From Serpula lacrymans var. lacrymans S7.9 (Eukaryota > Basidiomycota > Agaricomycetes > Boletales > Serpulaceae): a stretch of 64,000 nt of DNA. A program made the translations under genes and the position numbers. Below, piece after piece: positions 1-64,000 of the stretch. The DNA lies in the NCBI RefSeq assembly GCF_000218685.1, contig NW_006763308.1:618824-682823 (forward strand), in the 5' to 3' direction. The notes under the pieces were generated by a model that did not search any database, was not told the DNA's origin, and was given only the letters and a program-made list of their open reading frames with translations. Position 1 is the stretch's first letter. Each line of letters begins with the position of its first letter.

Positions 1-1864
1 CTTTCTCCGCAAAAAGTCAAACAATCAGCCATCTTCCGAGGCTGGAAAAGTGTCCCACCTAGTGTTTGCATTGTCTTGGAGGTCCCAAGCAGCAGTCTCG
101 CACCTATCGCTACTGCACTCGACAAAACGGGCACACCTATGCTACATTGTGAGATTAGAGGATCAACTTTCCAGAATGCGTTTTCGTGCATCCAGGCCAC
201 ATATGGTGCTGTCGCCGTTTCAGGATCTGGAGAAGACCGAAGAATAGTCATAACTGAAGACCACGCCGGTGGGACCACGGCTCCTCTGGTCGTGTCATTC
301 TGGGCACCTTCCTGGATTTTGATGCTAGAGTCGACCATACGTGTCGGATTTGGTGTTCGCCCCACTCCTGCCAGCACCGTTAGCTTGACCCAGAAGTTGG
401 GGCTGGATTTAATGATATATACCACAAAGGTTACAGACGATCAGCACGTACACGTCGTCACAGAGCGTCCCAATCTTGATGGAGAAGTGACGAAAGAGGC
501 TGCTGTCTTGAACAAGGCAAAAAGCCGATGTTCACGATCTCCTCACCGTGTTGCTGTGACTATGGACCGTGCCTGCAGTGAGATCGAGAATTTGACCGTT
601 CGAATTGATATTACGGATCCTGCTGCACAGTCTGCTCTGTCCAAAGGTTCTGGAGTTACTGTGGAACAAGTAACGCCTTGCGCGGTACAGGTTTGTATCG
701 AAAATTACAATCATGTGATATCATTCCCCCTTCCGGTCAACGCCGGAAAGTCAAAAGTGCGTGTAGCACGCAAGTCCAAGTATGTAGAGGTAAGGTCCAA
801 ATTGATCTTGATTGGAATGACCGGTCTGATAACGTCTTTGTTAGGTCGTTGCACCATTGTCCCCGGCCGATGTTACAAATCGTTTAGAACTTCCTACAGG
901 GAAATTCCCGGTGATAGTTCATGGACGTATTCCGACGCTGTGGAATATACACCGCGTAAACCTTGACCGACTGCCTGTCGTTAACACTAAAGACCCAGCG
1001 AAGTTGCAATGGATCGTTGGTCACACCACTTTAATGTTGTCTGACCGAGAGAAAAAGGCTCAGGGCGAGGCCGTAACGAATGATAAGGTGCCACAGGATG
1101 TACTGGTGAACCTGAAGGAGTCTCTATATGCAATCTTCACTGCTTCTACTGGAGTGCAGCAGCCTAAAACGTGTGCGTTTGGTCTGTCTGATCCAGACTC
1201 AGTTGGCGTCTACACGCTGATCTTCGTGACCGATGTCCGACTCGATCTGGGCTGTCATACGATTGTAGCGGATGCTTGGGTTTTGCCCCTAACCATTGAC
1301 ATCATGAGTGACATTTCGCGCGCGGTTCGTGTAATCATGGGTGATTTGACGCAGATCAGAACAGATGCTGACGAGATGAGAGCATGGAAGCAGCTCCTAC
1401 CCGCATTGACAGAACGTTGCCGTACATGGAGACACAAAGACAGTTGCGAGTACTTGGCGAAAGGCACCATTCCGTTGTCTAAGGAGTACGGGGAAAGCCC
1501 GATCTGCACGTGCGGAAGAGGGGTGGGCACGGCTGCCCTGCGGAAGGTGAAAGGATGGAAGGACTTTGCGCCTTTTGTGACCAGGATAGCGCTAAGCCCG
1601 ATCTTTGCTGTATCATATCTGGAGAGTATTGGGAATTTTTCAGAGAACCTTAACTCTGAGGAGGCACAGAGTCGAGAGTCGAGGTTGAAGGATGCTGGGG
1701 GGTCGACGCAGCAGAACTCTGTCTGCGCAGCTTGTGAGAAAGAAGGAAAGCCAAAGCTACTATTGTGCAGCAAATGTAGGAAGGTGAGCTATTGCTCTGT
1801 TGAGTGTCAGCGGCGAGAATGGAAGAAACACAAGCCGCAGTGTGCTGTGCTGAAGGAATATTAA
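1..1864 (+). CDS. DUF4470-family protein with C-terminal MYND zinc finger (5' partial)
   Basis: The frame is open from base 1, so the start lies outside the window. Two exons are visible, 1-789 and 845-1864, joined in phase 0 by a 55-nt GT-AG intron; the visible part is 602 residues. The upstream part aligns by eye with residues near the middle of the next gene (shared FRGW, DKAGTP-like, FWAPS and ERPNLDGE blocks), which makes the two tandem paralogues. The last 45 or so residues form a MYND finger: CAAC, then CSKC, YCSVEC and a final HKPQC. MYND fingers bind two zinc ions and usually mediate protein-protein contacts. The family, N-terminal DUF4470 followed by a long conserved region, is greatly expanded in Agaricomycetes and has no established function. 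No start or promoter can be given. The family call is firm; the function is unknown. Confidence 0.85.
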
Positions 1865-2404
1865 GAACTGAGAGATGGTTGGAAGTTCGGTGACTTGTGC
1901 ATTCACAGTCAAAGAATGTCTACGCTTTTTATATAGAAAGCTCTATTTCCCTGGACCATGTTATACCCTACCAATGTACTATACGGGCCAGCAATACAGG
2001 AGTACTTTACCCGTCGGGACTTTCCGGGACAAGCCAGCGTTAACTGCTGGGCCTGTCGAATCGTTACAATGACTCTGGTGCTGCAACATGACAATGTCTT
2101 CGACGTGTCACGGTGTCAGATCTGTCGTTGGATACTGTCAACAAATGCTCTGCCTACCAGCGACTCGGTGGGGCTGAATTGTACAAGAGATCTTGTAACG
2201 TTTACGGCACGTACATGTGCTGTTGTTGACCTGCGTATTTTCATTCATTTTCCGATTTCATAAAGAATCATGGCCTTGCGTTTGCCTCGTTGCCTAATCA
2301 CCGATTCGAGCGACCGTCTTTAACCTGTTATCCAGCATGCATAAAACTCTGGCGATCTTTTTCTTCTCCACGACATCCTGTTCATCGATTTTATCCCCGC
2401 GGTT
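1865..2404. other. Intergenic region between the DUF4470 paralogues
   Basis: About 540 bases hold the 3' end of the MYND gene and the 5' region of the next one. The short ORFs here on both strands show no family resemblance and no splice-consistent continuation. I see no repeat, RNA gene or mobile element. Confidence 0.5.
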
Positions 2405-5362
2405 ATGGCTCATCCTTTAATATGGCGCGGACAGACCTTTTTCTATCCAATAGGCAACACGCCTGCAGTTTCTCTATGCCAGGACACAGATTTTACTTCG
2501 GAGGAGAAAGTGGATGTTCTTCTTCTCGGCTGTGGCGATCCAAGGCATATCCTTTACACTGCCTATACCCAACAAGCAAATTCAGCGCATCGTACGTTTC
2601 CTTTGTGAAATCCTCAAGGATATCTGTATCTCATGTAGCCCTGGAACAAGTGCATCCGATTCTCGATATCACTTGCTGTGACATCGAATGTGCTGTGCTA
2701 GGTTAGTGGGTGTTCAATCATTGTATCACCTGCTTTTAACATGGAACCATTAGCTCGCAATGTTCTTCTTTTTACCTTGCTAGCGGATCAAGGAGTCATG
2801 GATAAGATAACCTTGATATGGGATATCTTTTATCATTACTACCTTGACGACAGGGCCTCGTCGTTGCTGTTGACGCAATGTCAAAAACTGATCAAGCTCT
2901 CGAAAAGTCTCAACGCTTGGAAAAGTGGGCCCTATGCTTCTTTCTTGAGAATGTGCACAGGACATACTCTGACAGAGCTTCGACGTTACTGGACTCTATA
3001 TGCGGAGACGGGTGGTTTTTCGCTTAGAAAGCAACAAGTACTCAGGCAAAAGTTTTCGACGGGAGTAAACTCTGTCAGGGACAAAGCGGCGAAGGTCCCA
3101 CACACTTTATTTTCGAGTCGCTCTGCTGGCCCTCTATCGACGCACGCTCTTAGTGTTTTAGCAGAACATTTTAGCCGTTTTTGGGAAACAGGTTCCACTT
3201 CACGGGTGTCTGAATCAACAAACCGTGTTAACCCTACATTTGTTTATTCAATGGCGGGTGACAAGTTCTCAGTTCACTATGGCACTGATCCACTCGCATC
3301 ATTCCATCTTGCCGAAGTATTACATAGCGCGCCTTCTTCGTGCAACGTCACGGTAGATGATGTTGTGACTTCTGCAAAAGCCCAATTTTATCAGTGGTGT
3401 AATGCGTTCACAAATTTACTGAACACCGACGGCTCTGGAGTTCCTTCCCGCATCGTCATAAGAATATTTGGAGGAGATGCTCTGACGTTTTGTAACGCCA
3501 TCCAATACTGTTATGTCTCTCGAGATACTACCGCTCCTGTCCTTGTTGCCCCTTGGACTGGATCTTGGCTCGATCTTGATGGTGGTGATTATCGCGAAAA
3601 CGCAATGTGTCCAGCACCGTCGAGTTTCAATGTTATTGATACTTCGAACATCATGGACCACGTAGGTTTCATCAATGTCCTCACTGTGGTTTCTCCACTA
3701 CTCAAGCATAGTCCATCATCTGTCATCTACACCGACGGTTTACTATCTCCTGGAAAGAATCCTGTTACAAATCTTTTAGAGCATACTTGCGCTGATCTGC
3801 CGACTATCGCGTTCCTGTTTGATTTGATGCCAACTCATTTTGCATCTCGATCAGGGCCCTCTGCGACAACTTCCCCTCGTACTACAGGATATTGTCCTTC
3901 CCAAACTCATGAACGAATAACTTGGAAGATTGCACGCGTTGCTGATGAAGCGCATAATCAGGACGAACTCGTGAATTGCAGTGTGGTGTTTAACCCACAA
4001 CAGCTGGCCAAGTTGTTGTTCAACATGTATCTTAACATGTTTGCGGACGAAAACTGGTGGGTCAAGATGAGAAGTCTACGCGCAATCCAAAACAGTACTC
4101 TCGTTCATTACGTCCGTCGTACATTTGCGCAAGTACTGAGACTCGCGATGGACAAAATAGAAGTGGATTGGGAGGAAGTTATGGATACGTTTTGTCAGTT
4201 TGTCCAGTACGATAGAAACCTACTGGTGGGGATGAATAACTATCAGGAGCTATGTCTCCACCTGCATGTTCTTGGCGTGTATACACCAAAATGGCTTGGG
4301 GATGAAGAAGTCCAACGTGTACGCGAGGAAACGAACTCTGAAACCTTTCGTGGGTGGCGGAATGTTACATCGGCTGTCTGTATACTTCTTGTTGTCCCCA
4401 GGAATCGAATCGCTCATGTCATTACTGAACTGGATAAAGCAGGCACCCCAGTCTTATGTTGTAACATCCGGGGAACTCAAACATCTAACATGTTCTCGTC
4501 CATCCACGCTGTTTTTGGGACACTACGCATTTTTGGGTCCAAGCAGGACAAGAGAGCAGTGATTTTGCCAGACAGTGCTGGACGTTCCGGATCTTCACCT
4601 CTCATTATCTCATTCTGGGCACCATCACCGCCTCTTATGATCGAGCCTAGCAACACTTACATTCATTTGGCGGTTCGTTCTAGCCCCGTTACCGCTCAGG
4701 TCCTTACTCCTAAGCTGGGCATGGACCTTTCTATATTCAATGCAAACCTTTTGGATGAGCAACGTGTACATGTACTCGCTGAACGTCCCAATCTTGATGG
4801 CGAGTTAAAGAAGATCGTTGCCGCGGCGCCGCCAAAGGTTGACATGGGTCGTACGTCAATTGCAACATCGAGACTGAGGTGTTCCGACGTCATAGTATCA
4901 ATGGATAGCACTTGTCGCAGGATAATAAGGCTAACTTCTCGGATGACAATTCACTCTTCCAGGACAGAACCCTCGTTTGACGTCGGGTTGAAAGTGGAGC
5001 AAGTTACATTGAATTCTGTGCGGTTGTGCGTGAAACATACGAAGAAAGTAGTTGTTTTTCCTCTCCCCGTAGATGCTAGCAGAGGAACGTGTCGTATGGT
5101 AGGATCGGGCCATGCATTGACACTTGAGGTATGTCGAGATCCATGATATTGGCACCAGAAGCAGAACTGAACCAACTTCTTGTAGGTTTCCGTACCTCCA
5201 TTTCTTGCCGACTCGGGCAACCAGACTAAGTATCGATCAGGGCTGATACCTTTTCTTTGTGTTTCCACTATGCTGCTGGGAGCTATTGCTCTGATTCTAT
5301 ATTGTCTCTACCGCGGCGCTCGGTTGATGCTTGCAGTCTTGAGGTGGTTCAATGTTCTGTAA
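2405..5362 (+). CDS. DUF4470-family protein with C-terminal membrane helix
   Basis: Four exons (2405-2591, 2639-2701, 2754-5128, 5186-5362) join in frame to 933 residues. The N-terminus is DUF4470: FFYPIGNTPAVSL near residue 10, then DVLLLGCGDPRHIL, ITCCDIECAVLARNVLLFTLL across two splice junctions. The central and C-terminal parts match the preceding gene. After the shared block, where the neighbour continues into a further conserved segment and a MYND finger, this protein jumps to a 58-residue last exon with one hydrophobic helix (about IPFLCVSTMLLGAIALILYC) and a basic tail. It therefore lacks MYND and is probably tail-anchored. The ATG at 2405 is chosen because DUF4470 starts right there (MAHPLIWRG). 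Role unknown; the family is an Agaricomycete expansion. Alternative 3' splicing to a lost MYND exon cannot be excluded, but none is visible before 5400. Confidence 0.82.
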
Positions 5363-5989
5363 AGAAAAATTCTGGAATAAACAAAAATATTGCATTGTGT
5401 AATTAGCACGTCTCTACTTACTTTCCCCAGAGGGCTACTTGTCCAAAAGAGATCAATCCAACATTAGTAGTTCTGTGTCAAACACTAGTTCAGTGATGCA
5501 GAGCTCAACTTCAGTCTCCTGGCTCTTGTTCACTGCAACGTCTTACACACCCTCATCATAGCGCTCAGCGACATTGTTGTACTCTGCCGGTGCTCTCGAG
5601 AAACAAGAAAGTTGCCCTTCTTGTACACATACACGATGACCGCAGCTGACTACGAGTTATCGAAAACATCTGGATTCCTCAGGCCTCAGACCTCAAGACC
5701 GTACTTTTGTATGCCATTCAAGTTATACAGCTTTTTTAATATTGCACATGCAGCTTCAATTCCTACAAACCCTGGTAATACAGTAGTAACATATTTCATA
5801 GAGATGGAAGATTCGATCCGTTTGGTCAAGTAATCAGTGAGTATCTGAAACGATGAATTCTGTCAAACATCGAATGGGCCAGCTGTCCGACTCCAAAACA
5901 GGGGCTGTAATAATAAAGCCACAACGAACCAATCAGCAAAAGGATTTCTGATATAAAGACAGAAAGCATGCACGTACTATCAATGGTTA
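5363..5989. other. Intergenic region, nothing recognised
   Basis: AT-rich stretch between convergent genes. It contains an AATAAA-like sequence just after 5362 (near 5375) that may serve as polyadenylation signal. Short ORFs are unsupported. Confidence 0.45.
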
Positions 5990-7629
5990 TGGAAATGCCA
6001 TGGCAAAAACATATCATACCTGTGCCTCTCGTCATTGACACAATCAGCAAGCAAATGACTCATAATCTCCAGCCTGTTTTCCCAATTCATGCCTGGGTTT
6101 TTTGCTTTTGCAAAATACCTCAGCTACTGCATGACAGTGCTCCACCAGTTACCTCTCACGTTGTGCTCTTCAAAGTCAGGTCCGAACGCATCAAACGGTT
6201 TCCAGATTCTAAATGCACGAACCTGGGGAACAATGACGGAAAGGAAGGCTGCAACATGGGTGGGAGCTGAAGCAATGTTCGAGTCACCCAATTTAAGGAC
6301 AACGATGTTGTTGTATTTTCCATGGTTGGGCGGCCGCCCACTACCCACTGCGTTTACCACAATGCCAAGGTCTTCAAGCTCTGGGCAAAACTCCAGTAAA
6401 GTGGCGAGCCCGTCAAGAGTGACCGCGGAATGCCCTCGGCACTCGTGCAGTGCACCTAGGGATAGTTTTCGAAACTTTGGCAAGCCCTCGCTACTTCCGT
6501 CGAGGTATCAACATTCAGTGACAGGGGAAGAACTATGTCGATATTGACTTCTCGAAGATTTTGAAAGGTGAGAAGTGTCTTGAGCACCTCAAAATCAATG
6601 GCGGTCCCCTGAGCTGGTCTAGGGAAAATTTCCTTATCATCCACGACAGAGAATCTCTCCATAATTTTGTGTGGACGATGCATATCATCCACCACATGCA
6701 GTAGGTCATGCAGGACATGTTGTCCCAGATTAAGGTTTTCAACAGGGTAGATCTGTAAAGCAACTAGAGCAGATGGAAGGTGCTTCAGGAATGATATAGA
6801 GGAGTTCAGGCAAGCAGATCCGACTGGATGTAGGGTAAAATCCCGAAGGTTTGTGAAGATAGGCTCACTTGAAGATGGGAGCAGATCACGAAAAACTCCA
6901 GGAGAGTCTACCGTGATATTTAAGCTCTGTAAAGACTCTAGATGTGCGAGATGAGTTAGAGTATCATTCAGAAGAGCGTCACAAGTGAGGTTTTGAAGAC
7001 GACTCCATCCACAGATAAAATCCCTTGACAGCTTGTTTAATGAAAACGAATGCTCTTCGCGACCCAGGTCAGATACAAAAGTAAATTGCTCCAACAAGGG
7101 AATGATAGCTCCTAGCGACGACATAAATGCCATGGCCCGACTTACCTCTTCCGTATCGATAAAAACTTCCATATCAAGTCGAATGAGACGTGGTCCAACA
7201 AAAGAGCGAAGGAAATATGGCCATCCTTTGCTTGGATTGGAGACCCTCAAGTGGTGTAAATTGGGAAAAAGTGAGGGCGGTGCAAAACTGAATACAACAA
7301 AGATATCGCTGTCAGACTCGGAGTTAATGCCGGAACATATTTCGAGTTTCTTGACACGACAGGAGTATTTCTGGAATTTAATCCAATCTGCTGGACGCAA
7401 TGGCCTCACGGAGCTCTATGCGAAACCCGTCAGTGATATCCTAGTTGAAGTTAGACCCAAGTTGTTGACTTGGAACATACAACAGCATAATCGGATTCCG
7501 TCCAGATCGCTAAATAAGCGACATGTTTGAGCTGGCACAGTAAGCAGCCATCTGATTCAGGATGGTCATCTGAATCAACATCCTGAGAGAGAATGTTGTA
7601 CAGTACTTCACGTATCAGGAGGGCTCTAT
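5990..7629 (-). pseudogene. F-box/leucine-rich-repeat-like protein, apparently disrupted
   Basis: Read on the minus strand, a start region resembling an F-box (ALLIREVLYNIL, 7623 downward) is followed by a GTATGT...TAG intron. A leucine-rich body begins at RPLRPADWIKFQKY (about 7400) and matches the common Agaricomycete F-box protein layout. These proteins recruit substrates to SCF ubiquitin ligases. Three problems are seen. No ATG precedes the F-box in frame. At about 6484 the frame breaks (…EVARAC) and resumes one base over as PKFRKLSLGALHE, as if one base were missing. An in-frame TAG at 6124-6126 precedes coding-like sequence (NPGMNWENRLEIM, SHLLADC) running to 5990. An unrecognised intron could remove the TAG but not the frameshift. 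The single-base break could be a sequencing error. Confidence 0.68.
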
Positions 7630-7964
7630 GGCTCTATGTATGGCAGACATAGCTGGTTATGAGAACTATGAGAACTGGACAACGAGAGCAATGCTGCAGT
7701 TGCATCGAACTTGATGTATGATACGGATAGATCCGGACGACCAGCGGCCATTCCACAGTCACGGTATAACTTGAATGTACCCATGAAATGATCATGATGT
7801 ATCCACGCTCAGCGCCCAGCGCTCATCACGCACTTTTTCTGGAAATTTATACATGCATCATACTTCTCCAAAAATGAAGTTGCCAACTTTTGACATCCCC
7901 ACGCTCACTTTTCATAAAGCGATGACTAGGCAGCCTTAACCATCTACTATAATTGCAAACCGCT
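7630..7964. other. Divergent intergenic region
   Basis: About 330 bases between the F-box pseudogene and the monooxygenase, expected to hold the promoter of the latter. No TATA box or other site is convincing. Confidence 0.4.
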
Positions 7965-10571
7965 ATGTCCAACCCGAATACTGCATATACTGATGTTCTC
8001 ATCGTTGGTGCGGGACCATCTGGTCTCATGACCGCACTCAGTCTCTCTCGCCTTGGAATCAAAGTCAGGATCATCGATAGGAGGTACACTGCATTCTCAT
8101 TGCCTTTTCACCCTCTTACCAGTATCATCCAGGCTACCCGGAGAAACGTCTGGTCAGGCTGATGGAACTCAGCCAAGGATGATAGAAATATGGGATAGTT
8201 TTGGCATCGGTGAAGAACTACGGCGCGACGGCTTCCACGTCCATAAGCTAGTATGCCTTTTGAAGCTACTTTCTCAACGCTCTGTTCTAAACTTTGCTAG
8301 GTCACTTACAAACCGAACGAAGAAGGCAATGGAATAAAGGTTCACATACAAATTTTCTTTCCCTATAGAGTATGTACTGAACTATGCTCAGGAATGCGAC
8401 CCGGGTGTTAACATCACTGTGGATTCAACTCCATATCCATACGAGGTCACTGAACTTGTTGCAGTGTCTTTTTGATAGATATATTAATTATCAACAGATC
8501 ATTGCCCCCATAGAGGTTTCCGAGGGTATCCTACGAAGAGCCCTCGGTGAAGGTAGTATTTCAGTCGAAGAACCCGTGGTACCTGTGTCGATAGTTATCG
8601 ACGAGTCTGATTCTAATGCGGAGAACGAGTACCCTATCAAGGTACTTTCAAACCTTGGTCTCATTGTCCTGCCGATCTAAATCCCACACAGCTTACTCTG
8701 GTGCACTTGAATAAAGAATACGTGCACTCCAACTCCGTTCCCCAAGAGCAGAGGGGAAATCTAGTAAACAACCCAGCTGCTGTTCGTAGTACTGAAGTTG
8801 TCGGGGCCAAATATGTTGTCGGTTGCGATGGTTAGTTTGTTGACATCTGTCTATAGTAGTGTTGACTCATCTCTATCAGGAGCTCGCTCTTGGGTACGCA
8901 GATCTATGAACATAGTTATGGAAGGAGAGAAAAATGGTTGGTCAACCAGATATTATCTACTAATGTCGACACTTACTAACTGTTGACTACAAGAAAATAC
9001 CTGGGGCGTGATTGACTTCACTCCAATAACGGATTTCCCAACCCCTTGGGCCAAGAACATTATCCAGTCGCCTATATCAGGTGCAATGGGGGTACGTTTC
9101 TCCTTTCGGTTTTTTTCCCTTTGTCTCATACACTCTGTAGTTCGTTCCTCGGCCTCTTGATACGGGCCGAATGTATATATTGCTGAGGGATTCGATTGGC
9201 ACGGGTCATGATGATTCTGGAAATCCTTTGGGTAAACTTACAAACGAACGCAAGATCGTAAAGGTAGTCGTGAATATTCATATGATAGAAAAATAGGCTC
9301 ATTAAAGTATGCTTAAGGCTGTCGAAGATGGTCTTCTGCCGTTCAAGATGGAACTTACTGATATAACTTGGTTTAATATATACAAAGGTAAAGTTAGCTC
9401 TATATGCTTGAGGCGATCTGTTGACTTATTCAACTAGTTGCTCAAAGGGTAGCAAACAAGTTCTCTCATTTAAATCGCGTGTTTATTGTTGGGGATGCCT
9501 GTAAGTGTATCACACATCTCTTCAAAAGAAGTGGTCTAAAACGATACTATTTCAATAGGTCACACTCATTCTCCTCAAGCAGGGCAAGGGGCCAATACGT
9601 CAATGACTGACGCCTGCAACCTTGGTATGAGTGCTTCTTGTTACTCGCTCTCAACTCCAGCAACTGAACTTTGTGTGGAAAGCGTGGAAACTTGCTTATG
9701 CTATTAGAGGCTGGGCAAAGCCAAACATCTTGGACACCTACGAAGAAGAACGTCGACCTTACAGCATCGATCTAATTGCGTTTGACAAGGAGCTATCCAA
9801 GTTGTTCAACCCAGAAGGAGTGTCGCCTGAAGAATACACGCAGTAAGTGACAGCTTATCTAAGAATATTCTTGAAGTTAATGTTATCACCAAGGCTCTGG
9901 AAGCTTCGAAATATGTTCACAACGTAAGATCATTGAGACATTAAGACGGATTGTTTGTTCAATGAGACTGACGCCGTGTATAGTGGCATTGGATTACGAT
10001 ATAGCTCATCTCTGATTTATCAGCATTTTCAGCATTTAGCAGAAGGTCTACGATTAGGCGAACGTGTTCCTCCAGGAACAATTATCCGACACGGTGACTG
10101 GAATCCAATTAACTTACAAGAGTTGATATCCTACGATGGGAAATTCAAAATGCTGCTCTTTCCCGGAGCCATCACTCAATCGAACGTAGTTGATCAATGG
10201 TTAAAAACAGTTAATGTGCTGAACAGCATCTTATCTGAGGAGCGGAGTCGTGTGTTGGAGCCTTTCTTGGTTTTGAACGTGCCTAAAGAAACTCGGGTTC
10301 ACGCCTCTCCCATGCCAATTTTTGCGAGTGCAAAGAAGTAAGTCTACTAACGATAAAGATGGTTTGTGATCTGTGTTGATTATCCTGAATTTTCAGTACA
10401 TTTGTGGACGATAGCTTACGGGTGACTGGATCCACTGGAAAGTTATATCAGGAATTTGGTGTAACATCAGGGGTTGTTGTGTTAGTGCGTCCAGATGCGC
10501 ATATTTGTATGATCTTACCATTAGAAGCTGCCTTTGTCTCTGATATCTGTAAATACCTACACTCGATATAG
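7965..10571 (+). CDS. FAD-dependent aromatic monooxygenase (phenol 2-monooxygenase-like)
   Basis: A flavoprotein expected to hydroxylate phenolic substrates using NAD(P)H and O2. About ten short introns interrupt it. Motifs in order: the dinucleotide-binding GAGPSG at residues 16-21 after a beta strand (DVLIVGAG); the GQADGTQPRMIEIWDSFGI block typical of phenol hydroxylases; VGCDGARSW (the DG motif, across the 8829 intron); and the second FAD motif GDACHTHSPQAGQG with a phase-1 intron inside it at about 9500-9559. The C-terminus (GVVVLVRPDAHICMI) has the thioredoxin-like dimerisation fold of phenol 2-monooxygenase. The ATG at 7965 is the first in frame, just ahead of the FAD-binding strand. 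It is followed on the same strand by an O-methyltransferase and an aldehyde dehydrogenase, suggesting one aromatic pathway. The substrate cannot be read from sequence. Confidence 0.85.
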
Positions 10572-10982
10572 TTATTGTAGTTACATGCGGCCTATCTTTT
10601 ATCCCACCTGCCAAGTGGGTGCTATGCATGTGGGCAGCCATTGAGCAGATCTTGAGCTCATCATTCTCCGGCCTTCCTTTTTTGTCCATCTCCGTGCACT
10701 CACCGCGGCACATTCCTGAGGCTTTGCATTCTCCATCATGTTACTATTTTGATATATTCTCAACCTCTAGGGAGACGGGCCCCGGACGCCAACAGCCTTT
10801 ATTCTGGTTATCGTTGCTAGGTATAGTCACCGTGACATTGATATCCTCTTGATGTTGGAATTGCCAGGTTCCTTTCCAGGACCAGACCCAAGTCGTGCCA
10901 TGGTACGTTTGCCACTCAATATTAAGTAGCATTGTATGTAGTTTAGCGGTGCTATCCCAATCCCCCTATCATTTCTACCTCT
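10572..10982. other. Intergenic region, nothing recognised
   Basis: Separates two same-strand cluster genes; presumably terminator of the monooxygenase and promoter of the methyltransferase. No specific site is identified. Confidence 0.4.
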
Positions 10983-12856
10983 ATGTCTGCTAAAGTTGAA
11001 CTTCAAGGTCTTCTTGCCCTGATAAACTCGTCCGCAAACGAAGCCATTGCAGAATATGACAAGGCCGGACAAGAAGTGCCGACGTTGGATTCTACCCTTT
11101 CGCACCCACTCGACACGGCCCTCGATTCACTTGCCCTCAAGAAAGCGATACGCGTTCTTGAGGGTGCCTGTCAGCAATTATGTGCTACTTTAGCACCACC
11201 TCAGCACACTGTCATCAACGTAAGAGTCGTTCCTAGGTAGACATAATGTTCTAATGCTACCTACCCCCATCAGTTCGTCCAAAATTACGACTCTGCTTGT
11301 GTGCGTGTGGCGATCAAATCTTCCATTACAACCATCTTGGAAGCCCATCCCAATGGCCTCCATGTCAAGGACCTTTCGGATATCGTTCATATCGAAAGTG
11401 GCAAACTTTCGCGAGTCTTACGTTCGCTTGCAACCAAAGGTTGTTATCGGGAGGGTAGGTTTCAGAGACTGATTTTAAGACTATTTGGCAGCTAATTTAC
11501 TTTGTATAAGTCACTCAAGGCATTTTTGCTAACAATCGGTTATCCCTTGTTCTTCGCCCGTCAATTGAAGCATGTGTCCAGACTTATTTACATACGGAAA
11601 TAGTTATGAGTGGTGCTTCTGTATTGTATGAAAATCTCACCAACCAAGATACGGCGTTCTCATACGAGCCGTCGAAGGCACCTATTATGGAAGTGCTTAA
11701 GAAAGAGGGTATAACAGGAACTTTTTTCGATTGGATGACGTCAAATGTGAGTATAATGTTCATCGCTTCGTCTTGTCAGCCTTATCACATTCACCTCAAT
11801 AGCCTAATACTCAAGAGGTCTGCAATTTAATTTCACGTGTTTTCCGGTTTTTCTAAGGAGAATGTTTGAAGGAATATCACCGTGGAATGATAGGTGTGGG
11901 TTCCATTATGGGCTCACTCTCTGTGCTAGAACGTAACTATTATTGTTATATATTTTGGCTCTCATTCTATTCACTGTTTCCTTACTAGACTTTCCATGGA
12001 AAGAGGTCTCCACGGTGTGTGACCTTGGCTCTGGTATTGGACCATTCTCCTTGCCACTGGCCAAAATGTATCCAAACCTACACATTACCTGTCACGATCT
12101 GCCAGAAGTCCTAGCTCAAGCTCAAGTCGTACGGTTATACTGTGCAATACTAGGCTTCATATTCTGATGATATCAACGATAACTAGGTTTGGGCTCAAAA
12201 AGCACCGGAAGCTGTCAGCGGGCAAAATGTTGAGTTTGTGCCATTGAATTTCCTGCAAAAAGTTCCCGTTCAAGGACAGGACGTATACTATGTGAGTGAT
12301 GAAATAGGCGTGCCCAATGCACTTAATCAACAATAACTTTAGTTACGACATATCATCCATGACTGGCCCGATGCAGAAGCTACAGTGATCCTTCGCAACG
12401 TGCGACAGGCCATGGCACCCCACAGCCGTCTACTAATACGTGAGTTGGCTATCTTGTAGGAATTCATTCTAGTTGGCTCAGTGCATTCTAGAGGATTATG
12501 TCATGTTGTCTGCTAGTCGGGAGGATGACAACGTTCGGCACAACGCAACCGTGGTAAGTAGAGCATCCGTTATACTTTGTTGTTTTCTGAAGTGTTTCAG
12601 GCTCCAAAACCTCTCCTACCGAACTACGGAGCAGGCAACATGCGCTTGTATCAATCTGACCTGAGTATGTTGATTATACACAATGCCCGAGAACGCACAT
12701 TGGACGAAGTGATTAAATTAGGGTACGTGTAACGAAAGCTTTTGGATCGATCAAGACTAATGAGGTGATATGCTTAACAGGGATGACGTTGGTCTGCAGC
12801 TGGCGAAAGTGTGGGACCTTGGTGAATCTTGTGCGATTGAGTTCAAGCTAGCGTAG
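10983..12856 (+). CDS. SAM-dependent O-methyltransferase (COMT-like, plant/fungal type)
   Basis: Transfers a methyl group from S-adenosylmethionine to a phenolic hydroxyl, as judged by family. Domains in order: an N-terminal helical dimerisation part; a winged-helix segment (GLHVKDLSDIVHIESGKLSR, about residues 110-130); the SAM-binding DLGSGIGPFSLPLAKMYP; an acidic DLPEV after the second strand; and LRHIIHDWPDAEA, holding the His that acts as catalytic base in this family. The C-terminus (DDVGLQLAKVWD) matches fungal homologues. At least seven introns. One, 12440 to 12491, is best spliced to give LLIQDYVML, since shorter splicing meets stops. The gene lies between an aromatic monooxygenase and an aldehyde dehydrogenase on the same strand, which fits modification of a hydroxylated aromatic. 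The product is unknown. Confidence 0.84.
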
Positions 12857-13255
12857 TCCTGAGGACAGCGTCAAATATTTTGCATTTTCTTTAAGTATGT
12901 ATGTATATGCCGGTTGCCGTACTATTAGAAGGTTTCGAGCGTGCCCACTCAAAGCACTTCGGTGCCAGGGGTGCCAGGGGGACGATGTTATGATGATCAC
13001 GATTCAATGAGACGACAGATAGAAGAGTGGATCAGAAATCCTTAAGTGGTAGACCTTTCTCACTGCTTCCATGTTTCAGCACAGAGATCAGAATCATGAT
13101 GGATGATCACCGTGACTGCACGCACCTTACAAGAATTATATTTTAGCACTGCGCTCAGCGTACAAAAGCCGTGATTGCAACCCTTCGTCTGCACACGCTA
13201 CACCCACTCCCATCTTTGCACTCCATTCCTCTATCAACAGTCCCAAACCCTCGCA
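12857..13255. other. Intergenic region with a short imperfect repeat
   Basis: About 400 bases between the methyltransferase and the dehydrogenase. At 12961-12981 a unit GGTGCCAGG is repeated twice in tandem; otherwise nothing is recognised. The 13200s are pyrimidine-rich, as expected just upstream of a fungal start codon. Confidence 0.4.
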
Positions 13256-15355
13256 ATGTCCAGCATCTCGTTCAAAGACAACTTGTGTGCATTTCCTTGA
13301 CTTAGCTCTGTCGAGAATTGACCATAAATGACGCAGTACTCATATCATCGGTGGTCAGAAAGTGAGCTCAGCCTTAACTAGGGATGTCATCAATCCTGCC
13401 ACGGAAGAAGTGGTGGCATCTGTTCCTGTAGCTACCAAAGAGCAGCTCGATGCTGCTATCGATGCTGCTGCCACTGCTTTTCCTGCCTGGGCTGCTACAC
13501 CTCTAGAGCAACGCCAGTCCCTGGTGGAGCAAGTGGGTATCCTCCTAAATGCAGATGCAAATCAATTTGCAGAGATACTTGTTAAGGAGGGTGGAAAGAC
13601 AAAGTCATTGGCGTGAGTTGTGCCCCTTGATTTCTGTTAGGTTTATGCTCATATTGATCTCTTCGGCTAAGAGATCTCGAAGTAGGAGGCACCGCAGCTT
13701 GGATGCTTGCAGCAAAAGCGCAATTCCTGTCAGATGAAATCATCATCGATACACCAGATAGAAGGGTTGTTTCGCATTATGTTCCACTGGGTGTCGTAAG
13801 TTGTCTTCCTCGTCGTACTTTTCTTGTCGTTAATGTCATCGTATAGTGCGCAGCATTAACTCCCTGGAAGTAAGAGACACCTCTTGCCTTTTGCGAGTGA
13901 TCGGTGATAATGGTTGAACAGTTTTCCTTTGACTTTATTAATTTGGAAAGTGGTTCCAGCACTTGTTACCGGTAACTGCCTTATCGTCAAGCCATCTCCA
14001 TATGCTCCTCTCGCAGCCATGAAATTCGTAGAGTTAGCTCAGCGCGTTTTACCACCCGGTGTCCTATCTGTCCTGTCTGGTGATGACGATCTGTAAATGT
14101 TCTTTTTCCTCAGAAGCCAGGTATTTTCTGACAATTTGTATTAGGGGACCTTGGATATCGACTCATCCTCGAATTGCACGTATTTCCCTCACTGGTTCAT
14201 TGGGAGCTGGAAGAGCTATTATGAAAGCAGGATCAGCAACGCTAAAGCGTCTCACTCTGGAACTCAGCGGCAACGACCCTGCGATCGTTTTAGATGACGT
14301 CGACCCCAAAGTTATTGCGCCGTATGTCACCATTCCGTTGCACGGTACAAGTGATCTAACTTTGCGTGTGACAGGCAAATATTCTGGAATGCACTACTTA
14401 ACTCTGGACAAATTTGTGTCGCGTTGAAACGCATATACATCCACGATAAAATATACGACGCTGTTCGAGACGAGTTGGTAGCATTTGCGAAAACGATCCG
14501 AGTTGGCAACGGTATGGACCCAGAAACAGCTCTTGGTCCTGTCCAGAACAAGGATCAATTCACCAAAGCCAAGTGAGTTTTCTCTTGATATGTATACCGA
14601 CTCTGGATACGAGTTAGCGAATAGAACGTTCCTCGAAGACTGTAAACGCAATGGTCACACTATCGCTTTGGGAGGCACGGTCGACGAGAGCCAGAAAGGT
14701 TACTTCATCCCCGTAACTATAATTGACAACCCGCCAGATAACTCCAAAGTTGTGCGAGAAGAGCGTAAGTATAAGAGTGCCATTGTAACTCGAAGGTACT
14801 CATGCCGCTATCTACAGCTTTTGCTCCCATCCTGCCTTTGATGAGATGGTCTGATGAGGACGATGTGATCGCGAGGGCAAGTAAGTGTCGTTAACTTCCG
14901 CTAAAGGTTCATTTGATATGTGGCTTATCACATGCCATCTGAAAGATGACAGCGAGTATGGTCTGGGTGCAACTGTTTGGGGGAACGACCTTACACGTGC
15001 TCAGTCTATCGCACGAAGGCTGGAAGCAGGGACAGGTAAGGCTGCTTGCGTGTAAGCAACCTGATAATGACGTTCATATTGCTCTGAATTATAGTCTGGA
15101 TCAACGAAGCTCATCAATTCCACTGGGATCAGGTAAAGCTGTATTTACATCATCGTTCAATGGCGTTATTGACCAAGCATTACTTGCCCAGCCTTTTGGT
15201 GGCTTCAAGGTATTTTTCAGTTTTTATATTATATGTCCAGAACTTTAATTTTCACAATCAAACAGTTGTCTGGGTTAGGCGTCGAGCATTCTAAGTATGG
15301 CCTTTCTTCGTGGACCAACATTCAAACCATCACTCTGAAAAAATCTAAAACGTAA
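13256..15355 (+). CDS. NAD(P)-dependent aldehyde dehydrogenase
   Basis: Oxidises an aldehyde to the acid. A short first exon from ATG 13256 (MSSISFKDN) splices into THIIGGQKV at about 13338, giving the usual ALDH start. Visible motifs: TPWNFPL (spliced) in the substrate/cofactor region; LIVKPSPYAPL with the NAD-contacting Lys; ISLTGSLGAGR (Rossmann turn); LELSGNDPAIV with the general-base Glu; NSGQICVALKR with the catalytic Cys; and GLGVEHSKYGL near the C-terminus. About ten introns, all with plausible GT-AG ends. All key catalytic residues are present and no stop interrupts the model. It closes the monooxygenase-methyltransferase-dehydrogenase trio. Salicylaldehyde-, vanillin- or other benzaldehyde-type substrates are possible given the neighbours, but that is inference. 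Confidence 0.85.
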
Positions 15356-15756
15356 CACTGTCTTATTCACATTCATGCTAGCGCTATCCTGTTGAAAATG
15401 TACTAGTATTTGTATCATACGGATGTACCTCAGTTTTTGGGATACATGTCATGACAGGGCATTAAAAAATGCTGGTGAATTGAATTGTTGAGTCGTCCAC
15501 AGTAGCCTCATTTTACAATAAAGACATAACGCAAACTAGAATAGCAGCATCCCAGTGTAATAACATCACTTTTGTAAACGCTGGCTTGATTAACAGCAGG
15601 GAAAGAGGAAACTGCGGAAGGCCCCCCGTGAACATGACACCGGGCGCACTCTTTAACAGATTGATTGAACTTCTATGTTCAAATGTGGCCCCTAAGGGCG
15701 ATTTTTGGCACAAGGTGGCAATACCGGGACATATGTTGAACCAAATGTCTCCAGTA

Positions 15757-17250
15757 TTACGCCAAAGCACTCCCCCCACTCTCGCCTACACGCCATACCT
15801 CCATACCACCTTCACCGCCAACGCCAACAATGCCACTGGCCCAGTCTACACTCAAGATCTTCTGACCATCCCAAACTTTGAAGACGGAGACAGCACCCTT
15901 CATGCTCCGCAAGTCCCACATCCGCGCAATACCATCGTAAGCGCCGGAAATAAGCTGGTGAGACCCAGACAAAAGCGATGGTGCAATACAGGACGGCGTT
16001 GCTGGGTGAGCCAGAGTGCCGATTGAAGAGTTTACAGATGAAGCAGACGATCGCACATCGTAAAGAGAGATAGTACGATCTGTCGAAGCTGCTATAGCCG
16101 TGTTCCCGTCTGACGTGAGGGCCAAATCTACCATGGGCCTTTCTGGTGCATTCTGTAACACGTATCAGTGCACAGAAAATAAAATAAAAATAGATCGAAA
16201 TCATACTATGGTGAAGGTACAGATACCAAGCTCAACATCCCAGGTACGAACTGTAAAATCGAAGCCACAGCTGTAGGCAACTCTATCCGAGTTCTGAGAA
16301 AAAATAGCCTTGGAGACTCGTGCGGTGTGTGATTTGAGTACGGCCAAAGGAGCCTTACGTTTTGGTCCATCGCTATCGTCGACAACCTTCCGCCTTTTTT
16401 TTCTGTCGGACGTGCTTACTCGATCGAGGGGCACTTCGTCGTCGTCTGGGACATCTGTATTCCAATAACCGATGAGTCCATCCCATGAAGCAGTTAAGAG
16501 TTTTGACCCTGACGAATCTGAGGAGACTGATGAAAGTGGAGCGGTATGTAGATGTAGGGAAGCTAGCGTCTGCAGTTGGATAGTCTGATCGGATGAGAGT
16601 GATAGTTTTGAGATTCGAGCTGTGAGATCGTGCGAAGAGCTCGCGAGTAAGCGCGAGGAGTCGTCCTGTTCTGATTCTACATTACGAATGATACAACAAG
16701 ACGTTATTGCCGCCGCGTGAACGGAAGTTTCATGCACTATTTTTTGTGAATAATTAAATAAACGTATATGGCCGTCATAAGATGCGGTCAAAAAATATCT
16801 ACCAAAAGCCGTATCAGTGCGATATCAGGCGTATGAAAGAGGTGAATAATACTTTGGAAGGCGACAAGATACCGAAGACACCCAATCTTCGTGTGGTAGA
16901 GAAGACATTTTCTGAGGGGGAAGAATGGATTCGAAGTACTCGATCTCTAACGTTCCCTCCTGCAAATCGCGTTAGCTGTGTTCCGCGGAGGTTCAACTGT
17001 CTGAGCATACCTCCCCGACTCCTTTCTCTGCGCACCATTCGCCGAGACTTGTTCTCAGGATTTCCCCATGAACCAAAAAATCAAAAGGGATTGGACTTGG
17101 GAGAGATAAAGCCTTGTTGATGAGCTGCGAGAGCTGGTAACGCTTCCAAGCGAGTGGGATCATGAACTTCTGGGAAGGGAGCGGGTATGGTGTCTGTGTA
17201 ATGAACACGACAGACTGGGTTGGCCCTATGCTTGCAGACGATGAAGCCAT
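15757..17250 (-). CDS. YTM1: Ribosome biogenesis WD40 protein Ytm1 (WDR12 homologue)
   Basis: Member of the Nop7/PeBoW complex that processes 27S pre-rRNA for the 60S subunit in the nucleolus. The N-terminal NLE-like domain is clear: QSVVFITQTPYPLP, then IPLAWKRYQLSQLINK, IPFDFLVHGEILRTSL, and after an intron (about 16958-17009) GTLEIEYFESILPPQ followed by PHEDWVSS. A WD40 propeller follows: LTASYDGHIRLFNY, LLTASWDGLIGYWN, VAYSCGFDFTVRTWD, TAIAASTDRTISLYDVRS, LISGAYDGIARMWDLRS. A KKRRK stretch between blades could be a nuclear localisation signal. The last exon ends at 15757 (GGSALA stop). Divergently transcribed from SEC61 with 255 bp between starts. Typical length for the family, with no defect seen. 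Confidence 0.93.
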
Positions 17251-17505
17251 GGCTACGAAGGGGATCCGTTATCGCTCTAATGTTATATCTCGGTGCAGCA
17301 ATATACGCCTGCCAGTACTATGGTACTACAGACTTGGTAAAAAAAACGGCGATCATTGAAACCCTAACCCGATGGGCGGTCTTTGTTGTCGGATGTTTGT
17401 GTCTGCCACGTCTATGGTTGGGACGTGTAAGTATTTCGCGAGTAACCATTCTCCTCAAGCTCTCTTTTCATCTTACTCCCAGCCGCTCCTTGGCCATTCT
17501 CCAAC
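17251..17505. promoter_or_regulatory. Shared divergent promoter of YTM1 and SEC61
   Basis: The 255 bp between the start codons of two opposite housekeeping genes must carry both promoters. No canonical TATA box stands out. The 17450-17500 stretch is pyrimidine-rich, typical upstream of highly expressed fungal genes. Confidence 0.5.
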
Positions 17506-19340
17506 ATGAGCGGGTGTATGTTTCTTTCTTTTATAACGTGTAGGATAATGCTAACAATCACTCGTAGTCCGGTTTTTAAATCTCGTCCGACCTTTCCTTC
17601 CGCTCTTACCTGAGGTTTCTTCGCCTGACCGAAAAGTTCGTTGAATTTACTTTTCTGTTTTGTGTAGACAAATAACTGTTCTATCGTGTACAGGTACCTT
17701 TTAATCAGAAAGTGCTATGGACCGCCGTCACTCTTCTTATATTCTTGGTCTGCTCCCAAGTGCCTCTTTATGGAATCATGTCCTCCGACTCGTCTGACCC
17801 TCTGTACTGGATGCGTGTCATCCTTGCTTCAAACCGTGGCACTCTAATGGAACTCGGAATCAGCCCAATCATCACTAGTGGAATGATCATGCAACTGTTG
17901 GCTGGTGCAAACCTAATTGAAGTCGACTTTGGATTGAAGGAAGACCGGGCCTTGTTTAGCGGCGCACAGAAACGTATGTCTCTTTTTGAAAAAAAATTGT
18001 TGTCGCCATTTGGTTCATCCACTGATCATACCAATCTAGTTTTCGCCCTCATCATCTCGCTAGGCCAAGCTACTGTTTATGTCGTCACCGGTCTTTATGG
18101 ACAGCCCAGCGACTTGGGTGCGGGTGTCTGTCTCCTCCTTATCATCCAATTGGTTTCTGCGGCTCTTATCGTGATTCTCTTGGATGAGTTGCTTCAGAAA
18201 GGCTATGGACTTGGCTCTGGAATTTCGCTCTTTATCGCCACCAACATTTGTGAATCCATCGTCTGGAAAGCCTTCTCTCCTACTACTGTAAACACTGGTC
18301 GTGGACCAGAATTCGAAGGTGCTTTCGTCGCCCTCTTCCATCTCCTCTTCACCTGGAACGACAAAGGTCGTGCTCTCCGAGAAGCTTTCTGGCGAGACAG
18401 ACTCCCCAACGTTATGAACCTCATCGCGACTGTCATTGTTTTCGCTGTCGTTATCTATCTGCAAGGATTCCGCATCGAAATCCCGGTCAAATCTAACCGA
18501 TTCCGTGGTCAGCGAGGATCGTACCCTGTCAAGTTGTTTTATACTTCGAACATGCCAATCATGCTACAGTCGGCTTTGACTTCCAATGTCTTCATGATCT
18601 CTCAGATGCTTGCCTCTCGTTTCCCATCCAACCTCCTTGTGAAATTGCTTGGTGTGTGGGAGGTAAGCTCGTTTGCTATCATTCTAAATTGATGGCTCCA
18701 TAATTCACAACCGTGCGTAGCCTTTAGATGACTCTCCTCAACTGCGGGCAACGTCTGGCATTGCGTACTACATGTCGGCCCCTCATACTATCAAAGAAGC
18801 ACTTTTAGACCCCATTCACACTGCTCTCTACATTGCTTTTGTCGTTTCGGCTTGTGCTCTTTTCTCGAAGACTTGGATTGAAGTCTCGGGAAGTGGTCCC
18901 CGAGATGTCGCCAAGCAACTGAAAGACCAGCAGATGGTCTGTATTACTATCGTTATGTGCTTTGTTGGTGCTCACGATTGATGTAGGTTATGGCTGGTCA
19001 TCGTGAAGGCTCCATGTACAAGGAATTGAAGCGTGTTATCCCTACTGCTGCTGCCTTCGGAGGAGCCACTCTTGGTCTTCTGTCTGTGGCTGCAGACTTC
19101 ATGGGCGCAATTGGAAGTGGAACTGGTATCCTCATGGCCGTTACCATCATTTACAGCTGTATGTCTTGTCTATATTATAATTGAGCAATTACTAATTGCA
19201 TTTTGATTCATTACAGATTGGGAGATTGGCATGCGGGTAATTATTGTTGCTTGTGTTTTTGTTGGTTGTCATTTATTTACCTTGTTGTTTTCTAGGAATC
19301 GGGTGGACCTGAAATGGCTGCTCTCAGTGACTTGCTATAA
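17506..19340 (+). CDS. SEC61: Protein translocon subunit Sec61 alpha
   Basis: Channel-forming subunit of the ER protein-conducting channel, a ten-helix membrane protein. The first exon is only 10 nt (17506-17515, ATG AGC GGG T). A GTATGT donor then joins to 17568 and gives [20 protein letters not shown], the expected Sec61 start. Exon 2 ends at 17635 and exon 3 begins at 17694 ([17 protein letters not shown]). Conserved blocks: [95 protein letters not shown] and the ending [12 protein letters not shown]. No lesion is visible. This is one of the firmest calls in the window. Confidence 0.96.
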
Positions 19341-20434
19341 ATGACCGTCATACACTCTGGTATCCTACATATTTATCGCCGTCGTGCGCTTTTGAAGTGG
19401 TGCACTCAGGAGGTATGGAGGGACAAGAAAAAAAAACAAGGGTCCGCTCTACTAATTTTTCACTTGGGTGAAGTCTTGTTGAATAGAATATCGGTGGACG
19501 TGATCCTGTTTCTATATCATGACCTTTTCGTTATTTAATGATGAAAAAATGGGAGATGTTTTAGGACCGACAGTTTTGCGAGTTGAATGATTGTGAGCAT
19601 GATGAGGTTCCTTGTGATCTTTTCAAGCCTTGAGTCGACTACTTGAAGTTTGAATTTCATTTTCAAGCTATGTGCACAGTACTGTACATCTTTCTCCTTT
19701 TTGCGGAGCTCGAGGTGATTTCAACACTATTAGTTATAGGTAGTTACTCTATCTTTGAAACTTAAGATTGAGAGTTTGGCTAGATGACGATAAATGGTAA
19801 TGAAGAATTATTTTAAGCCATGGATATATCCTATCAGTTCTTTATGAATCTCGCCGTCCGTCCATAAATGCTCAAATGTGACCCCCGAAGTCCCAGCAAA
19901 AACTTAGTTGGTTATCTTATCAGTCACAGTTACAGCTGTCAATGTCAACTTGGAAGGGAGCCGTGAGCTATTAGTAGTAATAATCTGGCGCATATACCAG
20001 GGGATAAGCTATCTTGAACTCTGCCTTACGGTCCGTGTTTTCTCATCTTTAAGTTGCAGCTGATTAACGTTGACTGGTAGAATAGAATTTCTTCATATAC
20101 AGGGTCGAGTACAAAAGTTAGGAAGTTGCTTTCTGGATGGTCTTCGGGACGTTTGCAATTGGTGGCAGCGCTTGTTTCCTGCACGCATCCCAAAAGAACC
20201 TTTATGTCGTCATTCATTCTTGTTCTGAAAAACCCATTACAGAAATCGTTCGTGGCCACGGCTGGTAGTAGTCCTGTCAAAAAATTTGTCAAGATAGGTA
20301 ATTAATTGATACCATCGTCAAACCCGGACTTCTGATACATCACGCGGACCCTTTCAACGTCCTGCGGGTAATAACTATGTGGCTTCCTCTTGTACTGTAA
20401 GCTGCTGCTTTTTTACTTCACTTTTGACTCGAAA
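19341..20434. other. Intergenic region, nothing recognised
   Basis: About 1.1 kb downstream of SEC61. It holds the SEC61 3' end and short ORFs on both strands (one of 88 codons at 20026-20292, minus) with no recognisable family or splice-consistent extension. No tRNA-like or repeat structure was seen. Confidence 0.4.
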
Positions 20435-22361
20435 ATGGCAGATGCCCTCAAACAGCCGGATAAGATCTATTCTGACGACTCCCGCGAAGATGCGGCCGCG
20501 GGGGACTACAGACCAAGCGAGACTGTCAAGCGCCCTACTGACCTCAAGGGATCGCAACCCATACTCTCAGGTTATCATACTAGGATTCGTCTGTTTCATG
20601 TGTCCTGGGATGTTCAATGCGCTTACTGGCCTCGGAGGGGGAGGTCAAGTCGATGGCAAGTCAGCCGCCAATGCAAATTGTGCACTGTATTCAACATCAG
20701 CGTTCTTTTCCTTTTTTTCCGGGTTCGTAACTCCTTCTCTAATGAAGCTTCTGACATGTTCACCCAGCTAGACCAGGTAGTTCAATTCACAACGTATTAG
20801 GCTCCCGACTTACGCTCTTCCTTGGAACATTTGGTTATTCTTTGTACATCGCGTCTTTCCTGTGTGTATCTCCAGTTTGTGCATTGCTGGGTTTCAATGA
20901 CTCTTCTAGACAGTGTTGTTAACATTCATCCTGGTGCTGGTGCTTTCGTCACTACAGCTGGTGCTTTGTTAGGCATTTGTGCCGCTTTGCTATGGACCGC
21001 TCAAGGAAGTCTCATGCTGGCATATCCAACGGAGGTTCAAAAGGGGAGATTTATTGGTATCTTTTGGGCAATATTCAATCTCGGAGCTGTTGTTGGAGCT
21101 GCAGTAGCCCTTGGTAATAATTTCCACTCGGAGGTGAGCTTTAATAAGTCTAGATATCGAGAAAGCAATTCATATTCGATTCATAGGCTGGCAGCGGTAA
21201 GTGGACGGTATTAAGCCTTGATTGTATTTTATTGATGTTCTTGTCAACATGTTATTGGTGAAAGTCGGAAATGGAACATACGTCAGTTGCTTAAATCTAT
21301 GAATGCGAGAAAGACATGTGCTAAATAAAAACCGTAGATTGGATTCCTCATCCTCACTCTTATTGGGGTGTGCATTCCTATCTTCATGGTCGATCCTGAT
21401 AACATGATACGCACCGACGGCACCGAAGTTGCCCGTGTCAGGCATCTGTCGTGGAAGCATGAATTTTACAGTTTTTACTTGACGCTCAAGACAGACCCTC
21501 TCATTCTTCTTCTCTTTCCAATGTTCTTTGCAAGTAACTATTTTTATACTTGGCGTCAGTACTTCAATAGTACTTCAACATAGACAAGAAAGATAGCTAA
21601 CCCCGATATCCTATGTCGAAATTAGAATTCAATGACTACAACTCGGCGTTGTTCAACATCCGTACTAGGGCTTTAAATAATATCGTCTATTGGTTGTCTC
21701 AGATATTTGGGTCCGTTGCCATTGGCGTTATTCTAGATCAACCACGAGTTCGCCGCCGGGTCCGTGCGTTCGCAGGTTGGGGCATCCTTCTGATCATGGT
21801 ATTTGTTGTGCATGTATGGGCATACTTCTATCAGAGGTAAAGACGTTATTCGGCACCGTTGCACCAAGCTGAATCCATCTAGCAGGACTTACACTCGGGA
21901 GACGATTACAAACCATCCGTTTGACATGGACATGTACGACATTGCTTACCCAGCGCATTGTTGGCTAATGATATTCTGTGGTTTGCTCGATGCGATGTGG
22001 CAAACTACGGCGTACTGGCTCATGGGTGCTATGTCCAATGATCCTGCCAGGCTTGCAATTTTCATAGGCTTCTGTATGTTCCACGCATCGCTTTTACGAG
22101 ATGATAACGAGAGTACCGTGATCCCTCACCAGACAAATCATTAGAATCTGCAGGAGCTGCGGTTGCCTGGCGGGAGGACGCGATCAAACTTCCGTAAGTC
22201 TCATTGCATAGTGACTCTGTATATTCGTGCTGAGTCATTTTAGATACATGAGTATCTTTACCTCGACATGGGGCCTTACCGCAGCTGGCCTCGTGTTGGC
22301 TTTTCCTATGATTTATGTGCGAGTCAGGGATCATTCGGATGTAATAGATGAATATGTGTGA
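20435..22361 (+). CDS. UNC93-like major-facilitator-type membrane protein
   Basis: Polytopic membrane protein of the UNC93 family (fungal members often annotated UNC93-like). It has an acidic cytosolic N-terminus of about 45 residues, then the family block ILGFVCFMCPGMFNALTGLGGGGQ, LYIASFLC, WTAQGSLMLAYPTEVQKGRFIGIFW, and ASNYFYTW joined by an intron to QFNDYNSALFN. Later segments are NIVYWLSQIFGSVAIGVILDQ, WLMIFCGLLDAMWQTTAYWLMG and LPYMSIFTSTWG, ending EYV at 22361. Many short introns. At about 22075 the right acceptor is after CACCAG at 22134, giving GFYKSLESAGAA; the nearer acceptors meet stops. The transported substrate is unknown for the fungal family. The start ATG at 20435 is followed at once by the hydrophilic N-terminus. 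Confidence 0.86.
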
Positions 22362-22812
22362 GTGGTTCTTGCACGATACGCTGCAGTTCGCCATTAAGGT
22401 TCGTCGTAGAGACAAGTCGCTGGTGTGTTCGAAGCTAACATGACAAAGAGTGCCTCTTGCGTGAGTACACTGTATACAATGTGCATGTGTATAGCGAGCA
22501 TGGTGATGAAGATAGGAAAAACCATGTGGATTAGAGGATGCAGAGTACACGATTACTTACTTGGCGGAAACATGTAATTTACTCAGAAGTCTATATGACT
22601 TGCCGCCGCGCCCAGCGCCACCCAAAGCGCCACCCCGAATAATTTGTGGTAGCGCGTCCGAGGCTGACTGTAACTTATTTCTAGCCTGCATCAGGCGTCA
22701 TCGCCTCGCTGCTATAAGTTACTTATACACCTCGATTGCGGGGTTATTATGCTGCCTGGATGAATATCCACGTCTGATATTGCCCTTTGACCCTTTCTAT
22801 ACACTGCTGGTT
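22362..22812. other. Intergenic region
   Basis: About 450 bases upstream of the phospholipase C. The frame is open from 22561, but the first in-frame ATG is at 22813. A short unrecognised upstream exon cannot be ruled out. Confidence 0.4.
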
Positions 22813-25800
22813 ATGAATGCGCAACGGCAGCAACGTCCTCAGCCTACACATATCCTCCGTCGAGCCGCCAAACTCTTGACAAGCAATGGCCAGCCCGTTC
22901 TTGCCGTCCAGGATGCTGTTCTAGCAAAGGTTCCTTCTGAACACGCGTTTGCTCATCCGCTGGTTCACTCTAAAAGCTGGGGCGACAATGGCATTGGAGC
23001 GTCCATCAAGAAACAGTTGATAAAGGTCAAGACTGTCCCTCTTGTCCGCTCAAAGTCGTCACGGTCGAACAACGATGTTCTCCTGAAAAGGAAAGATACG
23101 CAAGCTTCTTCTGATGCACGCCTTGAAAGTGTGGACACGAACAGCACTTTCGGCTCTATCCAGATATCCCAAGGCATAATGCAGGACCCTCCAACACATA
23201 TCATGGAAAATGCGAAGGAAATTCATCCAACAGACCACCGCCGGCACGAGGGTGTCGCTCAAGAGGCATTCGTTGCTGATGTTGCAGTTCCTTTATTGCT
23301 GCAGCGGGGTGTGCCCATGACAAAGGTGTCAGCAAAAAAGCAAAAGACTTACATCTTTCAATTGGACCCCGATCGCGGCCAGATCCTGTGGGAATCGAAG
23401 AAACCAAAGATCAGTATGTCGACTACAATATCTATCGCTGAAGAATGTCCTGCTGATCTCCTACTAGTTCCAATCGAGAACATCAAGGAGTTGCGCTCGT
23501 GTGCCGATGCCAGGTATTACCGACAACAGTTCCAGCTCGCCCACGAGTACGAGGAACGATGGCTTACCATCATTTACATACTGGATGGAAGTTATAAGAC
23601 TTTACACCTTATTGCTTCAACCAAAGACGTGTTCCAGACATGGGACATCACTCTCAGGAAGCTATTTTCTATTCGCCAGGAGCTGATGAGTGGAGTGGGT
23701 AATATTGAGACTAGGCAAGCCATTTGGGAGAAACAGTGCTGGAAGGGAGCCGATGAACAAAGCGACCACAAGTTAGAGTTTGACGAAGTGGAAAAGCTTT
23801 GCAAACGCTTAAACATCCATTCGTCTACTGAAGATCTACTGCGGCTGTTCAAGGTCTTTCATGATCTCATTATGGCAGCGGATCCTTTTTCTGAACTCTG
23901 CTTAACAGCAAGCTGACGTCCAAGGTCGCGACTATCTAGACTTTGGGGATTTTCAGCGTTTCGTCAAATTGCTCAAGGCTCGGCCTGAACTTGATCGATT
24001 ATATAAACGATTATGCTTTGTCAATGGCGGGAATTTCGACTGTCATGCGTTCGAGAAGTTTATGCGAGGGACCCAAAGAGTAAGTTGACCTAATCTTTCT
24101 ACCTCACAAGTCACTCAAAGTCACTCACATGCGTGTAGTCTTCACTCAGCCAGGAAGAACTGCGGCAGTTGTTCTTCAAGTATGCCTCTTTGTCAGATGG
24201 AAAGCGCTCTTCTTCCAACGCTACATCTCTTCCCATCAAGCCTTATAATTCCGAGGACAGGATAAGCATAGGCGTTCCCTCATCGGAGAACATAACGTCG
24301 CTACCGCTATCGGCATCACCTCCTCCCCTTTCACCTTCGATTGGCATCACCGGGCAATCTCGAGGCGAGGCTAATAGTGCCCTGAATTATCATATAACTC
24401 TAGACGGCTTCACTGCGTTCTTACTTTCAAGTGATAACTCTGCTTTTGCCGATCAGCACGGCAAGATATGGCATGACATGACGAAGCCTATCTCGGAATA
24501 TTTTATATCCTCGTCGCACAACACATACCTTGTCGGCCACCAGCTTGTTGGTGTGAGTACCATAGAGGGCTATATTAGGGCACTCTTGCACTCTTGCAGA
24601 AGCGTAGAACGTATGTGTGGAAGTATTATATAAGGTCCTTCGCTCAACTTTTTGAACTTTAGTTGACATATACGATGGGGATGGAGAACCTATGATTTTT
24701 CACGGAAAAACCTTTACCTCCAAAGTTTCAGTTCGCGAGGTTTGCCAGGCAATCGCTAAATACGCGTTCGTGACATCTCCATATCCAATCATTATTTCCG
24801 CGGAGATACACTGTTCGTTGCCTCAACAAGACATGATGGTCAAAATCATGTTCGAGACTTTTGGTGATGCTCTAGTCAGCGCACCCATCGACGGAAGGCC
24901 AACGTTTGACATTCTACCTAGCCCAGAGGATCTCAAAGGCAGAGTGCTTCTGAAGGTTAGCCCTCTGGTTTAGTCACGTATACGGCGGCTGATGTTAGCT
25001 TTAGGCTAAGAACCTATATGTATCAGAAAACGAATCCATAAAGATCAAAGATATTACCATTGATGCCGAATCATCTACTGAAACCTCTGCTTCGGAATCA
25101 GAGGTGATCCATGAAATGGAAGTTGGATGGAAAAAGGCGCGCGAGCGTGAGATGGACGCCGTTAAAGGTGAATTCTGCTCCTCAAAATTTGGTTCCTGTG
25201 GTGTGTTTTATGTAGTGATGTTTTCTAGAGCTTAAAGAGGAGCTCCACAAAGCTCGGAACGTCTTTGGGCGGGTCCGTTCTCACCACCACAAGTCGACAT
25301 CGTCTCTCGGTAGGACCTTCTACGCTAGCTTCTGTTACACTGATCGAGCAATCGTTTGCAGTACCCAGCCATAGTCCTAACAGCAAAATCAAGATGTCTT
25401 TTGCTGTCGTATCGCTTCTTGTGTACACTGTCGGAGTCAAATGTCGCGGCATCAACAAGAAAGAGCATTACGCACCGGAACACCTATTTTCTTTATCTGA
25501 GAGCACGGCAAATAAGATCCTCAAGCAAGGAATGCTGGATTTGATTAAGCATAACAGGACACACCTTGTTCGGATTTATCCAAAGGGGCTCCGTTTAAAT
25601 TCCACGAACTATGAACCTCATCGCTACTGGTCAGCTGGTGCCCAGCTAGTAGCCATAAACTGGCAGACGTTTGGTAGCAAGGTTTCACACTAGGTGTTAT
25701 CATGACTGATCATTTTACTATTAACAGATCTCGGATACATGATCAATCATGCCATGTTTCAGAGAAATGGTCGGTCAGGGTATGTGCTGAAGCCTGCGGC

Positions 25801-26464
25801 ATTGAGATTGCCAGATAAAGAACTTTTATCTAAGAGGACAAAACATAACTTCGATGTCACTGTGAGACTCTGAACATCTCTCGCAGTCAATCTTCGCATA
25901 CTTATTTTGTATCATAGATTATCTCAGCACAGCAGCTTCCTCGCCCTAAAGATTCTTCTGGTAGGGAAGTCATGGACAAATCTATGATTAATCCATATGT
26001 CGAAGTGTCTATCCATATTCCAGACTGGACCACCCCCCCCACCGCGCAAGCAAGCACTTCTCAGCTAATTCCCTCTACGTCGACGACCGGATCGTCGTCT
26101 CCCACGGTTGCCCGTATGCTGACGTACCGCACCGGTGTCGTGAAGAATAATGGATTCAATCCTGTGTGGCAAGAAACTCTATCTCTTCCATTTGACTGCG
26201 TGGGTGGTATGAAGGACCTCATCTTTGTTCGGTTCGCTGTCCGGAACGAAGGCGATAACGAAGAAGAGCCGATTGCGTTGTACTGCGTTAACTTAGGGAG
26301 CTTAGAAATGGGTGCGTGACATGTTTTTAAGGATGGCGCGTACAGAAAGCTGATGTCGAATTTTGAAACTATCAGGTTACAGACATCTTCCGTTACATGA
26401 CTCTCAGTTGTCACAATACCTCTTTTCAACGCTCTTCGTGGAGGTTGCGATTCATGATAATTAG
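22813..26464 (+). CDS. PLC1: Phosphoinositide-specific phospholipase C (delta-like, Plc1)
   Basis: Hydrolyses PIP2 to diacylglycerol and inositol trisphosphate. Domains in order: a PH-like domain (KTYIFQLDPDRGQILWESKK to VFQTWDITLRKLF); EF-hand region (LEFDEVEKLCKRL, then after an intron DVQGRDYLDFGDFQRF); PI-PLC X box with ISSSHNTYLVGHQL, whose His is catalytic, LDIYDGDGEP and FHGKTFTSKV with the second catalytic His; a linker with a Glu/Lys-rich helix and a His-rich patch; Y box (SLSESTANKIL, LVRIYPKGLRLNSTNYEPHRYW, GAQLVAINWQT, GYVLKPAALR); and a C2 domain (INPYVEVSIHIPD, VVKNNGFNPVWQETLSLPF, RHLPLHDSQL). About ten introns. The ATG at 22813 is the first in a frame open further upstream. 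All catalytic residues I can check are present. Confidence 0.9.
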
Positions 26465-26915
26465 ATTGTATTTCATCCTTCAATTTCCATTAGAGTCACA
26501 CCTTCAAGCTCATTGTAGAAACTCATAGAACATGCACAAGATTATATGCATTTTCCATTCGCACAGATTCGTATTGCATTGTAGAAACGAAACATTATTA
26601 CTTATATTAGTTTATATAGCAACAGAATAGAACAAGTTCTTTCATTGTTTGTATGCCAGTGCAAAGATTCCTACAACATTGTATCTCAGCGCAAGCTCCA
26701 TCGAATGGGCGATAAACGACAAAAAAAGAGAATGATAAACGAAAATCTAGTTACAGAGAAGATGATGATAGATATAGCAGCAAGCATTTGATATCGAGAC
26801 ATGGTGGTATTTGGGTAGTACTTTATGATATTCGAAAAATGAACATAGATAACAAATATGTAACAAGGTAGTCAAGGAAATGTGTTTCTACACAGGAGCT
26901 CAGTGCGGATGAGCT
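26465..26915. other. AT-rich intergenic region between convergent genes
   Basis: Shared 3' flank of the phospholipase C and the proline-rich gene. No gene or repeat is seen. Confidence 0.4.
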
Positions 26916-27854
26916 TTACTTTGGAGGAGGAGTGGGTGGGCCTGAATTGAATGCCACAAATCAGTAAGTTGTAGAATGAATATGATCAATCTTTACCGAA
27001 AAGCCCAACTCGAGCTGCAGGTGTAGGAGGCATGGGCGATGCGGGCGGAGCAGGGACGGGAGCCGGCGCTAACATGGGGTTGGCTAAAGCCGCAAAAATA
27101 AGTAATGAGCTTGGGTCTACCTAGACATTCAGTTGACGAGATTTTACTCACGTCTCCATTGTGCCCATGCAGGGCCGTCGGATCTGGTTGGTTCAGGAGC
27201 GGGTGGGGGAGGCGCAGGCGCAGGCAGGGCCTTTGCTGCTCTCTCCCTGCGTTCGTTTCTCTTGTGAACGACCCTCCAAGCTGGTCGTGCAGGTGCAGGT
27301 GGCCCGTCGTCTGGTGGGGGAGGAGAAGCGGGAGGAGGCGGAGGAGGTTCTTCGGGCTGCGCATTTCATTTGATCCAAGATAACAAAGAAAAAGAGGACC
27401 GCATTTGTATTTATTGTAAACAGATCGATCGTTTTTATGAAAAGACAATTGTGCCCACCTTTCTCGGCCATTCTGGTGAGTATTCTCCTCCTGCGCCGTG
27501 TTTCGATTTAACTGCCATCAGTTCTGCGATCTCACTAAGGACATTCATAGAGAGTGGATAGTCGAGTGCAATGTTGAAAGAAATCCATGAATGCCGTAGA
27601 TGTCGTCCTATAGGAAGATTTGAGAGGAAGAGACGTACTATTGCAGCTGCCTGCGCTCGTCTCTGAGCTTTCCTACTTCTGAGAGAAGGATGCGCACTTC
27701 GCTTGCAAGTGCTTTGCTGAAATCGTTCAGATATCTGCGATTGTTGTTTTTCACACAGAAAACGATCAGCTTTCACCGGATAACTTGTGGAACTTAGACC
27801 TTCTTACTTAGGAGGGGCACCGTTGAAAGGAACAGGAGACTTGTTGGAGGTCAT
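26916..27854 (-). CDS. Small proline-rich coiled-coil protein, unknown function
   Basis: Six short exons join to a protein of roughly 180 residues. After MTSNKSPVPFNGAPP (27854 downward) comes a charged helix with heptad-like spacing (ASEVRILLSEVGKLRDERRQ, then YEIAELMAV), then GGEYSPEWPRK. A tail very rich in proline and alanine follows, with runs of Pro, a basic KRNERRERAAK patch, and a final GPPTPPPK before TAA at 26916-26918. Each junction has GT-AG ends and keeps phase, which argues for a real gene even though single exons are tiny. I do not recognise a named family. The layout, helix plus Pro-rich tail, suggests a scaffold or SH3/WW-binding partner; that is inference. Confidence 0.62.
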
Positions 27855-28342
27855 AATAGTGCTTTGGCGGGAGAGATGTCAAGTGAAAACACGACACTGC
27901 GATGGTGAGTATTTCTGGTGGTGTCACGTCTGAAAGAGACGGTTACGCCCGAGGCAAATGCAGCATGAGGCACGCCTTGCTGTTACTCTCATGGACCCCA
28001 TTTTAGACATGGTTTCTTTCATATCCAACGAACCCCATCTGTCTTTGTAGTGTAGACGTGGCTTATATTTTTATCAATACACTAGTACTAGTGCCCAACT
28101 TTGTTGCAACGTTGTTTTCAGCCAGCACGTTATTAGACATAAAACCAATGCACGTGACGAACACGTCGCGAGTGTGCAATCGAAGCTTCATCTTCAGAAC
28201 ATGGCCACCAATGGCCACCCAAGAAGCAAAACCACAAAAAATATGCAAGATAACAGAAGATAATCCCTTAAACACCGGTATTAACGATGAAAGACCATAA
28301 GAAGAGGAAAGTTCGCTATTTCGGGTATATTCTGCTGAGCTA
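27855..28342. other. Intergenic region, nothing recognised
   Basis: Upstream flank of the proline-rich gene and downstream flank of the esterase. Short ORFs only. Confidence 0.4.
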
Positions 28343-29630
28343 CTAGTCGACATGACATTGATTTAAGACTTCTTCCACGTAATCTGCCATGATGCGATGT
28401 GTTTCCTTGGATGGATGTCTGTGATAAGTAAACATTAAATACACGGCCGCATGAAATCAAGGTTAACGAGGACAATGTCCTCACCCAGGTATCCAGTAGA
28501 AGTAATGTTCTGGGTCTGAACAGGACCCCACCGTCGAAGTGCCGTTGCCAATCACGCAAGATGAAGTATTCGTATATCCAAATGCTTGATAGCCCGGATC
28601 GGAACCCAGCACGCCGTCCCAGATACGTGCAAAGTTGGCGAATGCGACATTTAAGGGGGGCGTTGCAGAATGGAAAGCTGTGAGACCATCGAAGATAGAT
28701 TGCAGCCAGGCTTGACCATCGGCGTTTGTGGTGCCACGACCGTAGACGTCTGTGACGAGGAAATTGCGGGCATTTGTTGGAGACGATGAAAGAATCTGCA
28801 TTTGGTTGAGGAGATCGTGGGCTGCTTGGGGCAGATGGTCGCCGTCAACTTTGCGAAGTAATATCATCAGATTGGATGGAAGATTGACGAAGAGGATACT
28901 TACTGAAGGAATCCTCCCAGTCACTGAGAATAACGTTTTAGAATTGAGCGAACTGTATGAGGAGAATACCTTACTTTATTCCAAAGAAAACCGTATACAG
29001 AGTTGTATCGGAATCGAGATTGTTTGATTGACTGAGGAAGGTGTTGACTAAGAGAGGATGAGCAGAGGTATGAAAGTGTTCTTGCGAATTTATTACCTTG
29101 CATGATAAAGTCTACATCTTTGGGATTGCTAGGCCAGAGAGTGATGTTTGTGACAGCGCTGGAGATCTGACAATGGAGATGGGAATCAAGCGGGCTGTAG
29201 TGAGGTGAGACGAGATGAACTAACGTACCGCGTAATCCATCAACGTCGCTCCAATGTCATCGGCGATATCCTCGATCCATACTCTCCCGTTCGTCGACCT
29301 TCCACCAGCTTGGGCATTGGGAGGAATGATTACAGGGGGAGCGAGAGGACCACCATCATGTCTACCCCCGTCTGTGTAAGAGTCCTGCACAGTAAACAAC
29401 ATAGCTTCAGTATTGCTGTCCGAAAGAGATGAGCGCGTACTAACCCCAAAAGACACGATTGTCTTGTACTGGCCGAGGTTAAGTCCTGCATTAACGTCTG
29501 CAGTGGTTCCACCGAGGGGCCCACACTGGGGCCCGACTGCTAAGTGGATACCATCGTTGTAGACTTGACGGGATATAATGGCAGCTTGAGCATGTGTTAA
29601 GAAAGCAAGCAGAGATATGTGGAAGATCAT
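28343..29630 (-). CDS. Secreted GDSL/SGNH esterase, carbohydrate esterase family 16-like
   Basis: Predicted secreted acetyl esterase acting on acetylated (hemi)cellulose fragments. The first 17 or so residues are a signal peptide ending HAQA. The nucleophile block is SFG, spliced to DSYTDGG (serine of the SGNH fold). Then come a conserved PLAPPVIIPPNAQAGGRS and GRVWIEDIA, and GINDW formed across the 28920-28970 intron (the Asn block). The ending is DPEHYFYWIPGHPSKETH, with the catalytic His in GHPS, and ADYVEEVL. The Asp usually found three residues before this His (DxxH) is Ile here. The stop is TAG at 28343-28345. At least six introns. It lies near a GH5 mannanase, which suits plant-wall degradation. 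Confident for the family, moderate for the substrate. Confidence 0.83.
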
Positions 29631-31479
29631 GACAGAGACAGGCTATGGGTTGACAGCAGGACCTCAGGACAGAGAACATGTTCGCATGAGCTTTTATGTT
29701 GCCAGGGACAAGAAGCGTACGAGAAGGGAGCCCTGCCTTGAGAGAAGTCTGAAAACGCGCGAAGCAACCCCAGAGATGCACTGACGGAGAAGAAGGAAGT
29801 GCTGTTAAGGGGACTCACTAGACTGATGGACCACGAGGTGGACCAGACTCCAAAGGCAATGGTACGGAATGGAAAGGGCGGGTGACAAGAACATGGGCAT
29901 CATGTGAGACAACCACTTGCCCGTTCTCTCTCACAGGCAGCCATCGTCCGGATCGTTGCATGCGGTCGTGCCATTACCACCCTTATTCGCTTTCATTACG
30001 ACCACATGCACACGAATCATTACAGCAATTGTGAACAATCCAAGGCAGAACTTGAGGCTAATTTGACAGTCACTGCCAGGTTTTTTGAGTCGAGTCACAG
30101 ATGTGCCAGTGGCGCTGCGTCGCGCTCTTTGACCACGCTGCACTGAATTTGGCTCAACAGTACGCAGAAGACCTTTAACAGCACAGCGAGCAGCTCCTCC
30201 AGATCCCCACACCAAGGAAGCTCGCTGAATTGGGGACAGTCTTCTTTCCCACTGCCATCCCCGCAACTCTCTACATTTCTTTGGCAGTGTTATTCGCGAC
30301 TGTGGTCGTGCACTATGACAGAGGACATCGTCCTACTTTGGCTTACCAGCGCTTATGATCACGGGAGCACAATCCTGGCGAGTACTGGCTGAGCAGACCT
30401 TGACATAGAGCAATGAGTGGGCGACTAATGGCGATGTGCACTTCGGGTCTTTTTCAACGTGATCTTTGCGGTCAAAGATTGGTATGTGAATGACCTAGGT
30501 TTACATTACCTCGAGTCTACGACGACTCAGTAGTAGAGAACGCTCGATATACTCTTCTTGGTACATCTGACGTGTGTTTTACTTTTGCAAGTTCCTGCTA
30601 TTAGAAATACTTACTTCCACATGACAGGTGCCAGTCCACATAGAAGCTTGAAGATCACTGGGCGTAATCTCCTCATCCGCCCAATACTCCTATCTCTTCT
30701 GAGATATGACCGTACTAGCCCACAAATCACGGCTCCACGTTACTTTGTATCGAGGGCCACTACGAAAGTCTTGCAGCCGCTAGGCTACAAGTTGTCATTT
30801 AGATGGCTTTCTTCACATTGCCAGTAGACACAAACTGTGTTCCAACTTACTCCTCGAGGGGCTACTCTTACCTCGTTTTGTAAAATCTGACCTTAAAACA
30901 CCGATTGTTGGGATGTCGTGGTCCATATTCCAATCAGTTTCATTTACACAGCGGGCCTGGTGGTTCCTTTGCGTACCTCGCCCTGTCCTGCTATGCCCTG
31001 AATCCACCCCCATGTTCCTCACTCCAATTTGCACTGCACACATCGAGAACCTCACTTTGCTTTCCTTCAGGATGAATCTTTTCTAATCACCCGCCATAAT
31101 ATCGGAATAATTTCGGGCGGAACTCTGAATGCCCTTTGAATCAATATTATGGCACATGCTCCACTATTCAGTACTTCAGTACTCAGCATTCAATATTCAA
31201 TACTCTGTGGCTTCCTTGGATATATATTGTCAGTTACAGCGAGGGTCTATAATAAGCGTTCCAAACTTCACATGACGCGTCGGGCAAAATATATCACGCT
31301 TTAGCCTTTGAACGACGGTGCATATCTCCGCCTCATATTTCATCAGCTTGACTCGTCACCGGTCATCCATCATATCACGCGCTCTCTAGCCAAGTTCCTC
31401 GATGCCTTAAAAGCTTTGCCTGGCAGTACGTCTAGTTCCTCAAGCCGTCGCTCTGGTCAATCCTTCTCGACATATTGAG
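29631..31479. other. Intergenic region of 1.85 kb
   Basis: Divergent promoter space between the esterase and the mannanase. A TATA-like CATAAAAG (minus strand) lies near 29692-29699, about 65 bp above the esterase start. Around 31168-31204 ATTCAGTACT/ATTCAATA-like words recur in imperfect tandem. A TATATATT stretch sits at 31221-31228. No gene was recognised. Confidence 0.4.
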
Positions 31480-33648
31480 ATGGTCAAAGCTGTCCTCGCT
31501 TTTGCTGCCCTTACTGGGCTAGCCCCTCTGACATCTGCCTCTAGCGCTTCGGACTATTGGCGTCGACAGCCTCAGCGTAGGGATGTCTCACCCACCGCCA
31601 CTTTCGCTCCTGTCCCGTCGACATCTCCTACGGTCTCACCCATTGTGCCCAATCCTTCACCAAACTATGTCGACAGTTTCGTGAAGCCTTGCGGAGAAGC
31701 ATTTTCCCTGAATGGCCAACCGTTCTATGTCAGCGGCTCAACTTTTTGATTTTCCGTAATTCGTACTCATTATCCCTTCGTAATTTTAGTTCGCTGGCGC
31801 AAATGCGTACTGGCTCATGAACCAGACGAACGACTGGGTGGATGCTGCTTTTGGTAACTTATCAGCTCAAGGGATTGGCGTTGTCCGAACTTGGTAAGTC
31901 CTCGTTTTGGTACTACATAGTTATATCACCAATTCAATGCAATTTGTCTGATTAGGTTCTTCAACAATGGGTAAGTGGGGCTTAGTATGACTATTGGACA
32001 TATCTCTACTAACTTTTACGCACATAGCTACTACAATACTGTCAATGGCACTGAACAGGCATTCAATGACAGTCCAGAAGGCATTGGTCACCTCGACTAC
32101 GTCGTTAAAAGAGCCAGGGATTATGGTATCAGGTTGATAGCCACTCTGGCGAACAACTGGCCCGTGAGTTCAGACCTCATTGATCCTCGTCGGACACAGT
32201 CTAATCGGTGTCACAGGATTTTGGCGGCACCCATTACTATCTTCAACAAACTGGATATCAATAGTACGCTGGTTATTATTTGATCAACCCGAATCGCTCA
32301 GCATAAATCTATTCAGCCACGACGATTTTTTCACACAGCCAGAATTGATCCAACTCTACAAGGAGTATATCTCCCACATTCTCAATCGCAATAACACCTT
32401 TACCGTAGGTCTTTTTTCGTCCCAACTTCCGCCATGTCTCATCTTATTCGTAACGTAGGGAATTTTGTTCAAGGATGATCCCACCTTCTTTGCCTGGGAG
32501 CTGATGAACGAGCGTGAGTGCCTTGCATACTTGTCTTCGGAATGTACTGACTCCTTCGTATAGCTCGCTGTCTGAGTTATACAGACATTAAAAGTCAAAA
32601 TTGCACAACAGCGAGTGAGATATAGCTTTTACTCATCGCTTCACCATTGTGTGCAAATACTCACTTTCCACAATACTGTAGCTATGACAAATTGGATCGA
32701 CGACATGTCAACTTACATCAAATCACTTGCCCCGAACACTATGGTCACTGTAGGGGATGAAGGTGCGTCACATTGGATCGCAGCCAACCTCTTGTATATC
32801 AATCATTGCACTAGGCTGGTTTAATGAGCCTAGCCTGGTTGACAACTGGTCAGTACGCGATTTCTTAGGCAACTACTCGTATTATATTTGTTCATAAGGC
32901 TGTACGACGGTTTCAACGGTATCGACTTTGAAACCAACCTCCAACTTGAGAATATTGACTTTGGTACATTCCACACATACCCGTGAGCCAGTCTTACTCA
33001 ATAACCGGCGAGACCATTAGCTTCTTTTGATCTGATGTATATTTTACAGAGACCATGGTTGGGGAGCTGGGACCACAGGTTATGACCTATCTTTCGAGTG
33101 GGGTGAACAATGGATTCGTCAGCATCGTACCGTTGGAGCCAAGGTTGGCAAGCCAGTCGTGAATGAAGAATACGGGTTTGCTCAGAGGACCGACAGGTGT
33201 GCTTTTTCTTGGATATATATTAGCTCTGTTTACAATTTATGATCATAGGATGAGCTACGAGCAGTATTATTATGCAGTTACCGAGGACATTGGGATCGCA
33301 GGAGATCTCTTCTGGTGTAGGTGCCCCTTTCTACTTCGATATCCTCTTGCTCACATTCCTCCGATCCAGCCTTCTGGATTGCTCCTCCGGACGGTTCTCC
33401 GATTGCTGAGGGCAACTCGGCTAACTCGACCTACACTCCAGGTCTAAATTATTATACGAACGATACCGACTGGCCAATCATTCGTCAGCACGTTTATAAT
33501 ATGGCTCAACAAAATCTCCCTAAAGGTCAGGCGGATTTCTCATGCTTTGGAGCAAACAAGTATGTCGTTTTATCAACATTTTGATGTACATTGTCCCACT
33601 CATGCTATCTGAACGTTTAGTATGTTCTGTTCCGAGACAGCTGCGTAG
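31480..33648 (+). CDS. Secreted endo-beta-1,4-mannanase, glycoside hydrolase family 5 (subfamily 7-like)
   Basis: Cleaves beta-1,4-mannan in hemicellulose. A signal peptide (about residues 1-20) is followed by a Ser/Thr/Pro-rich linker and the catalytic domain. There is no CBM1 at either end. Motifs: ANAYWLMN, GIGVVRTWFFNNGYYNTVNGTE, HLDYVVKRARDYGIRLIATLANNW, FFAWELMNEPRC with the acid/base Glu, MVTVGDEGWF, IDFGTFHTYPDHWG-type block (TFHTYP then HGWG), KPVVNEEYGF with the nucleophile Glu, and DLFWSAFWIAPPDG across an intron. At least ten introns. The last exon encodes only MFCSETAA. No defect is seen. Confidence 0.9.
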
Positions 33649-34882
33649 ATAGCCAAGCAAATGATCAGCCTGAAGACAACTGATCAAAAATTTCGGTGAT
33701 ACAGGTCGTCTTGGACTAGAAGTTAAGATTAGTATATGATGTCAGAGGATGTAAGAATCAATTCCTGCACAGAACCACCTTTTCCCTTCTGAATCAACGT
33801 GTACGCTTTTCGTAAGAGTGTTCTTGACAACCTGAGACCGCCCCTTTACGGTTTTTCGTGGATCGAGTATTGTAAGAATGAAGGATCTTCTTCCGAAGAA
33901 CTGGATGGTGCTGGGGATGACCCTCTTTGACAGTGGGCACAGACCAACTTTCTGACTAACCTTTAATTTTTCTCAAGCTTTGGACGAAAGCTCTCTTCGA
34001 CGTACAATGACTGACTGGAGAAGCCATTACACTCGGAACCGATCCTCACTCACTCGATTGTTCATGTAAGTGCCTTGACGTTTTTTGCTGATGCACATAT
34101 TCTAATCACTTCTTCAGATTTTGAACGTTGCTACTTATGGCTTATCGGGCTATGACTGGAACGACAATGAGCTCATCAGGTACTCTACGTGACCAGAGGA
34201 TATATGATGAGGTGTGCGGACCGATGGACACTAGATGGTCTTAATAAACGAGCAAGAAAATCAAGGAGTTTAATTGACTCGAACGCTATCATGGTTATGC
34301 CAATAGTAACGAAACGAGTAGGAACAAGGGAGATGAAGGGACTCCTACTCGGTTCCTATTGGACAGTTTGCGATCCGAAGTCGAATATACATGACAATGC
34401 CCGGATCGAGTCGAAATCTCGATACTGAACGTAAAATAAAATCTCGAATCCACAAGAATCGGCGCTGCGAGTGGTACACGTCGCTACTGATCAAGAAGCC
34501 TGGTTTTTGGTGTCACTTTGAGATGGCTCACCGTTGTGTAGATCATAATGAAGTCCGGAGATGAGCGAACATAGCTTTGAAACCATCATATAACTCTGAA
34601 CTGTGTTCATCCATTCGCTCCAGGAGTGATATGACTCTAAAAACATCTCGGAGGTGAAGTGGGAGTGAACCGATAATGCTAAGGTCCACCTTTCCATAGA
34701 CAAAGCTGATAACGTGATAACACAACATCAGTCTCGTCCAACGACACACAATTCAACCCGTGAATTTTCACAAAGATGCACTATGAGAGAAGCTATACCA
34801 TTTCATTGTAAGCCTACCATTGCACTATCGAAATACACTCATGTGGTCCTTACAGTCCAAATTTCCCAACAGAACAACATCC
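33649..34882. other. Intergenic region of 1.2 kb between convergent genes
   Basis: Short ORFs only. Around 34000-34190 there is a donor/acceptor-like pair (GTAAGTGCC…TTCTTCAG), but joining the flanks gives an early stop, so no gene is called. Confidence 0.4.
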
Positions 34883-37544
34883 CTAGCAACTTTTGGCACT
34901 TTGCGCTTCCTCCATCTTGACCCACATTCCTCCCTGTCAAGCGAAAACATCAGCCTCGCGACTTTACGGTGACCAGCACAACAAGCGAGTGATACTTACC
35001 ATAGAATAAATAGTTAAATAGGCCTTCGGCCTGAACTTTTCTATGCCCTTTCGACCACCAGCTGTAGCCCATTCGGCGGGAGGGCGAGATTCAGGGGATC
35101 GAGCCTCAAGATCAAGCGTAATAGACGAGAAATTTTGCAACAGGCGAATGAGCATGAAAGACATCTCGTTGTACGCGAACTGTAGGTCGGTGTCGCCGCG
35201 CAATCAGTGTGTGATAACAAAAAAGGGTTGCATAACAACTTACCTGTTGACCAAGACAAATTCGAGGTCCTGCGTTGAATGGCAAGAAAATAAACGGGTT
35301 GGGTGTCAAATACTTCTTCAGCCTGTCGTCGAGGAATCGATCGGGGTCAAATTCGTTAGCTATCACAAGAGTTAAATTTCTAGCCGACAACATGCAGGTG
35401 CCCTCACTCACCATCTGGACCCCACAAATCAGGCCTGCGATGCATGAGGAGGACTGAATAAGCAACACTGGATGATTGTCAATAAACTACCAGATGCACA
35501 GAGGGAAAAATAGAAACAAACGTAGTTCTAGCAGGAATAAATAATGGTTTTTCATGAGGGTTCAGTGAAGACCATGTAGTATCATTGATACTTTCGCTTT
35601 ATACATTAGACAGAAATGTGATAAGGAAAAAACAAGCAATTAACAACAAGTTCACTGACCGCAAATTGAAGGGACTGATCGATTGACCTATAACATGAGA
35701 TAGTATATTTTCATGTTTAAATGTCACTTACACTGCCGGAAAAAGCCTCAACGTTTCTGGAGATAGTAAAGGTAAGCTTGGATGAAACGATTACATGCAA
35801 CGCTTTACCATTCAGGACTGCACGAAGATACTTCATATCCCTAATATCATCGTAGGTGGGCCTTCGGCTGGGTCCAATCTTCGCCAATATCTCCTCCCGA
35901 AGACGGGCAAGAGCAGGAGGGTGCAAAGCGAGGAGATAGATGGCAGAAGTCAAGGTCGAGGCAGTCTAAGCGAAGAACTTTTAGTATGAACATCAGGAAA
36001 ATGTGGCGTGACATGCCGTGTCTCGACCAGCAAGGAGGATATTGAGTACTTCATCTTTGAGTAAAGTGATATCTACAACCAAGGTTATTAGCGTGCGCAA
36101 CCTCTATAACCACGAAAAATGCCTTCCTTACCTGTGGTCTGGCGTACAAGGTGTTCCAGAAGTGTTTCTTCGTCCAGAAACGCATCTTTGTCGGCATCAA
36201 AAGACGACTGGTGTTTCTGAATGGCCTCCTTCAAGATGGGCTCCAAAAATGCATTAACGACCTGCATAGGCTCCGCCGTTCTGTCTGCAAATAATTCCAG
36301 TAAAGGCCATGTCTGGCCTACCGTATTGCGCCTGGCGACATTGCGTTGAGCGTCTTTAAATGCGCGCGCGAACCTCTCCGAGGAACTGTTATCCTGAAGT
36401 TTTGTTTTGTTCACGTCATAAGGATACGGTAGTCCAGAGAAAAGTGTGTCGACGGAATGTCCGAACAGGAATTCAGTAGCCGAGTCCAGAGTAAACCGCG
36501 AAATTACATCCTTATTGCATGGTGAACAATATTGTTACATCAGGGCTCACGATGAAATAAGAAAACGAAAGGATGCACCTGGAAATCAATGGCATGGCCG
36601 GAATTAAATCGGTCTTTCATCAGGGAAACCGTTTTGTTCGCATGTCGGTCAAATATATCAAAATGGCTAATCCTGTCGCGATTGAAGAACGGACGAGTCA
36701 TGGTGCGGTGGAACCTAAGGCAAATGCCATAAGCCAATGCACTTTGCTTATAGAATATAATCTTTACTTCCACGTTTCTCCTGAACATCATTATTTGGCG
36801 GTTGTGGGTGTCATATATAATGAGTTAATCGACTATGCCAACTTATCATATGACTCACCATCAGAGTTGAATACACCAGTGCCTAAGACGGATCGAGCAG
36901 TATCACGGAACTTTTCACCTATTCGGGATTATCGTTAAAACAGGATGGTGAGATAATGGTCAATGTGCAGACCTTTCTCGTAGTTATTGAAATCAGTAGC
37001 GAGGATCGTCTGCATCGGCATTACCAAAGCAATGCATTAAAAAAACATGATGATTACTCACCTTGATATGATTTGGTTCCGCCGTCATGATGACGTCCTC
37101 CCATAATATGTTCAGGTTGATGGTTGGTCCGTATGCAACCATATGTTCATGCATGACCTGACCTGAGCGAGAAAATGACAAGGTCAAGTCACGGCTTGAT
37201 TTGGCCTGGATATGAATGAACTTACCAATATAATCATCGTCACCTTTTGTGACGAGCTCTATCAACACATCCATATTTCCAATCCATTTCCCTTGAACTC
37301 GCGGAACTGCTCGCGCGCCCATTATCATAGCTCTTCTCCGATGAGAGCGCTGAGTCCAAGCCAAGTAAACCGTGAATACGATGGGAGTGCCACCAAACAA
37401 GAAAGCAGAGATCGCCCATGATGAGAGAGAGAGATGATACAATGAAAAGATGCGTGAGACAGCAATGAAGAGACCAACGATGGGAATAACGAAGGAGAAA
37501 AACCAGCGAGTGAGCAATACCACACCTGGTGTTTTCCACGACAT
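34883..37544 (-). CDS. Cytochrome P450 (CYP63/CYP52-clan-like)
   Basis: Membrane-bound haem monooxygenase; related CYP63 enzymes oxidise alkanes, fatty acids and xenobiotics. It has two hydrophobic helices in the first 75 residues, then [16 protein letters not shown]. Motifs: [15 protein letters not shown] (C-helix region), LLAGRDT spliced to TAS (I-helix oxygen-binding motif), [14 protein letters not shown] (ExxR in the K-helix), FDPDRFLDD (PERF-like) and [12 protein letters not shown] with the haem-ligand Cys. More than ten introns. The I-helix intron (35966-36016) begins GC rather than GT. The last intron near 34935-35003 leads to [11 protein letters not shown] and TAG at 34883-34885. The gene seems intact. 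Confidence 0.88.
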
Positions 37545-38180
37545 GGTAGTACTCTGAGTGAATTAGTTGATGCTATTCAATCACCACCGTAACATACAAT
37601 AATATGCTCTGGGAGGTTTTTGACACAACCTTCGCGCATGAGTGCAGCTTTTATAACAATGATGAGTTCGGGTTACTACTTATCGTGGGGCAAATATCTG
37701 ATGCTGCGCTTTGATTGAAATACGGTTCGTTGCCAAATGCAGTTGCCGCCGCAGGTTAGTCTGCATCCAAAGTGAGGACAAAAACCGTAGTACAGGAATC
37801 GGCAACTCTGCCATAGCTAGGGAAGTCACCGAATCGGTCGACCAATTGACCCACTTGTAGTTCCCACGGAAGTCCTGTAACTAGACATTGTATTACCCTG
37901 CTGATGTAAGTCTAGTTAGAGGCATATATCCGTTTCCCGGCCTCTTTCTATATTTCCTTAATAATTCCACAGACTTAGGCTCGCCGCGACATCACCTCCA
38001 CCGGCAATACCAGAGTCCCTGTCGGAGGCATGACCACAATTGCTACGTCATCGCCTAACGGCTTGTCGGCCAATGACAGTCGCAACACGAACAGTAACGC
38101 GCGTGACGGGACGCGCCTGGCATCGAGCACAATGCAATGCATTTGTACCATGATTTTCTAAATATGTCAGGGTAAGATGG
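37545..38180. other. P450 upstream flank and edge of the accessory region
   Basis: Promoter side of the P450. No gene was recognised. It leads into the hairpin and minisatellite that open the repeat-rich half. Confidence 0.4.
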
Positions 38181-38217
38181 CGATCGAACGAAGCCGCGAA
38201 GCGGCTTCGTTCGATCG
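38181..38217. repeat. Perfect 37-bp hairpin palindrome
   Basis: Two 17-nt arms (CGATCGAACGAAGCCGC and its exact reverse complement) flank a 3-nt loop GAA. It lies 0.2 kb left of the minisatellite. It could be an element end, a cruciform or a terminator-like structure; the sequence alone does not decide. Confidence 0.9.
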
Positions 38218-38410
38218 GTGGGCTGGAGGCATGATGAAGAGATACCAGACTGCCCTCAATGGAGGTAGACGAGCAGTTTCGGATTTTATTCCTCATCAGT
38301 GGTATCTTCAGAGGTTTATATATGCAAACTGGCGAGAGTAGCGGCGCTTTAAATCGCATACTCCGACGGGGTCCTAGCTATTAGATTCTTCGATTACGAC
38401 TCGTACTCGA

Positions 38411-39146
38411 AGGTTCAGACGGTTCAGATGGTTCAGACGGGGCGGTTCAGACGGTTCAGACAGGGCGGTTCAGACGGTTCAGACGGTTCGGACAGGCGGT
38501 TTAGACAGCGGAACGCTCTCCGAGGAGGTTCAGACGGTTCAGACAGGCGGTTCAGACAGGCAAGGTTCAGACCGTTCAGACAGTTCAGACCGCGGAACAC
38601 TCTCCGAGGAGGTTCAGACGGTTCAGACGGGCAAGGTTCAGACGGGCAAGGTTCAGACGGTTCAGACGGTTCAGACGGTTCAGACGGTTCAGACGGTTCA
38701 GACAGACGGTTCAGACGGTTCAGACGGGCAAGGTTCAGACGGTTCAGACAGTTCAGACAGTTCAGACAGGCAAGGTTCAGACGGGCGAGGTTCAGACGGT
38801 TCAGACGGTTCAGACGGACGGTTCAGACAAGCAAGGTTCAGATGGTTCAGATGGTTCAGACGGGCAAGGTTCAGACGGCCAAGGTTCAGACAGCGGAACG
38901 CTCTCCGAGGAGGCTCAGACGGTTCAGACAGTCGGTTTAAACTATTGAACCATCTCCCAGGAGGTTCAGACAATTCCATGGTTCAGACTGTGGAATCCTC
39001 TTTGAGGAGCCTCACAAGGCTCATGGCCAAGGTTTAGACGGTTCAACCAGTCGGTTCAAACTGTGGAACCCTCTCCAAGGAGGTTCGGATGGGTCAGAAA
39101 CACAAGGGTTCAGACCTTTAAGGGTGTTCAGGCGGTTCAGATGGCC
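38411..39146. repeat. 9-bp minisatellite, unit GGTTCAGAC
   Basis: Dozens of near-perfect GGTTCAGAC units. Variants (GGTTCAGAT, GGGCAAGGTTCAGAC, GGGCGGTTCAGAC) recur, and there is a higher-order block of the form GCGGAACGCTCTCCGAGGAG that appears several times. Because nine is a multiple of three, three frames stay open and produce artefactual ORFs of FRR, VQT or GSD repeats on plus and of SEP/LNR repeats on minus. The array carries five of the CTCC-NN-GGAG sites. Confidence 0.95.
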
Positions 39147-39407
39147 ATTTATTACTCCCATGTTTATTTGCCGTTCCTTTGTCATTTTGAGCATAACGTG
39201 CCATAGCAAATATGAACATGCATCTCCTCGGAGTTACCAATTGGTTTGACTTTACCGCTTATTCCTATTCCGGTGTTCAGCCGTTGGTTGTAATTTCAGG
39301 TTACGTTTTTTTACCTGTTCAGTCCAAAGATAAGGTACAGGCATCTATGTCAATGGCTATCGAGTTACAATGTATTTATAATTAAAGTCATGAAACCAGT
39401 ATCCCTA

Positions 39408-40629
39408 TCAAGTACTTAATTTTTTCTTTTGAATTTTACTTAAATCCCAAAGCGTCTCTGCCGCCACAAGAGACATCTCAGCGCACTTAACTCGTGTTGC
39501 GAGGAGTTCTTGGAGGTCCATTTTCTCTATCTCCTCCTTGGACGGTGGGGCCCATGAATCTAATAAAGGTTGAAGTACGCTATACATGGCATGCCCAGAA
39601 GAGCAACCTTACCTTCGGTCCACTGATGCTTTAATAGTGCTTTTCGAGTCTCCGAGGACCTCCAGTAGCAGCGCGCTTGTTTCCTTTGACATGGTATACA
39701 TGACGTTCCCCGCGGATTGTCGAATTCCTTCACACAGCACAGCGGCCCTTCTTTCTTCACATCGCTGAGGCATTCCGCACAGGGTATTACCTATATTGCA
39801 AAGTCAATTCACTCCAGTACGTTACACAAGTGACCACTCACATAAGGAATTGGTTTTGATTGCTTCTTCGGCGTGGTGGTGTCCTTGGAGGGGGTTTCCT
39901 TGGCCTTTCCTTTTCCCTTGGAGGGGGTTTCTGCCTCCGTCTTGCCTTTGTCCTTCAACGGACTTGGGACGTTCTGCGCGTACCTTTTTTTCGTGATCAC
40001 CACTTTCACTTGTCTATATCTCGGCTTGATCCTCTCCGGCTCCTTCTCCCTTTCCTTCCCCTTTGACGAGACTTTCCTGGCCGGGATCCGGATTTGAGGA
40101 GGACCCATTTTCGTCTGTTGCGTGTTTAGGTTAAATAAATTTTACCCGACAGCGAATTTTACTTGCCATTGGTGTTTGTGGTATTTGACCGGGACTCTGT
40201 CGTTGTAGTATTCTCGGTCAGCTTTAAAGGCACTCGTGGCAATTCGTCTTGACTTACCTGATATTTCGCCGTCGGAGGGACCTCTTGCTCCATGTCATCA
40301 TCCTCCTCTTCATCTATGGCGTCGTCCTCCTTTGTTTCCATTTCCCGGACATACTCGACCTTCTTCATAAAGGTCTTGTAGAGAGGCATCTCACGGACCT
40401 TTGGCATGAGAACCTCAGCTTTATCGAACTCCTGTGACAGCAAGCTCTACAAAGGAAGGTTAGTAAATAAATGCCCAGCGTGATTTTCCGCTCACCTCTT
40501 GTTGCCAAAACAGTGCTTTGCCTCGACATCGCTCGGCTTATTTTTTACTGCTTCCACGGTGGTGTCGAACGGGATCGACCTGATAGTTTTGACAATGTCA
40601 GAAAGTTGTTTTTGGAATGCGGAGTTCAT
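39408..40629 (-). CDS. Zn2Cys6-like cysteine-cluster protein with basic/acidic linker
   Basis: Reconstructed from five exons on the minus strand. MNSAFQKQLSDIVK (ATG 40627-40629) runs to NK, spliced to SLLSQEFDKAEVLMPKVREM. An acidic run (DEEEDDDMEQE) follows. A GTAAGTCAAG donor at about 40258 joins in phase to TKMGPPQIRIPARK. Then a long Lys-rich linker (SKGKGKAKETPSK) leads to the cysteine region PCAECLSD…LCC…SCIPCQRKQARCYW, and a helical tail (SWAPPSKEEIEKMDLQELL) ends at 39408. The C-x2-C…C-x2-C-x6-C-x-W pattern recurs in the genes at 43793 and 59726. The pattern resembles Zn2Cys6 DNA-binding clusters. The first exon could start further upstream. Confidence 0.6.
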
Positions 40630-40848
40630 GGTAGTTTTGTTGAAGTGACAGCGAGTAAACCCTTGTCCCGTGGAAGGCTTGTTTGTCGATCGGAATTGGC
40701 CGGCGGCTGTCAAACAGTATTCTTTCCTATCGATCAAATATCAAAAATGGTCTGCTGATAACAATTCTTCTATTTCTGGTCTCACGTGCCGCCTAAACTC
40801 CGGGGAGACTGTAAGCCTGGTCATCTGAGGATCATAACTAATTTATTT

Positions 40849-41402
40849 TTACTTTGAGAACACTTCTATATAACACGTGGTTCCAAATAAACCACTGTTG
40901 CGATGAACATATCGAAAATTAAATGAAACATCCTCTATGTAGTAAACAGCAATCAGACGAATGATTTGGCCTCCCAAATCATTGATGCTCCAGTTTGACA
41001 ATTTTTTTGATAATGCAACAATCCCAGCCAAGTCCTTTTCTGCAAAGGTTGGTCCTCGCTCCACGGAAGAAAAATCCCTTTTCAGTCTCCTAGCACAGCC
41101 AATGTTGACACCATGTTTTCCAAGGAGTTGTAGCTGGTACCCCAGCATTTGCCATGTAGCAAGTATTTTAGCGAACATCTCGACGCCGATTAAAGTCCGT
41201 TCCTCTCCGAGGAGTTTACATACAACATCGGGCACTCCTCAAACGTTTCGTATAACATTATGGTTGCATCCATGTGCTGAACCTTGTTCTCCTTGTAATA
41301 TTCGTACGCCTCGGAGCGCTCCATGTTCTTGCTCAATGTCCTAGTATAAGCTAACCTACATCTTGCTTTTTGACTATGGAACTCGACATGCCATGGGTTC
41401 AT
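40849..41402 (-). CDS. Hypothetical protein, possibly frameshifted
   Basis: Two overlapping minus-strand frames look coding and may be one gene. The first (ATG 41402 downward) contains ATIMLYETFEECP. The second continues from about 41236 as DVVCKLLGEERTLIGVEMF and runs 128 codons to the TGA or TAA at 40849. Inserting one base after EECP would fuse them. The region has two leucine-rich helical segments but no recognised domain. A CTCC-TC-GGAG site (read on this strand as CTC CTC GGA G) lies inside at 41205. No function is proposed. Confidence 0.4.
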
Positions 41403-42875
41403 GAGCGGTTAAAGTTCCATTCCATCTCGTTGTCCTCTTCCGTGCGGCGCGATAGATTTCCTATCCATACCGTGCCGGTAAGGTTGGGCGACTGAACACG
41501 AGTGTAATGACACCAGTATTGCGTGACCCGGAGATTACTGATCACACACACCACACACTGATTAAATTGTCACTCTTTCTACGCAGGCGCTTGTTCGCCG
41601 GTGAGGAGTTGAATTGATATAGTCATTGCCTGAATATTATCCCGGACATATACCGTTAGCTTGACATGTTACGATAACACAATTTCCGGACATCTCCTTT
41701 TATTTCATTCTCCGCTTTAACTCTATACCTTAATTGCCACGCGGCATCTCCCTTTCTCGCGCCGCGTTGCCTTTCTGTTATTTTTAGACTTAACTCTCTC
41801 ACACAGTGGAGCTGGCCATACGGGCTAGGCCCTATGACATCACCAGCCACTGCCTTCATCAACTGTATAGTACACATGTACAAACAAACCTGTAGTAGTA
41901 TATATATCCCAATAGATCCAGGAGACTCCTCAGCGAGTCCTCCTGTTGTATACCAACTAACTCACTGCAGCCCAAGGGGTACCCACTCCCCATCTTCCAT
42001 TACCTTTATAGTGTGTTCCTGTGTGCGCCAGAGTAACTAACTCTTGGTTGTTACATGACATCCCATGTCCCTTTCTTGTACAGATATCTTTCAGCGGTTC
42101 TCGTAACGTATTATTGTTTTGTTCATTTTTCAGACATTTCAACTTGTTCTAAAATCTCCATTCATCGGGCGAGTATATCATTTAACCCCACGATTTGGAA
42201 TGAGACATTTACTTATTCTGTAGTTTACATGGGACGGACGTGAGAAGCCTTATTGATCAACAGCATTTCCCTCGCTCTAATGTGGCCATCATAATTGGCT
42301 ATTATCTTCACCAGATCTCTCCTCTTTGCGTCCCACACAGAGTAGGCCTCTTCGCATTCCTTCGAAAGCGTTTCAATTTCCTCCCTGTTCCGACTTATTC
42401 TCTCTTTCTACTCTTCCAATTGTGAGTCCGAGGTTCCCTGGAATTGGGGAAAAGAAAGATCGCTTGGCAACGATAGTACCAAAGGACTCTGAGGAGCGCC
42501 TGGCGAGACAGTGAGATGACGCACGGAGGAACTCGAAGTCTCCCTTGCATTAGAGTGCGACGTTTCAAGGGGTGAGTAGAAATCTCGAGAAGAAGTCGCA
42601 AAGGATTACTTTTGAAGTCATGTACTTTCCGGATCTCATCTCTTGTAGGATTGTATATGTCTTACAAGCTCGTAAATACCCATTGATATACCTTTTGTTC
42701 GGAAATAGTATAACCGAGTCAATTCGTTTTCACACGAATACGCCCACCCTAAACCTTGTCGCTCCGGTTACGATTACAACTCGAGGTTGGTGAACTCCTC
42801 GCAGTTATGTAGAGAAGCAAAAGTACAATACAAAAACGAATCAAATTAGCAGTTTAGTCAATGAGTTACATGCAA
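41403..42875. other. 1.5-kb stretch without a recognised gene
   Basis: Only short ORFs are found on both strands; there are no splice-linked blocks and no exact CTCC-NN-GGAG. It may be UTR, decayed element sequence or promoter space. Confidence 0.4.
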
Positions 42876-43473
42876 TCATTTTTCTCTGTCCATGAGTCCA
42901 TAATACATCAAAACCGCCTCCGTCCTGAACTGTAGTATTGTCCATCTGTCATACTCTAATTCAGCCGCTCGGTTTTCACTGAAAACATAATGGTCTAGTT
43001 TATGTTCATTCAGGACCTCCCAAGCTTGTCGTAGTTGGTCTTCCTCGGAATGCTCCTCGGAGTCTTCTTCAATTGCGTTTGCCGGAATGTCTTCCTGGAG
43101 TGGAACGGGCATACGATCTATGTGATGTCGATGTCAGGAACACAGGTAAAAGCCTTTAGAGGGATACTAACCTTCCTGGCTCCTTTCTGCCCATCTCAAA
43201 GATTCTGAGATTGCGTTGATCACCCAAATTCCTTCGTTACACTGAACGCAGTTGCTTGCGGTCGCTTCTTCCTGCATGCCAACAGATGGGTTGGTAGTAG
43301 TGTCATCTTTTACATGGTCTACCCACCAGCAAGGAACGAAGTTTTTCTGTATATTCGATGAAGCTGACACCGCCCCTGTACTCATGCTCTTCAGGGACCA
43401 CATTATCTTTGTAGAGCTTCTCCAAGGCTTTACTGAACCTTTTGGCTTGGCGTTTGGCTTCTGTCAGTGTCAT
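42876..43473 (-). CDS. Hypothetical acidic element protein
   Basis: Three exons join on the minus strand. MTLTEAKRQAKRFSKALEKL (ATG 43471-43473) runs to EKLRSLL. An intron ends at CATGCAG, giving EEATASNCVQCNEGIWVI and ESLRWAERSQEG. A second intron leads to PVPLQEDIPANAIEEDSEEH and a C-terminal helix ending GLMDREK at TAA 42876. Junctions are GT-AG and in phase. A single C-x2-C pair occurs, which is too little for a metal site alone. The CTCC-TC-GGAG at 43053 falls in the acidic SEEHSEED part (TCC GAG GAG codons). The family is not recognised. Position between two Zn2Cys6-like genes suggests it belongs to the same element. Confidence 0.52.
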
Positions 43474-43792
43474 TAGTTGGAGTTAGAGTCCAAATCATCA
43501 TTGACCACTTTGTGGAATCCGTTGTGTAATCACGTGGCCGCCACAGCATGGGAACGTTCGAGTAGCCACCATGAACTGTCATTCCTCTCTGACTGAGTAG
43601 TTATCTATTGTTTCGCCATGCCTGATACGTCCACCTACTTGAATTGCCTCAGCGAGTTTGTCGGTAGTAGCCAGGGTGAAATCCGATCCGAGCAACATTG
43701 ACATTTTGAAGGATTTCGGGAAGCAGCAGGCAAGTCATATCTGACCGCCATATTTCATAGTCGACGACAGGTTGATATGTAGCATTATGGTC

Positions 43793-44430
43793 TAACGCTT
43801 TATGACCATCTGCAAGACGTTCCGGGGATACACGGCTCCCCGGAGCACACAAAATTTTTGGCTCAAATAGTGGACGTCATCAATGTCTTATCGGCATCAG
43901 GCATGCAATATGCCTACGACGTCTCCGCGGACAAAATCGCTATTCCAGGCAGCAGCTTAGGCCGTGCTATGGTAAGTGAATCGCTCAATGAAATTGTTGT
44001 CATGATAATGATGGATATCTAGGATCCGGAAACCAATGGTGAGGAGTCCGAGGCGGAGGACGACGACGACGATATTTTATTTGTTCTAATGGTGTGTATT
44101 GACGTTGCTCCAAGGAGTGAGCATTGCACGATGACATGTTTGTAGGTAGAGCCATGTCGGCGATGCACATCTTTGCGCAAGACCTGCAAGTTTCTGGTCT
44201 CCACGGAGTCGGCCTTTTGTCACACAAAGATGTGCTATTTTTGCAGTCGGGCTGGCAAACACTGCATATGGGATGGGGAGGCTCGAGCATATGGATCTAG
44301 GAACATTTAAGGTCAAACATCCTCGGACCTCGACTCTGCAATCACAAAATATGAGCTCAAACAACTTGCGATATTGCAGTCGTTGTCAGATCTAAATGAA
44401 CGCTTGGAAGCTATGCAGCGTAACCAGTAG
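43793..44430 (+). pseudogene. Zn2Cys6-like cysteine-cluster protein, interrupted by a stop
   Basis: Exons seen: from about 43793 (LTLYDHLQDVPGIHG, then FLAQIVDVINVLSASG) to 43971, a middle exon beginning at 44023 that is very acidic (ESEAEDDDDD), and a third from 44146. The third carries PCRRCTSLRKTCKF and CYFCSRAGKHCIW, an almost textbook Cx2Cx6C–linker–Cx2Cx6C array like fungal Zn2Cys6 DNA-binding domains. In frame after RAYGSRNI there is a TAA at 44308-44310. The same frame continues with a coiled coil (SDLDSAITKYELKQLAIL … LNERLEAMQRNQ) to TAG 44428-44430, as in dimerising Zn2Cys6 factors. The 5' end is unresolved: an ATG at 43618 starts a frame that closes before joining. It may be a decayed gene or be rescued by splicing I cannot see. 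Confidence 0.55.
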
Positions 44431-45097
44431 CTACCAATCCTTCCATTGTAATCAAGTGTAGTAATTCAGTTTAGTGTTACTCATCCAGGGATGGCGGGCT
44501 TCGTTTTAAAATTGAAAGTTGTTTTTTTAGTACAGCGCTCGTAACAGACTTTAGCATCGTTCCGTTGACCCTGCAAGATCTTTTGCACACAGCGATCCGC
44601 AACTCGTGATCCGCTTCCCTTAATCCACAATCGGGCGATCCGTTCTCACGGCACCGAACCCAACAATGTAGCACGGAACCCAATGCGTCTACGATAGACC
44701 TTACTTTCTTGTTTTTGTTTGACTGATAGTTGGTACGCGTTTGCAGTAACATCTTGTATCATATGGGATGCTACCTGAAAGTAGGACTCGTTTCGACTCC
44801 ACGGACATGATGATGCACTGTTTACAGTACTCTGGATTCTCGGTCATCTGAAACCGTTCCGCTTTTCTCGCAAGAATGGAAACGAAATTATTTGCATGAT
44901 CACTACATTCATTTTTCATTTTTCCCCAAGAAATAGGTAATGGTGCTCGGCGCGGCCGAAATACCGAGCAGCACTTTGCGATCAGTAAAACATTACAGCG
45001 TTGTTTTTTTTCAAGTATAAATACCGTCTCTGACCGTTCAACGTTTTTCTTCAACTTTTCAAAGTTAAACCTCATTACATACCATATACTTTTTAAC
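44431..45097. other. Upstream region of the helicase gene
   Basis: Spacer with no supported gene; a 193-codon minus-strand ORF overlapping the helicase start is a shadow. It contains the TATA-like box listed separately. Confidence 0.5.
45016..45023 (+). promoter_or_regulatory. TATA-like box of the OrsD-RecQ helicase gene
   Basis: TATAAATA 75-82 bp before the ATG at 45098, a sensible distance for a short 5' leader. Inferred from sequence and position only. Confidence 0.5.
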
Positions 45098-48000
45098 ATG
45101 CCTCTAACACCAGATGTTTCTATCTGCCCCAAATGCGAGGGCAAAAACAGTCGTGACCACCAGTGGGATCGACATAGCAAAACCGCATTGATTGAATGTT
45201 CCTTCGGAATTTTCAAGATTGAGCGTACGTTTGACACCCTCATGTGTCCCATCCGAGGGTGCAACGAGGAGAGGGAGCGCATCAGGACAATGCGAAAGCA
45301 TCTGTCGGTCGCCCATGGAGCTTTGACCGATAATTCTGACCACTCGCCCGCTGGTATGTCTTTTTTCTTATTGTTCGGAGCCTTCTCTTGACAAGCTTCA
45401 AAGTTGTAGCTCTGCGCGCAGACGACACTCGTACTTCCGTTGTTGGGACCGTTTTACGACAGGGGAAAGTTGTCAAGAAAGGTAAGGCAGTAGGCGTGAT
45501 GGGCACGTATGCGCGATCTCACTGTTGACCTAGGTTTAGCAGTAGGACAAAGCGTTGCAGATGAGTCGGAAGACGTTGCTGCAGAAGGTATGTCACACCT
45601 CCTTTGTGCGTTACACAACAAAAGGGCTAAGTGACTTGCATTCAGAACAAAACTTGGAGCTCGTCAACTCTGACGACGAAAAATCCATCCTCGGAGATCC
45701 TGAGTATCACTCTAGTGCGAATTTCTTCGAAGACACCATTAAAAGTAAGTTAGGGAGTTGCTACTTTGTATCGCAGTCCATAACATACTTCATAGAACTA
45801 GAGCATAGGAAGCGTGCAAAAGTCGCACAAGGTCCACAAAACGCCTCCGAGGAGTTGGACGATGAGGTCTCTCAGTTGCTTACGGAGGCTCAGGCAATTC
45901 CTGATCCAGACACCAACGGTGTGTATCTCTACCATCGTTTTATCTTCCTTGAAACGAGCTTAGAAATATCGGAATGTTTCCTTTTCATAGAGCAAGGCCA
46001 CTTGATCTTCGTACCTGGCCTTTCTTATCTGGTCTCTAACAACCTGCTGAGGTCGTGTGGCCTCAGGTACCATGTAGGTTTGAGAATACTAATATGCTTA
46101 GATTGCAAGTTTGGCGTCTTGGCAAAGGACGCTCACTCGCACCTTAGCTACAGTCATCACCTCGAGGTAGACAAGGATAACATCTTGGAGGCATTACGCC
46201 CGCTGCAGCCTATCGACGACGCCCACGACATGCCCTTCATCGCTCCTAACGGTCCTCCTCTGGAAATCATTCCAGTGGTGGACGGCTATCAGTGCACTCT
46301 GCAGTGCACCTTTTGCTCCTTTAAAAAGGGTACCTGTGAAAGGCACGTCTACCATCATCCGAGGGAGCAGAGGAACTCAGGGATCGACAACTTGAGAAAC
46401 GCTCGGGTTCAGACGGTGTTCCAAGGCAGGAACCGCAAATATTTTGCAATCAACGAGGCGCTTGCATCGCCTTTGTCCGAGGAGTTGCCCTTGGAAGAGA
46501 TACTTCGTAATTACGAGTCTATCTTCAATATGGTCGGGCCTTCGTCTCCGAATACGCTGAGGGAGGTCCCTCCTCTTTTGCAAATCACCCAGTGGCATGT
46601 ATTACTGCGGGAATACGTGGAAGATGAAGAGAAGCGCAAACAGCTTATGACCATCATGGGCCTGGAAGAACCCGAATGCCAGTTTGCTTACACGCACATG
46701 CGCAAGGCCAGCATCAAGTACTTGAACGAAGCCGCGAATAGGGTCAGGCAAGGTGGTCTAGGCATCCGTTGCCTAATAAAGCACGGCCCAAATGTGTAAG
46801 CCATTTCCTTTCATCGTCATAAGTCCAGTTTCCTCACCCTTGTTCGCACAGATCGTCTACGAACACAGACCACTTCCATACTCTTCTCACTGATTCCAGT
46901 GTCGACACGTACACCGAGGTGTTGGCTTCATACATCACATTTCTTTTCAGGACGTATACTGGATTCGGTGACCAAGCTATTGCCCTTCCTACCAATCCCC
47001 AGCAAGAGGACATGATTTCGGAATTCATACATTCACTCAAAAATCAGGCCGAAGAAGTTCCATTTCCACATGATATACTATTCAGCATGATGGGTCCCAA
47101 CGACTCCGCAGAGGAAGGTGACACATTCCAGTGTCCGCTGCTCAGGTATATTGCCTTGGGATCTCTGAAGGCAGACGGCACATTCATAGAGGCAGAGTGG
47201 TTAACAGGCAAGTTGGCCAAATGGAAGTATATCATTAAATGCTGCGTGGTGATGCAGTCCGATCTGCACAAAGAGGAATCTACGTTCCGCAGGTAAGTCT
47301 GTTGTTTCTCGCTTTTTGCAAAACTACTCTAATCCCCGATAACGATCCAGGGAGATATTGGCTAACTACGACACCCACTTGAGCATCGGAAGCGGGTGTC
47401 CCTTCAATTTCATATCGGAACTCCAGTCGGCGGCTTCTTCAATCGCCAAATTGACTGTACACATTCCCCAAGTGTTTTGGGACGAACAATTTACCAAGCT
47501 ATCGATCTCCGGGGAGGTCCTGTACATGTCGAAATTACGCTCCGGGTTGCAGGAAATGATGCAAACCGCATCCTACATTATGAAGGAGCTTACCGAAGGG
47601 GTGAAGTATCTCACCCGCCTCCCAGAGGACGTCAAGGACAACTTTGCAAACAAGGATTATGGCTTCTTGTGGTTGTCCGGAGGTCCCTTTACGGACCGCC
47701 CTCAACCCCTTGTGACTGACGTGCTGCAAAGCACAAAGTGGAACCTTTGCAGGAAGGACAACGCCGGCCGAATTTGTTGGAATATACCCACCGCTTGCTC
47801 CATCCTATCAAAATGTGCCATGCTAAATGAGGTATTGTCTGTCCTTAATCACATAGTACCCTCTCAGCCTTGCAGAGGCACAGAATGGGTAGATATGAAG
47901 ATACGGAATTCGATGAGGACACAAAATCATTACAATTTGATGTCGAGCATGTACTGGATTGTCCGGTACACGAAGATAACCAGCATTCTAGGTCACAACA

Positions 48001-51000
48001 ATTACATTCCATTGTTATGTCCGAGTACCCTGAGGGATCTCAATATGGAGTATTTCGTGGTCGTTCGCCCCTTGGAGGTGTTCCTGACTTCCTTGGTTTA
48101 CGGCGAGTCGGCGGTCAGGTTGTTCCAAGAATATGCTTGGGTTCAGATGGGCAAGCGGGTCTCCTCGGAGCAATTCTCGGTATACCTGAGCACCCACATA
48201 AGGGTCTTCTGCGACGCATCGTTATTGGTTAATAACTGGCGAAATTGCGCGGTGTCTATAATGAGGCAATTCATAGAGCCTCACTACTACATGGGGGGCG
48301 ACAGGATAGGCGATCTGGCGTCTGGCCACGGTACTTACATGTCCAGGAATCGGTACGGTTTAGAACCGAACGGTATTCCTCAGTTGACGACAGATGCCAT
48401 GCACGAGTTTGCCAAATTAGACCGTCAATGGCACGACATATTGGGTTTCGGTGTTAATCCTCCCCCAATCGCCATCGTCTTTCTTCCGCGCAACGGGGGA
48501 AACTCACAAAACACGAAGGACGACCTGTTGGGCAAGGACTGGTGCCAGAAGTTTGCTCAAGCGTTGACACAGAGAGTGGTCGAAGACCTGAGGGCCACAA
48601 GACAGAAAGACATCACCAAAGGCGCTGCCTTGGCGCTGGGTCAAGCCATTTGCAGCAAGTTTGACGTCAGCTCATTCTCGTCGGATTGCAGTATCGAGGA
48701 CGTCTTGAACGCGATTTATGAACGCGGTCATAAAGAGAGACTGAAGGACATGAAGCAAGCGGTGGAGCTTGCTCTCTCGAAAAGAAAGAGAGGCGTGGAA
48801 GAGGACGAGGACGAGGAAGCAAACGGGCCTAAGAAGAAGAGCCGCTCCGAGGACAGCAATTCCAATGACAGCGAAGTAGTAGTCGTCGACGCCGTCGTTG
48901 AAGATGCTCTCCCTCCTTCCTCCATTCTACCTCCTTCCAGTCTCCCTCCACCACGTTCTCTTGCGCCCGTACTGGAACGGTCTCAGTCGGCCATGGAACC
49001 ATCGTTCGCTCCGAGGAGAGCTGAACTTGTCTCTGGCAAGAAGAAAAGGTACGAACAACATTTGTCGAAGTCATGCACAGTTGCTTATTCGCGATATAGC
49101 ATTGTCCAAGACGTTCCCTCGGACGTCAATCGTTTGTTCGATTCTGACGTTGAGGTCGTAGAAGGACTCCCTTCCACCCCTTCCGTCGATCGCACTCCCG
49201 GACGTTCCAGGCAAGTATATATCATTATATTGTTATTCTTTTCTAACCAGCTATATTGATCCACTGTACTCGCAGGAAAGTGCCAGACGTCGCGTCCGAA
49301 TGTGACATAATCCATTCGGATGATGATTTATCTGGAGATTCGCTGTTTGGTGGCCTTGATTCGGAGGAAGAAGACAACAGTCATCTTACCTCCAGTCCAT
49401 CTTCTTCCACCGACTTTGCTACCAAACAGGTGTTACAAGTACTCCGGTTGTTACACGGTCCTGACGCACGTCCGAGGAGCAACGGCCAAGCGGAATTGAT
49501 TCACCATGCTCTGGCTAATCAGAGGGACCTATTCGTTCGTCTCAAGTGTGGAGCAGGCAAAGCGTCAACTTGGCTTGCTTGTGGAAAAGTGGAGCTTGAC
49601 AAGGTCACCGCCGTCGTCATTCCCTATAGGAGCCTTCTTGGTCAGCACATGGAAGAAGCCAATCGCATGAGGGTGAAAAGCGCGAGATGGACGCAGAGCG
49701 AATGGGAAAAGCGGCCAGAACAATATCAGGACGATGACATTCATTTGTTGTTTTTGCCCATGGAGGCTCTCAAGACGTCTCACTTTCATATGTAAGCGCT
49801 TTCACCTCTCGCCGCCGACCCTCATAATTGACTCATTTGCGCTGCAATTAGCTTCCGTCGTGAGAGCAAAGTCGGACGGCGAGTCCGCAGACTCATCCTA
49901 GACGAGTACCACGAGTACTTCGTCAATGAGGAGCTACGGCAGCCGGACCCTGTCTTCTTGCAAGTGCAACAATTTGAATTCCAGAAGATTGCTATGACGG
50001 CTACCGCCCCTCCCCGCCTCGAGACTAGGTGGAAGAGAGTATTGGGGTGGGGTCAGCACATATACACCATCTCCGAGGAGACGGACAGGCTCGATATCAG
50101 ACACAGCATAGTACAATTCCCAGGTGGCAACACATTGGGTAAATGGCGTATGAGGGCGGTCGGTCGGCTCATCAAACATCTCGAAGGCACCTTAGCCCCA
50201 GGCGAGGCTATACTGGTCTATACCATGTCCTGCGATGAAGCGGACAAACTCGGAGAACAGTTCCAAATGGCAAGACACCACAACAAGCTCCCCGCTTCCA
50301 GTCCCAACTCCAAGTCCGAGTTCCTGTGTATGTGGATGGAAGGACACTACAAGACCATGGTTGCGACTTGTGGGCTAACCGCAGGCATGAACCACATGAG
50401 GGTAAGATATATTTTCTTTGTGGAACAATGCTACTCCTTTGTGTATTACGGTCAAGGTAGCGGCAGAGGCTACCGTAGTGGAGGGATCGCAGACTTTGTC
50501 GTGATTGCCCTGAACACGAGGGTGATGAAAAAGACGCCCAAAATCGACCATGGTTGTCTCGGCCAATGGAAACGCTATAGGGTCAACAAAATGACATGTC
50601 ATTGCAGCATCTTGAGAGAATGCATGGACAATGACAGCGCCACCTGTCTCGATATCCCTGGAGCGGTCAAGTGCAATATATGCGAAGGTTCCAACCCTTT
50701 GCAAGAATTGGCTGTACGTGCCTGGAACGACGACTTGCCTGTGCCTGTACCAGTCCCTGTATCCACGGAATCGTCCTCCGAGGAGGTTATTCAACCCAAT
50801 CCAATCAACGATGATCCTCCCTCTCCAGCACCGTTTCCTTCCTCCTCATCCTCTAAGCAGTCCAATAGAAATTCTTCGGACAAATTGGACAAATGGACAA
50901 GGAAGCAGCTTGAAGGAATGGACTGGGATCAAGCGGAAGCCGAGTTGGTGGCGATCGAGAAGAGTGCGCAGAAGACGACGACCACTAGCTTTGTTCTACC

Positions 51001-52207
51001 ACCTGTTCCAAGGTTCCATGCTGATCAGGTCTCTTCTCCACCGTCTTCCTCTCCCTTGCGCCATGTCCTCAAGTCCAAACACAGCAATAAACCTTTGATC
51101 TCCTCGCCCCTTGCCAAGGTCTCCGTGGAGCAGTCCGCTAGACAAGCCGCTCGTGAGTGTCGTTTTGAAGATGTAGGAAAATCTTCCCCCCTCTTGTCCT
51201 TATGTTTCAAGGGTACTCCAAAAGCGCAAAGTCGTCCTGACGCCAATCCCTCGGGGTCTGTGTCCTCCCGACAAATACCGGTTTCTTTCGACGTTCCTAA
51301 GCAAGCCGCTATGTCAGAAAAAGCAAAAGGCAAGCAAAAGGCCATGAATGTGGTTCCTGTAATTTCTAGTCCGACAATAGCTCTTCTTGCTCCGACCAGG
51401 CCAACCAATGTCCATGTCGCCCCTCCCCAGATCCATCCCAGCGTGTTTGACACTCCCCGTCCTATGAGCGTCCCCACAACCCCCAAAGCTGCTCGACTCC
51501 AGGGGTTCCAATCCGCTCGCTCGCTCCTCAGTGACGCCCCGGAACCGTCCAACGCAAGGCCCCGCCAAGGAACCAATCCGATGTCCCCTGGTTTACCAAT
51601 TAAAGCAAACACCGCTCAACGGGATGCGGCAACCTTGCGTCAACACAATACTATCCGTGACCTCCATACGATCATGGAGATCACAGAAGGGTCTTGCGCC
51701 GTGTGTTGGACTTTGACTGGTGCCCTCATCCGCGGACACAACCCGCCCTTCAAGTGGTGTCAAAATGCACTCCCCGAGGACTGCAACTACCGTTTCGGCT
51801 GGCTTAACGTAAAGAAGTCGCACAAGCTGCCCCGAGGACGCTATTGTTTCTTTTGCGGTGTGCCTACCTCTTGGGGAGGCACCGAAGAACCCATCTGTCA
51901 CAAGAATTGGCGCATGGAAAATAGCATGTCGCCACCAAAGTCATCTCAAAACTCCGGATCCCCCCCAGCGAACCTGTGCATTTGCCCTTGGTCGGACTTC
52001 TTGTGGATCTCTATATGGATCATTTACAAGGACCCAACGTTCCGTACCGCTCTGGATCACTTTGGAATTTCCGATTTCTCAGAGGAGCAGTTTTCAGCTT
52101 GGGTGTTCGAGGAAGATCTCAGTGCAGGCGAATATTATAAAGGGTTGGAGCTTTTCGTTTGGTTTTACAAAATTTTCCGTATTCCTGATACCATCACATT
52201 TCAATGA
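45098..52207 (+). CDS. Composite C2H2/OrsD-domain and RecQ-like helicase protein
   Basis: A 7.1-kb gene whose exons can be read in one continuous phase from ATG 45098 to TGA 52207, over 2000 residues. Parts in order: zinc-finger-like CPKC and CPIRGC…HLSVAHG; acidic linker; OrsD-type region with CLDCKFGVL…HL and CTFCSFKKGTCERHVYHH; a long conserved middle including PCRGTEW and LNMEYFVVVRPLEVFL, seen in this repetitive mushroom gene family; an acidic Ser-rich linker with a KKKSR patch; then a RecQ-like helicase core. The core motif I is degenerate (KCGAGKAS, Ala for the Ser/Thr after GK), motif II is DEYH, motif III MTATAPP and motif VI QGSGRGYR. A C-terminal Cys/His region (CAVCWTL … CNYRFGW … YCFFCGV) closes the protein. 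Such genes are often subtelomeric or mobile. It carries seven CTCC-NN-GGAG sites. Confidence 0.78.
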
Positions 52208-52451
52208 ACTATTTTTTTTTCTCTACACATCAGGTCATTTGCGACGCAACGGACGTTTATTTCACTATTGACAATACACATGTACAACACCAGAGACATC
52301 TCCTTATTTCACCATTCCCATACGCAAATTAGCTCATTTTCATAACTGTTGTCCTTACCCCACTCACTCGTATTTATTTTGCAATCACCACGTACTTATC
52401 ATTTTTATGTCCCTCGACTCAGCATGACCTTGTATTCTATCATCATCGTTG
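52208..52451. other. 3' flank of the helicase gene
   Basis: AT-rich, with no gene. Ends at the TGTTGGAAAAATCCA word that may be a transposon terminus. Confidence 0.4.
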
Positions 52452-52466
52452 TGTTGGAAAAATCCA
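52452..52466 (+). repeat. Candidate transposon end TGTTGGAAAAATCCA
   Basis: Matches 60238-60252 in 14 of 15 positions in the same orientation. Each lies shortly after the end of a CTCC-NN-GGAG-rich block and before a motif-free stretch. No inverted partner was found, so the terminus role is a guess. Confidence 0.4.
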
Positions 52467-52514
52467 ATTCACCTGATCAGGACTGCTGGAGCATGCTGCG
52501 AGTACGGTGTCGCC

Positions 52515-52700
52515 TGACGACCTTATGAGGGAGCTGGAGTATCAGGTAAGGTATGAGCGGGCCCTATAAAATCATAGTGCAAATGAAAAGCCTATCATCA
52601 TGTCTTATGAGACCTTACAAGGGGAATAGAGGACGTGATAAGATGTGATCAAGCTCTATAAAATCGCAGCGAAAAATGAAAAGGCGTCATCACACCTTGT
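52515..52700. repeat. Two diverged copies of a ~90-bp unit
   Basis: Blocks around CTATAAAATC…AAATGAAAAG recur at about 52564 and 52655, each preceded by similar CCTTA(T/C)…GGG sequence. This looks like the subterminal repeats of a DNA transposon. It lies between the candidate end and the Plavaka remnant. Confidence 0.45.
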
Positions 52701-53590
52701 TTAAGAACTAAGAAGTCCTCGAAGGCTTGGGTGTTTTCGCACTCGTTTTGTTACATTCCCCTTGTCGAGCCAGAGGGAGACCGGGAGAAAGCAGTGTGGG
52801 ATGTCGTCTTTGGGAAGCTGATCCTGGAAGAACGTAAGTGAAGTACTGTATAATACATAGAAACGCACCTGTATATCCCACCATCTATTACCAGTGCTAA
52901 ACTCATCATATATTTGAGTCTTGAGAGTGACCCGGCCATTGCGCCTACAAAAGAATTTCTTACACGGATACCAGAATATCATGGATGATAAGCTGGCATC
53001 CATGATCCAGTCACAATATACTTCCCAGGAATCGCGATACACAAAACTGAAATGAAATGTCTCACCCAAATAAACGGCTGAGACATTCCCCTCTCGAAAC
53101 TGTAATGAAAACATTAGACCAGACTTGAGTTTAAAGTTTTGGCTCACCTGAGGACATAGTTTCCGTGCTTTTTTCAATGAATGTTCTAGATTGACGTGGC
53201 TTTGCAGTGTGATTGCCGTTTCACGTGCCCATCCACCGTGTATACCACGTAACTGTGTGTTGATGATGTCCTTGCTAAATAATCCTTTTACAGTGGTTTC
53301 TGCATACTCAAAGTCTGCACGAGTTCGGAACGGAGCCCATGGTTTGCTGTTGATGCCACGGACATTGAAAGTACTGTAGGTTGTTGGTGTATCTAGTGAG
53401 ATAATGGTTGGTTCCTTAATGCCGGTGTGAGGGTGTGGTATGACTTGAATAAAGCTTGAGGGACGTTCATTGTGCACCTCAGAGTCTAAGTCCAGCGAAG
53501 ATTCCTGGTGCGATGGTTCTGCTTCGTCAATTTGTGCCTGATTTTCTCCATAAGCAGTTTTGTTGAATGTAAAGTCGGGACTGGACTATG
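52701..53590 (-). pseudogene. Plavaka-type transposase fragment
   Basis: Minus-strand reading shows SSFIQVIPHPHTG, PWAPFRTRADFEYAETTVK, ITLQSHVNLEHSLKKARKLC, YRDSWEVYCDWIMDAS, FWYPCKKFFCRRNG, YDEFSTGNRWWDIQ, then HCFLPVSLWLDKGNVTKRVR. This is the N-terminal-to-middle order of Plavaka transposases (CACTA-related elements of Agaricomycetes). At least two introns are spliced to get this. The usual N-terminal zinc finger is missing beyond about 53590. The protein stops at 52701 where intact copies continue with the catalytic core, so the gene is truncated at both ends. Diverged tandem repeats follow at once at the 3' side. Confidence 0.68.
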
Positions 53591-54092
53591 GGAAACAGTG
53601 TAGTATTAGTATAAGAAATGGGAAGGCACTCAGTACCGTAGCAACCACATGCATAAACAAACATGGAGATATTATTTGCTTACATTTGAGTCTAGTTTGC
53701 GCCATTTTTGAGGCACAGGTAAGTCATCCTGTGGGCGCGATTTATTGACTTGAAAGGATGGAGCTGTTGCAAGCTCATTATGATGACGTTTGCAGGCTTC
53801 CACATGTTTATCAAATTGACGAGAGCTTCAAAAACTGTTGCAGTATTAGCACCAAGGGCCCTGGCAAAGCTTCTTTGTCCTAGTAGATGAGCGCATGTTG
53901 ATGGATTTGAGTGAGCTTGAGCTGATTCTACTAATTGCAGTTGATAATGGAGAACAACCATATCTTTGACGGCATCCTACGTCATGTTAGATTGTCGGAC
54001 TTGAAAACTACCTACACACCATCAACAGTTTTCCTAACTGCGAGTAACTCAAACCCTCAATATTGTCCTTCTTTTTAAATTCACAGCCTACA
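53591..54092. other. Region between Plavaka remnant and next gene
   Basis: An 89-codon minus-strand ORF (53692-53961) reads ACARALGANTATVF-like sequence of unknown meaning and could be an exon of the same remnant. Nothing else was recognised. Confidence 0.3.
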
Positions 54093-55548
54093 ATGGAAAA
54101 AAACCGTAAAAGAGAACGACGAAGGGTGCCTACAAACAGAGGGAGTGATCAGAGCAGAGACCATGTCCAAGAGACGGACTTACATCATGGAGCACAGCCA
54201 ATGCAAGACTGGGGCAGGGATGATTCGACTTTGAGCGATACTCGAGGACAGAATGCTCAAGTCAGTGAAGACCATGCCATGAGACATGAAGCAGACACAC
54301 CTGAATTACATGGTGATCTGAGTGTCAATCAGACAATGTCCCCACGAATGCTTTATAAGGTACACTGATGTTAATCTGGGAAGATTAGCAAAATATACTG
54401 ACTCACCTAATGTCAGGTTGCTCGAGAAGCTCAGATAGCGGTCAATTTGGCCAGAGAGGAAACAAGGATTTTGCGGCGAAATACGACGATTTGCTGAACG
54501 AGACTGAAGACCCTGAAATCTTGAGTCAGCAAGGTCCCCCCAAAAAGCAAGAGCTTATGGACGTCGGCAGTGAGCTACAAAGAAAAATCAAACATACCAA
54601 GCAGCTGGGGCAAAAGTTCCTTGTGACGTCCATGCTATGGATACATGACCCAGTAAATACATTCAAGACAACTCGTGACGATCAATATAGTCCACTGGGC
54701 CGGTTTGAAAACATTGAGCAAAAGATACAAGGTCAGATTAGTGAGATATACGCAAACACACCTCGTGAACTTGTTGGGATGATTGGGCAGGATTGGTTTG
54801 TATCTGCTGTGAGTAGAGTCTTTTCATTCCTACCACGCCTCCTTGAACTGAGCGTATGAAAATGAGTTCCGCGACGGGATGCAGGCCCAGCGGTCAAATG
54901 GTGCAAGCCGTCTTCGTGCATGCGGCAACACTATCTTTGATTGTTCAGCGGCCGATTTGAAGACATCTGAGGCGAGGCAAAATAAATTTCTCAATAAAAT
55001 TGGGTGGAGGATGAACAGCAAAGGACACTCAGCTTTCAGCCTATGGAACGTTGAGGTCCTCCATGCTGATTATTCTGGGAAGTTCGATGTGAATAAAGTC
55101 TTCCTTAACCCGCTCTTGAAAGTGGTAAGTGTCTTCCTGTCAAAATCAGATTTATTGTAGCTGAGAAACTCCAAGATTCTATCCTGTGTCATTCGAGGAC
55201 CCGGCTCAATTGTGGCGATGAAAAAGGGGATGCCTTATGAGGGCGCGCGAAGTACCGAAACTCTGGACGTTAAATGGGGCCTCCAGCACACCACACCAGG
55301 CATGGTTGCATGCGCCGCTATTTTGGTAAGTAAAATGCCTAACCCAACACTAATTATTACTGAATTTCCCTTAGGCACGATGGGTGCTCTCCCCTGATAG
55401 TATCCTGAAAGAGAGGGGAGCTCAGTCCGGCATTAATTGGCATGAAGATTGCGACAATTACCTTGAATATCTCAAAATTGGGCTGGGAAACAGGAAAGGG
55501 AGTGTACTCACTATCTTCCGCAATGTCGATGATGAGAACTGCAGTTAG
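54093..55548 (+). CDS. Agaricomycete repetitive-family protein of unknown function
   Basis: A hydrophilic N-terminus (MEKNRKRERRRVPTNRG, two-exon) leads into a helix (VAREAQIAVNLAREETRIL) whose frame soon stops. A second frame from about 54420 carries the body: DVGSELQRKIKHTKQLGQKF, TPRELVGMIGQDW, spliced to FLNKIGWRMNSKG, VFLNPLLKV, LRNSKILSCVIRGP, KWGLQHTTPGMVACAAIL, ARWVLSPDSILKERG and NYLEYLKIGLGNRKG, ending 55548. The C-terminal part resembles a widespread uncharacterised family that accompanies Plavaka-type elements in mushroom genomes. The join near 54420-54500 is uncertain: either an unusual intron or a frameshift. No exact CTCC-NN-GGAG occurs here, unlike the genes on either side. 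Confidence 0.55.
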
Positions 55549-56490
55549 AAAACCACACACAAAAACAAACTAACAAACAATCCTCCCAGATTCCACGGAA
55601 CTTGTTTATGGGCTTTGCCTCCTAGAACAGTGGGTGCTCTGGTTGTTCGTGGGGTGGTATGTATGAAAGGTCCTTCAAAGTAAAACCCAGAGAGGTATGG
55701 GTGTGGGTTTTGAGGAGGAGGGATAGTTGAATTTATAGAAGGATAGGGGCTTTGTGACGAGTATAGACGAGCACTACCTTGCTAATCGTAGCACAAGGTA
55801 GGTTTGAGAATGACAAAGATGACAAGGTGACGAGGTTCCCAGTGATAGCAGGCTCCTGACGCACAAACTGTAGTGCTCAGAAGGACTCTAATCAAAAGGG
55901 ATGACAGTGACTTTCAAAATGACGAGTGACGATGACAGCAGATGGCAGTGGTAACAGTGGGAAGTATTGTGACCACACTGGATCACAAGTAGCAGAGTAG
56001 TGAACTTGAGATTTAGAGAAGAAGTCTGGAATCGAGTTCCTTGTTTTTTTTACAAGGTAAAATACAGGGGTTTATATAGTGAAAAGAAAGACAGGCTATG
56101 CACAGTATAGCTGCGCAAAAAGAATGAGAAAGAACATGAAGGAAGGAATGTACGCTGACGAATCCTGCGTAGTTGCTACAGGATAAGATCATCAAAATAA
56201 GGGAAAGAAAGGGATAGAACAATGAATGCTGTGAGTAAAGTTACAGGTTTGTACAGCCATAAAGTAAAGTCCAATAGCAAAAAGAGAGCAAGAAAATCAT
56301 GATGTCATGGGAAGATGCAGTAAAAAAAAGGCAAGGAAAAACACTATCAGTATCAACACAGTTCCTTTATTGTCAGTCAGGCATTCTAAAAAAATATGTG
56401 TCCATAAAAATGATTCAAAAATCAAAAATAATCGCACTGCAAATGAACGTTCTGCTGAAAAAAAAGAAACTGGAGCCACCGGTCCACCAC
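55549..56490. other. Spacer of about 0.9 kb
   Basis: Purine-rich with AAAG/GAAAG stretches and short unsupported ORFs. No gene is called. Confidence 0.4.
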
Positions 56491-57033
56491 CTAGTCCAAA
56501 TCCGACAGTTCCATGGCCTTACCAATGGACTGGTTGTGTTGGACCACCTGATCAAACGAGGGAGGGAGAGGAGTAGTTCCAATTTGGAACAAGTGAGTCC
56601 CAGGCAGCGTGTGGTAGGTGTAGCTGTAGCGAAGACGATGGACATAGGATAAGTGTACCCAAGTGAATGGGACAGCGATGAACATGGGCGACGCAAGGGG
56701 ATGAACCTTCTCCAGCTCAAAAACTACCCACCCACGCTCCAACCAGGCGAGACGAGTGACCGGTGTTTTGATAGTATGTGATGGCAGATCGACGTCATGA
56801 AGATGGACCTGTTGCCCTATTTGGACCGGCCGCCGGGGCTTTGCTGATATCAGCAGTGGCACGTGGTAGTCAACGGATCGGCGACGGAAGCGGATAGGAA
56901 GTGGTGACATCAGAAATGGTGGGGGTGCAAATAATATGAGGAGGAGGAGGGTGGAGGTGACGAACAAGTGGATTAGAATGGGGATCCAGAAACGACCGTC
57001 GGGTGAGAATATAAAGGAGAGGAAGGGGCCCAT
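56491..57033 (-). CDS. Small predicted membrane protein (left copy of inverted pair)
   Basis: ATG at 57031-57033 starts MGPFLSFIFSPDGRFW, followed by one strong transmembrane helix (IPILIHLFVTSTLLLLILF), a basic RFRRRS and about 120 residues of mixed sequence (SPMFIAVPFTWVHLSYV, LPGTHLFQIGTTPLPPSF) ending ELSDLD at 56491. The family is not recognised. The frame is open upstream to 57228, but only through TTG. The identical start recurs on plus at 63652 inside the inverted duplication, with coordinates matching base for base. Product role unknown. Confidence 0.55.
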   Translation of the reverse strand: MGPFLSFIFSPDGRFWIPILIHLFVTSTLLLLILFAPPPFLMSPLPIRFRRRSVDYHVPLLISAKPRRPVQIGQQVHLHDVDLPSHTIKTPVTRLAWLERGWVVFELEKVHPLASPMFIAVPFTWVHLSYVHRLRYSYTYHTLPGTHLFQIGTTPLPPSFDQVVQHNQSIGKAMELSDLD

Positions 57034-57344
57034 GGTGGGGCTAGGCAAAGGAAGGGGAGTAAGGGAAACGACAAAAGCTAGGGCGCAATGCAATGTGTAG
57101 CCAGTGGCGACGCAAAAATTTGCCGAAATGCCGAAACACGGAAAGTACCGGATGGAAAAGTAAAGGTGAGCGTGACTGGATTGCCTAATAGAGGTGGTGC
57201 TGATCAGCCACAAGTTCAAAACAGGCAATATTAATCACCATTCCACGTGGCACTGTGCCTGTGTGGCGCAAAGGCGAGTCTTTTCGAATATTCGCTTCGT
57301 TATTGACACCTGTCCATGCTACCAATCAATTTTGGTGCATGACA
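56685..57344 (+). repeat. Inverted duplication, left copy
   Basis: Reverse complement of 63341-64000. End points and internal landmarks (57033/63652; the GCATGACA edge at 57344/63341) fit a one-to-one relation with no indel over 660 bp, and all stretches I compared are identical. The right copy is cut by the window edge, so the true repeat may be longer. The spacer is 5996 bp. Confidence 0.9.
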
Positions 57345-57621
57345 TCGTTCTTATTCACGTCGTACACTTCATCAGCTGGTGTTGTAGTATATATTGTTTT
57401 CGTGAACATCCGTTATGTTACTCATACTGTGGTTGATATCGCCTGAATATATAATGGATTGCTATACACGTTGCTTTCTACAAGCTCTCCTTGGAGGTTG
57501 ACTACCTTGAAACATTTGCTACGCCTTGATATGGACAAACAAGATTCAAAAAACCACTGTATTGTTACAAAACCGCTTTACAAACATGATTAATAATAAA
57601 TATATGAAAGGTTATACAACA
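57345..57621. other. Spacer between inverted repeat and kinase gene
   Basis: Holds CTCC-TT-GGAG at 57487, in non-coding sequence, the first motif after a 6.4-kb gap. No gene. Confidence 0.45.
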
Positions 57622-59562
57622 CTATAATAAATGTTCGCCAAGTTGTGTTTCAAGGTCCAATATTTCGAGACAATCTCCATCACACCGATGACTATTTTCC
57701 CCCAAGCCAAAATCGACAATAGTCAGCTTACCTTTGTCGTCCTGGACAACGTTCCTCGGAGCCAGGTCGTTGTGACAGACCCGGAGGGCATGGATCTGCC
57801 TCACGCTTTTAAGTAAAGCTTGACTGCAACATTCACGTTAGTTGAGGAATAATTCCATACTGAAGTTCAAAGCTTACCTTTGGATGTCATCCAACTGTTT
57901 GAATGATTTCAGTCGGACTCCGCAATCGCTGGTAACTAAAATCTGCGTGGACTTATCCACGCGGAAAAGCCCGATGCACTTCGGTATCAGGACTCCCTGG
58001 AGAGAAGACAGGACCGAATAGAGATAGAACTCTCGTATGAGCGACTGCTCGGAGTTTTCATCGTCCACAACCATCTTGATAAAAACGTTCTCTCCCTCAA
58101 ACTGACCTTTGTACAAGGCCGACAATCCCAGCTTCTCCGAGAACAACGCAAGGGCATACAGAGGCTTTTGTCTGCACGGGTACCGATGGGGCGACATTGC
58201 AGTCAACTTCAAAGTAAGAGTATGAATTCCTTTTGCGCCAAACACGATCTCCCCGGGAACCGATGGTAGAGCTTTCTCTAGCATCTTCTTCGTCACCGAT
58301 CTCAGCGTCATGGGGTGACTGGAAGGCTATATAACAGATATCAGCGTGATTGAGGTTATAGGTAGTAAACAATACTGACCAATGCGCTAGGCTCCGGGGA
58401 GCCCTTGTTGCTACCAGGTGCGTTGACCTTTACCTTGGCATCAATTGCCGGAGGAGCAGCTTGTGGTTTAAAGGGTCCCGAAAGACTTGGGAGATGGGTG
58501 TCTAGGGCGTGGGCGAGAAAGAGCGACGCTTTGGCGAATGCTAGTTTCGTCTCTTCTGGGTCGCCTTCGTAATGCCATTGCAATGGTTCTGATACCCATA
58601 CCGTGTTCTCTTCTCTCAAAGTCATGATAAACTGCTCCTCATTGCTGAAGATCTGGTGGGTGACGGCGAAGTGAAGGCTCTGGTGCCAAGTCTGATGAAA
58701 TAAGCTCAGCGAGAATGTACTGATACATGCGAACGATGAGGCGTACCTGATAAAACATTGAAGAAGCTTTCTTCTTCCAATCACCTTGGGCCCTATCGAC
58801 GTCCCGTATGAGCACGAACTCGAGATGCTGCTTCAGGTATGAGTCCAGCTCATCCAATAAAACCACATTCCGCTTCATATCAGAGCTTTTTGAGGTACAC
58901 GTGTAGGAAGGTTTCAGCTCGACCAAAAGGACTCCTCGGAGACCATTGCTGGCTTCGGAAGGATCAACTGCTGGGTATTCGAATACTCTATCCGCGCGGC
59001 CAGATGGACCGGTGGTGGGGGTGTGGATGAACATATTGCAAGGCCCAGCAGGTATGGCTTTGTCGTTGTAGTGCGCCGCGAGGTAGAGTAACTCCCCGGT
59101 GAATTTGAGGCGTTCCCAAACATAATAATCCGTATAGATACCGACATCTCCTTCGCAAGTAATGAGTCCGGTACGTAGAGGTTTTGGGTTTACTTCATGA
59201 AATTTGTGCGTCGTGTCAATGCTGGGACCCGTAGAGCTGAGAATGCCTCGAGCCCAATCCAAATTGAAATTGTTATTGCCACGCAAACAAAGCTTGGAGA
59301 GGTCTCTATACTTTACACTCTTTAGCGTTCCGGCGGAAGCCTTCTCTATAACAGTAGCATCGTGCAAGGTATGTGAGGAATGACGGCTGGTCTTTGGCGG
59401 CGCGGGAATACCATGGGCATGAGAAGCCAAGAACGACAAATCACGTCCGTGCACCGTGCTGCTGTAAGTCCAAAACGAAGAAGGCCCGCGGGTGAGAGCT
59501 GCGTAAATCTGGTCTCCGTCTCCATTGCCTTGTGACATATTGGCGGCTTTGAAGTCGAACAT
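57622..59562 (-). CDS. REase-like nuclease domain fused to a short protein kinase domain
   Basis: ATG at 59560-59562 (MFDFKAANMSQ). The N-terminal half has the layout of PD-(D/E)XK nucleases: GRADRVFEYP (Asp), then GVLLVELKPSY (the E-x-K), then after a 54-nt intron (58692-58745) FYQTWHQSLHFAVTHQIFS and SEPLQWHYEGD. The second half, after an intron at 58326-58379, is kinase-like: FIKMVVDD (VAIK-type Lys), LIREFYLYSVL (helix C Glu), then across a short intron VCHNDLAPRNVV and IVDFGLGE. The protein ends 25 residues later, so the C-lobe is very short, as in other fungal kinases of this sort. REase-kinase fusions are described among Crinkler-type and transposon-related proteins. Four CTCC-NN-GGAG sites lie in or near it. 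Biological target unknown. Confidence 0.68.
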
Positions 59563-59725
59563 TTTCAATAACGCCCATATCTTTTATATACTGCTGTGGA
59601 TGTGGATGACGTAAGCATCGCAATGATGATTGATTTCTTGGACAGGACGTGCTGTTCGTCCCCTTTGTAAGTGTATTTGTGAAAGCTGGGAAATTTGAAT
59701 TACGGGGCAATGAACTAAACTCTAG

Positions 59726-60105
59726 GCTGTCCCATGCAATGCATGCCGAATCACTCCGGGGAACATAAAATGCATGCGAGAGGTCTCCACGGAGACGACT
59801 CTGTCCAAGCATACGAGTTGCTCGATGTGCGAAAAACGGGGAACCCGTTGCTTTTGGAATAAAGAAGACATAGATGCGAACTTGAAGGCAGCTCGGGAAG
59901 AATCGGGTGGGTTAAGAAAAGTCGATGCGTTTCGCAATCTGATGGAGTTGGTTTAAACGTTGCAGAAAAAATGGTCGATCCGATGAGACTTCTCAAGAAT
60001 CACACGGACGAAGAGCTGGAAGATGCGATTCATCTCTATACAAAGTTAGTGTCCGATCTCTCAGCAACTGACTCGATGCTCTCCAAGGCAATAAAAAGTT
60101 TGTGA
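59726..60105 (+). pseudogene. Zn2Cys6-like cysteine-cluster protein, 3' part out of frame
   Basis: After an acceptor CTCTAG the frame reads PCNACRITPGNIKCMREVSTE … SCSMCEKRGTRCFWNKEDID, the same six-Cys array and trailing CxW as the 43793 gene, including the homologous VSTE codons that contain CTCC-AC-GGAG in both. It then stops at 59956 (MELV). One base over, a helical segment continues (LLKNHTDEELEDAIHLYTKL, then SATDSMLSKAIKSL) to TGA 60103-60105, resembling the C-terminal helix of such proteins. So either a frameshift or an unrecognised small intron separates the two. It is divergent from the REase-kinase gene, 163 bp from its start. Confidence 0.5.
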
Positions 60106-60237
60106 GGTTGTGACCTAACATTATGCATGTAAAATACAAAGACGCGAGGAATGACGGCTAGGATTCAAGTCTCTCTCCACAGAGAAAGTTAATAGAAGAG
60201 AGGAAATAATATTTTTGTTCCTAGAATGCTTTATACA

Positions 60238-60252
60238 TGTCGGAAAAATCCA
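60238..60252 (+). repeat. Candidate transposon end TGTCGGAAAAATCCA
   Basis: Differs at one base from 52452-52466 and has the same orientation. It starts about 130 bp after the last block B gene. Confidence 0.4.
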
Positions 60253-60438
60253 TTTTCCCATACAAGGTCTAGAATGGCCACTTCAGGTCGTTAGATTTTA
60301 GGTAGCCTTAAAAGAATCAAAACGTTGCAACAATGCCTTGTAAGTCATGATCAAAATTACGCCCTAGTAAGACCAACCATCATTAGATACCTAGTCTCAT
60401 TTATGAGACCATATATGACATGTGCGACAGACCACTCA

Positions 60439-60510
60439 AACCAGTCCAATCAGCGCAACCAGTGCAACCAGCGTGACCAGTATGACCAGCGCGACCAGCA
60501 CAACCAGGCA
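60439..60510. repeat. 9-bp tandem repeat, eight units (AACCAGCGC-like)
   Basis: Eight units aligned on (A/G)A(C/T)CAG followed by three variable bases. It is a diverged minisatellite; no gene function is evident. Confidence 0.75.
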
Positions 60511-61311
60511 GATAGCAACAGGCCAGACAGGCTTGGTCTAGCAGCTTCCTTGTTAGTGCTGATAATTCATCTCAGCCGGATCATGGCTAATATTATCTCG
60601 ATCATGACTGAAGTGCCATCATTAGTATCTTTACAGTTTGGCTGACTCGGATATCCCCAAATCACACAAACGAAAGGCATGGAAATTAAGTAAAAAAGTC
60701 AGGTTATATTTATCAATCAGGAGGACACTACAAGTATACAACTACAACTGTAAGGTAACAGCAAAAATGTAGAAGCACTTAGTTAAAACAAAAATCAATT
60801 TGTGACAATTGTCGTCAAAAATGACTTGTTCCTTGTGAGTTCTGGTCCTGACAGAAATCTGGAAATTGAGGCATGTGAATGTGAGGTAATGAAAAGAGAA
60901 ACAAAATGCTTACCATAATAATATTGATACCACAAGCGCGAAGGCAGCCCCAGTTGTTGATGACCAAACGACACTACAAGCAAGATCCTGTCAATTGAAA
61001 TGTGTGAAATCAAATCCAAATGTCTACAGTATTGATGATTGATATTACTCACTGCATTGAGTACAAGAAGGGTTGGATGGCTGGGACTTGGAGTGGTATT
61101 CATTGATGTGGTAGAGTCTTCTCAATGAGTTCTGTAGTTGACTGAGGAGGAGATGGAGATAATACAGCAACACGATGGCAACAACGGACCTTTATAAATG
61201 CAATGTAGTGGCGTGTGGATTAATCGACGTCATATTACTAGAGCATACTTGAATCTAATTTATTGCCGAAACTCACTGTATCCACATTTCTCGTTGACTC
61301 CTACCTACAAG
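60511..61311. other. Spacer, nothing recognised
   Basis: AT-rich, short unsupported ORFs on both strands. Confidence 0.4.
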
Positions 61312-62317
61312 ATGAAAAGAGAAAACTCAGTCATTGTTATCAGCGACACGGAGTCAGAAAGCCCTGTGCCAGCCCCAGGCGGCAGCAATCAGGGCTCTCA
61401 GAAAAACCCTCCAAGTCAGACTTACCACCGCAATTACTATAGCTCTCGTTCTTCTTCACGAAACAACGCTGCCTCGGTCATCCTTGGTAATAGCAAGGCA
61501 CATGCTGAGTTGGAGGATGAAGCAAGTCAGGGTGGGGGATTAGCATCAAAAAAGAGCCTGAGCCAGATGTTCTAGTCAGCGATAGAGCAGAAGTTGGGGG
61601 TCAACACAGTTCATACCAGCCCGAGGATGAAAGTGTCAGAAAATCTTGGAAAGATCCTGACAGTAAAAGTCAGAGCCCAGAGTCTGAGTATGACCTGCAA
61701 TCACATCCTATTGAAGACCACAGCAGTCAATATCCTTGGCTTGTTCCGAGTTCAGGACTCACCAAAAAGTCATCACCGGATAAGCCGTTTCCCAATCCCA
61801 GTGACGAAGAGATCATTGTGAGTGTGCCTCATTTTTGGATCGCACATAGCACTGACTGACTTATGAACACTGTTAATACTAGTTTACCCTTCATCATTCA
61901 AAAGGGTTGCAACCAAGGATCGTGAAAAAACGTCGAGTCGGAGAGATAGGGGACAAAAATGTTGAGGTATGTACTGGCTGTAAATATCTCCTTGATTTTG
62001 CTAATTATTTGTAATTTAATTAGCCTACCAAACAAGACACATCAGCTCAAGTGGACTTACCGTCTAACGAAGTTGTCCCTGTTCCCATCACACCTCGCAA
62101 GGCCCGCCGTTTTGTTATCTCTCAATTGGAGATAACACCTAGCAAAACAACACAGAAGATGCACCAGGGCACTGGAAGCCCCGGCATCAGTGAAAGGTTG
62201 GATAGAATTGAGAACCGGGCACAAGACATCAGCGAGGCTTTGAAAGGAGTAACTTGTGCAATCAATGGTCAGACTTCGGCCCTGGAAAATATTTTCCGTG
62301 AGTGCCTGAATAAGTAG
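61312..62317 (+). pseudogene. Hydrophilic protein with SUMO-like acidic motif and coiled coil, frameshifted
   Basis: Starts MKRENSVIVISDTESESP (a VIVISD stretch like a SUMO-interacting motif) and is Ser/Pro/Asn-rich. At a run of five G (61531-61535) the frame leads to KKSLSQMF and stop. One base over, the sequence is clearly coding-like: SIKKEPEPDVLVSDRAEV, DSKSQSPESEYDLQSH, FPNPSDEEII. IKKE fits the psi-K-x-E SUMO-conjugation consensus. Introns then join to VKKRRVGEIGDKNVE, ITPRKARRFVISQLEITPSK and a C-terminal coiled coil (ISERLDRIENRAQDISEAL) ending TAG at 62317. One extra G would restore a single frame, so this may be a homopolymer error or a real lesion. Family unknown. Confidence 0.5.
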
Positions 62318-62479
62318 AGAATGTATACTGTCCTTGTCTGTCAATATATGAATACTATCAGAAATCCTACCGAGTTTTATTTGAACCTGGGATTTAGTGT
62401 GTTTTATATCACTCTGAATCAACATTCGACGACAACATGTATTGAAAGATCAAAAACTCTGTTGCTAAGTTAGATTGGG

Positions 62480-63090
62480 TCTGGGTTACAGTTGTCTATT
62501 CTTATCATTCCCATCGGAGCTGAGCATGTGGACAGAAATAATTTAAATAATATACTGATATTGTCTAATTACATTGTCAATGACAATAGGGACCCGGGAG
62601 TTGGTCTGAATTACAATGCCTCAGGACTCTTCTGACGGGTTCAGTATCATCTTCCCCATGATTGAGCTCTCCTAGACGAATTGCTGAGCAACGTAGATCT
62701 GACAGAGAATAGTTGTCGTCACTTACCCATTTGATCCATACATGCTTGTGCCGCATGACCAGAGTCCAGATTCAGATCGATGAAAGTTAAGCTTCTTGTT
62801 GTGATAAGCATAGGCTGCTCAAAAGTCAATTACTTCGTTCTGGGCACTGGTCTATTCTTATCATTCTTATTGTCGTCAGCCTGATCATGTGCACACAGAA
62901 ATGATTCACATAGATATTGCATAATTACAGGAGGACGGGGGGGAGCGAGCTTCCAGGCTAAGTTAACTGTGGACTAATGGCTCTTCTGATGGGTTCAGTA
63001 TCATTCACCCCACGACTGAGCTCTCCCTAGACAAATTGGTGAGCAACATAGACCCGACAGAGAATTACCATTGACATCACTTACCAATCA
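62480..63090. repeat. Diverged tandem duplication, ~360-bp period
   Basis: Blocks TCTATTCTTATCATTC, ACTCTTCTGA(C/T)GGGTTCAGTATCAT and GACAGAGAAT…CACTTACC occur in the same order at about 62494-62730 and 62851-63085. No gene was recognised across it. Confidence 0.65.
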
Positions 63091-63107
63091 TACTTTGGTT
63101 CTTGGTC

Positions 63108-63340
63108 TCAGGCTTCCCCTTCTGATTCGAGGCCGTTATCTGATTTGCCTGGACCTAGATCGTTCCCCTCCCTTATCACGCCACCATCATCATCATGTTC
63201 TTGATCACTAGGCGGCAGCTCTTCAACGTCTTGATTCAATGCATCCATCGCTTCTTTCATTGCCTCCTCCCTGTCTTCATTGTTTAGTGGACCTCCGAGG
63301 CCGCTTGTGGTATGTGGGAAAAGTATTCTGTCCCACCCGC
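63108..63340 (-). pseudogene. Acidic gene fragment cut by the inverted repeat
   Basis: The minus-strand frame encodes GLGGPLNNEDREEAMKEAMD, EELPPSDQEHDDDGG and GKSDNGLESEGEA. Its upstream part passes directly into the inverted repeat at 63341, where the sequence becomes that of the antisense membrane-gene leader. So the 5' end appears lost at the duplication edge. No family is recognised. Confidence 0.4.
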
Positions 63341-64000
63341 TGTCATGCACCAAAATTGATTGGTAGCATGGACAGGTGTCAATAACGAAGCGAATATTCG
63401 AAAAGACTCGCCTTTGCGCCACACAGGCACAGTGCCACGTGGAATGGTGATTAATATTGCCTGTTTTGAACTTGTGGCTGATCAGCACCACCTCTATTAG
63501 GCAATCCAGTCACGCTCACCTTTACTTTTCCATCCGGTACTTTCCGTGTTTCGGCATTTCGGCAAATTTTTGCGTCGCCACTGGCTACACATTGCATTGC
63601 GCCCTAGCTTTTGTCGTTTCCCTTACTCCCCTTCCTTTGCCTAGCCCCACCATGGGCCCCTTCCTCTCCTTTATATTCTCACCCGACGGTCGTTTCTGGA
63701 TCCCCATTCTAATCCACTTGTTCGTCACCTCCACCCTCCTCCTCCTCATATTATTTGCACCCCCACCATTTCTGATGTCACCACTTCCTATCCGCTTCCG
63801 TCGCCGATCCGTTGACTACCACGTGCCACTGCTGATATCAGCAAAGCCCCGGCGGCCGGTCCAAATAGGGCAACAGGTCCATCTTCATGACGTCGATCTG
63901 CCATCACATACTATCAAAACACCGGTCACTCGTCTCGCCTGGTTGGAGCGTGGGTGGGTAGTTTTTGAGCTGGAGAAGGTTCATCCCCTTGCGTCGCCCA
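63341..64000 (-). repeat. Inverted duplication, right copy (runs off the window)
   Basis: Reverse complement of 56685-57344; see that entry. Continues past the window end. Confidence 0.9.
63652..64000 (+). CDS. Small predicted membrane protein (right copy, 3' partial)
   Basis: Same protein as 56491-57033 in opposite orientation: MGPFLSFIFSPDGRFW, the IPILIHLFVTSTLLLLILF helix, then VTRLAWLERGWVVFELEKV up to the window edge. Both copies point away from the 6-kb spacer. Role unknown. Confidence 0.55.
   Translation, partial: MGPFLSFIFSPDGRFWIPILIHLFVTSTLLLLILFAPPPFLMSPLPIRFRRRSVDYHVPLLISAKPRRPVQIGQQVHLHDVDLPSHTIKTPVTRLAWLERGWVVFELEKVHPLASP

Follow-up and report, generated by a model that had tools for sequence, protein, structure and literature searches.

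The OrsD element at the end of contig C19

The window, that is, the whole 64-kb stretch of DNA that was analysed, represents the end of contig C19, and it contains a repeated element with a probable OrsD–helicase gene and a kinase-like gene, into which other transposon DNA has been inserted (Table 1). The OrsD part reached a Pfam score of 48.3 bits (cut-off 26.6), and the helicase-like region gave two matches that are both under their cut-offs (DEAD, 22.7 with a cut-off of 26; Helicase_C, 18.3 with a cut-off of 23.5). Further Pfam matches in the window were MYND and, under the cut-off, DUF4470, which together with a Plavaka match (Table 1) suggest basidiomycete-like DNA, and the kinase-like region at 57.9–58.3 kb was blank in Pfam at E 0.05 and in PDB at E 1. 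Elsewhere in the genome, one more OrsD gene was found, on C11; the probable gene of the window that combines OrsD and helicase-like parts was found once.

The window contains 24 exact copies of the word CTCC-NN-GGAG, every one inside 38,518–59,794, and the rest of the 64-kb window has none. The initial annotation had listed 23 copies at 38.5–51.1 and 57.4–59.8 kb, which was correct in location but not in number, and a site that it had placed at 47517 starts at 47507. The region 51.1–57.4 kb is site-free largely because transposon DNA has been inserted there. With respect to the 390-bp repeat in the left half of the element, eight same-strand copy pairs lie about 5.86 kb apart, and because of this set spacing a solo LTR is a likelier origin than a MITE.

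Table 1. Features of the site-bearing element and of the adjoining DNA, in window positions
Feature	Position	Strand	Sites and remarks
Exact CTCC-NN-GGAG, 24 copies	38518..59794	.	Span from the start of the first site to the end of the last one
GGTTCAGAC minisatellite and degenerate tail	38412..39150	+	Five exact sites: 38518, 38602, 38903, 38954, 39073
Left part of element	39150..41666	.	39224, 40798, 41205; copies C2, C22 (part), C13 (part); L053 alignment
Multicopy insertion of 390 bp, probably the solo LTR of another retrotransposon	41667..42056	.	Site-free; missing in the C2 and C13 copies
Middle part of element	42057..45545	.	43053, 43836, 44108, 44199
C2H2-like pattern, in a frame immediately before the OrsD exon	45245..45316	+	Pattern match only
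Probable multi-exon gene, OrsD then helicase-like	45546..52204	+	Exon sites 45845, 47507, 48161, 49009, 50071, 50776, 51121; exon ends by eye
Two C2H2-like patterns inside the OrsD exon	46095, 46293	+	Pattern match only
Inserted DNA	52300..57347	.	Site-free; left boundary approximate
Weak Plavaka-transposase match	52701-53585	-	Under Pfam cut-off
Repeated transposon within the inserted DNA	55524-57347
Right part of element with kinase-like gene (by-eye reading)	57348..60236	-	57487, 57993, 58392, 58932, 59785
Further transposon-like repeat, 99% copies elsewhere	60237..62500	.	Site-free; bounds the site-bearing DNA on the right

Spacing, centre and codon independence of the sites

Dinucleotide shuffles of the window (100) gave 0.81 sites on average and 4 at most, compared with the 24 real ones, and with the minisatellite and its tail left out, 19 sites are still found in 16,038 bp, for which 0.36 would be predicted at the sampled-background rate. 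The spacing is strict, as CTCC and GGAG are 2 bp apart in 24 cases in the element, and all gaps of 0, 1 and 3–12 bp together account for 2. Among the one-mismatch forms, 15 of 25 deviate at the outermost base, which indicates a core TCC-NN-GGA. The centre shows ten kinds of dinucleotide, the number originally reported, and self-complementary ones are absent among the 24 (probability about 0.003 from dinucleotide composition, and about 0.03 if the bases found after any CTCC are taken as the basis). In the examined copia LTRs described below, AT and TA predominate, and the two sets of sites may therefore be read differently.

The assigned exons of the window hold 10 of the 24 sites, seven of them in the register C/TCC/NNG/GAG, two in CTC/CNN/GGA/G and one in CT/CCN/NGG/AG (slashes mark codon borders), so that all three registers that had been claimed are present but not evenly used. 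Synonymous-codon shuffles of these exons (n = 1000) produced a mean of 0.62 and a maximum of 3 sites. Codon use as the cause of the window sites was ruled out by synonymous as well as codon-order shuffles, and the view that Ser-Glu-Glu codons do not suffice as an explanation was thus confirmed. The proposal that the word is selected at the DNA level is supported by the site excess, the strict gap and the excess over the codon shuffles. Two copia copies were also examined in their coding pieces, with 8 sites where the codon control predicts 1.0, and 6 where it predicts 0.94, and these occupy all three registers as well.

Genomic distribution and a Ty1/copia family with the same word

The word had been taken to mark one element, which is no longer tenable, as it is common to a copia family and occurs 4189 times in the whole genome. 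Genome composition can be rejected as the cause of this number, because the reversed word is found only 378 times and the same arms with a gap of 3 only 612 times; the latter count is nevertheless twice that of its own reversed control (296), so that part of the excess over the reversed word is not specific to the gap of 2. Pairs of sites spaced by 20–21 bp number 1148, compared with 0 for the control word. In the sampled rest of the genome the word is near background, with 4 sites in 179 kb for the other 18 of 20 stretches, and 0 sites were found in repeats of other kinds, of which 17 kb were covered (two further copia-type elements and two site-free insertion blocks in the window). Among the first 100 listed sites (C1, 0–693 kb), 10 are solitary, where the control rate predicts 6.1 sites, and site arrays are also present in the interior of C1. 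Within the samples read, the word is concentrated at high density in particular transposon families, and when the window element and one copia copy were scanned for gapped 4+4 words, 14 of the 15 top shared words were CTCC-NN-GGAG or overlapped with it.

Many of the genome-wide sites, and probably most of them, belong to one Ty1/copia family, for which a first look gave about 740 LTR candidates with an LTR of about 343 bp. The examined LTRs (n = 8) carry 2–4 sites each, phased by 20–21 bp, and in the L024 copy the array stops 32 bp upstream of TATAAG, a TATA-like box. Sites are also present in gag and pol. Pol_BBD, SH3_retrovirus and rve were above the Pfam cut-off (rve with 33.1 versus 32.6), and an RVT_2 fragment with a score under the cut-off lies downstream of these integrase domains; the integrase thus precedes the reverse transcriptase, as in Ty1/copia. 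TAGAA flanks both sides of L024, as judged by eye in this one copy, and a 5-bp duplication was not evident at L030. That the window sites derive from copia was rejected, as no similarity was found between those parts of the two elements that carry sites; a single 38-bp match falls within the 390-bp insertion of the window and does not include the copia LTR.

The site-bearing DNA of the window is itself repeated in the genome, with copies mostly near contig ends and a partial copy in the interior of C13. Copies of the site-bearing elements vary in site number by 20–21-bp and ~36-bp tandem units that bear sites, and many other sites sit outside such units. One site is retained in an 82%-identical copy and another one in an 85%-identical copy, and in L053 one window site is gone and a one-mismatch form of the window is replaced by an exact site. 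Four pairs of copies were compared, and in three of them the arms change no less than the rest, which counts against the explanation that we favour below: substitutions in arms versus rest were 11/56 versus 215/1507 and 10/56 versus 227/1598 in two L001 pairs, in which tandem duplication misaligns sites, and 4/40 versus 53/619 between the window and L053. In the remaining pair they were 1/64 versus 111/2573, numbers that are too small to decide.

A putative dimer-binding site and its possible role

The palindromic arms and the strict gap suggest that CTCC-NN-GGAG is a putative target for sequence-specific binding by a protein that would act as a symmetric dimer, with GGA(G) as the half-site and the gap fixed at 2 bp. 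Dimer binding is also the best reading among the roles that the initial annotation had offered for a site with a free 2-bp centre, and its alternative of strand exchange was not supported. Two unrelated element types, the Ty1/copia family and an OrsD-helicase/kinase-like element that is mostly found near contig ends, have accumulated the word, and the bound protein, possibly one and the same for both, would most likely promote the elements' own expression, by activation of transcription and/or by keeping the chromatin open against silencing. That dimer-bound sites serve the expression of the elements, in a logic similar to that of VANC, is our best explanation, and we consider the chances of this to be about even.

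Candidates for the predicted binder are the OrsD protein, with its C2H2-like patterns, or a host factor. The Zn2Cys6-like proteins that had been proposed as binders did not appear when 44.0–52.3 kb was scanned for simple patterns in all three forward frames, which gave no Zn2Cys6 pattern and C2H2-like patterns instead, and a scan of viral contigs for relatives of the helicase part resulted in five pattern matches with no relative among them. An array of sites for a host protein is present in the leader of the LTR retrotransposon gypsy, where Su(Hw) binding results in an insulator; the copia family shares the array in a retrotransposon, but here it lies in the LTR before the TATA-like box and continues through gag and pol.

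A literature search yielded no match to CTCCNNGGAG and, among the titles listed, none that describes the word, and matches to related motifs, as judged from their listing, mostly look like primers. The closest comparison is VANC/VANDAL of Arabidopsis, with a motif, YAGTATTAY, that one transposon family contains at high density and others rarely contain, has been built up via tandem repeats in mainly non-coding DNA, and serves as a family-specific address for element activity (PMC5735166, PMC10398659). The short, dense motif in transposon families and the site-bearing tandem units, which differ among copies, are similar here. However, YAGTATTAY is non-palindromic and mainly non-coding, whereas our word is a palindrome with a free centre that is also found in exons, both in the window element and in copia; furthermore, VANDAL has the known VANC protein, whereas here the binder is predicted and the word is common to copia and a helicase element. 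A tentative extension, which we regard as possible but would not expect, is an address code in which one dedicated protein, perhaps the OrsD protein, reads the word and keeps unrelated classes open against silencing; as such a protein would protect the elements, copia would be under selection to write the word into its LTRs and coding sequence.

It is rather unlikely, but deserves attention, that the word is simply a host transcription factor site that was recruited separately by the copia LTR and the OrsD element, with internal sites adding activation and without any anti-silencing. The helically phased LTR array just upstream of the TATA-like box would fit such an enhancer, and symmetric TCC..GGA-type sites are bound near fungal promoters by Zn2Cys6 dimers such as NIT4, NirA and yeast Pdr1/3, although the centre of those sites is constrained and here it is free. 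However, the low sampled background and the few solitary sites give few hints of host targets, and gag/pol and helicase exons full of sites would be unusual for enhancers.

We regard it as improbable that a host defence or structural protein silences, anchors or replicates repeats via the word, for example as a subtelomere or heterochromatin seed. The position of several copies near contig ends would agree with this, as would the repeated, subtelomeric RecQ-like and OrsD-bearing genes of Agaricus and Ustilago (PMC7473861, PMC10532341), but a silencing tag should be lost by elements and not gained, arrays are found in the C1 interior, and the contig ends need not be telomeres, as the 64-kb window contains no tandem TTAGGG. 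The available portions of these two papers mention no dispersed DNA word, and in our case a single probable gene combines OrsD with helicase-like parts, and a partial copy is interior. Selection at the RNA level, by short hairpins or dimerising loops for the packaging of retroelement RNA, is very improbable: the palindrome permits a 3-bp stem or RNA dimers, and gag and pol contain sites, but so do the minisatellite and what appear to be spacers in an element that is not retroviral, and the commonest outer mismatch of the window element, G (8 of 25 one-mismatch forms, halves pooled), breaks the pair without a G-U. The least credible reading is a site for recombination, be it by strand exchange, as an integration target or in a Chi-like way. 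The free centre between symmetric arms and the helicase-like gene could be cited for it, but the centres vary freely, and no recombinase match was obtained in those reading frames of the window that were searched against Pfam. A Chi- or uptake-like dispersed word, as once suggested, is unsupported because the word is symmetric, has no orientation, and is near background in the sampled rest of the genome.

If the interpretation as dimer-bound sites that serve the elements is true, transposons of a fungus would contain a short protein-recognition word that is common to unrelated classes and overrides codon choice. The word is a defined 10-bp site and thus open to a direct binding assay, and self-protection of transposons by sequence recognition would then have an independent example that does not come from plants.

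Frequency and form of the word in the window

A direct scan of the window found 24 exact copies of CTCC-NN-GGAG, against 0.81 expected from dinucleotide shuffles, and all of them lie between 38,518 and 59,794; the initial annotation had recognized this restriction correctly, but it had counted 23 sites and placed one of them ten bases off. Forms with at most one mismatch number 66, where 21 are expected. Within the site-bearing DNA, taken for the spacing scan as 38,400-52,210 plus 57,348-60,200, CTCC and GGAG are separated by two bases 24 times and by 0, 1 or 3 to 12 bases twice in total. As the outermost base is the altered one in 15 of 25 one-mismatch forms in this DNA, the core is best described as TCC-NN-GGA with a C preferred outside. 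The ten different central dinucleotides noticed before were confirmed among the 24 sites, and none of these centres is self-complementary, an outcome with a probability of about 0.003 from dinucleotide composition or about 0.03 from the bases that follow any CTCC in the element.

Codon use had been considered insufficient to explain the sites, and this was borne out. The assigned exons of the OrsD-helicase gene and the kinase-like gene, whose ends were set by eye, hold 10 of the 24 sites, whereas synonymous-codon shuffles within each exon, which preserve protein and codon usage, gave a mean of 0.62 and a maximum of 3 over 1000 runs. All three codon registers described earlier are present, but their spread had been overstated, as 7 of the 10 sites are in the register C/TCC/NNG/GAG. 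Of the 14 sites beyond the assigned exons, the minisatellite with its tail contains five.

Genome-wide distribution and a copia family with the same word

Contig C19 of the 42.6-Mb genome is 682,823 bp long, and the window takes up its final 64,000 bases. The initial annotation had proposed counting the word across the genome, which gave 4189 occurrences against 378 for the reversed word. Twenty 10-kb stretches at preset positions hold 20 sites, and a single element present in two of these stretches (L034 and L035) accounts for 16. The remaining 18 stretches, for which the comparison listed no similarity to the site-bearing portion of this element, together have 4 sites across 179 kb; the reversed word also occurs 4 times in the twenty. 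Among the first 100 sites listed for contig C1 (0-693 kb), 10 are isolated by more than 5 kb, versus 6.1 sites expected at the control rate. Because of these low numbers, the rest of the genome appears to be at or slightly above background in the samples, the share of the 4189 sites per element being judged from C1 and the samples rather than from a per-copy count. Sites with G/C-only centres number 82 for the word versus 46, and include 4 from the window, two from its C2 copy and two from a copia copy on contig C4. The form with the same arms and a gap of three, CTCCNNNGGAG, occurs 612 times in the genome, twice its own reversed control (296).

The sites of L034 and L035 lie within a Ty1/copia-type element with, on the minus strand, Pol_BBD, an integrase with an SH3-like domain, and then a reverse-transcriptase fragment that is below its cut-off. 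Its LTR is about 343 bp long. The genome has 740 first-look candidates for it, and 40 were scored and matched; at stretch L024, an apparent TAGAA target duplication was read by eye. Eight aligned LTRs carry two to four exact sites each, 20 or 21 bp apart where adjacent units are intact, and in the L024 LTR the array starts 104 bp and stops 32 bp before TATAAG. Pairs at 20-21-bp spacing number 1148 genome-wide for the word and 0 for the control, and we take some of them to represent the body of the element rather than the LTR. AT and TA predominate as centres in the LTR sites examined, in contrast to the absence of self-complementary centres in the window. Sites are also found in gag (stretch L052) and in pol, where synonymous shuffles average 1.0 (maximum 4) against 8 coding sites observed in L035, and 0.94 (maximum 5) against 6 in L034; the sites occupy all three registers, and the two results are not independent, as these are 94% identical copies of one family. 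Two other copia-type elements, one each in the L034 and L035 stretches, and window positions 52,300-57,347 and 60,237-64,000 contain 0 sites in 17 kb.

A scan for gapped 4+4 words compared the window element (minisatellite and insertions removed) and one copia copy with a background comprising the parts of the window on either side of 38.35-60.24 kb together with 17 sampled stretches, those left after omitting L034, L035 and the repeat-rich L046 from the twenty. All but one of the 15 top-ranking shared words either equal CTCC..GGAG or overlap it, one of these 14 as an outer-base variant; the exception is CCTC.......AATC (4 and 2 copies). The site-bearing parts of the two elements showed no similarity to one another, so each probably acquired the word independently. 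L046 (10 kb) contains GGGA-N3-TCCC 46 times, TGGG-N5-CCCA 43 times and GGAT-N-ATCC 32 times, probably all as one tandem repeat.

Copies of the window element and turnover of sites

The site-bearing DNA of the window is itself repeated in the genome. Six of the seven places, including the window, are no more than 76 kb from a contig end (which may not be a telomere), and the C13 copy is interior, on a contig that extends to at least 1.39 Mb. Short right-part matches at C14:50,813 (134 bases) and C11:1,342,917 (49 bases) were set aside.

Copies of the window element and repeats within the window
Feature	Location	Remarks
Left-part copy	C2:63,132-68,891	colinear with window 38,373-44,662; identity 69-87% by piece
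Left-part copy	C22:73,636-75,810	96%
Left-part copy	C13:882,552-885,349	94-97%
Right-part copy	C2:3,546,080	95%, 1.5 kb from contig end
Right-part copy	C1:47,375	82%
Right-part relative	C14:44,003	protein 44% identical
Kinase-like reading	window 57874-59583, minus strand	by eye, without Pfam or PDB support; 44% relative at C14:44,003; 96% fragment with stops at C2 end
390-bp repeat	window 41667-42056	copies of about 96% throughout the genome
Repeated transposon	window 55524-57347 and 63338-64000	inverted copies, 99.8% over shared 663 bp; second truncated by contig end

In the gene at 45.5-52.2 kb the OrsD domain is clear, and the helicase matches are weak and fall short of the Pfam cut-offs; DNA and protein searches of the genome found no second copy of it, and one other OrsD domain is present on C11. 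The site-free DNA before 57.35 kb is largely inserted, and the right limit of the site-bearing DNA is a different repeat starting at 60,237. The 390-bp repeat accounts for 40 of the 51 matches listed, 4 of the 40 being partial, and the query as a whole gave 1772 first-look candidates. Copies of the repeat form eight same-strand pairs about 5.86 kb apart, so that it probably represents a solo LTR from a retrotransposon of 6 kb. It is absent from the C2 and C13 copies of the element.

Copies of pol differ by tandem units, each holding an extra site (a 21-bp unit in L034, a unit of about 36 bp in stretch L001), and the LTRs differ from one another by 20-21-bp units; gain and loss are indistinguishable from the copies compared. 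The C2 copy (L053, 85% identical) keeps window site 40,798, has site 41,205 altered by a C-to-T change, and carries an exact site opposite a one-mismatch form of the window. CTCCCCGGAG at C2:68,418 corresponds by arithmetic to window 43,836, in a 79% piece, and the C1 copy keeps site 57,487 inside a run of identical bases. In three of four copy comparisons, the arms diverge no less than the rest, which does not support their conservation. Between window 40672-41358 and L053 there are 34 C-to-T and G-to-A differences when read from window to copy and 14 when read the other way, a bias expected from repeat-induced mutation or methyl-C decay.

A putative reader of the word

The strict spacing, the symmetry, the free centre and the tolerance at the outer base point to a dimeric DNA-binding protein as the likely reader. 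The sites in coding exons suggest that it may act across the whole body of the element, and for such an effect the nearest known logic is that of VANC on VANDAL transposons, whose motif, according to the portions of the accounts consulted, is short, dense in one family and built up through tandem repeats (PMC5735166; PMC10398659). VANC motifs are, however, described there as mostly non-coding (PMC5735166), which is not the case here, and any binder encoded by the element is putative; the analogy is incomplete. Chromosome-end RecQ-like and OrsD genes have been described in Ustilago (PMC10532341) and Agaricus (PMC7473861), and the word is not mentioned in the sections seen of these accounts; the part seen of PMC12730594 contains nothing bearing on it. 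No match to the exact word was found in open-access papers, with most subscription journals outside coverage. One candidate binder is the OrsD protein, with its C2H2-like patterns at 45,245, 46,095 and 46,293 (another frame holds a fourth match, at 44,572), and a host factor is equally possible. Such a protein could activate LTR transcription, as the placement of the phased array a short way upstream of a TATA-like box suggests.
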